Assembly: GCA_964017185.1 (NCBI GenBank) | Contig: OZ024869.1 | Span: 71,766,315 to 71,830,314 of the forward strand | Direction of reading: 5' to 3' | Origin: Rugalucina vietnamica | Lineage: Eukaryota; Mollusca; Bivalvia; Lucinida; Lucinidae | Length of the DNA: 64,000 nucleotides | In this document: positions 1 through 64,000 of the stretch, in pieces | Layout of the letters: the number at the start of each line of letters is the position of its first letter | Numbering within the stretch: position 1 is the first letter of the stretch | Program-made: the position numbers and the translations under genes | The notes under the pieces: model-generated | Database searches by the model: none | The model's input: only the letters and a program-made list of their open reading frames with translations | What the model was told of the DNA's origin: nothing

Positions 1-42
1 CGATGACGTTAAGCTAACAAAGTTTTGAACAACTGGGCCCAG
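1..42. repeat. Truncated end of an AACAACTGGCCC-type MITE
   Basis: The sequence CGATGACGTTAAGCTAACA is shared with 29105-29123, and the end TTTTGAACAACTGGGCCC is the inverted form of the start of that copy (28898). The window edge cuts this copy. Confidence 0.6.
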
Positions 43-133
43 ATGGATACCCTGGACAGAGCTAATCATCTTGCTCTTCATGTGTATTGAAAAACAATTT
101 GATGTTTTGTGCCGTCTTTTCTTTCCCTCCAGG

Positions 134-352
134 CCCCGAGGTTATAAAACTTTTTCATGCTCAACTCAGCTGAGCTTGAAATTTCAAATCCTCATAAGTA
201 CTGAAATAGCCAAAATATATTGAAATTGAAGGTTTAGAACTCCAAGGCCTGTAATTTATCCTGCTAACAACTGTTGGCATTTTAACATTTATGAGCAGGA
301 TAAATTTTAGTTTCAGCTGAGCCGAGCATGAACAAAGTTTTATAACCTCTGG
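134..352. mobile_element. MITE with CCGAGGTTATAAAAC inverted ends, copy 1
   Basis: About 35-bp imperfect terminal inverted repeats (GAGGTTATAAAACTTTTTCATGCTC...), plus an internal inverted pair built on TTGGCATTTTAACATTTATG. Related copies lie at 34900-35330. It sits in the intron left of CCDC158 exon 13. Confidence 0.75.
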
Positions 353-526
353 TCCAGGTGTTTATGTTGGGAGTTTAACTTAAATTATATTGATTCCTGG
401 TCACTCTATTTCTTACTTTGTATATATCTTATTAACTACCAGGTTCTATTCAAAAGCCAATAAAAAAATGGCTAACAGAACTGTAATAAAAAAAAATTGA
501 AATGAAAATCAGGGATAAACTCCAAC

Positions 527-724
527 CTTTTCTGTAACAGTAGCATTACACTCCTGTTTGACTGTTGCCAACATATTCTCTAGACGTTCAACGTCTTTCG
601 TCTTCTCAGCAAGCCTCGTTTCCAGTTCAGATTGTTTTGACCTCAGTTGACTTTCACGCTCCCAGAATTTCCCAGAATTCTCTTTCTCCGACTCAATGTC
701 TCGGTTGAGTTTCTTGATTGTCAG
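527..724 (-). CDS. CCDC158: CCDC158 exon 13 (residues 491-556), last exon in window
   Basis: A 198-base exon (66 codons) with acceptor TAAACAG and donor GTTGGA. It encodes LTIKKLNRDIESEKENSGKF, WERESQLRSKQSELETRLAE and KTKDVERLENMLATVKQEC. The last stretch is nearly the human EVQRLEALLKALKSEC motif. The open donor means further exons lie left of the window. Confidence 0.93.
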
Positions 725-3700
725 CTGTTTAATGTGATAAAATTAAAATAATTTATGAGTTAAAATTTAGAAAATCATCTTACATTTAGCAAACTGTCTG
801 TCTCTGTGTGCATCTGAGCGCATGAGGGAGAGGGGGGGGGGGGGGGGGGGGCAAACCATGCTTATTCTTGAAAAACATGCTGAATGGGTCTTATAATTGT
901 ATTAGTTCCTGGTCATCAATTGATAGTGTAAGTATGATAGTATTGCTCCAAACACAAACCTGTAACTCTGTTAATTTTCCTTCAGTGATAGCCTGTTGTT
1001 TCAATGCCTCATCTCTCTCAGACCTTAACTTAGTTGTCTCCCTTTCTGTTTCCGATGCTGTTTTTTCTAACTTATCTCTCTAGAAAATAGAAAAAACATG
1101 AAAATCAGCTGCATGAGCATTATTTTAAATTGATGCTTAATGTCCCAATCAACAGCTATGTTCATGTCTGACAGGACAATGCCTCCATTTTATGGGACTT
1201 TTACCCAAAATCTAGATGTAATGACATCCAAAAAATGCTTCAAATATAACCACCCAACTAAACCAATACGGTATGTATGGATGGTTTGACTTGAACCAGT
1301 TTTCCCAGGCAGACTAGGACTTGAATCCAGTAATCAGGTTGTCAGTCAGTAGCATTTGGCCAGTTTACCTAATCCAGCCTGAAAAAATGAGAACCTGATT
1401 GTACATATTTTAGGGACATGACTGTGATAAAGCAAATATCTCTAAACCAACCATTGGGAACAAAAAAGGGGAAGTAAGATTTTACTTCTGAAGTACTATA
1501 ATATTCAATTTGACACTTATAGAAAAACAACAAATATATTCCTCTTAATCTTCTGACCACCCAAAAGTTTTTGTTCATCGTTTGATTTGACTTTCTAGGC
1601 TATACAATAGAAGTTATCCAACTAAAGTATGCAAAGACAGTGCAGATAGCCGAAATTTACTCCTAAAAACTTTGCATTACAGTGACAAACCTTGGCTTGA
1701 TATTTTTCTCTCTCCTCCTGAAGTTCTTCTCGTAGATGTTTAATCTTGTTCTCTAGATCACCGACAGATTCTTCCTTCATCTTCAGCTGCTGATCATGCT
1801 GACTCCTGCAGGAGAAAATTAATACAATAATCTGCTCAACCAAACTGTCAATATGCTTGCCCAATAAAGAATCCGATAAGGCACAAATATTTTTGTTCTT
1901 TGATCACCTATAGCATCTTCTTTCACCTTTAGTTGCTGACCACAAGAAAAAGAACAAAAATCCATCATTCAACTGAAAAATTGCAATCCATCAATATAGA
2001 GAGAAAGGCTGCCTAGTAAAGTCTCCTTCTGGAGGGCATTTTTTTTTATTCAGTTTTGCATCCCTTTCAAGATTATTTCAGCTCATATGTGATGGGCCAA
2101 TCTGTATTCAGTAGATTTAAAACAGGAGAATGGTGAGAAAAACCACCTGGCACACACGCAAGCAGAACTTGTTTCATATGTACCTTGTGTGGGGCTTGAA
2201 TCCACACCAGACACAGCAGAGAGATGATAAAATGATTAAGCATGGAAATGAAATCACTCCGCCAAAGGAGGTACCTGACCTTTTACTCACATACTGAGTA
2301 CATGTATATAATTCTTATTTATTCAACTTTACAGTTTACCTTTGTTGACAAAATGCTATGTACCAATCCAGGATTAATAAAATGTACAATTTCCAAAAAG
2401 GATTTATCTATATGTCCAACATCAAGGCTAAAAAGCTGTTACTTTCTTTTGAAACTTTCCCTGCGACTACCTATTGCTTTGAGTAGAAAATTATATATGT
2501 AGGTCTACTAACTGTATCATGGATAGCTGTGATTGTAGTGTTGTGGCCTGTTTCCTAGCATTGCTAGCTCTCTCATTGGCTTGTTGCATCTGACGTTCAT
2601 GTTCTGATGTCATCTGGGTTATCCTGAAATTAGGCAATAGTATATTTAGCTAACCTGAAATGAAGAAGAGTTACTTTTAAATTATGTTCAGGGTATCTAC
2701 TTTGCCTGATTTGAGCATCATTTAGCACCTTTTATTAACTGATAAAATTTTAAGGAACATTTAAACCACATGACATTGATGCTTAATGTCCAGAAGCAAA
2801 ATAAAAGGTCCAAAGCGCCCTAAAACCCCCTTTAGACATTAAACATCAATGTCCAGTGTTTAAACAATAATAGTCACAGTTTAAGGTCTCATTTGCAGAA
2901 ATCTTCATTTTCAATGAAATTTTACCACAAAGATTCCATGTCTTAGATACAAACATCTTGATAGACAGTCTTCCCTCTTTAAAATTTCATGAGCCTGTTT
3001 TATACATATTGCTCTACAAAAGGATTTTCATAATTTGAATCATGAATCACCTACATCAACCATTTTGGGTGTCTAAATTAAAATCTTTAATATTACATCA
3101 ATTATGTACACCCAAGAAGTCTAGAACATGATGTAGGAGCTTGATGTTCATTATGTCAAAAATTTTATCAAAACATTAATCATAAAAAAGTTAAGACACA
3201 CAAATACAAGCACTTGCCATATGAAAAGTAATTCAATATCAGAACTGTCAGGGTTTAAGCATTAATAAGGCAAAAAGTCAATGCACTATAACATATAAAG
3301 CTGTTACAATGACTACTATCGTTTCTAAATCAGACAGAATTTTCTATTTCTTAGTTTGCATTTAAAATCTTCACACAAAGTAGCAGAAAAACTTTTGTTA
3401 CACAAACACGCACTATTTAATTATGACATATAAGCTTAAAACCTTTCATATCCTAGACATTTATCAAAACTTCTGACATATTCATTATTAAAAAAGAATG
3501 TTATGCACATTTATTATGAACATTAAAACACATGCATCAATTAGTCTAGCCTTACCGACGACACAATGTCAAGGTTTCATCTTCACTGCGAGGGTATATG
3601 TATTTTATTATGGCTGTGAATCTTAAATGTGTTGTAAAAGTGAACTAGACAAGAAAATGTGTTTATGAAACACTATGCCCCCAACTGGATCAAGAATCAA

Positions 3701-4971
3701 AATGTAAGCTTTTTACAGACAAGTTAGAAATGGAATGAAAATTTCAAAAAAGAGTAATTTTGTCAAAATTTGACGAAAAGTCTTCAAAAGTTAATCAGGT
3801 GATCTTCTTCCCAGTCCCAACCAGAATACCAAATATGAAGGCTCTAGCTTAAATACTTTTTGAAATATCTTGCACACAAGATTTTCAAATTTTGTTTTAA
3901 AAGGGGCATAACTCCAAAAAGGCGCGTAACTTGGACATAAATACGGGTCAACTATTTTTTCATGGGGAATCTGTATATGAAATTTCAAAACCCTAGCATT
4001 CACCGTTAAAAAGTTTCAAATTTCACCAAAAAGTGGAAAAATTAATCAAAATTTCAAAATTCCATATTTTTGTCAAAATTTCACGGAAAGTTCTCAAAAG
4101 TTAATCAGGTCATCTACTCATCAGCCCCAACCAGTATACTAAATATGAAGGCTATAGCTTGAATACTTTTCGAGATATCTTGCACACAAGATTTTCAAAT
4201 TTTGTTTTAAAAGGGTCATAACTCAAAAAAGGGGCATAACTTGGACATGAAAAAAATATGGGTCAACTATTTTTTCATGAGGAATCTGTAAATGAAATTT
4301 CAAAGCCCTAGCATCCACCGTTCAAAAGTTTCAAATTTCACCGAAAAGTGGAAAAATCAATCAAAATTTCAAAATTCCGTAGTTTTGTCAAAATTTGACG
4401 GAAAGTTCTCAAAAGTTGATCAGGTCATCTACTCAACAGCCCCAACCAGTATACCAAATATGAAGGCTCTAGCTCAAATACTTTTTGAGATATCTTGCAC
4501 ACAATATTTTCAAATTTTGTTTTCAAAGGGACATAACTCAGAAAAGGGGCATAACTTGGACATGAAAAAAAAATATGGGTCAACTATTTTTTCATGAGGA
4601 ATCTGTATATGAAATTTCAAAACCCTAGCATTCACCGTTCAAAAGTTTTAAATTTCACCGAAAAGTGGAAAAATCAATCAAAATTTCAAAACTCCGTAGT
4701 TTTGTCAAAATTTGACGGAAAGTTCTCAAAAGTTGACCAAAACAGCCGCAACCAGTATACCAAATATGAAGGCTCTAGCTTAAATACTTTCCGAGATATC
4801 TTGCACACAAGATTTTCAAATTTTGTTTTCAAAGGGAAATAACTCAGAAAAGGGGCATAACTCGGACAAGAAAAAAAATACGGGTCAACTATTTTTTCAT
4901 GAGGAATACACACATGAAATTTCAAATCCCTAACATTCACCATTCAAAAGTTAACAGACGTACACACGCAC

Positions 4972-5016
<45 letters not shown>

Positions 5017-8000
5017 CCGAAAGCAATATGCCCTTCCAACTTTTTCAAAGTTGGGGGCATAATGACAAAAAATAATCCAAGGATTATATCCAAACCACAT
5101 GCATATCTTCAGACCATGCCCATAACACATGTAAAGTTTTAAATGAATTGACATGAAACTGTAGGAAGAGTTGCGCACACAAGGTATCCACTGCCCATTC
5201 ACTTTCATTGTGAAAATGCCCGAAAAATGGCTAAGTTCAAATTGCGAAAAAAGTGACAAATATTAATCTGAGGATTATATCCAAACCACATGCATATCTT
5301 CAAAGCATGGTCACAACATCTGTAAAGTTTCAAGAGAATCGGAATAAAACTGTAGGAGGAGTTGCGCACACAAGGTACCCACTATCTATTCACTTTATCA
5401 AGAATTAAAAAGGGAAATAACTCTCACAGAATGGGCCCCTAGCCCCTTGAATTTACCTGAAAGAAAAAGTACGGGTCCTCTTAATTTTCATATACAAACT
5501 ACATACCAAATTTCAAGATCCTAGCTCTAACGGTTCCTGACCGAGTGCTCACGCATCACAGACTGACTGACAGACTGTTTGACTGACTGACAGACTGACT
5601 GACAGACTGCACAGACAGACCCAAACCAATATGCCCCCTCAACTTCTTCGAAGTTGGGGGCATAAAAAGAAAACAAAATGTTTAACCTGAATATTTTACT
5701 GACAGAATGAAAATGCTATCAAGTTTCCATGCTATATAACACAGCTTCAAATTAACATAACTCACAACATAGCACAGTTTCTAAGTTTGCATGAATTGCA
5801 TGCAAGTAGTGATGCCATGTGTAAATTTCATTCAATACTTAAGAGAAAATCTGATAGTTCTGTCTTCAAATATAGGTCAAATCATGAAAATCATTATTAA
5901 AAACAAGAATTATAAAACTGCATTATCACAAGTGAAACTACACCCATTAGTGTACCTACTTGGTATGATAGTCTTGTGAGAGGCTCTGTTGATCAGCTGA
6001 TAAACTCTGTCTCAATTCTTCAACCTCAGCCTCCAACTAAAATATAGTAATCATATCAAGTTGATTTCTATGCTTGGCATGGCTATTTCAAGGAAAGAAG
6101 AGCCTTGTGAATATTTTTATTTTCTTTCATTTTAGAACCAAACTTGAATGCACGATTGTTTGTGTGTTTTTGGTCTAAGTAAACTGTGTTATGAGCTTAA
6201 GCTGATTAAAGACCTTGTGGAAGAGAACCTTGTTTCATTCCTATATGGGCTGCTTGTTACTTTGTGTTTTTATTTGGACAGATTCTCTCATCTTTTTGGT
6301 ACCAAAAGCATTTTTTTTTCTTTTTATTGCACCAGTCCATATATGCCTTTTTATTTCATATCATTTTGCCCTCAACCACTCATACCTCTTCTATTCTAGA
6401 TTTCCTTATTTCTACATCTTTGATCATTTCTTGCATGCACCTCTCCAGCGTATGAACCAACATGGAAGGACTCTGACTAGTCGCTGGGTCCGTCTCAAAG
6501 AACGGCTTCCCCCGACGTCTCTCGGCATCAACCAGTATGTGTCGGATCTGAGCTATGGTTGTTTCGGAGATGAAATTCTCTCTCGAGATTCCTTCAGATT
6601 TCCTGGTAGCTTCTGCAAGTGCCTGGAACAAAGTTTAACTCGTTTAAGCCTGGCGTCCCTTTTATGGGACATAGGCAAACAGAATAGCCCCAGATGTGAC
6701 GCCGCAGAACGCGGCGTCCCATCTGGGGCTATTCTGTTTGCTTAAAGGAATTTCATCAAAAAATGGAATAAAAATTCAAAACCACTCCTGATGCCCCTAA
6801 AAATGAAAGTGGACTCACCCAAATAATAACGATGTGAAAATCCATTCGTCATATATGGGTTAAGTTTGAAAGGTTTGGTTGCCATTGGATTTTTATGCTA
6901 CAAGCACCTGACTTATCGTAAATTAACCTGTAAAATGGAAATCATTTCAAGAATTCTTACCTGAAGAGTTCAGTGGCGTTAATCAGTCAACAATTTTTCA
7001 GTCATATCGTAACGGTGCCACCCCTTCCTTGGTAAAATCACTACTATGGAGAATATAGGGTCTTGCTCAGGGACAAAACAGGACAGTTGTAGGTTTTAAA
7101 CCTATGAAGTCTGATCCTATACTATTGAGCAACTATTTTGAAATTTGAAATCACATATGATTGCAAGAATAGTATTATATTTGTACAAACCTGTTCTTGC
7201 AGTTTGAGCTTCTCTTGTTGGTGGTGTAGTGTTGCCTCAAGATTGGCTATCTTACTGGCCTGGCCTGCTGCCTCTTTGTGTCTAGAAAACATATGGTAAT
7301 GTTACAGAACAAAAAAAGAGGTTGCTAAAATTCATTTTATAAATGCAACTATTAGTCACATAAGGCTTCTTGAATCAGAGCACAGTATAATAAGTGCTCT
7401 GACCAACAGCTTTTTAACCACATAAATAATGCAATTCCTCTACTTTCAAAATTCAAACTTTCTGGTGCTTTACGGCAAAGGTTACGTCAGTTCAGTTGGA
7501 CTAAGTCGGCTGGGCGTTGCCAGCAATAGTTGCCATTTGACATTTACGAGCAGGATAAAATGATGTAATGACAAGCCTGAAGACAACATTTATTTATTCT
7601 GATATTTATGAGCAATGTAGACTTCATGCTCGCTTTAGTTGAGCATAAAAAGAACAGGTTACCGGAGGTCTAGAACTGAATCTCTGTTGACCATTGACTC
7701 CTGTAATTTAGCCTTCAGCTCCTCCACAGTGACTCTGAACTGTCTCTTCTGTAACTCACTCTGCTCATTAGACTAAAAAGTAAAAGTATGCAATGTTATA
7801 TGGTTTTTATAATCATCAAAATTAAAAATGGAAAATGCTAGTACATGTAGCAAAATAATATTCAGCTGATAGTCCTTAAAATACATTACAATATCAGATT
7901 CCATGTAATGTAGGCATTTCAGCACTCAGGAGAGCTTTGCATCAAGGAAAACTTTGGTTTAGAAAATTTAACTCAAATTACAGTATACATGTAACATGAT

Positions 8001-11000
8001 AGTTATGAAGATGGTTTGTCACTTTATCCAGTCAGGGATTGTCATTTTAAGCTGATCAGTGCTTCTGCTTTTGCTAAAAGAAACAGTTAGTATCCCTCTT
8101 CCTAGGACTAAAACCTAAAGCCTCTAACGGTCTAACCATCTTCTGTGGCAGTATGGCAGGGAAACCCAGTTTGTGTTGGAACTGGTCGGAAACCTTTGAA
8201 GACAAAGGGGCTCCTTCAACCCTGCTTACCTCAGCGAGTCTTCTCCTCAGATCTGACACCTGTTCCTGGGAATCTTTTAGGGCTTTCTCTAGGTGAGAAC
8301 TGTAATGAGACATATCTCATCTTTATTATTGAAACCTTATTTGAGCCGCGATGCGAGAAAACCGGCTAGAAGCTTGAAATTCCAGATTTAGAAAGAAGAA
8401 AAATTGTATTGTCCAAGTAATGAAAACAAAGGGGCTGATCAGCTGTGCAGTTACTGCACAGCTAATCTGCGCCTTTGTTTTCGCATAGGCAAAAATCCAA
8501 TTTTCTCATCACACTGTTCATTTCATAATTTCATAAATTTTTCATATGAACATCACTGAGGCTTGCCTATGAAAACATGTTAACTAAAGAGAATTACCAA
8601 TAATTTGTTTCAATTTTTCTATAAATAATGCTTTGATTTAATCAGACACATACAACAATTTCACAATCTTACAAAGATCAAACTCCAACAATTCACCAAG
8701 TCTTAAGAAGAAGGCTTTTGATTTTTCTTCTAGAGTTCACACATTCAAAATTACTTACGGAGGACTGATTTCTGCACCAAACCCAGATGATCTCTTGGCA
8801 GCAAACAATTCTGTAGAGGGCAGTGTGGAAAACCCTGTTTTAGAGGGGCTGTTGGGGATGTGAAGCACTGTGCCCACTCTAGAGGTACTGCTGTTGAACC
8901 CTGCTTCTCCCATTAGCTGGGCACCAAGACGATCAGATTCTTCTTTCTGTCTCTCTAGCTGCAATCTGTTGGTAAATTTTATATGGTTAAAGTCATAAAT
9001 TCAACGAAAAATAAAAGAGTCACCGTCAGTGGAGATCATCTTTTCTTCCAACCCAGCATTTGCAACAACAGTGAGTTGAAAACTCTACTTAATTTTGGAT
9101 ATAAATTTTCTACGGAATATCTGAAAGAATGTTACCGGGTACTTTAATGTAAATTTAAAAATTATAATTAAATGTTCTGTTCCAATGCCAGCCCATATGT
9201 GTACAATGAAGTGTTGATATCTAAATTGTGTCTGAAAGTGGGATAGCTTACCGTAAATCAGAGATTGTCTTTTGTTCTGCTGAAATATCTACTAATGCTG
9301 ATAGGGCACTGGCTGAGGTAGCTGAGCTAAACTTTGGCATCTGTAAAAAGCAACAGACCATGACATTCCGAGGACATCAGTATTAGTTGAAATGCTGTAT
9401 TCAGAGTCTTCAAACAGGTCCAAAAATCATATTAGACTGTACATGCAATATGGATTTGAATTTCTTCTCTTTTTTATTTATTTTCTTACTGTTTATTTTA
9501 TTTTTTTCTTATTTTTGGTATGGAATCTTTGCATGCTACTAAAAACTAATGTTGACACAAGGGATCTGTGAAAATAGAAAAATAACAAAAAAAGTTTAAC
9601 TTCTTGTAAACAGATTTAATGGCCCAGGCCCATTCCAAATATTTTTCATTGCTAACTTTGTTAAATTCAAAATTTAGCCACTCACCCCATACCTGATCAA
9701 AAATAAATTGACTCAGTATATTATGAAGATAAAGAATGAACAGGGCTCATTTGTCATTAACAATTGACAATTTGTCATTAACAATTGGACAATTTTAATC
9801 AGGGATTTTCCTACCTTTTCAAAACAGGGACCCGGGACCAATGATTTTGGGAAAATAATACGTATATCAGTCAAATTGGGAAAACGGATACAAAACAGAA
9901 CAGGGGATAATATGCATATTTGGTGTTAATTTGAGGATATTTCTCAAAAAAAAATATTTTGAGGGTATGATACAACAAATGAACAAGAATTTATTTATTA
10001 TTTTGGGATTTTTTACTTGAAAATTGGGAAATTTTACACATTTTTTCAATTGGGAAAGGGGCCTGTAATGGGCCCCATAATCAGCCCAGGAAAATCCCTG
10101 TTAATATTTAATATTAAAGGACTAAATGTATTATAAATGTATATAACTGAAACTTAATGTTTATTATAAACTTTATATCTTCAAAAAAAAAAACCAAAAA
10201 AAAAAAAAAATATGCTTTTATAATGGACAGATCTGCAAATGTAGCAGTGTTATTTAGACACACATGAATCAAAAACTCAAAGTACATTGTACAAATTTCT
10301 TACCTCTGTTTTATCTGCTGTTGATGTTCCTGTTATATCTGAGAAAGTAGTGGATGGTACTGAAAATAAGTATTACATGTATCATGTTGAAATTGATCCC
10401 TCAAGAATCAAACTTGGTCCCTTTTCAAAGTTTATTTTTATTTTTTCGTTTGGATGAAAACTGACATGATCTGCTGGGAAGCCTTGTTATAATGCTAACA
10501 TAATATTGATTGACTTAAAATATTTAAAATAAAAATTGAAAAAAAGTTACTACAAATTTTGTAGAAAAATGCATACTCGGCTAAAACACAATCAGGGTGG
10601 ACATTTGGGTTTCACTTTTGTCAAAAAATGAATTTTAAGTGGGGCTTATTTAAATGGCATTTTTGTTATCCAAGACATCTTGTAGGTGCAAAAACACAGA
10701 AATTTTCATTTTCTTTTCAGGCTTTCAAACATTTTACCATATCTATACCCCTAAGGCTTAGGGGCCTACATATTTGAAAATATAACATGCATAATGGCTA
10801 ATGCAATTTATCTTGTATTGAGAATTTTTACTTTTGGGACACTTTTTTGTGTCAGATAACAGATTTTATCTGGAAATTCTGTCAAAATTTTCAACATATG
10901 GCAAATATGAAAATGTGTCGTGTCCGTAGCCCTATCTATTTTAAGACAGTTTTGTCACAAGTATTAACGTGCAATATTCATATCTACTGGTACATTTATG

Positions 11001-12299
11001 ACTTTTAATGGTGTTCTTGTTTGTTTACAACCCAAAACAAAATGAGATGAGCTTAAAATGATCATTTTAAGCAAACAACAAAAATGGGGGCTACGGACAC
11101 GACAGGGCTACGGACAACATAGTTACCGCGATATCTGATGAAACCATTCAGCTAGCCACAAAATGTTTATTATAAAACGTTTAATGGCTGGACCCGCAAA
11201 TGAAAGTGAAGATCATGTTTATATTGACCATTGTTAACATACTTTAATAGGGGCTTGAAAATAGGGGGCTACGGACACGACATTTACATGGTGTTACAAA
11301 ATTGCATCTGGCAGATTCCACAATCACTTTATATTCAATAAGGGCTTTCCCACCAAAATTCAAAAAGTATCTTAGGCTTAATATGGCATTTGTGATTTTA
11401 TATTTTGCAGTTTATTAAGTTTGGAAGCCCCTGATTTGGGGATATTAAAAAAGCCAAAATGTATAACAAAGGGCTACTTTTAAGAAAAGCTCTTGGGAAT
11501 TTATACAAAGGCAAGTACCAATGTATTTATCACCTCAGATAAGAGTTAGGGTATTCCTTTTGAATTTCTGACATAAATTTATTGGCTAAAGATGAAATTA
11601 CAATAGCTGGTGCCTTGTAAAATAACAGAAAATTTGAAGTGAAACTTTATAACACTCAAAAATGGCCCAATTTTAGCCTTTTGATTAGGCAGTAAACCGT
11701 TCCTCTACTAATAACCCACACATATTATATATCACTGGAAAGGTTGTGAAATTTCCTATATAGCTATGACAATAACATCATTCTAGGAGTGCACCAGGGC
11801 AAAATACTGGCGTATAACATGTATTTTGTGAAATGTCCACCCTGATTGTGTTTTAGCCGACAGTTGTATGTGTAAGTTGTTTGGTTTTATTTTCTCTTTT
11901 TTTTCCCTTTTTTCCCTTTCTCTTTTCTTTTTTGCTTGATATATTGTTCTATATGCCATGCCTCATGATGTCTGAATACGGTACATGTATTTTGCTCTTC
12001 CTACAAGCTGTAATATAAACTTTGCATCAAAATCTACTTAAAAAAGTTTGCTAACATGAACATGTCCAGGCTTGACTTCAGATCAATAATAACAAAACAA
12101 ACTTTAACTAACCAAATCCTGTTGATGAATCTGATCTCAGTTTGTTTCCTTCTGCTTCCAAACGCTGGATCTGATTAAGCAGTTCCTTTGCTGTTGGTCC
12201 CCTTCTCTCAGGTTTTGGAGATTTTGTGGGGCTTCCAAAAATCCCACCTGAGGCCCCTTGAGGAGAAGATGCAATTGAAAATCCCAAAGAAGACGCCAT
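527..12299 (-). CDS. CCDC158: CCDC158-like coiled-coil protein gene, N-terminal 556 codons in 13 exons, 3' end off the window
   Basis: Thirteen minus-strand exons, each bounded by AG acceptor and GT donor, join with matching phases into 556 uninterrupted codons. The product has a Ser/Pro/Gly-rich head (about residues 1-180) followed by almost continuous heptad-rich coiled coil. Recognition rests on segments resembling vertebrate CCDC158 in the same order: an IRHILVDAERRRGKP stretch (human IRSILVDFEEASGKK), a SEHERQMQQANERASNARKQ stretch (human SEHEVEITGLTEKASSARSQ) and RLENMLATVKQEC (human RLEALLKALKSEC). Human CCDC158 is roughly twice this length, so about half the protein lies beyond position 1. 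The function of the family is poorly defined; a structural coiled-coil role is inference. The neighbouring divergent Shroom gene, as in human, strengthens the identification. Confidence 0.9.
832..851. repeat. G20 homopolymer
   Basis: Twenty consecutive G on the plus strand, in a CCDC158 intron. Confidence 0.95.
960..1079 (-). CDS. CCDC158: CCDC158 exon 12 (residues 451-490)
   Basis: A 120-base exon (40 codons, phase 0 at both ends) with acceptor TTTTCTAG and donor GTTTGT. It encodes RDKLEKTASETERETTKLRS and then ERDEALKQQAITEGKLTELQ. Human CCDC158 has SELTEARTERDQFSQESGNL at the matching place. Confidence 0.92.
1131..1378 (-). mobile_element. tRNA-derived SINE (group B)
   Basis: Reverse orientation: a B-box-like GGATTCAAGTCCTAGTC, then the group's conserved tail (GTCATGTCTGACA..., AATGTCCCAATCAACAGC). 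Related copies lie at 24636, 26995, 54106 and 62206. Confidence 0.65.
1691..1805 (-). CDS. CCDC158: CCDC158 exon 11 (residues 412-450)
   Basis: A 115-base exon with acceptor CTCCTGCAG and donor GTTTGT. Coiled coil: SQHDQQLKMKEESVGDLENK followed by IKHLREELQEEREKYQAK. The phase joins exactly to exons 10 and 12. Confidence 0.92.
2041..2244 (-). mobile_element. tRNA-derived SINE (group A)
   Basis: Reverse orientation of the element best seen at 19717. The B-box GGATTCAAGCCCCACAC and the tail CTTGAAAGGGATGCAAAACTG are recognisable, with a short A-rich 3' end. Confidence 0.75.
2513..2623 (-). CDS. CCDC158: CCDC158 exon 10 (residues 375-411)
   Basis: A 111-base exon with acceptor AATTTCAG and donor GTTAGT. 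It encodes ITQMTSEHERQMQQANERAS and NARKQATTLQSQLSMI, closely parallel to human ISEHEVEITGLTEKASSARS. The 3.3-kb intron between this exon and exon 9 is filled by tandem Helentron-like units (3645-5668). Confidence 0.93.
3645..5063 (+). mobile_element. Helentron/pearl-like element, family i, copy 1
   Basis: Layout: a small hairpin (GTGTTTATGAAACAC), TATGCCCCCAAC, about four tandem cores of about 314 bp (3740-4965), a CAGA microsatellite (4969-5014), then AAGCCGAAAGCAATATGCCC and a terminal hairpin CCAACTTTTTCAAAGTTGG ending GGGGGCATAA. The asymmetric inverted pair TATGCCCCCAAC / GTTGGGGGCATA plus tandem cores, a microsatellite and no target duplication fit bivalve 'pearl' elements, later grouped with Helentron-associated elements. 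Open frames in the cores are not genes. It lies inside CCDC158 intron 9. Confidence 0.75.
5064..5668 (+). mobile_element. Helentron/pearl-like element related to family i
   Basis: Directly follows copy 1. It has two cores sharing GGATTATATCCAAACCACATG, a CTGA/CAGA microsatellite (5560-5615), then CCAATATGCCCCCTCAAC and the hairpin AACTTCTTCGAAGTT ending GGGGGCATAAAAAG. Confidence 0.65.
5960..6036 (-). CDS. CCDC158: CCDC158 exon 9 (residues 350-374)
   Basis: A 77-base exon with acceptor ATATTTTAG and donor GTAGGT. It encodes LEAEVEELRQSLSADQQSLS plus QDYHT, and the final AA is completed to Lys by exon 10. It corresponds to the human QLEALKSESQNKIELLLQQH region. Confidence 0.9.
6386..6622 (-). 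CDS. CCDC158: CCDC158 exon 8 (residues 271-349), best conserved segment
   Basis: A 237-base exon (79 codons, phase 0 at both ends) with acceptor GTTCCAG and donor GTATGA. It carries TTIAQIRHILVDAERRRGKP, the clearest match to vertebrate CCDC158, followed by a segment in which the coiled coil is interrupted by FFETDPATSQSPSM. A helix with MLVHTLERCMQEMIKDVEIR then follows. A Thr-Ser-Gln-Ser-Pro site breaks the heptads, so this may be a hinge. Confidence 0.93.
6648..6859. mobile_element. 212-bp TTAA-flanked hairpin MITE, copy 1
   Basis: Flanked by TTAA (6644-6647 and 6860-6863). It contains a long palindrome: GCAAACAGAATAGCCCCAGATG and its inverse around a GACGCCGC/GCGGCGTC inner stem. A copy of exactly the same length lies at 39209. 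The TTAA duplication is typical of piggyBac or Kolobok derivatives. Confidence 0.8.
7191..7281 (-). CDS. CCDC158: CCDC158 exon 7 (residues 240-270)
   Basis: A 91-base exon with acceptor TTTTCTAG and donor GTTTGT. It encodes HKEAAGQASKIANLEATLHH plus a Gln/Lys/Glu-rich tail, and is predicted coiled coil. The phase is consistent on both sides. Confidence 0.9.
7498..7640. repeat. Degenerate relative of the GAGGTTATAAAAC MITE
   Basis: CATTTACGAGCAGGATAAAAT and AGTTGAGCATAAAA resemble the interior and end of the element at 134-352. It is too diverged to bound. Confidence 0.35.
7663..7772 (-). CDS. CCDC158: CCDC158 exon 6 (residues 204-239)
   Basis: A 110-base exon with acceptor TTTTTAG and donor GTAACC. 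The protein is a heptad-rich helix (SNEQSELQKRQFRVTVEELK onward, then NRDSVLDLR) that parallels the human ...VIDLQTKLQEMQMERDAMADIR region. It ends two bases into an Arg codon. Confidence 0.9.
8230..8299 (-). CDS. CCDC158: CCDC158 exon 5 (residues 180-203)
   Basis: A 70-base exon between acceptor CATTACAG and donor GTAAGC. It encodes SHLEKALKDSQEQVSDLRRR and LAE, the entry into the long coiled coil. Human CCDC158 has a comparable SHQVKDLQRRL segment. The open frame continues into the intron to 8074, but the donor and the phase of exon 6 mark the boundary. Confidence 0.9.
8343..8507 (+). mobile_element. GAGCC MITE, copy a (internally deleted)
   Basis: It starts GAGCCGCGATGCGAGAAAACC and carries the palindromic core GCTGATCAGCTGTGCAG / CTGCACAGCTAATCTGC, flanked by GAAAACAAAG and CTTTGTTTTC. 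The second quarter of the element is missing. Confidence 0.8.
8759..8965 (-). CDS. CCDC158: CCDC158 exon 4 (residues 111-179)
   Basis: A 207-base exon. It begins with a charged helix (LQLERQKEESDRLGAQL) and continues with a Ser/Thr/Gly-rich linker that includes NSPSKTGF, another SP site. Donor GTAAGT. It ends with CC, completed to Pro by exon 5. Confidence 0.87.
9252..9340 (-). CDS. CCDC158: CCDC158 exon 3 (residues 82-110)
   Basis: An 89-base exon with acceptor TTTTACAG and donor GTAAGC. It encodes MPKFSSATSASALSALVDI and then SAEQKTISDLR, ending two bases into an Arg codon. It starts in phase 0 with ATG, so an internal start here is possible but not required. Confidence 0.82.
10304..10359 (-). 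CDS. CCDC158: CCDC158 exon 2 (residues 63-81)
   Basis: A 56-base exon with acceptor TTTTCAG and donor GTAAGA. Two bases complete a Val codon from exon 1, followed by 18 codons rich in Ser and Thr (PSTTFSDITGTSTADKTE). Low-complexity linker. It is supported mainly by splice signals and exact phase with both neighbours. Confidence 0.8.
10577..11860. mobile_element. 1.28-kb TIR element in CCDC158 intron 1
   Basis: Perfect 30-bp inverted ends (TCGGCTAAAACACAATCAGG onward through GTGGACATTT). No target duplication is clear. The interior carries CTACGGACACGACA three times: inverted at 10917-10935 and direct at about 11090 and 11268, with an extra partial copy just after the second. No transposase was seen. 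Confidence 0.85.
12113..12299 (-). CDS. CCDC158: CCDC158 exon 1 (start codon, residues 1-62)
   Basis: The ATG is at 12299-12297 and the donor reads GTTAGT (complement of 12107-12112). The first about 35 residues are Ser/Gly/Pro rich, with SP/TP-like sites (GSPTKSPKP) that could be proline-directed phosphorylation targets. A short amphipathic stretch follows (ELLNQIQRLEAEGNKL) that looks like the first coiled coil. The exon ends one base into a codon, and exon 2 supplies the other two. The start context has G at +4 but C at -3, so it is moderate. No upstream in-frame ATG was chosen because the alternative reading through 12388 uses another frame. Confidence 0.88.
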
Positions 12300-13253
12300 T
12301 TGAAAAGATCAGGCTGGCTGGAAGGCTTCAATGGATAAATATCTTCATAAATAAATAGTTTGGCTAAATATAAGACAATGCAAAGCAAGGAAATCTGCAG
12401 TTAAACCGAAAAACGGCGTTTGTAGCAACAGTTTACATTTTTGTTTTCATTTCCGGTAAGGGGCATAACTCCAATTTTATGATAAAATCCGGTACGGTGG
12501 TCCGTTAAAACACCCCGCCAACTTCTGAGACAGTCATTCTTTGGTTGTACAATATTGTAAACGTCGGTACTCTACTAAATAGGCACGGTAAATGTTTGGA
12601 CTATCAGTGCACTTCAAACTACACAAATAGAGATGTATGTAAATGAGCTCTCTCTCTCTCAAGCACTACAGCCTGGGTTCGACCCCCAAGGCAGGTACTG
12701 GTCCATTTTACGGTTTTGCCTTTAATGCCATGAGTGGAAAGTTTAGATAAAAGTTTTAGATGATAAAATGATAGTCATAGGGAAAATGAATTCTCCAGGG
12801 CATCACTATAGGCCATACATCTTGTGTATTGTTTGTCGAAGACATCTCAGATCTTTTTTGACCTGCATCCGGGGTTTTCCCATATGGAAGATGAAAAAGG
12901 CAACAAACTGCATCTCTTTAAAAAGTACTTTAAGATGATGTTTTTTTACTATACAATCCATCATTGGTCCTTATTGTTATTCATTTCAATCGCTTTTTGT
13001 GTGACGAAAGCTTTTGCAAAGAAAAAATAAAATCTAAAATCTGTGGATTTTGAAATTTTATGATCCATGCAGGCCATCGTAGATAAGATGCGTTCGGATT
13101 TTCTCCATTAAATATAGGCGTGTTCGGATCAAAGGCTCAGCTCAACAGAACGAGTCGTTTCGGTCCAGCGACTCTTAGGAACTCTCGCCGTAAGGACATT
13201 TGAAAAGCATTTCCTCTCAGTCATGTCTGGAGTTGGCTCTGCAAGAGTCATAC

Positions 13254-13254
<1 letters not shown>

Positions 13255-13301
<47 letters not shown>

Positions 13302-13302
13302 C
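13255..13302. repeat. (TGTC)n microsatellite
   Basis: About 12 tandem TGTC units. It creates the spurious CLSVCLSVCLSV reading frame. Confidence 0.95.
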
Positions 13303-13570
13303 TGCATCCTGTACCCTATTGCAGAAAAGATATTAATCTTCGACAATTATCTTTTTTAAAGATGTTTCTTGTTAATCATGAGATGTCCCGGTACATGTAC
13401 GTCTTAAGTTGGGTGCTGGGGTCAGGTATTTATCTTTGTCATGAGACACTTTACCCGAGTGAATCTTGTAAAAGAAAGTTAAGGAAGACTTCACCCTGCG
13501 GTCCTCCAGGGATGGACGCTAGAGTGCCGGACGGTGTCTTTGTTAGGAGAGAGCTTCAGCGAAATAGATA

Positions 13571-14302
13571 ACGATGCGTACTGCGTATGTACGCACGATT
13601 TTTCGCTCTGTACGCATAAAAAATTCAGACCTGTGCGTACCATGTACGCAGTAAAAATCAGCGGTACGCTAACAGTTTTCGGTTTTATGCGTACTCAGAT
13701 AAAATACCTTTAAAATTTTCACCAAAATGATAAATTTTTCAACTAGTTTTGTCTGGCTGCTTGTCAACAATCGAAAAGTAGATACAATATTAATGCAGCT
13801 TTTGATCGTTCCATATTATATATAATGCAATATATTATGTAGTTATACCATATGCGTGCTCGCCGTTCAGTACTTTGACCAGACAAATTGTTTATCAAAG
13901 GTTTATTCATGAAGTTTAATGATAGTCTGTCACTTTGGTTTATTGAATAGGCATTTTGCATTGATTTCTGGTCATTGTTTTCAATTTAAAACTTGATGTA
14001 TCCATTTTCTACAGCCATCCCAGTCTCTAATGTTTTCCTCATTTGTGTCTCTTATTATCTAGGCAGGGGACAAAAGTATAGTTAAACATGCCTAAATGAT
14101 AGAATGACATGTTATTACAGGATTATCAACCAGTTTACTTAAATTTTCATACTCGATTAAATGGTCTTATCCATACGTGTACCTTTATCTATAAGTTTGA
14201 TTCTAAATGAGAGGTTTGAATAAGAATCCTCAGAAAACTTGTACGCAGTTGTATTGTCGGTACGCACTGAACATTTATTTTGATGCGTACAGTACGCATT
14301 GT
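13571..14302. mobile_element. Fold-back element built on GTACGC
   Basis: Ends ACGATGCGTACT and AGTACGCATTGT (inverted, one mismatch). About ten copies of GTACGC/GCGTAC cluster in the outer about 120 bp on each side, and a plain AT-rich middle separates them. It lies in the intergenic region between the two genes. Confidence 0.6.
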
Positions 14303-14639
14303 GAAAAATAATTATCTACATCACTGAGCTTGTCATCTTGCTCTTATTGCATGTTGTAAATTTTTTGTTGTAATATTTTGTCACTTTTGTGCTGTGCTTT
14401 CTTTTCCAGCTTGTGTCTGGGTTGAGATTTAGATTATATGCTTATTTTGTATATAATCACATGCAGCATTGCGACTAATACCCACATGCCCACAAAATGA
14501 ATGAATGAAAGAATGCGTGGCTGTTGTGTTTTATGGCGGTATTTTGAAGATATTCAAGTTTCTGTTTTAGTGTTGTAGCTCGGGTCTAATAATTCTAGAT
14601 CCGAGATTGTTGGAACAGACAAACTGCACGGAAATGTGA

Positions 14640-14775
14640 GGTCTAATTTTTCGTCGAAGAGGAGGGTTGTACTATCTGTGCAGCGAAAACAAAGGTGCTG
14701 ATCAGCTTACTGCGAAGCTGATCTGCACCTTTGTTTTCGCCTAAGCATTTTGTTGGTTTTCTTATGTAGCGGCTC
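14640..14775 (+). mobile_element. GAGCC MITE, copy b (5' truncated)
   Basis: Palindromic core GCTGATCAGCTTACTGCGAAG..., then the right arm GTTGGTTTTCTTATGTAGC and GGCTC. Confidence 0.75.
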
Positions 14776-15067
14776 ACAATAGTAAAAATGTTTGAAATGC
14801 GACAAGTTGAAGTTAAAGCTCAGCGCAAAAATTAAAAAGAATATTTGAATCACAGACCCAGAAACGGAATGGGTTTCTTTTGAACCCTTTACCATGTTTA
14901 TGGCAGCTTTGATTTCTTTTGAATAATAAAAAAAAAAAATCCGGAACCACGCATGCTACATGTAGATGAGATCAAAACAACATGTTCAAGTAATACAATA
15001 ATATCGTTTTACATGGAAAACCTTGAGTCGCGCTCTTATTCAAACCCCATTTTGCAAAATAGTTTAC

Positions 15068-15070
<3 letters not shown>

Positions 15071-15103
<33 letters not shown>
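15071..15103. repeat. T33 homopolymer
   Basis: Thirty-three consecutive T. Confidence 0.95.
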
Positions 15104-15256
15104 CAGGTCGAATTAAGATACTTATTGACTATGTTTCTCTCCAGTATGGGATGTACTAGCATTTCGTCTTTGCCGTCAAATCATATCATACGGTTTGGTA
15201 TTAATATAGGGATCAAATATGATTTTCCATTCATTAACATTTGCTAGGTCCCGAGG

Positions 15257-15307
15257 GGAGTGTTGAAAAACGAGGGCTACGCCGCCTTCGGTTTTCAACA
15301 CTCATTT
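15257..15307. repeat. Imperfect stem-loop GAGTGTTGAAAA / TTTTCAACACTC
   Basis: A 12-bp perfect outer stem with a GC-rich interior. A fold-back repeat of unknown type, about 1.1 kb upstream of the Shroom ATG. Confidence 0.6.
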
Positions 15308-16017
15308 TGGAACCAAGAAACGAAAGAAATAATGGCAGCCTCATCACATTTTCATACGCGTAAAAGCTTGTTCAGGGCGGATTTCTGTTACTCGTTATCA
15401 GCACGTGTTTTGCGTGGCACCCGGTAACGAGCAGGCACGCGCGCACCGTAGAATTGCTATATTAATACATGTATGGTTTTCTTTTCATTTTAAAATATGT
15501 GGCTGTTAATATCGTTTGATGCGGATATTTATGCAATAATATTTTTATATGATGTATCAATATATACATGTAGTTTCTGGTTGCGGTAATATCATACGTA
15601 GGCCTACATAGTCTCCCCACACGACTGTTTTATACATTCCTCGTGCACCGGGCTGTATAATACTTTTACATATAATTTTAAATGGGTTTGATTGAAATTG
15701 TCATTGACCAAATAAATAAACTTATCCACAGAGTCAACAAAATATGCGGAACTACCACGCCAAAAACACAGATTTAGGTTAAATTGCTGATGTCGTGGGT
15801 TATAATGTCTTTCTCCGGTATGAATTGATATGATTTTGTGTATGATTCGTATTTTCAATGCGATGACTATATGGGTCCTTCATTTCATTCAGGCTAGAAT
15901 TAATCCACTTAGTATCTAAATTGCGAACAACTTGTTATAAAATGCTTGTGATAGTGCACACGATTTATTTATTTTTTGACAATGTCTCTAGATATTTTCT
16001 TTAGTTAAACAAACAAC

Positions 16018-16102
16018 AAATTAAAACAATCAAATAAAATGATTTTATGAGATAAGAACAAAAAATTAAAACAGTCAAATAAAATGATTTTATGAGATAA
16101 GA
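16018..16102. repeat. Tandem duplication, about 37-bp units
   Basis: AATTAAAACAATCAAATAAA plus ATGATTTTATGAGATAAG occurs twice, with one base different (CAATC / CAGTC), separated by a few bases. Confidence 0.85.
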
Positions 16103-16404
16103 TGGTCTAATAAAAATAAGGTCCCTCTATGGTTCACTTGCGCCAGACATTTTTAATCATTTATGGCGCGCTACTGTAGACGGTGGCGGGCGGATTAAAC
16201 TCTCTAAAATAGACTATAGAAAAAGTGTAAACACGCTTCAAAAAGTCATCTCAGGTGTATTGCGGATCCCATTGATGTGACAGACGATTAGTACAGGTGA
16301 AAACATGATACGGGAATGTCTGATGTCATTAGAAGGATGATTCGGTTATCTGTGATAATGTGACATTTCTTTAATTGGATTTTATTTGTTTTTAATTGGC
16401 AATT

Positions 16405-16596
16405 ATGAGTGGCGATGAGGCAGATGAATCTTCGGTTGGGGACACGAGTTCTGAAGAAGAAGAGGGACCGCTGCCTGTCAGCCCCTTCAAATCAGGGACA
16501 GATGAGCCGTTGAAGGTTGTCATTAAAGGAGGAAAGCCATGGGGTTTTGAGATCAAGGGTGGAACGGAAGACAAAGCACCTTTGCAGATTTCTAAG
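16405..16596 (+). CDS. shroom: Shroom exon 1: acidic N-terminus and first half of PDZ
   Basis: The ATG at 16405 has A at -3 and an in-frame TAA twelve bases upstream (16393-16395), which fixes the start unless an upstream exon exists. Residues 1-20 are Asp/Glu/Ser rich with an EEEE run. Residues 36-64 start the PDZ domain: LKVVIKGGKPWGFEIKGG (beta strands around the PWGF ligand loop), then APLQISK. The donor at 16597 reads GTAGTT, which is weak but usable. The open frame beyond it runs only 13 codons into the intron. Confidence 0.88.
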
Positions 16597-19500
16597 GTAG
16601 TTTGGGGCCAGGGGCTAAACTTTTTTTTGCTACCGTAAACATAAAAACAAACTCGGGAAGTATGGTGTACCACTCGGGTTAAAGATTACAATAAATGTTT
16701 TAAAATGTATTGAAGAAATCTAAAGATAATTTCCAAAAATTGCAGGAAGTTTTCAATCCGCACCTGACTGATCTGTATCTGATCCGGATCAATGTGATGG
16801 GGTATGATCTGGATTAGGAGCAATTTGATCTTGAATAGACATTAAGTTAATCTGCATGATTAATCTGTTAATCCAGATGAATTATCTAGAGTAATTTTGG
16901 GCTCACACATCAGAGAAATAATGCAGATTTATCTTATCCAGAATAAGCTGATTTGGTCCTATCTACATCAATGTTCTGTATGGTGTGAATGCATAACTCG
17001 ATCAAGTTGTTGTGCGTTTTGGATTTACATGATCCCCATGTAAAGATTTTTTTAATTCAGTTTTACGTCCCTTTCAAGAATATTTCAACTCGTATGAGCT
17101 GGCCCAATCAGAAGTGGGGAGAAAACAGAAGACCCCCCCCCCCCAAGAAAAACCACCTGACACACCCGCAAGCAGAACTTGGCATGTCTCACATGTGTCC
17201 TGAAGCACTTTTACTTGAAAAGTAGGATTTAGGAGCATTTTTTTTCTTCATAATATGTAACTCTTTAAAATGGTACATGTACAAAGGATCTGAATAAAAT
17301 GGTCTGCTATATGAGCCGCATCGTGAGAAAACGGGATTATTGCCTATGCGAAAACAAAGGCGCAGATCACCTTCGCAGTAACTGCGAAGCTGATCAGCGC
17401 CTTTGTTTTCGCTACTCGGATAGTACAATTCCTCTTCTACTTAAATCCGAAATTTCAAGCTTCTAGCTCTTTTCTGAGCTTGCACAGGTCGGTTTGTGTC
17501 GAACCTGGTCGAAAACCACATTGTTGGTTTTCCCACGAGGCGGCTCAAATGTATGAGATAGGAGAAAATTCCAATTACTGCTACTTGTAACATATGAGCC
17601 ACCTCGTGGAAAAAACAACAATGTGGTTTCCGAACAGGTCCGACACAAACCGGTCTGTACAGCTACAGAAGCAGGCTAGAAGCTTGAAATTTTGGAGTTA
17701 AGTAGAGGAGGAATTGTACTATCCGAGTAGCGAAAACAAAGGCGCAGATCAGCTTCGCGGTTACAGCGAAGCTGATCTGCCCCTTTGTTTTCGCCAATGC
17801 AGATTGTTGGTTTTCCCATGGGGCGGCTCAATTATCAAAATTACATCAAATTTTATCAAAGATTTTGTTTGCCAAAGATCTTTTGTCCACAACACATAGT
17901 TCAGTGTAGAGAAGGCATTTCAATTAGGTGAATTGACAGGATGTATTGTGAATTTAACATAGCAAATAAAGATGTAAACTGCATCATAAGAAAACCTCTT
18001 AGAGGCAGCCAGATATTATTTGTTTTAAGCACTAAGTTTAAACATTATTTATTTTACTTCAATTTTACAGAAAGCTCAAGGAACTTATATAATTATATGT
18101 TCTTGAAGGCACAGATGTTGCCATTATGTGGTCAAATGTGGTGGAAGTAATATAAGAACCCAGGGAAAACCACTGAACCTGGAAGGGCGACCACTACCCT
18201 GCCACATGCCCTGACACGGGTTTGAACCTCGACCTCACAGGTGACAAGCGAGTGTGTTATCCACTACGCTATTCAGGCCCCCTTTTAAGCACTAGAAGAG
18301 CATTTGTCTGTTAGTGGTGAAAGAAGTTCTGGTAACCCGCCGAGACTTGAGCTGGCTTGCCCTTTGAGAACAGTGTTGCTAGGATAAATGACAGTCCCAA
18401 CATGACATTAACTGTTGACGATGGACATCAAGGACATTTCTATGTTCTTTTAAAAAGCTTCATATGAAACAAAAAATGATATTAAAGTTAAAATCTCAAC
18501 CCAGACACCAGACAGAGAAGAAAGGACAACACAAGACATCAGATAGAATTTAACACAATATGACCATAATGACTAGCTCTTTCCCAGGAAGGTAGCCATC
18601 TGGCTAGCATCAACCAAATACAAAGATGGCAGGCGCAACAGAGAGGCATAAACAGACAACATGAAGATAAATCACAGCAATGCAACTATTCTTTGTTCAG
18701 TTTGATCTAGGTTTGCACCGTGACAGGTACATATTTTTGCCTGAAAACAGTGGAAGGCAAAGAAAGATGAAAATAATTTTGTATAACAAAATTATGCACT
18801 TCCTGACTGCTGTATGTTAATAATCAATCAGTTTATTTTCAAGCTGACTTCAGATTCAATCCTCCATGAAAGGAGTTACGAGCCGTTACGCATTAATCTA
18901 TCCGTTTTTTGTTAACGAACAAGGTAACGCACCTTGAGAAATAGTAATGACTACTTGAGCCTTCGAATGCTAAAACCAACAATTTGGTTTCCAACCACGT
19001 CAAACACAAACCAGACTGTACAGCAACAGAAGCAAACTAGAAGCTTGCAATTTTGGGTTTAGGAAGAAGAGGAATTGTACTATCTGTGTAGCAGAAACAA
19101 AGACGCTGATCAGCTGTGCAGTTACTGCACAGCTGATCTGCACCTTTGTTTTCGCCTATACATGATGTTGGTTTTCTAATGCAACTTGAGAAATAGTAAT
19201 GACTACTTAACACAGTGAGCCAGCCATCCTTAAGCTTGAAAGAAGACACTTAAGTTAGGTAATAAACCATAAACAGAAAATATATGCTGTAAATTATTTA
19301 AAAACATGTCTCGCAAAATTATATATTACTTTATTTGTGTAGTGTGCATGGAAACATTTGTTATAGATAGTAAAAACGTCAGCAGAAATAAATAGCCTCG
19401 ATTAAATCATGCTACCTATGTTTCATTTTTAGCCGTTTTAAATTCAAACGCATATTTCATAGTAAATATATATTTATGGTAAATACAGTGGGGTTTTCAG

Positions 19501-22500
19501 ACATCTACTATAATAATAGTAGTCTAGCAAGTTTCATTTGACAAAATAATGAAAAAATAGCAAACAAAATTAATCTGCTGAATGTTAGTTAAAAGACATT
19601 GTGCACATACAGTGTGTGCTTCAAAGTATGTCACAAGCTTTTAGAAGTGTCTGTCCTCAACTCAACTGATGTCAATACTTAAACTCTGATCGAGCACCCC
19701 CATCCCCCCAACCCCCAGTGGCTGAGCGGTTAAGAGCACTGTTTCTTAATCACTCGATCATCTCACCACTGTGTTTGGTGTGGGTTTGAGCCCCGCACTG
19801 GCCACATGTGAGACAAGTTCTGCTTGCGGGTGTGCCAGGTGTTTTTTCTCGGGGGTTCTCCCGTTTTCGCCCACCTACTGATTGGACCATCTCATAATTA
19901 TGAGCTGCAATAATCTGGAAAGGGATAAAAAATTTAATTAAAAAAAAACAAACAAAAAAACTCTGATCGGGGAAAAAAACAAAAACAAGAAAAACTCTGA
20001 TCGTGAGTCAATGTTTGTCCTTTGTTTTTGGATTCTTACATGTAATGTACCAGTCATTTGTAACCACTGCCCCTCACATACAGGGAAGGGTGGGGATTGT
20101 GAATTTTCAGCTTCAGTGCCCTGCCATAAGCCCCACCAGCAGGGGATAAACTGGAGGTAAAAACTTTGCCCTGCCCTTTGCAACAGAAAATCTCCCTTGG
20201 GTAATGATCCTAATGTTTTAAAAAGCCCTGTCATTTCCCCTTAAAAAGTAATTTCACATCAATTTTAAGTAATTGCCCCTCACTTTAGCCAGCTATCCCC
20301 CACCCATCACCGCATATGGGGGCAGTGGTTACAAATGACTTGTACATAAAGCACTGTACAAATGCAAAATACTCCACAAAAAATTCTAAGGGCCACTATA
20401 TTATTTTCCATATATAGCAATGTTAAGACACCCAAATTAAACCCATATTAAATGGACATCCCAAAGGACGCAGAATATCCGTTTCTTTTGCATTATTTTA
20501 GGTATTGTCCTAAAGTAAATGACTACAAGACATTTGAAAAAGGAAACGCCATGCCAAAGCCCATAGAACAGTTTTGGCATTTTTTGAAAATAATGAAATT
20601 ATGGCATTTTTCTGAAAATCCATAGATTCACAAAAATTCAACTCGTGTTCCATTTTTCCTTAAAGGTCAGTCTAAAATGCATTGCGGTAGATGTTGTTTG
20701 TGTCAAATTTTTGCCAGTGATGGTCATGTTTGAGCTAATTTTTTTAAAAAAATGCAGTTTTTTAGCCAAATTTAAAATTTACAAAAAACATCTTTCGGGA
20801 TTTTGACATGACATTTCCGGTTTCAAATTTCTTATAATCAGTAACTACACACCGTACATACGGCTCGTCAAATTCCAACTGGTACGTCAAATTCCAGATG
20901 TTTATGTCAGCGCGTGCGTTTTGGCGGGTAAATTATTTTTGTTGTTTTTTTCTTGTTTTATTATACTTTAGCTAATGGTTTCAAAAGAAAATAATAGTCG
21001 GCAGTCTTGTGTGGACATACATGCATCAGTACATACAGGTGTCATGGTCAGCTTATCAGTGGATTGGCGAAAACATTGCACGAAAGTCTTAAAATGGCAC
21101 GTTTTCAGAAAACATCCATACTTTTTGCCAAATATTTCCATAACTAGAAATAATTGAAAGTCGCTTGCTCGAATATATATAGCTTAGTATCTATTTAAAA
21201 GCCTGATTTAAACTTTTATTCAAATTAATCACAACTATTGATAGCGCAGCTCATTCTTTTGCACCATGTGTGATTTTACATGATACGAACCATGACAGTC
21301 GTTTTATACTTGAAAGACCAGACGGAAAATAGCTTTTGATACGTCAAATAACAGACGTAAACACGACTTTGGATACGTGTCGCATCAGACGTGTTGAGTG
21401 CGATTATTTCAAATACCCATGGCACCCTGGCATTGTTTGGCCTTCTTAAGCGGTCAACTTGGAAGTATACGTTCAAAAATGGCCACCTTTAAGACACACG
21501 ACGTTGATTCACTTTATCAACATTTGCTCAAAATGTTGAAACCGTAGAATCAACATTAAGACACACATTGTTAAAATAATATTAAAATAATGTTGTTTCG
21601 GTCAACCTTTAAACATTGTTGAATCAATTCGTTTCACTGAATCAACATTGATTCTACAACATTGTTTCAAAGTTGATTGAATCAACATTGGTTCGAAATT
21701 GTTTCAACTTTGTGTGTCTGCTGTTGAGTTTCCACTCAAACACAGTATAACTTTATGAGGGTGATATAGTGGTTGGGGTTTGAAACCTGATTGTCTCAGT
21801 TCTTGATCCTTGGTTAACCTTATATTAAAGGCGCTGATAGTCAACGACCTTAACCACGGCCTGTTGTGTGGTCGTTTGATCTAGTGGGTAGTTAGTGCCC
21901 GTCATCCTCCAGAGGTTGTAAAGCATCAATTCAAACAATCAAAAACACATGTATTTGTTCCGTTGGTATAAAAATTAAATTCCATCAAAGAAGCGCATTG
22001 GCAAACAAATAAAGCACAGGTTATGCCATGGTGTTTCTAGGGCGAAGACTCAACCGAGCGAATGCGTGAAGACACCTGATGCCTAACAACGTCCCTGGAC
22101 ATTGGAGCATAAGGAAACCAACAATCAGTTTGAACCCTGGTATGCCCAGGCACAGACCGCAAAGTTCAGTTCCGGCCCATGCCATACTGAATTTATAATC
22201 AAAACAAGTAAAAGCTTTAACAAAAAGCTTGGTCTGCGCTTCACATATAATAACTAGAATGTCAAAGAATCTGACCGTACTCCCATTTTATCATGGTTCA
22301 TGTGACTGAACAGAAATAAAACGCTGCGCGGTCAAAACATTCATACCTGACAATCGACCGTCACAATACTGTCGGTTCATTCATTCCGTTGTGGCTTGGA
22401 TAGAATGTAATTGGCTGCGCGGCAGGTGTGGCGCGGTCAAAGCTTTCATACCGTCACAATACCGTTGGTTAATTTCATTCCGTTGTTTCTTAGATATAAT

Positions 22501-25500
22501 GCAATCATGCACCAGTTCCACGAATTTAACAATTTGCCCCATTTTTGGTACCTACTGCACCAGTGGTACAAATATTACCAACCAAAGGGAGGTTTGTATG
22601 GGTGTTTTGGGTGTCTACACGGTCCTTGGCGAAACGACCCGGAATCCTACTAACACGATGGTCAAGCCACTAGACTCAAACGTGCAGTTGCAGTTGTAGA
22701 GAGGTGTATGATTTGTCTTGTAATTTAATTATGTAAGTAGGTCAGTCTCAAACTTTAAAGTAGTCTACGCGCTGGCGCATAGACAATTAGGGGTATTCAT
22801 ATAAGTAAAGCTAGAAGTCACGGAGCCTAGAAGCAATGCGCTATTCGTAAATAATTCCCCATATCATGGCGCTTATACATGTACGTGTACTGAGTCGCGT
22901 AGTGTTCTATTTGAATATTTTGTCCTCTTGATACCATTTGAATATTTAAAATTGATTTGCAGTAGCCATGTATCAGTTAAGTTATGTGGAATACTATCAA
23001 ATGTTCACACTATCTGCTTTCATTTTTTTCCAAACGTCTATATAGTCAAAAGTACAAAAAAAATTATAACTGAGATCCTTTAAGAGCAGTGAACATATTA
23101 ATGAGAAAGGGGATGGGCCATACCGCGGTTTCGACTATTAAAGTCTCGTCAGTGACCCTTTAGATTTGGCAACATGGAGCCAAAGAGAATAACTGAAATT
23201 TTGCAACTTTCAACAGGATAGTCGATACAAAGACCAGAATTATCTAAATGAGACCAACTATATTAAAAATTGGTTAAAAAATGAACTTAACCAATAATAA
23301 ATTTCTAATTTCTCAGAATATCCTCGCTGATCTCAAAGGACCAAAAGGAAAATATAACCTGCACTATGGATGATGTACGGGGAGACTTTTTAGGGCCGCC
23401 ACACGGCACAACACCAGCTGCAGTAATAGCAAATAAAATTATAACTGAGATCCTTTAAGAGCAGTGAACATATTAATGAGAAAGGGGATGGGCCATACCG
23501 CGGTTTCGACTATTAAAGTCTCGTCAGTGACCCTTTAGATTTGGCAACATGGAGCCAAAGAGAATAACTGAAATTTTGCAGCTTTTTGTTCATCGACTGG
23601 CCATCTTTATGCAATTTATGGTTACTAGTAGCGCTGCAAATTAAACCATATACTGACTATTGCATAACAAAGAAGTGTTTAGTAGACCCGTATCATAAAA
23701 TGTTGATCTACCGTCTGGGTCATTCCATATCGGCCGTCTGTTATTTCACTTATCATATGACATTCGCCCGTCTGTACTTTGGCGTATTGTTTTTGTCGCC
23801 AAGCGACAGAATAAAAGGATAAATACACTGTAAAAGTTGATTATCAATGATCCTTCCGATGGAGATTGAAAAAATATAATCCTCAATAAGATTATACCAT
23901 GAAAAGTTTAGGTATTCTGTGTAAAATACAGCAAAATAACTTACCCGCCAAAACGCACGCGCTGACATAAACATCTGGAATTTGACGTACCAGTTGGAAT
24001 TTGACGAGCCGTATGTACGGTGTGAACTATCTGAGGCATTATTTAAGATAATGCAAATGAAGAAGGGAATCGGTCCATGGGGATTGGTATTAAATTTGAG
24101 TTTAACTGGGATAGCATTACACGACGATATATATGAAAAATAATACAGTGGCCCATAGAATTTTTTGAGGAGTATATTTTAATATCACTATCGGAAAGGG
24201 TCTTATACACATAAATAACTCACACCAATCTGCTCATTCACATAGTATAGTCTGTAGCTTTGCCATAATATTTTTCTTGGAAACTCTGATAAGCCCTTGA
24301 TCACACCGCTGACCCTTGGTTTACGTGACAAAACAAGTGGCTTTACGATGTGAGCCGTGCCATGTCTTCGGGGTTTCCGACCAGGTCTGACACCGGTCTG
24401 CGTAGCCACAGAAGATGGCTAGAAGCTTGAAATTTCGGATTTAAGACGAAGAGGAACTGTATTATCCGTGTAGCGAAAATAAAGGCGCTGATCAGCTGTG
24501 CAGTTACTGCACAGCTGATCTGCGCCTTTGTTTTCGTATTGGCAAAAATCTGGTTTTCTCATGACGCAGCTCATGTGGTACTTCCCAGAGGCTTTTAGGC
24601 TGTGATTAGGCTGGGTTGTATTGTATTCTACTCGTATGACAGAGCATGTCGGTAGTGGTAGCGTGTCATTATCTGAAAAGAGGTCCTGGGCTCAAACCCC
24701 ACTGCTGCCGAGCTGTGTCCTTGTGCAAGATGTAACTCTCGATAGTCCAGGCAATTACCCAAGAAGCAGTCACTCCATCCCAACATGACTGAAAATTTGT
24801 TGATAGTGGAGTTAAACCACAATACGTACAAACAAACTGTAATTACAAATTTGGCATACACAAAGAATCATATGTTCTCTAATTGATATTTGAGCTTTCG
24901 AATCAGAAAATCAACAATTTGGGTTTCCGAACAGTAGACTGGCTCCAGTCCTTAAAACATGTATTTTATTAATTAGTCTCAGTCTTATATTTGAAGCTAG
25001 TCTTATTCTGATGGCTCAGTTTTAAGGACTGGTCTAAGTAGTATTTCTACAAACCAAGATCCTGGTTGGTAATTAATCACTCCCTGCTGTCAGTCAAACC
25101 TGAACTGACCATTTTATTGAAGTGATTATTTATTTAGCTGGGATCTAATTCCACAACTGATAAGCATCATAAAACCATTTAGTGCAGTCAGTCTTCTGAG
25201 TTAATTTATACACAAAATGTAGTTTGTAGGTTTGGATTTCTTGCCAGTACATGCACAGTCTTGTTAACAGCTTGTAGTCATGGATTGTTTGCTAACAGTT
25301 CTTATTTGTACAGCCTGGTTAATGGTTCGTAATTTTGATAATTGCTGTTAATCTGCAGTCTTCTAGTGGTGATTGGCTTGCTGACATTTGCGCAGTCTGG
25401 TCAAAAGCTTGTAGTTATGGGTTACTTGTTGGTATTTGTACAGTCTGGTCAAAACATGTAGTGGTGGATTGCCTGTGGACATTTGCACAGTCTTGTCAAT

Positions 25501-26856
25501 AACAAGTATTTATGGGTTTATACTTGTCAAAATTGTGCAGTCCGGTCAATAGCTTATAGTTCTATGTTGTTTGCTTACAAATGTGCAGTCCAGTCATTAG
25601 CAAGTAGTTGTGGGTTATTTGCTAACAATTATGCAGTCTGATCAATAGCTACTATTAACAGGTTACTTTCTACCGATTGCACAGTCTGGTCTTTATGTAG
25701 TAGTTAAATAGTAATTGCTAACAATTGCACAGTCACTAAATAGTTTGTAGCTGTGGCTTTTTACTTATTGCACACTCTGGTCAACAGTTTGTATTTACGG
25801 GTTTTTTGCTTATAATTGCCTTCTAACAAGTCAATTGCGCAGACTGGTCAAAGGCTAGTAGTTATGGATTACTTCAACTTGCTAACAATTATGCAGTCTG
25901 ATCTATAAAGATAGGTTACTTTTTATGCATTGCACAATCTGTTCAACAGTTTGTAGTTACGGTTTCTTGCTTATTATTGCCCAGTCTGGTCAATTCAACA
26001 ATGATTTAGGGTCACTTGCCACCACTTGCGCAGTCTAGTCAATAGCTAGCAGTTATGGGCTACCTTTTAACAAATGTGCAGTTTGGTCAATAGTTTGAAG
26101 TTACTCCGTTGCTTATAAACGCACATACATTGCCTATAAACGCACAGACTGGTCAAAATTAAAAAGAGTTCAGTTAAGGATCTACACATTTTATTCTTAA
26201 ACCACTATGTAAATATCCCTGCTGTGTGGGGGCCATTAAGTGGTCTGTAGGGAATCAGATAAGGACCATTAAAAACAAATAAATGTCAATCAAATTTGAG
26301 ATACCTTGGATGCTGCAGTGCGAGTTAGACCAGTCTGAAACATTGGATCAGAAGAAGGTAGAATTTGTCAATAGAAAGAAATAATTACAATTACTAGAAA
26401 TGAACTTGTATCATATTAAATATGCACATTTTCAAACATAAGCATGTTTCAGATTGTAGCCAGTCTATCCGAACAGGTCTGACACAAACCAGTCTGTACA
26501 GTCACAGGAGAAGGCGAGACGCTTGAAATTTTAGGTCTAGGAAAAAGAAGGATTGTACTATCCGTGTATCGAAAACAAAGGCGCTGATCAGCTTCGCAAT
26601 TATTGCGAAGCTGATCTGCACCTTTGTTTTCGCCTAGCTATGCAAATTGTTGGTTTTCTGATGCAGGGGCTCATTTTTTCTGTAAATGATGCATCCTATG
26701 TTTGTAGATTGAGTCTGATGGTAAAGCGGCTGTGGATGGACAACTACAGATCGGTGACTACATCATCAGTATTAATGATGTCGGATGCTCCTCTAAGGTT
26801 GAGGCAGAACAACTCATCCAGTGTGCGTTCAGGACCCTCACTCTACTAGTCTGGCG
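16405..26856 (+). CDS. shroom: Shroom-family actin/ROCK scaffold gene, first two coding exons (acidic N-terminus plus PDZ domain)
   Basis: Exons 16405-16596 (64 codons, phase 0 donor) and 26708-26856 (49 codons plus 2 bases) join in frame into one PDZ domain. Its carboxylate-binding loop is PWGF, as in vertebrate Shroom proteins (APWGFTLKGG), followed by PLQISK and IESDGKAAVDGQLQIGD. The exon junction falls after ISK, at the corresponding place in the human SHROOM3 sequence (IISK/VEEGGK). Shroom proteins bind F-actin and, through the C-terminal ASD2 domain, Rho kinase, driving apical constriction; those later domains are not in this window. PDLIM-family PDZ domains also carry PWGF, but the EA...TL.LLV.R end and the CCDC158 neighbour favour Shroom. 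Confidence 0.85.
16740..16990. repeat. Degenerate fold-back-like repeat rich in GATCTG/ATCCAGAT
   Basis: Multiple short inverted words (GATCCGGATC, GATTAATC, ATCCAGAT, TCTGGATTA) lie in 250 bp just inside Shroom intron 1. The boundaries are not clear. Confidence 0.4.
17049..17210 (-). mobile_element. tRNA-derived SINE (group A), 5' truncated
   Basis: Reverse orientation. The tail and middle of the element are present (GAAAAACCACCTGACACACC, GTCTCACATGTG), but the tRNA-like head is missing. Confidence 0.7.
17313..17546 (-). mobile_element. GAGCC MITE, copy c
   Basis: Full length in reverse orientation, GAGCC...GGCTC, with core GAAGCTGATCAGCGCCTTTG. Only 49 bp separate it from copy d in the opposite orientation. 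Confidence 0.9.
17596..17829 (+). mobile_element. GAGCC MITE, copy d
   Basis: Full length, 234 bp. The ends GAGCCACCTCGTGGAAAA and TTTTCCCATGGGGCGGCTC are inverted. Head-to-head neighbour of copy c. Confidence 0.9.
18165..18290 (-). mobile_element. tRNA-like SINE fragment
   Basis: Reverse orientation: a box-A-like TAGCGTAGTGGATAACAC and box-B GAGGTTCAAACCCG are readable on the minus strand. It is a different group from A and B. Confidence 0.55.
18957..19184 (+). mobile_element. GAGCC MITE, copy e, with 24-bp flanking direct repeats
   Basis: Typical left arm and palindromic core; the right end is degraded (TAATGCAA). It is flanked exactly by a 24-bp direct repeat CTTGAGAAATAGTAATGACT+ACTT at 18933-18956 and 19185-19208. 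Confidence 0.8.
19717..19960 (+). mobile_element. tRNA-derived SINE (group A), full-length reference copy
   Basis: The head GTGGCTGAGCGGTTAAGAGC (box A) and GGGTTTGAGCCCCGCAC (box B) look like a tRNA with the Leu/Ser pattern. The conserved body TGCCAGGTGTTTTTTCTCGG follows, then CTGGAAAGGGAT and an A-rich tail. Confidence 0.85.
20046..20346. mobile_element. PIF/Harbinger-like MITE, copy 1
   Basis: TIR TGTACCAGTCATTTGTAACC and its inverse. TAA target duplication at 20043-20045 and 20347-20349. The interior is rich in short C and G tracts. Three-base TWA duplications are the hallmark of PIF/Harbinger. Confidence 0.85.
21491..21719. mobile_element. Fold-back MITE built on TTGATTC/GAATCAA
   Basis: Ends AGACACAC/GTGTGTCT. 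The interior holds about ten copies of AACATT, GAATCAAC or TTGATTC in alternating orientation. It is nested in the 3.18-kb element. Confidence 0.7.
22322..22512. repeat. Diverged tandem duplication of about 100 bp
   Basis: GCGCGGTCAAAACATTCATA... and GCGCGGTCAAAGCTTTCATA... are followed in both by GTCACAATAC, CATTCCGTTGT and AGATA/GATAGAATG. Confidence 0.7.
23061..23580. repeat. 144-bp identical direct repeats around a 229-bp spacer (TRIM-like candidate)
   Basis: 23061-23205 and 23435-23580 are identical over about 144 bases (from AAATTATAACTGAGATCC to GAAATTTTGCA). TG...CA ends can be drawn (TGAGATCC...TTTTGCA), so a terminal-repeat retrotransposon in miniature is possible. A duplication within the host element is the alternative. 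Confidence 0.6.
24352..24572 (+). mobile_element. GAGCC MITE, copy f
   Basis: GAGCCGTGCCATG...GACGCAGCTC with ATGT target duplications at 24348-24351 and 24573-24576. Core GCTGATCAGCTGTGCAG. Confidence 0.9.
24636..24850 (+). mobile_element. tRNA-derived SINE (group B)
   Basis: TGTCGGTAGTGGTAGCGTGT (box A region), GGGCTCAAACCCCACTG (box B), then CATCCCAACATGACTGAAAA and a CAAACAAAC tail. Confidence 0.75.
25235..26160. repeat. Minisatellite, about 48-bp unit built on CAGTCTGGTCAATAGCTTGT
   Basis: About 19 diverged units, each with CAGTCTGGTCAA, a GTAGTTATGGGTTACTTGCT stretch and AACAATTGCA. It lies in Shroom intron 1, about 0.5 kb before exon 2. Confidence 0.85.
26467..26672 (+). mobile_element. 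GAGCC MITE, copy g
   Basis: The left end is lost. The core GCTGATCAGCTTCGCAAT / ATTGCGAAGCTGATC and the right end GATGCAGGGGCTC are intact. It ends 36 bp before the acceptor-side start of Shroom exon 2. Confidence 0.85.
26708..26856 (+). CDS. shroom: Shroom exon 2: second half of PDZ
   Basis: Acceptor TTTGTAG, donor GTAAGT at 26857. It encodes IESDGKAAVDGQLQIGDYII, SINDVGCSSKVEAEQLIQCA and FRTLTLLVW, then CG (phase 2). The GDYIISIND stretch is the usual PDZ beta-strand/turn, and EAEQLI is the helix lining the peptide groove. A GAGCC-family MITE (26467-26672) ends only 36 bases before the exon, so the branch-point and pyrimidine region is partly repeat-derived or squeezed. Confidence 0.9.
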
Positions 26857-26994
26857 GTAAGTGTCAAAGCAAGTGAACTAAATAACACACAATGCATATT
26901 AGATAGCTAGATTGCCAACAAAAAGTTCATTACTATAGTATCAACGTATCATTGTCATGATCATTTGTACCACAAAATATTGTTAACTAGGGGA

Positions 26995-27225
26995 TGTTTG
27001 GTGGCCTAGTGGTAGAGCATTTGATCAGAGACTATATATAAAAGGTTGGGGTTCAAACCTGACTGGCCATATGATGTGATGTGTGCACCTTGCAAGTCAC
27101 ATAAACTCCGCAAAGTACTGGTTAATGCACAGTAAGCACTAAGCAGTTGCTGTCCCAACATGGCTAAAAAATTATTGAAGATGTTAAATGAAATTTCAAA
27201 CCAATACAAACAAACAACAGCATGA
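26995..27225 (+). mobile_element. tRNA-derived SINE (group B)
   Basis: GGTGGCCTAGTGGTAGAGCA (box A), GGTTCAAACCTGACTGG (box B), then GTCCCAACATGGCTAAAAA and a CAAACAAACAAC tail. Confidence 0.85.
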
Positions 27226-27721
27226 CATCAGCAAATGCCTTCGATTACTTTATCACTGCATTGCCAGTGTTGATTAAAGGGAGCTTAATCTTACTGTATC
27301 AAGAGTTCTTTTAAAAAGTGATTGTCTGTCAGTATTTCAATAATTGCAATCCAATCTGACATATTTTCCTGAGCATGCAATCTTTGCCAAATACATGTAG
27401 GTTCTGATCTAGGGACTTTTTGCTATAATTCTCCAAAACTTTTATGTATTCAGACATATCTTAGCACGTCTGACTAGCAAATAAGCACTGCTATACATGT
27501 TTGAACCCCACTGGCGATGCCGATTAAGATATTTCAAAATTACAAACCTATTCAGTTGCTTGTATCAATTCAATGTTTCAGTCACGTTCCGGGTACAGTG
27601 ACAGGTTTTACAAGGTATTTCCCAATCAAACATTGAAAACTCTGCTCTGCTTTGCCTCGTAACTATGACAGTGGGCATTGTTGAAGATGCAGTCTGTTGC
27701 GTAGCCTGACTTTCAGTGTGT

Positions 27722-27870
27722 TTTTTATTATCATTATTATTTTAAGTGATTAGTAAGTTGGGAGAAAACAGGCGGAACTTGGCTAGTCTCACATGTGCCC
27801 CATGCAGGGCCCAAACCCACACCACACACAGCCATGAGATGGTCCTATGATTAAGCATGGTAATGAAAAC
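27722..27870 (-). mobile_element. tRNA-derived SINE (group A), internally deleted
   Basis: Reverse orientation: GTCTCACATGTGCCCCATGC, GGGCCCAAACCCACACC and CATGAGATGGTCCTATGATT match the group A head and middle. Confidence 0.6.
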
Positions 27871-27925
27871 AGAAGTCATGAGATGCCCACTTCCAGTGTA
27901 ACCTAACAGTAACAGAAGACTTGAT

Positions 27926-28050
27926 AATTGTTTGTTTGTTTGTTTGAATCAATGCTTAACGTCTCAGTCAACAGCAGTGGTCATGTTGGGATGTTGATTC
28001 CACTTTATGGGACTTTCCCAAAATTAGGATGTCATGACATCAAAAAGTTC
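27926..28050 (-). mobile_element. SINE group B, 3' fragment
   Basis: GTTTGTTTGTTTGAATCAAT, then CAGTCAACAGCAGTGGTCAT: the reverse complement of the group B tail. Confidence 0.65.
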
Positions 28051-28199
28051 TAGTTAACTTTCATGGTTAAGTGATTTTGCCTCATTGCATCAATGCAAAA
28101 ATATGTATGAGCATAATGCTTTGGGTTACAGGTCGGGTTTGGCCTTATGTTTGACAAAGATCAGAAGCAGTCGAGCGCGCTGTCCTGCGACAGCTCTTA
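28051..28199 (-). mobile_element. Helentron-like element, family iii, one-end fragment
   Basis: Matches the right end of 50867-53020, including GTATGAGCATAATGCTTTGG, CAGTCGAGC (28168-28176) and the terminal hairpin GCTGTCCTGCGACAGC + TCTTA. Confidence 0.8.
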
Positions 28200-28897
28200 T
28201 TGTAAATTTTTGTTAGTTTTTCATAAAAACTTATGATGTGGGTACTAATAAGAATTGCTTTGTAGAAATTTCTAAATTATCATAAAATAATATTTGCCTC
28301 ATTTGACTTCTGCAGTACATGGGTTAACTCCCCTTACTGCATTTGTAGGTCAGAGGTTTGTTTGACAATTTTTCTCCATATCAGTTTTTATATCAATTTT
28401 AAAGTATTTTGGTTCAATTTTGATTGATTTTTGTGATATGATACTCTGATTATAGTTATTTTAGAGTTATTTTTCCCCAGGTGTGCAAATGTATAATGAC
28501 CAATAAATATTTTTCTAATTGGCCCAATTAATGATTCATAAGGAGCTCTATTTGAATATGCCATGTCATGGGGAAAGTTTTTGTTTTTCATATGTGCTGC
28601 AACTGTGTAGGTGAGGTAGACATTCAATGTCAGAAAATGATTCCGAGGCATGACTGATGAAGTCTTGCAGTTGGTCAAGTGAACAACACACTGTACAGGA
28701 CGAGGTACAAATTTTTGCACCCTGGTTTTAGATTTAGGCAATGAAGGTTTAGGCTGGATACCTCCCCATGTTGTGGGGTAGTGTTTGATTTTGTGCCTTA
28801 CATCCCAAATTAAACAACAGCTACTGTCACCTGGAGATTGGTTAAAGTCTCATTTGAAAGACTGAAGAAGCCTGGAATGTAAACCCGAACCTCTGGG

Positions 28898-29128
28898 GCC
28901 AGTTGTTCAAAATTAACGATGTCCTTAGTTGGCGATTTTTCAAAATTTCGAAACATGAATATTACAAATACACTGTTATTTTTTGTTGATAAAATGTGAG
29001 AGTCCTTTGCAGTGCAGTGCAAAGGATTCTCACATTTTATCAACAAAAAATAACAGCGAATTTGCTTATGTAGTTGGCATTTACTTAACAAGTTGAGGTC
29101 TTAACGATGACGTTAAGCTAACAGAGTT
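28898..29128. mobile_element. MITE with GGGGCCAGTTGTTCAAAA end and 84-bp palindrome
   Basis: The core 28973-29056 is an almost perfect palindrome (CTGTTATTTTTTGTTGATAA onward; one mismatch per arm). The end CGATGACGTTAAGCTAACA matches the start of the window. Confidence 0.75.
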
Positions 29129-29289
29129 TCCTGGCTTACAAGGTGAGTGGCTTAACATCTATGCCACAGAGACTTCTGAGATAGAAAGTACAAGGCAAGA
29201 AGAAGAAGAAGTGCAGTAATAGAGAAGGATGCTTATCAGCCATCATACGAGGCACCTTATGAAGAAACAAGCATTTTGCCTGACGCTTA

Positions 29290-29592
29290 TGCACCAGTCA
29301 TTTATAACCACTGCTCCCCCATCTACCGGGAAGGGCGGGGATTACGACTTTTCAGCTTTCAGTGGCCTGCTTATAATGAGCCCCACCCCCAGGGGGTAAA
29401 CTGGAGGTTAAATCTTTGCTCTTTGCCCAACCTTTCGCAATAGAAAATCTCCCTGATGTAAGGACTCCGTCATTTCCCCTGCACTGAGAGGACACTCGAA
29501 AAGTAATTGCCCTGCACTTTAGCCGGGCTATCCCCCACCCTTCCCCCGTAGGGGAGGGGGGGGGGGCGCAGTGGTTACAAATGACTGGTGCA
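29290..29592. mobile_element. PIF/Harbinger-like MITE, copy 2
   Basis: TIR TGCACCAGTCATTTATAACC / GGTTACAAATGACTGGTGCA with TTA on both sides (29287-29289, 29593-29595). It contains a G9 run. Confidence 0.88.
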
Positions 29593-29856
29593 TTACAGAC
29601 TGGCTAATAAAGGACATTTTGGGGCTAGTAGTCGATGATTTTATGTAGTTTAATCTGGCGGAAATTTAATGAGATTAAGAACACTTTACCTTGTGATGTT
29701 TATGTTTGGATCAAGTCAACAATGAATGATTTCAGAGTAATCCTTTAAGCCTAACGGGATTATGTGTCTAATTCATAGCAAAAATAACTCTATATGGAGT
29801 TGTTTCTATGCTGACAATCTTCCATATGGTCCTCTTGGACCTGATATTGGAACTAT

Positions 29857-29908
29857 AAATTAACCTTTCTGGCGCTGCTGGTCACACAATCCAGCAGCGC
29901 CAGAAAGC
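29857..29908. repeat. Palindrome CTTTCTGGCGCTGCTGG / CCAGCAGCGCCAGAAAG
   Basis: Perfect 17-bp arms separated by a short spacer (TCACACAAT), within low-information intronic DNA. Confidence 0.8.
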
Positions 29909-29909
29909 A

Positions 29910-31375
29910 GTGTCCATATGACCAAGACATATTAACTGGTAAGTGATGCCTCTGTCCTGACAACTTTGGACCCTTCTGACGCCAATTATCTGGATAAATC
30001 TGTTTAACATCTTGAGGTTGACAAACAAATGCATGCCCATTGATGTTTGTCATTTGAAATTTTGAATCAGTACTATAAATTTTGAAAGCAGTAATATTTT
30101 AAATATCTTGAAAACAATAACTTACGCTCTTGTTACTTGAAGCGCCTTTGAGCTGAGTGTTTAAATTCACACAGCACTGTCGATTTTAAAAGTTCCCAAG
30201 TACATTTGCAATAGTATAGTTTTGATGCATCCATGTCTTTAGGAAGTTTTTGGCATTTTGATCGTTTGGGAAAAGGATAGTCTGTGGCTGGTCCATGTCG
30301 ATGTGACCTTTTGACCTTCCATATAAGGGATGCATGCAAACATGTTAAATTTAGGTGAAACTTTACAAGTTACGCTGTGACAACAAATTTAAATTTTGAT
30401 GCAATTCTAGAGTTGCCCTAATAGCGCAATTTTTAATCAAATTTGGTAGCTATGTGGATGATTTACTTATTATGAATTAATTCGGACACTTCCTTAAATA
30501 TTAATGTGACCTGGAGCAATTCTTTTTATGTGGAATGTGTCTTAATGAGCATTTTATTGATTTATTTGAATTCAGGTGATCTGAATATTGAAAAAAATGG
30601 AGTTTGCTTAATTGGTCATTAAAATCTTTTGTTTTAATGAGGAAAATTGTGTTTCAGTCTTGTGAGGTTTCGTGGATTGGTTCAAATGGATAAATCTGTG
30701 TAAATGAGGGTTTAAAGTAAACGCTTGTAAAAATGTGATTGTAAACAAATTGAGATTAACTTTTCTACTTTTAATGTTTGCGAACATGTGAGAAGAGGCT
30801 ATTTATTGGTATGAGCGCATAGGTATAAGTCTTATTTGTGGTCTTTCACCCTAAGATTAAGTTTTTGTTCTTGTTGATAATTAAATACTTGAAAATCTTT
30901 ATCTTTTTTAATGGCGAAAAACTTTGACTCTTATTTTTTTGATAAGAGTTTTTGCAAGGGATTTCTAGGTATTTCAAGCAAACATTTATTTTCATTAACA
31001 CTTTTGTTGTTTTGGACATGTTAATACACCCCATAGATCAATCATTGTGCGCTTAAACGGAAAACTGGATTTGCAGTACTTTGTCTGTTGAAAGTAAACA
31101 ATCGGTAACAATAACGTAACTTTTACAAACTAACACAGTTTTTCAATGTATTTCTCAATGATATTGAAGTTTATTTGAATGTTGTCTTATAATTTTCTTT
31201 TGTAAGTCTCCAATATAGGCTTGTTCATTATTTCATTATAGAAAATTACTTACAATTGTCGGAAGAACTGTTTCATGTACGAAAAATCATTTTGGAATTC
31301 TCTGTCATTGTGATACTGCAATTATGAACTTATCTGTGGGACGGACAGTAATTAACATTTTTTTTTCACTTATTT
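29910..31375. other. Shroom intron 2 or later DNA without recognised features
   Basis: AT-rich. Only short frames of fewer than 70 codons without splice support or family resemblance were seen. Confidence 0.5.
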
Positions 31376-31381
31376 AGATAT

Positions 31382-31615
31382 GAGCCTGTGCGTGAGAAAA
31401 CCAACAATTTGAGCTCCGACCAGGTCCGACACAAAACGGGCTGTACAGTCACAGAAGATGGTTAGAGGCTGGAAATTTTGGATTTAGAAAATAGAGGAAT
31501 TGTATTATCCGTGTAGCGAAAACAAAGGCGCTGATCAGCTTCGCAGTTACTGCGAAGCTGATCTGCGCCTTTGTTTTCGCCTATGCAGATGGTTGGTTTT
31601 CCCATGCGCCGGCTC
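31382..31615 (+). mobile_element. GAGCC MITE, copy h
   Basis: Full length, 234 bp. ATAT target duplications at 31378-31381 and 31616-31619. Core GCTGATCAGCTTCGCAG / CTGCGAAGCTGATC. Confidence 0.93.
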
Positions 31616-32060
31616 ATATAGTGTTTTCACAAGCAGGTGCCCATCTTTCGACTTTAGCTATCAGTGTGTAGTGAAGACTGAGAATAGCTTCGGACTTTTT
31701 CCTTGTATCTTTTTGGAATTTATAAAGTAGCTCTGGTGCTATGTTTATGGACGTGCTTGTATGTACTTTGTAAGGATTAGCACTCTGGTGACATTATTTT
31801 TTGAAAGTATAGTATACTTGTATACAGCATGAAATATTGTTATCAGCACATGATTTGTTTGCTAAATGTTTGATTTGTTACACAGCTTTTGTAAACAACA
31901 ATGGTGAGAAATTCTAACCACTGATTTTTTTTTGCCTTATGTAAGTGGTTGACCAGTATTAAGTGCACATTTTTTCTGTCAGTTATTGACAGTTGCCTTC
32001 CTAAAATTAGCTTTAATAATGTCTGTAGACAATATTCTGTCTAAATAGCAGAGAACATAT

Positions 32061-32295
32061 GAGCCACATCATGAGAAAACCAGCTTTTTGCATATGCGAA
32101 AAGAAAGACGCAGATCAGCTGTGCAGTAACTGCACAGCTGCTCAGGGCCTTTGTTTTTGCTACCCAGATTGTATAATGCCTCTTTTACTTATATTTTAAA
32201 TTTCCAGCATCTAGCATTCTTCTGTGAGTGTACAGGCGAGTTTGGGTCAGACCTGATCGAAAACCCTGTAGACCGGTTTTCTCGCGCCGCGACTC
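32061..32295 (-). mobile_element. GAGCC MITE, copy i
   Basis: Full length in reverse orientation, GAGCCACATCATGAG ... CGCCGCGACTC. Flanks ATAT and ATGT differ by one base. Confidence 0.88.
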
Positions 32296-33496
32296 ATGTA
32301 GTCTGATGTATTTTATATGCTCATCCAATCTTTGGCCCATCTGGTCAAAACTTTTACACTGTCGCTGAGTGTGATTTGTGTCAGACTTGAAGCACTTCTG
32401 GAATTTTTCTTTAATTTGTGTCTTCTGAATATCTTTTGCTTCCATGTTAAATCTAAGATTTGCTTTGTTTTCTTTCTTTTCTTGCCATTTCTTCTGCTTT
32501 CTTCTGTGACTTTCTTCTTTCATATGATCTTCTGCTTCCATTTTGGTCACATAAATCACACTCACCATATATATCTGCTCAAGTTTCTTTTATTGATGGG
32601 TCATATATACTTTTTCTTTGAACTATTACCTGTGCAATTCATTCTATCCGGTTTATAATGACTGTGATGTCAACCCATTAAGTCTTAGATAATCAATGAA
32701 ACTTTGTCGCAGGAATCCGGTTTGATATTGGAACTTGGCTGCGGTAAGGCTTCTGAATGATCCAATGACTGGGATATATGGTCATTTAAACAGGCTGTAT
32801 AAATATTTGAACTTTCGTTATTACTGTACTGTGTGCGGATATATTTTTTCATTGGAATATTATGAGTTTATGTTTACATAAACTGGCATTTGGCTCCTGT
32901 GAATCTCAGTGACTCAGTTTTTTACTTTAAAGCTACTCCAAATTTCTAGAAAATGTGGATAAATGTTGGCCCATATCTCCTTCAAAGAACATGTGCTGAC
33001 ATTAGGCAGTAACTGTTGAAATCTTGGCTGACTTTCTTATTTTAATGAATTATCCAGAATATACTGAAACAGTATTTTGGCGGAGGACGACAGAGCACAA
33101 GGACCAATATTGGCAACTTATGTATATAATTAATGAATGTCTAGATATTGAATCTATGTTTAACTCTGACTGATGCGCCAGGTTTCTTGGAAATGATGGT
33201 ACATTTTTTGCACAGAAATTGGCAGTACAGTCATGCTATTATGAACTTAAAGTTTCATTTTTGGTTGATTTCCAGAAATCTAGCTTGTTCCTTGAACTTA
33301 GTAAAATCAAGAAGCAGATTAAACAACAAAGATAAAAACTTATCAACATACTGATATAAGAAGCATGTGACATTTTAAAAACAGATATAATTGGGACATT
33401 TTAAACACTTCAAACTGTTCTAAAATGCAAAAACATAAGATAGTGTACATGGACAGAAAACTTTATGAAAGTAAGAAATAATTCTCAGAAAACATT

Positions 33497-33597
33497 ATGG
33501 ACTTACGGGCAAGACGGCGGTCCTGGAACCACAGCTTTAAGACCCTGACCATACAGACATACCTAGCCAGGGCAAGAGCAAGCTGGTCGGAGGCTCC
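33497..33597 (+). CDS. Candidate further or alternative first exon of Shroom (low confidence)
   Basis: An ATG-started stretch of 33 codons plus 2 bases, Arg/Ser/Trp rich (MDLRARRRSWNHSFKTLTIQ...), runs into a strong donor GTAAGT at 33598. There is a possible acceptor TTCTCAG just before 33489, but using it would put the frame out of phase with exon 2. As a first exon, its phase-2 donor equals that of the PDZ exon, so both could splice to the same downstream exon and give a PDZ-less isoform. Shroom genes are known to make such isoforms. Chance agreement of phase is one in three, so this is only a candidate. Confidence 0.3.
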
Positions 33598-34337
33598 GTA
33601 AGTAGTAGTTTTATTTTATCTTTTTGAGGATGGGGGATTCTGATTGCATAATGAGTTTGTAGAACCTATTGCTTGGGTGGCTGTTAGAATGATGGGTTAT
33701 TATAAATTCCTACAGGAATTGGTGTCACAGGAATTGGTGTTCGGTGGTTTAGGTTTAAAAAATATAAATCACAGGAATTGATATTGCGTGGTTTTACAAT
33801 AAGGTTTGTGTAGATCTCAGGCCTTATAACTCTGCCAAGTATTTTGCATTCAATTTCATATTTTGTTCCCTTAGTATGAAAAAAGTTAGCTGATTCCTAT
33901 ACAGACTGGCGACTTTCTCCACTTTCTGAGGTATTTGACTTATCTAGTACTCTACACTTCTCTGCAAGATTTTTAGATTAATTGCTCATATATCAAGAAA
34001 CCACAAGCAGTTTTGTTTATATGCAACTACATGATAGTAAAAGAGTGATGTTAAAAGCAGTACAACAGCTGTAATACTACCTGACTTATAAGTAGGTTTA
34101 AACTGTAGCCAATTAAACTGCAAGAGCATTGACATAAAATGAAAATCAGTGGTATTTCGAGAACCCCAAAATTGGGGGAGATTGGTGGAGAAAGTCGCCT
34201 GTCTGTATATGTCTTTTGAATGAGTGGGCAGTGATGTAAAGCCAACGAAAGCTGTTGAAATGGTTGGACTCAGATTTTCAGAATTATATATAGGGCTTGG
34301 TTGTGAGTTTAATGCGATGGAGCATAGTATCAAGTAA

Positions 34338-34420
34338 ATTGTTTGTTTTGTGGTTTAACATCCCAGTCAACAATGTTTCAGTCATGCTCAGACTTGGCTT
34401 GATACCACATTGTCAATTTA
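34338..34420 (-). mobile_element. SINE group B, 3' fragment
   Basis: TTTGTGGTTTAACATCCCAG, TCAACAATGTTTCAGTCATG: the reverse of the group B tail. Confidence 0.55.
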
Positions 34421-34671
34421 GACAGCACGATGAAAGTGAACTCTGAGCTGCCAATCACAAGCATACACTGTCACATACGACTGAATTATAATTGTTACAT
34501 TTGGTTTCAAACCTTAGAGCACACACAATGTGATATAGCATGTAAAGGGGATTACGCGGTGGCCTTAGAAGTGGTAAACCCAGAATTGAGAGGCCCTGGG
34601 GGGCTGGGTCCAAAACTCACTCATACTGAGTTGTGTAAAACATTAAAATCCTAATATAAAGTACATACATG

Positions 34672-34760
34672 TAGTTAGTAACCCAGAAAGTGGTGGCTAC
34701 AGCCCAACATGACTCAAACATTGTTGACTTGAATCTTAAACCATAGTACAAACATGATAA
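34672..34760 (+). mobile_element. SINE group B, 3' fragment
   Basis: AGCCCAACATGACTCAAACA, TTGTTGACTTGAATCTTAAA and a terminal CAAAC-like tail. Confidence 0.5.
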
Positions 34761-34899
34761 TACCATAGAGACTCACGCCAAGAATTTGCAAAAGTGGGCG
34801 GGATTTTCCCTATACTTCACGTTGTATTTTTACTAGATGCTAGTAACTGATAAGCCGTAAGTCCTATAGGTAATAATGTAACACCATCCTAAGACCAGG

Positions 34900-35146
34900 T
34901 CCCGAGGTTATAAAACATTTTTCATGCTCAGCTCAGCCGAGACTAAAATTTATCCTGCTCATAAATGTTAAAATGCCAACAATACAATTGTTGGCATTTT
35001 AACATTTATAAGCAAGATAAATTACAGGCTTAATGGCAATCTTAACCAGAAATTTCAACCAATTTTGGTTATTTCAGAAACTATAAGCAGTTTAAATTTC
35101 ATGCTCAGCTGAATTGAGCTTGAAAAAAGTTTTATAACCTCGGGTC
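34900..35146. mobile_element. GAGGTTATAAAAC MITE, copy 2
   Basis: Ends CCCGAGGTTATAAAACATTT and AGTTTTATAACCTCGGG. Its right end overlaps the start of copy 3 (GGGTCCTGAGGTTATAAAAC). Confidence 0.8.
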
Positions 35147-35330
35147 CTGAGGTTATAAAACATTTTTCATGCTCAGCTCAGCATAAAGCTTAAACTGCTA
35201 ATAAATACCAAAATAGCCCAAATATACTGAAATTGAAGGTTTAGAATATTGGCATTTTAACATTTATGAGCAGGATAAATTTTAGTCTCAGCTAAGGTGA
35301 GCATGAAAAAAAGTTTTATAACCTTAGGGC
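35144..35330. mobile_element. GAGGTTATAAAAC MITE, copy 3
   Basis: Head-to-tail with copy 2 and sharing its terminal bases. Interior TGGCATTTTAACATTTATGA, end AGTTTTATAACCTTAGGG. Confidence 0.8.
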
Positions 35331-35620
35331 CAGGGCTTCTGCAGTCTTTCAGGCCCCATCTCAACATATGACCTTAGCAGTTCATGGTATGGGAAAACAA
35401 AGCACTGTGACCACCAACATGGAAATTCAATGTAAGGAAAGTGAAAATATTGTATTTTGCGTATGTGACAGATCTGACAATATTGACAATTTTAATTAAT
35501 TTTGACACCTGAAAAGTATTTTTTTTTCCAACAAGAATTATGGTTATGCTTGACAAACAAAAGCAAGATAGAAAGTTAATATTCTTTTGTTTTTTAAACC
35601 AAAAGGAGGCCATAATATAT

Positions 35621-35853
35621 GAGCCACCACATGGGAAAACCAACAATCTGCATAGGCGAAAACAAAGGCGCAGATCAGCTTCGCAGTAACTGCGAAGCTG
35701 ATCAGCGCCTTTGTTTTCGCTACTCGGATAGTACAATTCCACTTCTACTTAAATCCGAAATTTCAAGCTTCTAGCTCTTTTCTATGCTTGTACAGGCCGG
35801 TTTGTGTCAGACCTGTTCGGAAACCACATTGTTGGTTTTCCCACAAGGTGGCT
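35621..35853 (-). mobile_element. GAGCC MITE, copy j
   Basis: Full length in reverse orientation. ATAT target duplications at 35617-35620 and 35854-35857. Confidence 0.93.
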
Positions 35854-35871
35854 CATATATCACAATAATTA

Positions 35872-36628
35872 AGTCCAATTCGCATGCGCCAAAAATACAC
35901 ACGTGTAAATATACTCCGGTGTGCAAATTTTACTCGGGGTAAGTAAATGGCGCATGCGAACGCAAATACACACCGGAGTATATTTACATATGGGTAAATT
36001 TACTCCTGGGTCTGACCAGATGCAAATTTTATTTTTACAAATACACACGTGTAAATTTACTATTATGTGCCATGCGAACGCAAAGTAAAATTTACCCATG
36101 AGTATTTTTATTTCAAGTCAATAATCTGCTTTTAGATAACAAATTTTCACATTTTTTGTTCCTAACTGATTATATGACAGTTGCTGAAACTGTGGACATT
36201 GTTGCTAAATAAGAGTTTATTGCCATTCATAACATTTTAGATCATATGGAGTGCAAACAGCCACACTATTTCTTCATCATTCTTGGTTAGGATTCTTGGG
36301 GCATTTTAACAGTAATTCCTTGTATAAGGATGAAAAAAGGGAACTGTATAACTGCTAAGGTTATGCCTGACCATTACATGATTCCCCTCTGCTGCCAAAG
36401 TCTACATGAACACCTTGAAGCAGCCTCTTCTTGTTTTGCAAATACAGAAAACTTAAATGAACAGGTTTTAATCCAGAAATGATAAATTTACCTACAAAAA
36501 TACTCCTGGCGATAAAACCCATGCGAACGCAATTTAAATTTACTCTCAGGTTGATTTGCACACCAGAGTATAAATACACACCGGAGTATATTTACACGCG
36601 TGTATTTTTTGCGCATGCGAATTGGACT
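35872..36628. mobile_element. Fold-back TIR element, TTA target duplication
   Basis: Ends AGTCCAATTCGCATGCGC / GCGCATGCGAATTGGACT with TTA on both sides (35869-35871 and 36629-36631). The interior repeats CATGCGAACGCAA, CACACCGGAGTATATTTACA and its inverse many times. The TTA duplication suggests a PIF/Harbinger relative. Confidence 0.82.
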
Positions 36629-36955
36629 TTAGTTAAGCTTGAAAATATGGACCAAGTATCCAGCCTTGGTTATGCTACAAAATGGCTTCAGTTTTACTTT
36701 TCGTCTATGGTTTAACTGTTTGAAATGACCATTAGTTGATCAAGGTTCCAACAATTTACTGTTCTAGAGATGCACAATGCAAAAGCTAAAATTTATATAC
36801 CCTGAAAGAGTTCTAGATTAATTTTGCCCATTGAGCTCACCACTCAGAAGGTCTGAGTCTGCCCAGGAAAAGTGGCTTCAAGTCAAACCAGCCGTACACA
36901 TAAGCCTTATTTCAAGTTGTTTTCTTGGGTAGTAACATTTTTCAAGCCCATTTTT

Positions 36956-39090
36956 AGCTCACCTGAGCCGTTAGGCTCACAAGGTGAGCTTATAGGATGG
37001 CCATGATCCGGCGTCCGTCCGTCCGTCGTCCGTCCGTCGTCCGTCCACAATTTCAAAGATCTTCTCCTCTGAAACCACTTGGCCAATCAAAGCCAAATTT
37101 TATATGAAGCATCTATAGGAAGGGGGAACCAATGTATATATAAATAATCCAGGTCACATGACCAAGATGGCCGCCATGCCCATATATGGTAAAAACCTTT
37201 AAAAATCTTCTTCTCCAGAACCCAAAGGCCTAGGATCTTGAAACTTGGCATGTAGCATAAGTGACTCAAGGTCCACAATGTGTATATAAATAATGACCTT
37301 AGGATGACCTTGACCTATTTTACGGCAAAGTCAACATAGGTCGACAATGCATTTGAATGGGGAAAACTTTTAAAATGTCATTTAAAGTGAAAGTCTTGCA
37401 GGAAATGGGCAGTAGGGCTGAATATTTATGACTCTGAAACAATTTGGACCCCAGGGGCTCATATGCCCCCACCCCGGGGCAATATACATGTATATCTCCA
37501 TAATATTCAAACATCATCTCCTCTGAAACCGCTTGGCCAATCAAAGCCAAATTTAATATGAAGCATCTATAGGAAGGGGGAACCAATGTGTATATAAATA
37601 ATACAGGTCACATGACCAAGATGGCCGCCATGCCCATATATGGTAAAGACCTTTAAAAATCTTCTTCTCCAGAACCCAAAAGCCTAGGATCTTGAAACTT
37701 GGCATGTAGCATAAGTGACTCAAGGTCCACAATGTATATATAAATAATGACCTTAGGATGACCTTGACCTATTTTACGGCAAGGTCAACATAGGTCGCCA
37801 ATGCATTTGAATGGGGAAAACTTTTAAATGTCATTTAAAGTGAAAGTCTTGCAGGAAATGGGCAGTAGGTCTGAATATTAATGATTCTGAAAAAAATTGG
37901 ACCCAGGGGCTCATCTGCCCCCACCCCGGGGCAATATACATGTATATCTCCATAATATTCAGACATCTTCTCCTCTGAAACCACTTGGGGAATCAAAGCC
38001 AAATTCTATGTGAAGCATCTTTGGAATGGGGGAATTAATGTATATATAAATTATCTAATGCACATGACCAAGATGGCTGACATGCCTATATATGGTAAAA
38101 ACCCGTCAAAAATCTTCTTCTCCGAATCTGGTGGACCGATTTCAAAGAAACTTGGCATAAAGCACCCATGGCTGAAGTACTACAATGTATATATAAATCA
38201 TGACCCTGTGGTGACCTTGACCTATTTTACGACTAGGTCAACATAGGTCGCCAATGCATTGGAATTGGAAAAAACTTTTAAAAAGTCATTTGAGGTGAAA
38301 TTCTTGCAGGAAATGGGTAGTAGGACTAAATATTAATGATTCTGAAAAAAATGGACCTAAGGGCTCATATGCCCACACCCCGGAGCAACATACAGTACAA
38401 CCTCATTATAACGCTATCTTTGGGGTCCACAGAAACAGACAGAGTGAAACCGTGTTATAATGAGGTTATTTACTATAAGAACTATAGACAATTTAGCATT
38501 TGGGAGCCATGACATGGCCGTGTTATATTGAAAACGGTGTTATAATGAGGCGTGTTATAATGAGGTTGAACTGTACATGTATATTACCATAATATTCAAA
38601 CATCTTCTCCTCTGAAACCACTTGGCCAATTGAAGCCAAATTTTATGTGAAGCGTCTATAGGATGGGGGAACCAATGTATATATTAATAATCTAGGTCAC
38701 ATGACCAAGATGGCCGCCATGCCCATATATGGTAAAAACCCTTCAAATATCTTCTTCTCTGAAACCAATAGATTGATTTCAATGAAACTTGGTGTGATGC
38801 ATCCATGATTAAAGTACTACAATGTATATATAAATCATGACCCTGTGATGACCTTGACCAAGTTTATGGCAAGGTCAACATGGGTTGGCTATGCATTTGA
38901 ATGGGAAAAACTGTTAAAATGTCATTTGAAGGGAAAAGCCAGCTAGAGCCAAGAAATTGGCAAATGGACAGAATATTGATTATTCTGAAAAAAGGAAAAC
39001 CGCCCAAGGGCTTCATCTGCCCCTGCACTGGGGTTAAATACCATAATATTCAAACTCAGGTGAGCGTTTACAGGACCATTGGTCCTCTGG
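36956..39090 (-). mobile_element. Helentron-like element, family ii
   Basis: The left terminus on the plus strand is TTTTTAGCTCACCTGAGCCG with hairpin GAGCCGTTAGGCTC, followed by a CCGTCCGT microsatellite and about four cores of about 420 bp, each with GGTCACATGACCAAGATGGC or a close variant. The right terminus is TCAGGTGAGC (39056-39065) plus hairpin GGACCATTGGTCC. Read on the minus strand this is a hairpin followed by ...GAGCTAA, as in Helitron 3' ends. Confidence 0.75.
38393..38573. mobile_element. 181-bp Tc1/mariner-like MITE nested in the family ii element
   Basis: Ends CAGTACAACCTCATTATAAC and its inverse (GTTATAATGAGGTTGAACTG) with TA on both sides. Interior GTGTTATAATGAGG occurs three more times. 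The empty site in neighbouring cores reads ATACATGTATAT. Confidence 0.85.
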
Positions 39091-39117
39091 TTGGTGTCAT
39101 GGCATCCTTCATTATGT

Positions 39118-39205
39118 TCCGTAAAATGGAGACAATGTCTCAGCATGACATAAGCAACAGTTGACTTGGAGGTAAAGCATCAATTTATAAACAAACAAAT
39201 AAATT
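39118..39205 (+). mobile_element. SINE group B, 3' fragment
   Basis: TGTCTCAGCATGACATAAGC, AACAGTTGACTTGGAGGTAA, then an ACAAACAAATAAAT tail. Confidence 0.5.
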
Positions 39206-39208
39206 TAA

Positions 39209-39420
39209 GCCTGGCGTCCCTTTTATGGGACATAGGCAAACAGAATAGCCCCAGATGTGACACCGCAGAACGCGGCGTCCCATCTGGGGCTATTCTGTTT
39301 GCTTAGAGAATTTTCATCGAAAAATTGAATAAAATTTAAAAATCACTCCTGACGCCCCTAATAATGAAAGTGGACTCACCCTAATGATAATGATGGGAAA
39401 ATCCATTCGTCAAATATGGG
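39209..39420. mobile_element. 212-bp TTAA-flanked hairpin MITE, copy 2
   Basis: TTAA at 39205-39208 and 39421-39424. Nearly identical to 6648-6859, including the 22-bp palindrome arms. Confidence 0.85.
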
Positions 39421-39889
39421 TTAATGTAGCTATATATTCACTGTTGGTCTGGTACAGTTTCTTTTCAGGTTGCATGCATTGTTTTTTGTCAGAAGATTTA
39501 GATGTTGATAGTTAATAAAGCATTTTTTTTTCTTTTAGATTTTTTCCATTCCAAAGATTTCATTATGAAGTTGAAGGCCATAGATCTTGTGATGTTATTC
39601 TTTTACTAATGTTATCAATTTTAAACTGATTATCAATAAAACTATTTTACAGTGCAAAATACAAATAATTTGCAGCCGATAAATCGGCTGATTTTATTTG
39701 GATAACATATGTAGCATATCATATTGTTGATATCTCGAGATATAGAGATATCTGAATTGTGACAATACATTTTTTCATTCAAACTTGCTGGTGCAGTTTG
39801 TTGCTGCACATTTTAGGTTCTTATTGTGAGAAAAACATTCTTTAGGGTTTATCAGAAATAGCTAGGACAGAGATGTCTCAGAATTTTTA

Positions 39890-42620
39890 CAATGGCCGCA
39901 TGGCTATTGATGACTTAGAATTATATACATGTACATGGCTTTTGATGTTCCAGAGTTATACTCGCAACTATTGATGCCTCAGAAATATATGCATGGCTAT
40001 TGATGTCTCGTAATTATACACATGACTATTAATGTCTCAGAATTATACACATGGCTATTGATGTCTCAGAATCATTCACATGGCCATTGATGTCTCAGAA
40101 TCATTCACATGGCTATTGATGTATCAGAATTATACACATTATTGATATATCAGAATTATACACATATCTATTGATTTTTATGCCCCCAACTTTGAAAAAG
40201 TTGGAAGGGCATATTGCTTTCGGCTTGTCTGTCTGTCTGTCTGTCTGTATGTCTGTCTGTGCGTGTGTGAGTGGGTGCGTCTGTTAGTCACTTTTTTTTA
40301 AACTTCTGAATGGTGCATGATAGGGATTTGAAATTTCATGTGTGTATTCCTCATGAAAAAATAGTTGACCCGTATTTTTTTTTCTTGTCCGAGTTATGCC
40401 CCTTTTCTGAGTTATTTCCCTTTGAAAACAAAATTTGAAAATCTTGTGTGCAAGATATCTCGAAAAGTATTTAAGCTAGAACCTTCATATTTGGTATACT
40501 GGTTGGGTCTGATGAGTAGATGACCTGATTAACTTTTGAGAACTTTCCGTCAAATTTTGACAAAAATACAGAATTTTTAAATTTTGAATGATTTTTCCGC
40601 TTTTCGGTGAAATTTGAAACTTTTGAACGGTGAAAGCTAGGGTTTTGAAATTTCATATACAGATTCCTCATGAAGAAATAGTTGACCCATATTTTTTTTC
40701 ATGTCCAAGTTATGCCCCTTTTCTGAGTTATTTCCCTTTGAAAACAAAATTTGAAAATCTTGTGTGCAAGATATCTCGAAAAGTATTTAAGCTAGAGCCT
40801 TCATATTTGGTATACTGGTTGGGGCTGAGGAGTAGATGACCTGATTAACTTTTGAGAACTTTCTGTCAAATTTTGACAAAAATACAGAATTTTGAAATTT
40901 TGATTAACTTTTGCACTTTTCGGTGAAATATGAAACTTTTGAACGGTGAATGTTAGGGTTTTGAAATTTCATATACAGATTCCTTATGAAAATATAGTTG
41001 ACCCGTATTTTTGTTTACGTTCAAGTTATGTGCCGTTTTTGAGTTATGCCCCTTTTAAAACAAAATTTGAATATCTTGTGTGCAAGATATCTCAAAAAGT
41101 ATTTAAGCTAGAGCCTTCATATTCGGTACCGTACACTGGTTGGGGCAGAGAAGAAGATCACCTGATTACATTTTGGAGACTTTACGTCAAATTTTGACAA
41201 TATCACTCCATTTTGAAATTTTTACTCCATTTCTAATTTATCTGCAAAAAGCTTACACTCTGTTTCTGGATCAAGGTCAAAACAGAGGCTTCAGGAAATA
41301 AAATTTCACTTCATTCAAATGAAATAAATGAAACATACAAGCTGCCAGTTTAGGGACAAGCATACAGTTGGGGGCATAGTGTTTTACAAACACGCAATTC
41401 TAGTTCAGAATTATAGACATGACTATTGATGTCTCAGGATTATACTCATTGCTATTGATGTATCACAATTATACACATGGCTATTGATGTCTTAGAATTA
41501 TACATATAGTCATTGACGTCTCAGAATTATACACATGGATATTGATGTACCAGAATCATACACATGACTATTGATGTACATGTATCAGAATTATACACAT
41601 GACTGTTGATGTTTTAGAATTATACACATGGCTATTGATGTTTCAGAATTATACACATTGTTATTGGTGTCTCAGAATTACACACATGGCTATTGTTGTA
41701 TCACAATTATACACATGGCTATTGATGTATCACAATTATACATATTGCTATCAATGTTTTATAATTATACACATGAATGTTGCTGTATCAGAATTATACA
41801 CATCACTATTGATGTCCCAGAATTGCACACATGGCTGTTGATGTATCAGAATTACACAAATAGCTGTTGGTGTTCCAGAATTGCACACATGGCTATTGAT
41901 GTCCCAGAATTATACACAAGGTTATTGATGTATCAGAAATATACACATGGCTATTGATGTATCAGAAATATTCACATGGCTATTGATGTATCAGAAATAT
42001 ACACATGGCTATTGATGTCTCAGAGACTTATATACATGGTTATTGACATCTCAGAATTATACACATGGCTAGTGATGTAACAGAATTATGTATACAGCTA
42101 TTGATGTATCACAATTATTATACACATGGCTATTGATGTCCCAGATGGCTATTGATGTATCAGAAATATACACATGGCTATTGATGTCTTAGAAATATAC
42201 ACATGACTATTGATGTCTCAGAGACTTATATACATGGTTATTGACATCTCAGAATTATACACATGGCTAGTGATGTATCAGAATTATGTATACAGCTATT
42301 GATGTATCACAATTATACACATGGCTATTGATGTCCCAGAATTATACACAAGGTCATTGATGTATCAGAAATATACACATGACTATTGATGTATCAGAAA
42401 TATACACATGACTATTGATGTATCAGAAATATACACATGGCTATTGCTGTCTCAGAAATATATACATGGTTATTGACATCTCAGAATTATACACATGGCT
42501 TTTGATGTCCCAGAATGATAGACATGGTTATTCATGTCTCAGAATTATACATATGGCTATATTGATGTCTATACATGGCTTTTGATGTAGCAGAATCATA
42601 CATATAATTGATGTCGCAGA
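39890..42620. repeat. 29-bp minisatellite, interrupted
   Basis: The unit is approximately CAGAATTATACACATGGCTA + TTGATGTCT, about 50 copies with drift, and it is split by the family i element at 40178-41400. It generates the repetitive Tyr/His/Ile open frames at 41599-41957, which are not genes. Confidence 0.92.
40178..41400 (-). mobile_element. Helentron/pearl-like element, family i, copy 2
   Basis: Reverse of 3645-5063: terminal hairpin at left (TATGCCCCCAACTTTGAAAA), a TGTC microsatellite, about three cores, then GTTGGGGGCATAGTGTTTTA and a hairpin at right. It is inserted in the 29-bp minisatellite. Confidence 0.8.
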
Positions 42621-43068
42621 GTTATGAGACTGAAAACATATTTATAGAAACACTGTATGACTGGCACACTGCATGCCTCATGAAGTGCGGGCTTTGTTTG
42701 CTATGAGTTCAGTAGATCTTTTTTGCTTACTTCTGTTATACACATGTGATTCATGGGGAGAGTAGGTACAAGTAATAAATTTTAACAGTTTGAATATGAA
42801 TCTAAGGACTTGCTGTTTTCCTCAATTTCATTAAAAGGTTTTATAGTTTCTTAATGGTACTGGACAAATTGCTTTTACATAAAATCTGCCCTTTTTGAGC
42901 AGTTTTATGGGGATTTTATCGCATTTTATAAACTATTGGCCTGCGACCAAATATGCTAAAAAGCTGTAATTTGAGTTTTCCTTTGACAAATTCGTTACTG
43001 ATTTGCAAGTTTCCGATTACAACTGATAGTTTGAATATTTTGTTTAGAAGTTTACAATCAGCATTAAA

Positions 43069-43278
43069 TGTGCTGCGTCATGAGAAAACATGCTTTTTAC
43101 ATAATATGTGAAAACAAAGCCGCGGATCAGCTGTGCGGTTTCTGTGCAGAATTTTGGCTTCTTTGTTTTTGCTTTTTAAATCTTAAATCCAAATTTCAAG
43201 GATGTAGCTATCTGTATTGTCCAGTTTGTGTCGGACTTTGTCGAAATTGCCAAAGATAGGTTTTTGTGTGAAATTGCT
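43069..43278 (-). mobile_element. GAGCC MITE, copy k (degraded)
   Basis: TGCTGCGTCATGAGAAAACA, then GAAAACAAAGCCGCGGATCA and CTGTGCGG. The palindrome partner is mutated, and the right end is TTGCTC. Confidence 0.7.
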
Positions 43279-43710
43279 CATTTATCAGGGATAAATACAC
43301 AAAAACTGGTTTGGAAGTCTTCTGATCAGGTTACTATTGTCCTTAAAAGTCAATGATCAATCAATTATCTGCAATATATGGATGTTTATGGGACGAATTA
43401 ATGTATATTGCCGATTTAGACTCGTAAATCTGTCGTGCGTGGAAGTGGGCAGTGACTTAAGTGGCAAAACTACTGGATGACCTCTGATTAAAATACATTA
43501 TTTATTGTTGATTGCGAAAAATATTTGATAATTGTTTTGAAGAAAATATTGATTGTGACATTTCCATGGATAATTTTTGTTCCAGTGTTTAGAAGGAAAT
43601 CGTTTGGCATTAAGAAAACATGCCCATGTATATGATATACAGAGATTTTTAAAAATGTAAAAAACGAAAATTTTTGATATTTTCTCTTTTTTTTTTTTTG
43701 CTCAAAACAT

Positions 43711-43771
43711 AGATTGTGGGTACACGTTAGAACCGCTTCGGTGAAGCGGTTCTAACGAGTACCCACATTCT
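43711..43771. repeat. Palindrome around GAACCGCTTC/GAAGCGGTTC
   Basis: Arms of about 28 bp (GTGGGTAC.CGTTAGAACCGC and inverse) with a 2-4 base loop. It is bracketed by a diverged direct repeat, GGATAATTTTTRTTCC + CAGTGTTTAGAAGGAAAT. Confidence 0.8.
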
Positions 43772-44999
43772 ATATTTTGGAACAAAAATAAGGAAAATAG
43801 GTATACCCCTGCAAACCCCAGTTTTTCTATATAAAAGTGGGGTATAAGGGGGTAAACATTACACGGACATGTTTTCCTGATGGATAATTTTTATTCCTGG
43901 ACCAGTGTTTAGAAGGAAATAGTTTGGTTTTAGCATGTGATTCTTAATCTGTTGGATGCTTAAAACATTTTTAAATGAAAAACAACAACAATAACATTTT
44001 ATTGTTTTAATATGAAAATCTGCAGCTAAAATTTTCATGATCTTACACAATTTGAGTTTCAGCAAGTTGTATATTAAGCCAGCTAAAAAGGTTGAATTTC
44101 TGAAGTTTGGGTTTTAAGCTGACCGAAACAATTGTATCCCTTTGTTACAACACAAAATTTAATGGTTTGTCTAAAGTTTTAATGTCTCCACTTTTTTTGT
44201 TTGGCTGTTTTTGACGGGTGATGGGATCCTTTTCATGTGTGGGATTTATGAGGACTTACATGAAATTCAGTAGGACTTTGATTTTGTCAATTTTGGGACA
44301 GATTCAGACTGTCTTCTGTTGGGTAAAATTTATGATTTATGTTTTCGAAGATGACGTCTTGCACAGACTGTTCGTCAAAATCTCATCGGTTACATATTTA
44401 ATTACTAGATCTGGAACTTGATAACTTTTTGATTTGTTGCTAATAAACTCTTAGGTGAGCATTTGTTGCTCTTTTGACTATCTTTCAAGTACAAATGGGC
44501 AGTCTCATTAGTCTCATTTTGCAAACGCGTGCTATATGCAAGCCGATGGGTCAGCTTTATCTTCAGTAAAGTCTGATTTGTGCCTTTGTCTAACATTTTG
44601 ACTGACCTGAAAGTTTTAATGCAGGTTAAAATTAAATGAATTGCATATATACTTATAAATACTTTTGTTTCTTTTACTTTTGTTTCTTTAAAGAAATGTT
44701 TGTTACATGTTACTGGAAATGTGATTAATGTAGCATCGTAGCTTTTAAGACTTAGAAACTGTGTGTCATACCTTATATGAAACATTTTCTGAGGGAAGAG
44801 AAAACAGTTACATGTAAAGACGGACTGTCACCCTATAAGAAGCCACTAGGCCAACGGCTGTAAATGGAGCATGTGGATATATTTGTATGAAGCTTCAAAC
44901 ACTCCAAGGTAAGACACTCCAAGGTAAAGATATATAGTAACTGAGCCTTCGCAGGTAAGTGTAAGACTGGAGTGAGAGGTCTTGAGCCCTTGAGCCATA

Positions 45000-45106
45000 A
45001 ACTGAAATACACCCCCTCACCACTGTGTCTGGTGTGGGTTTGAGCCCCGCACTGGCTACATGTGAGACAAGCTAAGTTGTGCTTGTCCGTGTGCCAGGTG
45101 GTTTTT
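45000..45106 (+). mobile_element. SINE group A, left half of a split copy
   Basis: CACCACTGTGTCTGGTGTGG, GGTTTGAGCCCCGCAC to GTGCCAGGTGGTTTTT. It continues at 49212. Confidence 0.88.
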
Positions 45107-46669
45107 AGCTCGCCTGCACGAAGTGCACAGAGCTATTGTTGTCACCTCGGTCGTCCGCGTTTACGTTTATGTGTACGTCTGCGTCACACTTTCGGTTAAA
45201 GTTTTTTAGAAGTCTATATCTCTTGAACATGTAGATGTATCAAGTTGATACTTTGCATATTGGTAGATATTGGTCTGAAGTTTTATGCAGAACCATCATG
45301 ACCCATCCTGGGTGACCTTGAGGTCAAGGTCTCAGACTTAGAAATTTTATGTTAAAGTTTTTCATAAAAGTTTTTAGAAGTCTATATCTCTTGAACATGT
45401 TGATGGATCAAGTTGATACTTTGCATGTTGGTAGATATTGGTCTGAAGTTTTATGCAGTACCATCGTGGTCCACCCTGGGTGACCTTGAGGTCACGGACT
45501 TAGAAATTTTATGTTATTAGAAATTTTATGTTAAAGTTTTTCATTAAAGATTTAAGAAGTCTGTATCTCTTGAACATGTTGATGGATCAAATTGATACTT
45601 TGCATGTTTGAAGATATTCACAGTATGGGAGCGGAAGTGAACGAACAACTGCGATTGTACAGGACTTGCGACTTTGTACAGTGACGATCAGTCACTTGCA
45701 CTCAAAAAGTAATCACGTGGTGTGTTAAAATGTTTACACGGCAGCCATGAAGGTGGATTTTGTTACTGGAATTCTGTTTGCGTAAGTTTTCACATATTTA
45801 TTCCTTTCATTGATGACAGTGACATAAGAATCAATGACCGTATCGCTTGAAAAAACAACATTGATCAGTAGACCTGGGTGTTCCCCCGATCTGGCCTGCT
45901 TTATAAAACAGTGTATTAAAATACGAAAACAATATCAAATGCTTCTTTTTTATATGTCCTGTAATCATTCAATCAACTATGTGGCGGACAGTCAATGAAA
46001 ATGTGAGCAGGTGCGTAAAAGGCATTAGATATCCGTTCAAATGTAGGTCAGTATTTTTGGGTCAATTGTACGGTCACTTGTACTTTGATTGAACAGTCTC
46101 TTGCGATCAAGAAGAATTTAAATTGAACGGTCACTTGTGCTCGTGATTCTACAGGTGTATATTAGAACATCATTCTAGGACAACTCTGACTGGAGATTGA
46201 TATCCACTTACTACACGCACTAGCATACTGCTTTAATTCGCCTTTTTAAAAGAGTGATAATGGCTGAGTGAATGATATTAGTTTCTACAAAATGTGGCAA
46301 ACTCTTCACTTGTTTATCATCGAAGTGAGCACATTATAACGCATCAATTTCTGTTGGCTTTTTGGCATTTGATATAGATAAGATGCCAGTTAAATAAGAA
46401 TACTAAACAACACCTGCTCTTCATAATGTACCGGCACACATGTGTAGCGCAGTCAGATCGACTCAAATTTTGACCAGTATCGTATTTTTTCTGTTATTTC
46501 AGGCTATGTTTGATTGAATTTATCAAGATGGATTCCACAATCAAATGCTACTACTGTGACACCTCTTCTAGGGTTTTTTGGCGATGCAATAAATCATTCT
46601 ATAGACAAGCATGAAAACCAAACGTTGCAAGTCAAGATAGAATCAGCAACTGAAAAATTCACAAGAAAT

Positions 46670-46860
46670 TTTACGACACAAACCGGGCTGTACAAGCACA
46701 GAAGATGGATAGAGACTGAAAATTTTGGATTTAAAAAGTAAAGGAATTGTAGTCTCCGTGTAGCGAAAACAGGCGCTGATCAGCTTCGCATTTTCTGCGA
46801 AGCTGATCTGCGCCTTTGGTTTTGTATATGCAGATTGTTTGTTTTCTCATGAGGCGGCTC
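46670..46860 (+). mobile_element. GAGCC MITE, copy l
   Basis: Left-truncated. Core GCTGATCAGCTTCGCATTTT / TGCGAAGCTGATC and right end GAGGCGGCTC. It lies inside the 2.26-kb element. Confidence 0.85.
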
Positions 46861-47223
46861 AAATGTATGACTATTAAGCTTATCAGGATAGTGCTCCTTG
46901 CACAAACAGCACTGAATTATACCCATGAAGGAAATAAAACTATTTCCACGGCGGTATGTCTGCTTTGGTTCTTTGATTACATTTCATATGCTGCTCCCAC
47001 ATTTTTAATAATAATTCAGAGTACCTCCCCGTATCTTGTAACAGTTTCTGAATAGCTATCATTTTGGAAAAGCTGCTTACTCGATTGACCCTGTGTTATT
47101 TAAATGTAACAATACTTATTTGCAATTTCATTTGCTTTCTGCCTTGATATTAAGAACGAGACTTTGGTTCTGATTGAACCAGTTCCTGTACACGGGTGGG
47201 AGCTTAGTACAATAGGATTGTAT

Positions 47224-47345
47224 CACAATAGGATTGGTGTGATAGGGTTAAAAATTGACACATAGGTTGCACTAAGTAATATTCCATCACAATAGGATCG
47301 GTGTGATAGGTTTAAAAATTGACACACAGGTTGCACTAAGTAAAT
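47224..47345. repeat. Two tandem copies of a 65-bp unit
   Basis: CACAATAGGATTGGTGTGAT..., AAAAATTGACACATAGGTTG, CACTAAGTAA occurs twice with three differences, inside the 2.26-kb element. Confidence 0.85.
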
Positions 47346-47998
47346 TAAAGCGCATTTCCAAAATTGTACCACGCAAGTGATCGTTCAAGTTAATCGCAGT
47401 TGATTTGTACAAGGGATCATCTAATGACAGCAGGTGACTGTACAATTATGCTTTTCGCATGATCCGTATTTTCAAAATTTCACGAATTGCGGTTGAATGT
47501 TTGAAGATGGTCTATATACGCTCTTATAAAGGGATTCTGCCAGAAGAATAAATGCTAAACAGAAACGAACTTGTTTCTTTAAACACGTTTTAAGGATATT
47601 TACAATGTTGTCAAACAGACTTCTGCTAATGATAGACAGGTGATCAGAACACAATTTCTTCTCATGCAGTATCAAACCCAACATGTTTCGTAGGTCGGAA
47701 AATAATAAAAACATTTAACTCACCGAAAACATGTAGCAAAACAAATATAGTTGCCTATCCTGTGTGACACTTACACATTTCGCTACCCGTGTCAATACCG
47801 CAAGTGACCGATCGTCACTGTACAAAGTCGCAAGTCCTGTACAATCGCAGTTGTTCGTTCACTTCCGCTCCCATACTGTGATATTGGTCTGAAGATTTAT
47901 GGAGTACCATCAAGACCCACCCTGGGTGACCGTGAGGTCAAGGTCACAGATTTAGAAATTTTTTGTTGAAGTTTTTCGTTAAAGTTGTTATAAGTCTA

Positions 47999-49026
47999 CA
48001 CTGAAAAAAAGTTATAAGAGGCCACCTCATATTTTTCTTCTAGTTCAGAAAGTAAATTACGATCAATTAAAGTTCATGATCAAATTAATAAACCAATGTC
48101 TAACAGTGGCTCTGAGAGTGTCTGCATTCCAAAATGTGTGATATGTCTCACGCAGTCGAAGCATGAGTAAATGTACCCTCTTTTCGAAAATCACACTTTA
48201 TTATCATCAAATTAAATGTCATATTATGACGTTGTGTTTTACATTTTAATTTATTTAAAAGTGCTACTGACTACCATGATGCAAGATAAAATTAAGTCAG
48301 ATGTGTTGCTGCAATAAGAATCTTCGTTTCTGTTTTGTACATGCAAGAAGACAGCAACACGAATAACATGAATTCAGCTTTTTGTATGCAATTTGCATAC
48401 AAACTTTGTTCATCTCTGGTTGCATTATTATCAGCAGTATGGAATTGAAATTTTCAGCGAGTATTGAGGTATAATACTAGACTCTGATAAGCTTTGAAAA
48501 TTTAAAAAATCGTCCATAAATTTCGTTATTTTGTTCGTTAAAATTGGCATTAAAACCGGAAGTGTGCATCAGCCGTAACCTGTTTGTCCTCGAAAACAGT
48601 CTAAAATAGCTCACTCGGGTTATATCTCTCATTTCCAGGCTTCATCAAGTGAATTTAATAGCGATTAACATGTTTAAGAGGCACATTGTTGAATTTTTCA
48701 AAAAATCTCAAAATTAGCGATTTTTAAAAATGCGCAGAAAGTCTACCTGTAGAGAAAATTCGAATGTTTGATGTTTTTCCAAGCCGGAAGACACCCGCTC
48801 ATAATTTTAATTATTGTTGTGCTTTATCAAATTTTTTATTCAAAAACATTGATTTTTGCATTTTTACTCCAAAATCGCATTTAGTGAAAGAAAATTATTT
48901 CTAAACACTTTGGAACTTTACTTACTTGAAAGACACGTCTTTAGACTAAAAATCGTGCAATTTTGAACATGGCTTAGTTACAAAAAATGAGTTTGAAAAG
49001 TGGCCTCTTATAACTTTTTTTCAGTG
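47999..49026. mobile_element. 1.03-kb TA-flanked MITE with 27-bp perfect TIR
   Basis: CACTGAAAAAAAGTTATAAG+AGGCCAC and its exact inverse. TA on both sides, and the host core GTCTATATCTC is restored when it is removed. Tc1/mariner-type target duplication. No coding frame. Confidence 0.88.
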
Positions 49027-49211
49027 TATATCTCTTGAACATGTCGATGGATCAAGTTGATACTTTGCATGTTTGTAGATATTGGTCTAAATTTTATGCT
49101 TTTATGACCCACCTGTGCGACCTTGAGGTCAAGGTCATGGGTCATAGATTTTGATAAATTTAGTGGCAAAGCACAAGTCAGGCGAGCTACGCTGTCCTGC
49201 GACAGCTCTTA

Positions 49212-49305
49212 CTCTCAGGGGTTCTCCCATTTTCGCCTAGCTACTAATTGGTTCGTCTCACATGAGCTGAAATAATCTTGAAAGGGATGTAAAACTGAAT
49301 GAAAA
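49212..49305 (+). mobile_element. SINE group A, right half of a split copy
   Basis: CTCAGGGGTTCTCCCATTTT, then CTTGAAAGGGATGTAAAACT and a short A-rich tail: the exact continuation of 45106. Confidence 0.88.
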
Positions 49306-50366
49306 AAAGAAGTACACCCCATGCTACTGATTAAATTCGGGGGTTAGTTACCCTGCAGGAACAGAGTTCTCAGTCCTGCATGATAGAAAAGTTGTTGATT
49401 GGCATCTTAAGCAACCTATGGAAACAGTGTATTAGAAAAACGGTGAATCAACAGGGGTTAATCGGAAAAATGTGAAGCATCGGGCGATGTGTCGGTGAGA
49501 CATTGGGATTTGCACTAGATAAAAGGTATGTTGTTTGTTTACTTCTATTTTGAAGCGAAAGCTAAAAATACTGCAGAAAATAAAAACAAATCGAACACTT
49601 GCAGGAGCTGTAAGGGTCTTTGATGCAGCCCCGGAAACCCTAAAATTGTTGAAAATGTATTTTGTTTAAACGCCACAGTGCGCCCCATTTTACTACTCAA
49701 ACATTTCAGTTGACTTTCGGTTGTATTTTTTGTTTGTTTTTTATGCTTACATCGAATTACGAATGTAAACAACCTTAATTCAGATTGGTGAATATAGAAA
49801 AGTAAGCTCCTGATTATCAACATTCAGAAAATTTGTAAAAAAGACTGGGAAAATCGAGATTCAGCCGGGTGATTGATTATTTGGTGAGTCTCCGGGCAAG
49901 TTGTGTGTGTCGCCGGGGAGCAACCAAATTTTGATGGAATAAAACTTTATTTTCTTAATTCTAGCCAGTACATGATTGTTGTTTTTTAACTTTTGGTTTG
50001 AGTGGGATCATATCTATCTCAATTACGGATGCTATAAACACACGTTAATCACCGGCAGTGATGAGAACTCGGACGTTCCTCGTCCGCAGCGTCCGTCATA
50101 TCGCACTGCTCGCATATATATAGTTTTTTTTCGCTGGTTAAATGAAGCTGAAGCAAATGAAAACGTGTAAGAAATAATTGGAAAAGATACTGTCTCCAAT
50201 TCTTAAATTTCTTCGGTTGCCGAGTTGAAGACTTGGGAAATTATAACAGTAAACGCAGGTCCAATCTTTGGAAATAACATGGAACAGTATCTATTGGGGT
50301 AGCTTCTTTCCCAAAATTATCAATATAGAAAGAATTACTATCAGTATTCCTGATAAAATCACAATT

Positions 50367-50591
50367 GAGCCACCGCATGAGAAAACCAACAATTTGCATA
50401 TGCGAAAACAAAGGCACAAACCAGCTTCCCGATAACCGCGAAGCTGATCAGCGTCTTTGTTTTCGCTACACAGATAGTACAATTCCTCTTTTTCTTAAAT
50501 CCAAAATTTCACAAGTCTAGCCTGCTTCTGTGACTGTACAGCCTGATTTGTGTCGGAACTCCAAATTGTTGGTTTTCTCATGCACAGGCTC
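50367..50591 (-). mobile_element. GAGCC MITE, copy m
   Basis: Reverse orientation. AATT target duplications at 50363-50366 and 50592-50595. It is nested in the 6.2-kb element. Confidence 0.9.
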
Positions 50592-50866
50592 AATTTTCCT
50601 TTGTACAGGTAAATTTTATAACAAGTATTAGATTTTAAAATCGGCATCCCCTTAAACCCCGACTGTTTTTCGCCTCGGAGGTAAAATTCCGACACGTCCC
50701 CGCTATATGGGGGTGCAAATTCTTTCGTTGTTAAGTGACAGAATAAGCGGAAGAAAGGTCATTGTACCAATGCATGACAGAAGTTCGTGTGTTGCATTAA
50801 CGGTCATACATTAGTGGTCATTTCATAGGCGTGTATCATAAATTTCATATGAAATGTAAGATTTTT

Positions 50867-53020
50867 AGCTCGACTGCACGAAGTGCATAGAGCTATTGCA
50901 GTCACCCCGGTCGTCCACGTTCCCGTTCCCGTGCGCGTGCGTGTGCGCGTTCCCGTGCGCGTCACACTTGCGTTAAAGTTTTCTAGAAGTCCATATCTTG
51001 ACAACCACTCATCAGAAAGCATTCATACTTGGACCATAGATACCCTGTAGGGTTAGCTTTCATTCCATGGCATCGGGCCCCTGGGTCCAGGCCAGGGGGT
51101 GGGGCTGGAGGTTAAAATCTAGAACACCTTCAAAAATGGCAATTCTTGTGTTAAAGTTTTCTAGAAGTCCATATCTTGACAACCACTCATCAGAAAGCAT
51201 TGATACTTGGGCCATTGACACCCTGTAGGGTCGGCTTTCATTCCATGGCATTAGATCCCTGGGTCCATGCCAGGGGGTGGGGCTAGAGGTTAAAATCTAG
51301 AACACCATTAATAATAATGGCTTTTCTGTGATATAGTATTCTAGAAGTCTATATCTTGAAAACTTTTTATCAGAGGGCTTTCATACTCGGACCATAGGTA
51401 CCCTGTAGGGTTGAGTTTCATTTCATGGCATCGGATCTCTGGGTCCATGCCTGGGGGGTGGGGCTGGAGGTTAAAAACTAGAACACTGTAAAAAATAGAT
51501 GTACTGCTGTGTAACTTTTACAAGGAGTCCATATCTTGACAACAACTTATCATAAAGCATTCATACTTCATACACTTTAGGTTCCATGACATCGAACCTC
51601 TGGGTCGGAGTCAGGGGGGCGGGGCTAGAGGTCAAAATCTAGAACTACCCGATTTTTTTTGTTCTTTTTATTTCTTGATAGAAACAACTTAGGAAGATGG
51701 TTGGTCATTCATCTTTTGACTTTGTGACACTGACTTGTGTGTCATGACGGTAAGGGTCGGTTGACCTACTTTCCATGGTTCAGTGATTTCGCCTTATATC
51801 TTGACACTCAATTAGTATATGTTCTTACTTCTTTCAGATTATGAGTGAGTACGACCAGGCCTTTGACCCCTATATACTTATAGGTCACTGTGACCTAATT
51901 TCACGGTTCAGTGATTTTGCCTTATATCTTGACACTCAATTAGTATATTTTCATACTTTTTTCAGATTATGAGTGAGTATGACCAGACCTTTGACCCCAA
52001 TATACTTATAGGTCACTGTGACCTAATTTCACGGTTCAGTGATTTTGCCTTATATCTCGGTACTCAAATGGTTTATGAACAAACTTCTTTCTAAGTATGT
52101 TTGCATATGACAAGACCTTTGACCCTGAAGTAGTCTTAGGTCACTGTGACCTAATTTCATGGTTCAGTGATTTTACCTTATATCTTGACACTCAATTAGT
52201 ATATTTTCATACTGTTTTCAGATTGACCCCAATATACTTATAGGTCACTGTGACCTAATTTCACGGTTCAGTGACTTTGCCTTATATCTCAACACTCAAG
52301 TGGTTTATGACCAAACTTCTTTCACACTATGTTTGCATATGACAAGACCTTTGACCCTAAAGTAGTCCTAGGTCAATATGACGTAATTTCACGGTTCAGT
52401 GATTTTCCTTTATATCTCGGCACTCAATTGGTATATGGACATACTTCTTTCACGATATGTATGAGTATGACAAGACCTTTGACCGTAAAGTATTCCTGGG
52501 TCACTGTGACCTAATTTCATGGTTCAGTGATTTTGCCTTATATCTCGACACTCAGTTGGTATTTTTTCATACTTCTTTCTGATTATGAATGAGTATGACC
52601 ACACCTTTAACCCAAACATACTTATAGGTCACTATGACGTAATTTCATGGTTCAGTGATTTTGCTTTATATCTCAACACTGAATGGGTATATGATCATAT
52701 TTTTTTCACATTATGAGTAAGTATCACTAGACCTTTGACCCTGAAATACTTATAGGTCAGTGTGACCTTATTTCACGCTTCAGTGATTTTGCCTTTTGTC
52801 TTGCCACTCAGTTGGTATATGAACACACTTCTTTCACAATGTGAGTGAGACCTCTAAATCTTAGGTAGTTATAGTTAACTTTCATGGTTCAGTGATTTTG
52901 CCTTTTTGCATCAAGGCAAAAAGATGTATGAGCATAATGCTTTGGGTTACTGGTCGGGTTTGACCTTATGTTTGACAAAGGTCAGAAGCAGTCGAGCACG
53001 CTGTCCTGCGACAGCTCTTA
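50867..53020 (-). mobile_element. Helentron-like element, family iii, copy 2
   Basis: The left terminus is AGCTCGACTGCACGAAGTGC. A CGTTCCCGTGCGCGT microsatellite follows, then three or four cores of about 178 bp (51000-51640) and eight or so of about 125 bp (51700-52860, each with GGTCACTGTGACCTAATTTC). The right terminus is CAGTCGAGC (52989-52997) and hairpin GCTGTCCTGCGACAGC + TCTTA. Nested in the 6.2-kb element. Confidence 0.82.
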
Positions 53021-53309
53021 TTATTATAAGAGTTTAGAGATTTTTTTCTTTGATAAAATATCGTTGTCACGGACGTTACTAATTAATGTTATTACACATG
53101 TGGTCATCTCATTTTATGGCATGACCTTATCCACTGAATAACATAGATGTGATGCGATATATGAACGTTCGTTGAGCTATGGGCGTGGCAGCTACTTCGG
53201 TCATGCAGCCCAAAGACGTTTCTTTTGGGTCACATTTTTATGTATATACTGTAATTTTACCAAATCTGCCATTTGTCCTATGTAAATGTATACACCCTAT
53301 ATACTGTCA

Positions 53310-53539
53310 GATGCAACCAAATTCTTACAGCGCAGATTGTTGCAATATCACAAGACACATGCCGAAAGGGAATGTGTTGACTGGAAGCCGGATAAATTAG
53401 GCAACAACCTACAACAAAGCAATGAACTTTTCACTGTAGGTTGTTGCTCAATCGATCTGACTACCAATCAGTAAACTCCATTTTTGTCAGGTTTCGTGTG
53501 TCGCTGCATCAATCTGCGCTGTAAGAATTTGATTGCATC
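53310..53539. mobile_element. 230-bp double-hairpin MITE
   Basis: 35-bp inverted ends with two mismatches (GATGCAACCAAATTCTTACA + GCGCAGATTGTTGCA) and an inner inverted pair GGCAACAACCTACA / TGTAGGTTGTTGCT. Confidence 0.82.
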
Positions 53540-53593
53540 CAGCGGTATACGGCGGGGTAAATTTAGCCCAATTTGACCTTGCTGTACCATAGT

Positions 53594-53745
53594 TTTTTTG
53601 TTTGAATTTAAGGCTTTACGTCCCAGTCAACAACTATTCAGTCATGTCTGGACGGGGCCACCGCTTCCCGGGTATTTAACAAGAACTAAGGAGAGTTAAT
53701 GTGCCTTGCTTAAGGACACAACCCGGTGCCACCGGTGAGGATAGA
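53594..53745 (-). mobile_element. tRNA-derived SINE (group B)
   Basis: Reverse orientation: AAGGCTTTACGTCCCAGTCA, ACAACTATTCAGTCATGTCT and AGGACACAACCCGGTGCCAC. Confidence 0.65.
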
Positions 53746-54072
53746 AAGGTAAAGAAATAACCTTTAATAATCAAGAAAGTCAGACTTTAACGATGGTCAG
53801 TCCTAAAAGGGAATAAGTCACGATTAACGACCGACATTAACATTGTCACATTTTTAAATCACTGCCAGCACGAATTAACAGAATTCGAGGCTAACGCACA
53901 AGCAGTCTGAAAAAACAAACAGATCCACTGTTGATACGAATAACATAGAATGTAGAATTGCGTATCAGTCAGAAGGTTTATTTTCATAAATTTAAAGTAG
54001 TTCCCCTGGGGGTGTTACTACCCAAGCTCTGGGCCTATAAACGAGGACATATAAGACAGTATATAAAGTTTC

Positions 54073-54106
54073 AGGTGAGCGCTCTCATGGCCATTGGTCC
54101 TCTAGA
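54073..54106 (-). mobile_element. Solitary end of a family ii Helentron-like element
   Basis: TTCAGGTGAGCGCTCTCATG + GCCATTGGTCCTCTAG matches 39055-39088, including the end hairpin (GGCCATTGGTCC). Confidence 0.65.
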
Positions 54107-54290
54107 ATATACCTGGTAAACTGAGGCTATGTGGTAGCGCGTCGGACTCCAGAGCGAGAAGTCATGAATTCGAACACCATGATCATTTTGTAGTGTCCTT
54201 GGACGTGACACTTAATCTCTCCAAAGTATATGCTAACTACCCCGGAAGCGGTGGCAATGAAAAATTATTGACTAGGACGTTACACAACAA
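54106..54290 (+). mobile_element. tRNA-derived SINE (group B)
   Basis: GGCTATGTGGTAGCGCGTCG (box A), ATGAATTCGAACACCATGAT (box B), then GAAGCGGTGGCAATGAAAAA and a CAACAACACC tail. Confidence 0.75.
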
Positions 54291-54539
54291 CACCATTCAA
54301 TCTCGATATTCGCAATTCAACGTCAAAACATGGTTATGACTTGAGCCACTTTCAGATCATGGAACAACTTTGAGTTCTGTAGAATATTTTTAAAGGATTT
54401 TACCAATATATGGACGTGGCGGCCGCCTTTGGCATGGGCCGTTTATATACATGCCAATGAGGCTTCATATTTTTCTGAAATATGAGTGATGTTTGAAAAA
54501 CTGCAATTTGTAGTTTCACGGCAATCACTAATATTTCCT

Positions 54540-54712
54540 TAGAAGCCTCCGTGGTATGGTGGCCAAGCTACTGGCCTTGTAAATCAGGGGTCGTGTGTTC
54601 GATCCCGGGCTTCTCCAGTCTTTCGGATGAGACTTTAAACCGAGGCCCCTTCTCCATATGACCTGACAGCTGTTGAGTGGGAAGTAAAACACCAATCAAA
54701 CAAAGAAACAAA
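54540..54712 (+). mobile_element. tRNA-derived SINE
   Basis: GCCTCCGTGGTATGGTGGCC and GTGTGTTCGATCCCGGGC (box B), then an AAACCGAGGCCCCTTCTCCA body and a CAAACAAAGAAACAAAC tail. Confidence 0.7.
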
Positions 54713-55659
54713 CTAATATTTCCGAAAATATTTCCAGATGTCGTTAGCAGTTAACGGACGGCTCATCGGAACAAAAATTGCAATTTGGTGATGACGCTAT
54801 GTAATTGCTCAAAATATTACTGGACTTTACAAAATTACTACAGTTGGGGTTGAGTTTAAAATGAATATATATACATGTACATATTTTAAACAACAAACGG
54901 TAATCCGTTTGGGAACGATTTTCACACAAGTGCGTCTGGCACTGGCAATGATTCAGGTGAACGCTAGCGTTTTACACTTGTCGGTCTAGCACTTTAATTT
55001 CCCAACAAGAAAGTGTCGAAGATGATGCGGAATATGAAATTACCGGGTCGAAGATGACACGGAATATGAAATTACCTTGATCAAGAATAGCTCTAGAGTG
55101 TTTATAATCGGAAATTAATGCAATAAGTTTTGATTGCCCGATGACTCACAAAATTCGCCCCGTTGTCTCACACAACTTGCCCGATGCCTCACATTATGTA
55201 AATGCACCTAGCATTAAATCCCTTTGCAATGCTTGGCGAGATTTTATTTTTTGTGGGAATTTTCCAGTATACTATTATTCATTTGCAAATACCAACGTGA
55301 CCTTCTTGGTCCATTTCTTTTACTAGAAAATCAAAAGAAAATGTGTTTTCGTGGCATTGAAAGGCATGCCATCTAAAATGGGGCGCACAATCACGCGTTT
55401 CTTGGAACATTTATTTACAAACTGTTTACATAATAAAGAACAATAATGATTTCTACAGCTCCTGCAGCAAACAGAATTTTGACATGCAACGTCACCCAGC
55501 CATGTCGGAACAAGACAAAAAGAAGATTAAAACTACGTACCGTGTCGCCATAGTAAATCCCGATGTCTCACCGACACATCGCCCGATGCTTCACATTTTT
55601 CCGATTAACCCCCGTTGATTCACAGTTTTTCTAATACACCGTTTCCATAAGTTGTTAAG

Positions 55660-56165
55660 TCTCAATATAAACTAAACAGAAGAAAAATTCTGCTTATTAG
55701 ATTTCTGCTAACAGACTCAAAAGATTTCTGTTAGATGTGCCATAGCAAACGTTTATACACGCTTCGATCATGTCATGGTATTTCTAAAACTTTTCTCATT
55801 TTTTTTTAAAATAAGAAAGATAACCATTGTAATACAAATTAAGCCATACCAACAGTTCAATCGGAGTTGCTTCCCTTGGTACATGTATTTGACAGTTTAT
55901 GACCCCTGTTGACCTGTCACAGGTGAATGCTCCAGGTGTACACATGTTTTGATGACATCATACACAGGTAAATAAGAGTTATCTATGGAATTCACATTGC
56001 TTGTGTTGACAATTTGTACAGATAGTGCGGCCTGATTGAAATTTCGGAACTAGGTTATTATTTGATGATCTTTTAAGGTAGATGATTTTGATTCTTCATC
56101 ATAATTCTTTGTATGCAATCATCATGATCATGTCATCTTTTGAAGTTGCCACCAGTTCTTATCCT
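55660..56165. other. No recognised feature
   Basis: AT-rich, with no splice-supported open frame and no repeat boundary recognised. Confidence 0.5.
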
Positions 56166-56171
56166 TACTTA

Positions 56172-56485
56172 TGCACCAGTCATTTGCAACCACGTCCCCC
56201 TCGGGGCCGGGGAATAGCGGGGATATTGACTTTTCTCTTTCCAAATCCCGGGTATATGCCCAGCACTGCAGGGATACTCTTATGGTCAAAGCTCTGCGAA
56301 AGTCCCCGCTCAAATCCCGGCAGGTAAATGTAAATTTTCATGGCCATTTTGTGACAGGAATCAAAACCCCTGCTATTCCATGGCACTGCGGGGACAATGC
56401 TGAAATCAAAACCCTGCAGTTAAGCCCGGCTATGCCCCCGCTATTCCCGGCCCCGAGGGGGCCGTGGTTGCAAATGACTGGTGCA
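56172..56485. mobile_element. PIF/Harbinger-like MITE, copy 3
   Basis: TIR TGCACCAGTCATTTGCAACC and inverse, with TTA at 56169-56171 and 56486-56488. The GC-rich interior gives open frames on both strands that are not genes. Confidence 0.9.
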
Positions 56486-56765
56486 TTAAAAAGTAACTTT
56501 TGTTGTTACTGTTCCTGGATAATCTAACTGAGCAGGCATCACAAAAAGTGCCAGTTTGCCAGTCAAAACAAAACAAACAACATTCCATGATGGCTATTGA
56601 CAAAAATTGCCAACAAATAAGCCTGTCCAGCAAAACAATAAGCTTTCGCTCAGCCAAGAAATAGAGATCTGCCAGCAAGTTGTCTTGTATATTGAAAAAA
56701 GAAAATTGTGATGACTGCCACATTCTGGGAGGATAAGATTGGGTTTGGGATGGCTGATACCTATA

Positions 56766-56872
56766 CCCAGCGGGCACATGACGTCAAATGCCGTCGTATC
56801 AATGTCGATGCGATGTCATGACGTTGCATCGACGTCGATCTGACGTCATTTTGACGTCATGTGCCTGCTGGG
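56766..56872. mobile_element. 107-bp MITE with TGACGTCA iterations, TA-flanked
   Basis: Ends CCCAGCGGGCACATGACGTC and TGACGTCATGTGCCTGCTGGG with TA on both sides (56764-56765, 56873-56874). The interior alternates GACGTC, ATCGACGTCGAT and TGACGTCA. Confidence 0.85.
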
Positions 56873-56874
56873 TA

Positions 56875-57320
56875 TGATGCAAACTTTTGTCTCTGCATAT
56901 CCCCCTCCAATTTGCAGGAACTGTGCAAGAGTCAAAATCTAGCTGAATTCCTCTGGAGGAAGTGGCAAGGAGATGTAATTTAGACATAGCAGACTGCTGG
57001 TTGAAAATGGCTTTTAAATTTTTACCAAGCAGCTGCCCCTGCGCTTACAGAGGGGATGGGAGTAGGGGGCTTTGAGTAGGGATTTTTTCGGTCAAACTTT
57101 GGTTACCATGCGCAAGATGCAATGAAACAGCATATTAATGTTTGAATGAGTAACATACTACATGTACATTACATGAATGGTTTGCCATCACAAATACGCA
57201 TATGATGGGTCAACCACAAGACCATGGATTGGTGTTTTCCGTAAAAGAATGTATATTGATATTGTTTTTGCCCTTTTTTTGTGGCTCTTTGGTTGTCAAA
57301 TCTAGCCATAGGGTATACAT
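56875..57320. other. No recognised feature
   Basis: Nothing beyond short low-complexity stretches. Confidence 0.5.
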
Positions 57321-57324
57321 TACT

Positions 57325-57562
57325 TAGCCCTGAAGCGAGAAATCAGGTCTTCAAGGTTTCGGACAAGCTCTGACACAAACCGGCCTGTACAGCCACAGAA
57401 GAAGGCTGGAAGCTTGAAATTTCGGATTTGAGAAGATAGATAGATTGTATCATTTTTGTAGCAAAATCAAAGGCGCTGATCAGCTGTGCAGTTACTGCAC
57501 AGCTGATCTGCGTCTTTGTTTTTGCATATGCAAAAAAACAGGCTGTCACATGACGCTACTCA
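57325..57562 (+). mobile_element. GAGCC MITE, copy n
   Basis: Degenerate ends. Core GCTGATCAGCTGTGCAG / CTGCACAGCTGATC intact. Confidence 0.85.
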
Positions 57563-58235
57563 CTTGTCAATGTACATAAACATATAGGGTCGTTAAGGTA
57601 ATTATGGTTATGGTCTAATTTATCTTATGTCAAGCCCACCGAAAATAGCCACCATGTTGAATATAAACTGGGATGATGAGCATGACATTTCTATGAGTAT
57701 GGTAAACAACTCTGAACTAGAGAAACATTTGATCAACCTATAAGTGAACGATCGACCAGATCTGGTTTTGTCTTAATCTGACACTTCGTTGTATGTTTGG
57801 GAATCTGTAATTCTGTATAGTCAAACAGCAGTTACTTATAATATTCGAATATATATGCATATAAAAACAATTTAATTGATAATAATATAACTTTGGTTCG
57901 AAATCCCACATTATACGCTGACTACTGATGGGTAGGTAAGGGCTTGAAAGCATTAAGTGCCGTAGAGTTACATTCTCGCAAAAATAAGTCTGATCGAGTC
58001 ACCCATTTAGGAGTTGAGATCCCCTTGTCAGAATTTGATTCAGCTTAAAAATTCAAGTGGAAAATTGACATCTGAAAGCATTTGTTTTAAAATATATAAT
58101 TGTTTCAAAATTCACAATTTCATTGGCTGTATTGTAATCATGTGACTGCCAAAGTAACCCCTAGACAGCCAAAGTAACTCCAGTACAGATACAATCTCAG
58201 TCTATTCAGTGGATTTAGCAGATTGTCTAAGATTT

Positions 58236-58464
58236 GAGCCGCCTCGTGGGAAAACCAACAATATGGTTTCCGAACAGGTCCGACACAAACCGAGCTGCAC
58301 AAGCACAGAAGGAGGCTAGAATCTTGAAATTTCAGATTTAAGAAGAAGAGGAAGTGTACTATCTGTGTAGCGAAAACAAAGTCGCTGATCAGCGGTAACC
58401 GCGAAGCTGATCTGCGTCTTTGTTTTCGCATATGCAGATTGTTGGTTTTCTCATTAGGCGGCTC
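58236..58464 (+). mobile_element. GAGCC MITE, copy o
   Basis: Near full length with ATTT target duplications at 58232-58235 and 58465-58468. The core is shortened (GCTGATCAGCGGTAACCGCG). Confidence 0.92.
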
Positions 58465-58575
58465 ATTTTGTGTCACAATGGAATTTAAGCTTTTGTGCAT
58501 TTTAGACACTCTAAGTTCAGATTTTGACACATAAGGTTATTTCATAACCCACTAATCAAAAGATCTTAGATCTAA

Positions 58576-58775
58576 ATGAGCCGTGATGTGAGAAAACCGG
58601 TCTTTGGGGTTTGCGACCAGGTATCTCACAAACCGGCCTGTACAGTCACAGCATATGGCTAGACGCTTGAAATTTAGGATTTAAGAAGAATAGAGATTTT
58701 ACTGTCTGTTACTGCACAGCTGATCTGCGTCTTTGTTTTCGCATAGGCAAAATACTGGTCTTCTCATGGAGCACC
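58576..58775 (+). mobile_element. GAGCC MITE, copy p, with 20-bp flanking direct repeats
   Basis: Half of the palindromic core is deleted. Flanked by TCAAAAGATCTTAGATCTAA at 58556-58575 and 58776-58795. Confidence 0.85.
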
Positions 58776-58925
58776 TCAAAAGATCTTAGATCTAACTGAT
58801 AGGTGTCCATAATTTGTTAAACCCCTTTTTGAGACATTGTTGATCTTGTATGTGGATTGTTTCTTGATGAAAGAATGAAATTTACCTACATTTATGTAGT
58901 TTAGTCTTATAAATAGAAGTATATA

Positions 58926-59146
58926 TATATTTTTTAAATTCAGTTTTACTTTTCAAGATTATTTCAGTTCATATGAGACTGGCCAATCAGTAGGTGGGGC
59001 AAAAACGGGAGAACCCTGAGAAAAACCACCTGACACACCCGCAAGCACAACTTGGCTTGTCTCATATGTGGCAACAGACACAGCGGTGAGATGATCGAGT
59101 GATTAAGAAACAGTGCTCTTAACCGCTCGGCAACGGGGGCGCCCCA
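58926..59146 (-). mobile_element. tRNA-derived SINE (group A), full length
   Basis: Reverse of 19717-19960. CTGAGAAAAACCACCTGACA gives the intact sequence at the site where the 45.1-kb copy is interrupted. Confidence 0.85.
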
Positions 59147-59182
59147 AAAATAGAAGTATATTTTGAATTAATTCAAGTCTGG

Positions 59183-59300
59183 TTAAGAGTTTCCACTTTG
59201 GGAGGGGGAAGTTTTAGGTTTGATCCCTGGCTGTGTCACACCAAAGACATCAAAATGGTACCAGTGGCTTTCTTGCTTGGTGCTCATTATTATAAGACAT
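59183..59300 (+). mobile_element. Probable tRNA-like SINE fragment
   Basis: TTTAGGTTTGATCCCTGGCT is box-B-like. The rest is diverged. Confidence 0.4.
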
Positions 59301-59988
59301 TGAGTACTAAAATATATGTGTCATGTTCGTGACAAATGTTCATCCTGACTTAATGAATGCATCCCCTTACCATAGGGTTTTGTCAGTTATTGATGTGAAA
59401 CTGGGTGAGAGTTTGTCATAGTGACCTACTTTACATTGTACAATAATTTGTCATTTATTTTGAAGATGTGTTGAAATTCTAAAAACTATATATACAGTGA
59501 TTTGTCATTTATTTTGAAGACATGCGCTGAAATTCTAAAAACTTGTCATAGAAATAATAAAATACATGTAATTTGCAAAAAATAAGGTAATCTTTTCACA
59601 AACTTCTTATAGAAAGACCTATGACCTCAGATGTAATGTGAACTTGACTTTGATTCCATTTAATGAAAATAATTGTATTAAATGTCAAAACGACATTGTA
59701 AAAACATATTTGAAATCCTCCAAGGAGGTATTTTTCATTAATTTAAATACATACATTTGTGATTGGGATATTTAATTTCAGTTTATTTCAATATTTGCAA
59801 TGAAGTAATTTATTTGATCATGAAATTACCAAAATATTAAGGTTAATTTATAGACATTGGCATGAACACCATTCTTTGTGTGTGAATGTGTACCAGAAGG
59901 TTCATCTGCCTTATACATTTGCAAATACATGTAGAGTCAAATATATTATGAGCCAATCTGAAATTGATTTAAGCTATGTTCTCACTGT

Positions 59989-60683
59989 CCCAGTTTAGCT
60001 CCCCGGTTTGATAAACTGGGATGAACCGTGACAAACTGGGATAGAACCGTAGCACTACCTTGGCAAATTGTGGAAAACCGGGGAGCCTTCATGTTTATAT
60101 TAAAATGTTTAATACAACTGGGACGAACCGGGAGATGTCATAACACGGGTAAAACTGGGGTAACACCGTGACAAACGGTTATAGCATCGGGACTCGACCA
60201 TGATAAACCGGGATGATCAGGCATAAACAGTGGATAACCAGGATGACACTGGGCTATTCCGGCACAAACCAGGGCTCCACCGTCTGTAAGAATTTGGTCC
60301 CAGTGAACCCAGGTTTGCCCCGATGGCATCCCGGTTCACCCCGGTGCTGTCCCTTAGCTGTCCCAGTTCACCCTGGTTGCTATCATTTTTAATACCGCCA
60401 AACATGGTGGCACCACCGGGGTAAACCGGGACACCACCGGGGTGAATCGCGACGCTACCAGGCTTTACCGTATTAAAACTGGGGTACACCAGCCTGCACC
60501 GTGACAACACCGTAGTAGAACCGGGAACAAGACCGGGGTTACACTGGGGTAACACGATGACTTTGAGAACATGATCAATTTTGGTAGAAACAGTTCTGTG
60601 GTTTATCACAGTAATGAGTAGTATACTGGCTCACTGGCTTGTCTTCACCGAGGCGAACCAGAGCAGTACCGGGACAGTGAGAA
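59989..60683. mobile_element. Fold-back element built on AACCGGGA/TCCCGGTT
   Basis: Ends TTCTCACTGTCCC / GGGACAGTGAGAA. The interior holds more than twenty variants of AACCGGG, ACCGTGACAA or ACCGGGGTAA in both orientations. The open frame at 60217-60609 (Val/Pro/Gly rich) is a by-product. Confidence 0.82.
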
Positions 60684-60689
60684 TTGGGT

Positions 60690-62200
60690 TTAAGATTGGG
60701 CCATATTTAGAGCGATGTCAGAAAGGATAGACTCTTAAGTAGGATCAGATGTTTGCTGGTTTGCTGAAGAAAGTTAAACAATCTTTTGAATCCATGGCCA
60801 TTTAGGTTTGTTTTAATCTTTTAAAAAAATCTTTAACTTGTACTTATTAGATTTACATGTAGGAATCAATTTTGCCAATTGCAAGCTTTTAGAATCAAAC
60901 AGAAAACCATTGTTTAATATTTATCATTGATTATAATCATATTTTCATTTTTTTTTATTTAAACATGTGCTACAATGAAAGAAAATCAAGGAAAATGGAG
61001 ATTATTACACTAAGACAGCTTTGATCGCATTAACTCGGACCTAGGTAAATGATATCCGACTTTCATGGAAATTAAGGCCTGGTACATTGTACTGTGACCA
61101 AGGTTGGTTAGTTTTCAGTTGCTGGTGGAAGAATGATCATTGACTCCTGGTCCATGACTCGAAGTTATGCCTTAGCCCAGGAAATGCATGATTATGACAA
61201 TTGCACTGATGTCACCTCAGCTGTCTAAATGAAAAGCTATAATGGTGATTATTTTGTCTGGTTTATGCATTTGTGGTAAAACGGACAAAAATTATTATTG
61301 CTCAAGTGTTTCAAAAACTTCCCAAAACTTAATTTTGTGGCAACTTAAGCCCCAAAATTAATTGAATCCAGTTATTGCCAATTTGCTCATTAGACTTGAA
61401 ATTCAAAGTGGGCACCCACAAAGTCTTCCCATTGTTATGCGGCTTGGTCCGTATCATTTGATTATGGGCATGGCTTGGCATGCTTGAATCAGTGGTATTT
61501 TATCTTGACCGCGGATGGTTAGTGCTCATTGAGTATCAATCACCACATCATGTCACCACGTAGGTTGTAATGGTCGCCACAATGGCCTAATAGAAATGTA
61601 AGGTCCTGTGAAAAATGGGCATTAAATTAGTTGGCGGAACATAGGAAAATTGGCATTTTTTGGTGAGAGGGAAATTGCATTTTCGATGGCACATGAAAAA
61701 AAATATAACCATTGTAAAGTTCTACAACAGGTTCGTGAAATGAATATTTGGCGGCTCTTAAATGAACAAAATGAGAGGGTCAACTAATCGTGATATTGGG
61801 GCTTTAATTCATTGTTTTGTTGCTTTTCAAATGACAAACTTCGTTTAATGGTGGTAAATGGTTGACACTATAGTAAGGAGTTGGAATGAGTGGAATTTAA
61901 ACATTTGAATATAAGGTCAGAGGTGACTGATTGATGGTTCAAATGACCCACCTTAATAGAAGGCCATATGACAATAAATCTTCTGTCCACTTGTGAATTG
62001 AAATGGGTAAAATTGGCGCCCTTGTAGTAATACTGCTTAATGAGGGTAACCCCAGAATGTGACCATGAATGAATCAAATGGATCAAAATAAAAAATGGAA
62101 AAGTACTGCTGGCCTTGAATTATTTTGTAATTGTCTGGTGACAGTTCAGGATTTATTTGTTTGTGTCATTGCAGAAGGTTCTAACTCTGCATCTCTTGTT
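60690..62200. other. No recognised feature
   Basis: AT-rich non-repetitive DNA without a splice-supported coding frame. Confidence 0.5.
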
Positions 62201-62205
62201 CCAGA

Positions 62206-62430
62206 GGTGAGCACGGTGACCTGGTAGTAATGCGCCAGACTCCTATTGAAAGGTTCTGGGTTTGAATCCCACTGGTGCAAGGTTGTGTCTTTGAGTGGGA
62301 CACATTAACTCCCCTAATTATAGTACTGCATGGTTAGCACCCAGGGAAAGGCTAAATGTCTTGACATGACAGAAAAAATGTTGAATGGGCTGTTATACCT
62401 CAATACATGTACAACAAACAAAATTAAAAA
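62206..62430 (+). mobile_element. tRNA-derived SINE (group B)
   Basis: GGTGACCTGGTAGTAATGCG (box A region), GGGTTTGAATCCCACTGG (box B), then a GTCTTGACATGACAGAAAAA body and an ACAACAAACAAAAT tail. Confidence 0.85.
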
Positions 62431-62458
62431 ATTGCGCCTGGTGCTGAACCAATGATGG

Positions 62459-62773
62459 TGCACTAGTCATTTGTAACCATGGCCCCAAGGCCCGGGGAAT
62501 AGTGGGGACTTTGACTTTTGGTCCAGCAAATCCCCGCTAAAAGCCCCACCCTGTGGGGACTGCTCATTGGTAAAACCACTGCTGTTTTCTCCCGCAGCCT
62601 GCTATCTTTTCATTCACGGCCCTTTTTGCATATATAAAGCAAACCCTGGGTATTTCCTCTGTACAGCCGTGGCAAAACTTTGGTCAAAGCCCCGCTCAAT
62701 TCCACGGCTACCCCCCGCCCTCCCCTGGGGGTGGGGGTGGGGAGATGGGGCGTGGTTGCAAATGACTGGTGCA
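62459..62773. mobile_element. PIF/Harbinger-like MITE, copy 4
   Basis: TGCACTAGTCATTTGTAACC at left and GGTTGCAAATGACTGGTGCA at right. TTA follows on the right only, and the left flank is GG, so that side has mutated. Confidence 0.82.
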
Positions 62774-63230
62774 TTATATCCTAAGCAACCAGGGTATGCT
62801 GGTGGTCAAAAAACAAAGAAACATCACGTACATCAATGTACTACATACACCTTTGAAAGTTAAAAGAAGTGATGCAAACAACCTCAAGTTCAGGAAATGA
62901 TCTTAAGAGTGATGAGAGTGCTTTATCAGTAATATTACCTTACATAACCAGCGGTCCAAGCAATGTTTGTCTTACATGGCATGTTAATGGTATGTTGTGG
63001 CAAAACATACCACATTTGTAACATTGGTTGGACATTTGTAATGTTTCATACATACTGTATAGATCCAAAAACTTTACGACCCTAGAAAGCTGTTTCGAGT
63101 AACTTAAATACAACTAAAGAAGCCAGTCTTCTTGATAACATATCCCGAAACGTAAAGATCAGAGATAGCACTAAACAGTCCAGACCCTGATCAAGGTGTT
63201 CTGCTGTCTGAGCTGACTCTGCAGTTTTAT

Positions 63231-63256
63231 TTTCGGCTCGTCTCGACGAGCCGAAT
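63231..63256. repeat. Palindrome TTCGGCTCGTC/GACGAGCCGAA
   Basis: Perfect 11-bp arms around TC. It resembles the terminal hairpins of the Helentron-like families, but no partner end was found. Confidence 0.7.
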
Positions 63257-63573
63257 ATACGATAGGATTTTGGCTGGGAACCTACGAAAAATACCGAACA
63301 CTCCGCATGACTACACAGGCTGGTTTCCGATCTACACTAATTAGTCATCCGGTAAGCCGAAAACATGTGATGTTTTAAACGTTAGCAGTGATTGGTTTAA
63401 TGAAATCCAGCCAATCATCATTTTTCTTTTAAGCAAAGTTCGGATGTAGACCTTTTTGCGTATGCTGATATCGGGGCCGTAAGGGTCGACTAATTACCGA
63501 ACAGGAAATCCAGGAAGCAGGTCATCTCTGCCTTTTTACTTTTCGGTCTTACCAAGTCCACTCGGCCTTTTTT

Positions 63574-63700
63574 CTTTTTTAATTCAATTTTATGTCCCTT
63601 TTAAGATAATTTCAGCTCATATAAGTGGGTGGTACGAAAACGGGAGGTCCAGAAGAAAAACCATCTGGCAAACCGCAAGCAGAAGGTCTCGCACCGTGAT
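63574..63700 (-). mobile_element. SINE group A, truncated
   Basis: TTTATGTCCCTTTTAAGATA, ATTTCAGCTCATATAAGTGG and GAAAAACCATCTGGCAAACC match the group A tail and middle in reverse. Confidence 0.65.
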
Positions 63701-63951
63701 GAAAGGGACCCTACTTTCTCTGACACAATTCACACCAAGTAAACCATGTACACGACTTCCATACATTGGACCGTGTCTGTTCGCCTCCGAAACACCTCTA
63801 ATTTTTATAGCTATATCATTGCAAGCAGTACTGTGGCTTATGCCTACTTAATGACTGATTAGTGTGGGTCGGAAATCAACATATTTTTTATCCCACTTGT
63901 CCATTATGTTTATGCACACAGAGCCGTTTCTAGCCTATAAAAGTGTAACGG

Positions 63952-64000
<49 letters not shown>
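63952..64000. repeat. (CT)n(CA)n microsatellite at window end
   Basis: About 16 CT units followed by about 9 CA units, cut by the window edge. Confidence 0.95.

Follow-up and report, generated by a model that had tools for sequence, protein, structure and literature searches.

Among the closest described systems are genomic regulatory blocks and ancient microsyntenies of metazoans (Irimia et al. 2012, as described in passages of PMC8851819 and PMC9023564), in which unrelated neighbours are kept together for a very long time, and their retention is explained by elements of one gene that lie in or near the other. According to an excerpt of PMC9023564, a squid has 275 microsyntenic blocks of at least three genes and a scallop has 216. 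A second comparison is offered by chordate bidirectional promoters, 372 of which are given as putatively ancestral in a section of PMC6292497; these also concern head-to-head protein-coding genes, and they were defined by mapped start sites or by 5'-to-5' neighbours. The bivalve gene pair reported here is described by its genes and by a CpG-retaining gap, and it differs from the chordate promoters in being marked out by start codons only, 4.1 kb apart.

The same two genes are neighbours at human 4q21.1, in the order FAM47E-STBD1-CCDC158-SHROOM3. In the passages on this locus in PMC12142803, CCDC158 "seats next to SHROOM3", and a linkage block with FAM47E, STBD1 and CCDC158 also includes the first exons of SHROOM3. 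SHROOM3 thus faces CCDC158 with its 5' end. We take human CCDC158 to be a minus-strand gene some 13 kb from SHROOM3. A sequence-only reading of the bivalve DNA had called the human pair adjacent and divergent: the adjacency and the facing 5' end of SHROOM3 agree with the literature, and divergence follows if human CCDC158 is indeed on the minus strand.

Variants at the human locus bear on more than one gene. Five SHROOM3 variants (76472865-76490987, build 38) were all associated with lower CCDC158 expression in 7 or 8 GTEx tissues; four of them also went with higher expression of SHROOM3 in kidney, and lower FAM47E and higher STBD1 were reported as well (results excerpted from PMC12186986). 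These data fit a regulatory domain common to SHROOM3 and CCDC158. They do not indicate simple co-regulation, nor anything specific to the pair, because the directions are opposite, the tissues differ, and FAM47E and STBD1 show associations too. According to passages of PMC12142795, most risk variants fall in the first intron of SHROOM3, and the question raised there for chronic kidney disease is whether SHROOM3 variants exert their effect through SHROOM3 itself or through a nearby gene such as CCDC158. In the part of PMC12142803 that deals with expression, 27 haplotype variants had no association with SHROOM3 expression, which its authors attribute to low expression in adult tissue.

CCDC158 and Shroom are divergent neighbours in Rugalucina vietnamica

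The window, a stretch of 64,000 nucleotides (contig C1, positions 71766315-71830314) from an assembly of 1.09 Gb in 47 contigs, was joined with 70 kb of left flank and 130 kb of right flank, and the resulting 264 kb were read for genes. Negative coordinates lie left of the window edge and coordinates above 64,000 lie right of the window. CCDC158 on the minus strand and Shroom on the plus strand are head-to-head neighbours here, with start codons 4.1 kb apart. Shroom, a PDZ/ASD2 protein, acts in apical constriction by recruiting Rho-kinase, and CCDC158 is a long coiled-coil protein unrelated to Shroom. The CCDC158 exons inside the window are as follows.

12113..12299, minus: CCDC158 exon 1, first coding exon found (ATG 12299); phase chain, donor gttagt; alone no Pfam match; outside the PF15921 match
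8759..8954, minus: CCDC158 exon 2; phase chain; weak acceptor (-3.5); outside the PF15921 match
8230..8299, minus: CCDC158 exon 3; phase chain; residue 129, start of the best PF15921 stretch
7663..7772, minus: CCDC158 exon 4; phase chain; inside the PF15921 match
7191..7281, minus: CCDC158 exon 5; phase chain; inside the PF15921 match
6386..6622, minus: CCDC158 exon 6; phase chain; inside the PF15921 match; alone matches no family
5960..6036, minus: CCDC158 exon 7; phase chain; inside the PF15921 match
2513..2623, minus: CCDC158 exon 8; with exon 9, PF15921 E 2.5e-10; genome search E 0.033, under cut-off; weak donor (-1.0)
1691..1805, minus: CCDC158 exon 9; with exon 8, PF15921 E 2.5e-10; phase chain
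960..1079, minus: CCDC158 exon 10; phase chain; inside the PF15921 match
527..724, minus: CCDC158 exon 11; phase chain; alone PF15921 E 0.002, behind DegS at 0.0016, both under cut-off

In full, the CCDC158 model comprises 16 coding exons in consistent phase, running from the ATG at 12299 to -17800; 11 lie inside the window, the last of them ending at 527, and five lie left of its edge (-379 to -17800). The joined protein of 892 residues matches the Pfam family PF15921 with an E of 5.8e-78 (263.3 bits, cut-off 27) in two stretches, the better one spanning residues 129-772 on profile positions 74-704 of 1112. Rab11-FIP3 was the sole other family at an E of 0.01 or below (0.0052, under its cut-off). 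When four single-exon or short peptides were scanned, one exceeded the PF15921 cut-off (exons 8 and 9 together), one matched weakly and two had no match. Searching the assembly with the PF15921 profile (E up to 10) returned four matches, three at the CCDC158 locus, one of which is above the cut-off, and one on contig C12 at an E of 2.8; no convincing second copy was found in that search. The exon that follows exon 11, left of the window, scored 1.7e-8 in the genome search. A stop inside one of the genome matches is read by us as the match overrunning an exon end into an intron.

Two CCDC158 splice sites are weak, namely the exon 2 acceptor and the exon 8 donor. Since exons 1 and 2 both fall outside the best PF15921 stretch, it is phase alone that links them to the gene, and for the same reason the left edge of the intergenic gap rests on phase and splice sites. 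The model is incomplete at its C-terminus: a loose pattern search down to -70000 gave no convincing C-terminal exon, and the last chained exon ends at -17800. Judging from the human protein, the model may also lack a short exon, located between -1754 and -3187.

The Shroom exons, all on the opposite strand, extend far into the right flank.

16405..16596, plus: Shroom exon 1, first coding exon found (ATG 16405), start of the PDZ; donor gtagtt; PF00595 with exon 2
26708..26856, plus: Shroom exon 2, completing the PDZ; in phase with exon 1; acceptor TTTGTAG, donor GTAAGT
93751-97663, 118020-118685 and 123879 to ~125874, plus: Shroom long low-complexity exons, read in the right flank
128145-128246, 130022-130195 and 130590-130846, plus: Shroom ASD2 exons; PF08687 when joined

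Joined, exons 1 and 2 encode a PDZ domain (PF00595, E 9.6e-11). Against PDB chains about one PDZ long, human SHROOM4 (2edp) was best at 60.2 bits, followed by PDLIM7 at 47.3 bits. The top chain overall was a PSD-95 of 721 residues, whose 66.8 bits are the sum of three matches of 18-25 bits each, and four two-domain PSD-95 chains reached about 50 bits. By these comparisons the PDZ encoded by exons 1 and 2 is of the Shroom type. The three ASD2 exons lie about 112 kb downstream, outside the window, and when joined they match PF08687 with an E of 1.5e-51; in the PDB they match Shroom2 5f5p (E 6e-36) and Shroom 3thf (E 1.8e-20), which we take to be the human and the fly protein, respectively. The onset of ASD2 is already weakly visible in the 124-126-kb frame (E 0.00024, under cut-off). 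A search of the assembly with PF08687 (E up to 1) returned three matches, all at this locus and on the plus strand and two of them above the cut-off, and gave no convincing second Shroom copy. Vertebrates carry four Shroom genes, and an animal without the vertebrate duplications is expected to carry one; both CCDC158 and Shroom are apparently single-copy here.

The strand and order of the PDZ and ASD2 exons, together with the finding of ASD2 at this locus only, suggest that they belong to one Shroom gene, which would span about 114 kb, to ~130846. The PDZ is separated from the next large exon (93.7 kb) by about 67 kb, with one short candidate exon (70205-70332) in between; by eye, no other conserved gene was seen among 45 frames of at least 95 codons that start between 36 and 116 kb. 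An ASD1 actin-binding motif was sought in the larger exons: there was no match in the 118-kb exon (E up to 0.01), in 1221 codons of the 94-98-kb exon or in 624 codons of the 124-126-kb exon (E up to 0.1), nor in a separate scan of 803 codons of the 94-98-kb exon. Searches with the ASD2 protein in the viral_contigs and genome_contigs collections gave 9 and 56 pattern matches, respectively, and no relative.

Collectively, these results confirm that CCDC158 and Shroom are present, divergent and adjacent in this bivalve, and we regard the gene identities and their arrangement as secure. The sequence-only reading had named the two genes as divergent neighbours, and the PF15921 match, the Shroom-type PDZ, the ASD2 and the opposite strands bear this out. 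Its 13 joined CCDC158 exons hold up as a multi-exon gene with the same left bound at 527, but 11 are supported in the window; its end of the gap at 16404 agrees with the Shroom ATG at 16405, but the gene reaches far beyond the 26856 at which that reading ended it.

The intergenic gap

Between the two start codons lies a single feature.

12300..16404 (4105 bp), no strand: intergenic gap, CpG-retaining, no recognised gene; CpG o/e and open-frame scan

All 26 open frames of at least 50 codons lying wholly inside the gap were scanned, and none rose above a Pfam cut-off (best E 0.013). The CpG o/e of the gap is 0.96, compared to a median of 0.53 in the surrounding 264 kb, which alone served as background; 4 of 520 sliding 4.1-kb windows in that background reach 0.96, some of the 520 overlapping the gap itself. 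When windows were laid out without overlap, 0 or 1 of 63 or 64 was as CpG-rich as the gap in each of 21 offsets. Local repeats, counted as matches elsewhere in the surrounding 264 kb with simple repeats excluded, cover 13.8% of the gap, and without them its CpG o/e is 1.01. The earlier description of the region as otherwise loaded with repeats thus fails for the gap itself. In 1-kb bins, CpG o/e peaks at 13000 (1.03) and again at 15000 (1.29), dropping to 0.76 at 14000 between them, and a bin at 21000, within a Shroom intron, also reaches 0.92.

A CpG-rich gap is consistent with the presence of promoters in a genome that otherwise loses CpG, and the retention of CpG would point to a lack of methylation. 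We consider two separate promoters, one at each end of the gap, more likely than a single bidirectional core. A CTGT array (13253-13301), a run of 33 T (15071-15103) and a 45-bp duplication (16012-16102) also lie in the gap. A bacterial promoter scan found 20 sites in the gap against 16.0 ± 4.0 in shuffles, which is near chance, and a bacterial model is not meaningful for an animal. Scans of the 64-kb window against Rfam (at gathering scores) and for tRNAs returned no match. Elsewhere in the assembly, the initial 1-3 kb of five small contigs, inspected by eye, contained no mitochondrial frame.

Probable inheritance of the pair and its retention

The same neighbours are found in a distant lineage, namely in human as described in the papers excerpted above, and this match between two lineages (two genomes), combined with the chance arithmetic given below, makes it probable that the adjacency was inherited from an ancestor shared with vertebrates. 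Why the pair stayed together is less firmly answered. Our leading reading, to which we assign a probability of about 0.45, is that the divergent pair was inherited and has been kept because both promoters share one regulatory domain. The CCDC158 and Shroom promoters would sit in that domain together, and elements located in the gap as well as within the long introns of Shroom would either act on both genes or be placed so that a break would sever Shroom from its enhancers. The shared promoter or regulatory constraint suggested by the sequence-only reading is likewise a proposal, and a point against sharing as an account of the data is that high CpG is expected at any promoters and is silent on whether they are shared.

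Close behind stands neutral persistence, which we hold as a possible, though less favoured, account: the pair would have been inherited and kept since few breaks hit a short gap, with no regulatory link between the genes. The gap of 4.1 kb is a small target and few genes were recognised around it, and the 216 metazoan microsyntenies in the bivalve Mizuhopecten (from an excerpt of PMC9023564) imply that such retention is not rare. However, the closest septin on this contig lies 45.7 Mb from Shroom, and the rest are on other contigs, so that breaks may have taken place around the pair if one of these septins is the orthologue of the vertebrate neighbour.

It is rather unlikely that one bidirectional promoter core drives both genes. 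The head-to-head arrangement, the CpG-retaining gap with nothing recognised inside it, and the precedent of the putatively ancestral bidirectional promoters of chordates are in its favour. Bidirectional promoters usually serve genes less than 1 kb apart, however, and here the start codons are 4.1 kb apart, with two CpG highs and a dip between them. Shroom, moreover, is not known as a housekeeping gene, whereas it is among housekeeping genes that amphioxus bidirectional promoters are enriched, according to a section of PMC6292497.

An independent, chance origin of the adjacency in this lineage and in vertebrates is very improbable. In its favour, the pair was chosen post hoc from a long window and the comparison is between two lineages. 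Against it, the probability that two named genes are neighbours by chance is about 8e-5 (assuming 25,000 genes); with both restricted beforehand to one of ~18 large contigs it is about 1.4e-3, and a shared orientation would lower either figure about fourfold. It is likewise highly doubtful that the genes are misidentified, or that the first CCDC158 exons belong to a third gene in between. The position of exons 1 and 2 outside the Pfam match, the weak exon 2 acceptor and the ~67 kb after the Shroom PDZ with its lone short candidate exon speak for this reading; a phase that is consistent across 16 exons, a Shroom-type PDZ, an ASD2 found only here and the frames starting at 36-116 kb, among which no other conserved gene was seen by eye, speak against it.

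Should the pair be ancestral and kept together by regulation, it would allow a human locus linked to chronic kidney disease to be viewed from outside the vertebrates, and elements that invertebrates retain close to the two genes would merit testing; if it persisted neutrally, it is one more among some hundreds of old gene neighbourhoods. We consider it a long shot that the pair is pan-bilaterian and held by shared elements in the gap and the Shroom introns, that both proteins act in the same apical epithelial program, and that the kidney-disease signal at human SHROOM3 is partly reading a regulatory unit dating back more than 500 million years. In either case, CCDC158-Shroom would be a further case of the already known ancient gene pairs, and it is possibly already listed among them. 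By title, no report of CCDC158-Shroom synteny in invertebrates appeared among the matches listed from the open-licence literature. Titles that join CCDC158 and SHROOM3 there concern association, cattle, tumour and similar work.

The wider neighbourhood

In jawed vertebrates, shroom3, septin11, sowahb and ccni are syntenic with one galectin (as described in part of PMC10343441), and the neighbours of a chicken galectin include shroom3 and sowahb (a passage of PMC4224342). The bivalve locus differs from this in having one Shroom gene and in the distance of its septins. The assembly holds 19 septin exon matches, at C13:7.4 Mb, C13:37.4 Mb, C9:23.3 Mb and C1:26.05 Mb, the last being the nearest on the Shroom contig. 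An extension of the vertebrate shroom3 neighbourhood to this locus was rejected for septin, none lying near the pair. Because no septin is near, the CCDC158-Shroom pair may have outlasted its septin neighbour, the orthologue of which would be a candidate among the septins found here.

Left of CCDC158, no gene was recognised by eye down to -70 kb besides retroelement-like frames. Right of Shroom, the first gene recognised encodes a tRNA-binding domain (141452-141841), followed by an alpha/beta hydrolase at about 171.6 kb and, at about 192-194 kb, a secretin-family receptor.

Repeats between the CCDC158 and Shroom start codons

A very common dispersed repeat, the frames of which resemble ENKGADQLRSNCEADQRLCFRY, occupies positions 14645–14793 of the gap between the start codons of the minus-strand gene CCDC158 and the plus-strand gene Shroom (12300–16404), and also occurs at many other sites. 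Up to 93 local BLAST matches overlap this piece of the repeat within the 264 kb comprising the window, 70 kb to its left and 130 kb to its right. We also noted a 45-bp tandem duplication at 16012–16102; its copies are 95–96% alike, and it lies some 300 bp before the start codon of Shroom.

A second block of high CpG o/e

Outside the window, and close to the last CCDC158 exon found, a second 4-kb block has a CpG o/e of 0.99 (about -17500 to -13400; negative coordinates lie left of the window edge). This block is perhaps a further promoter, or perhaps young repeats.

Intronic tandem repeats and long open frames

Within a CCDC158 intron, a 315-bp unit is tandemly arrayed in 3.9 copies with 90% matches (window 3734–4952); by eye, open frames at about 40.2–41.2 kb resemble those of this array. 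A Shroom intron contains a tandem-repeat stretch just outside the window (64433–65446), in which several frames of up to 338 codons are open on both strands. Two long open frames left of the window were likened by eye to retroelements:

-65277 to -62511, plus strand, Gypsy-type element-like long open frame
-44980 to -41330, minus strand, LINE-type reverse transcriptase-like long open frame of 1217 codons

Lastly, on another contig of the same assembly (C46:1-1000), a repeat-like stretch contains a 246-codon frame that is open under table 5; by eye, this stretch resembles open frames of the window.
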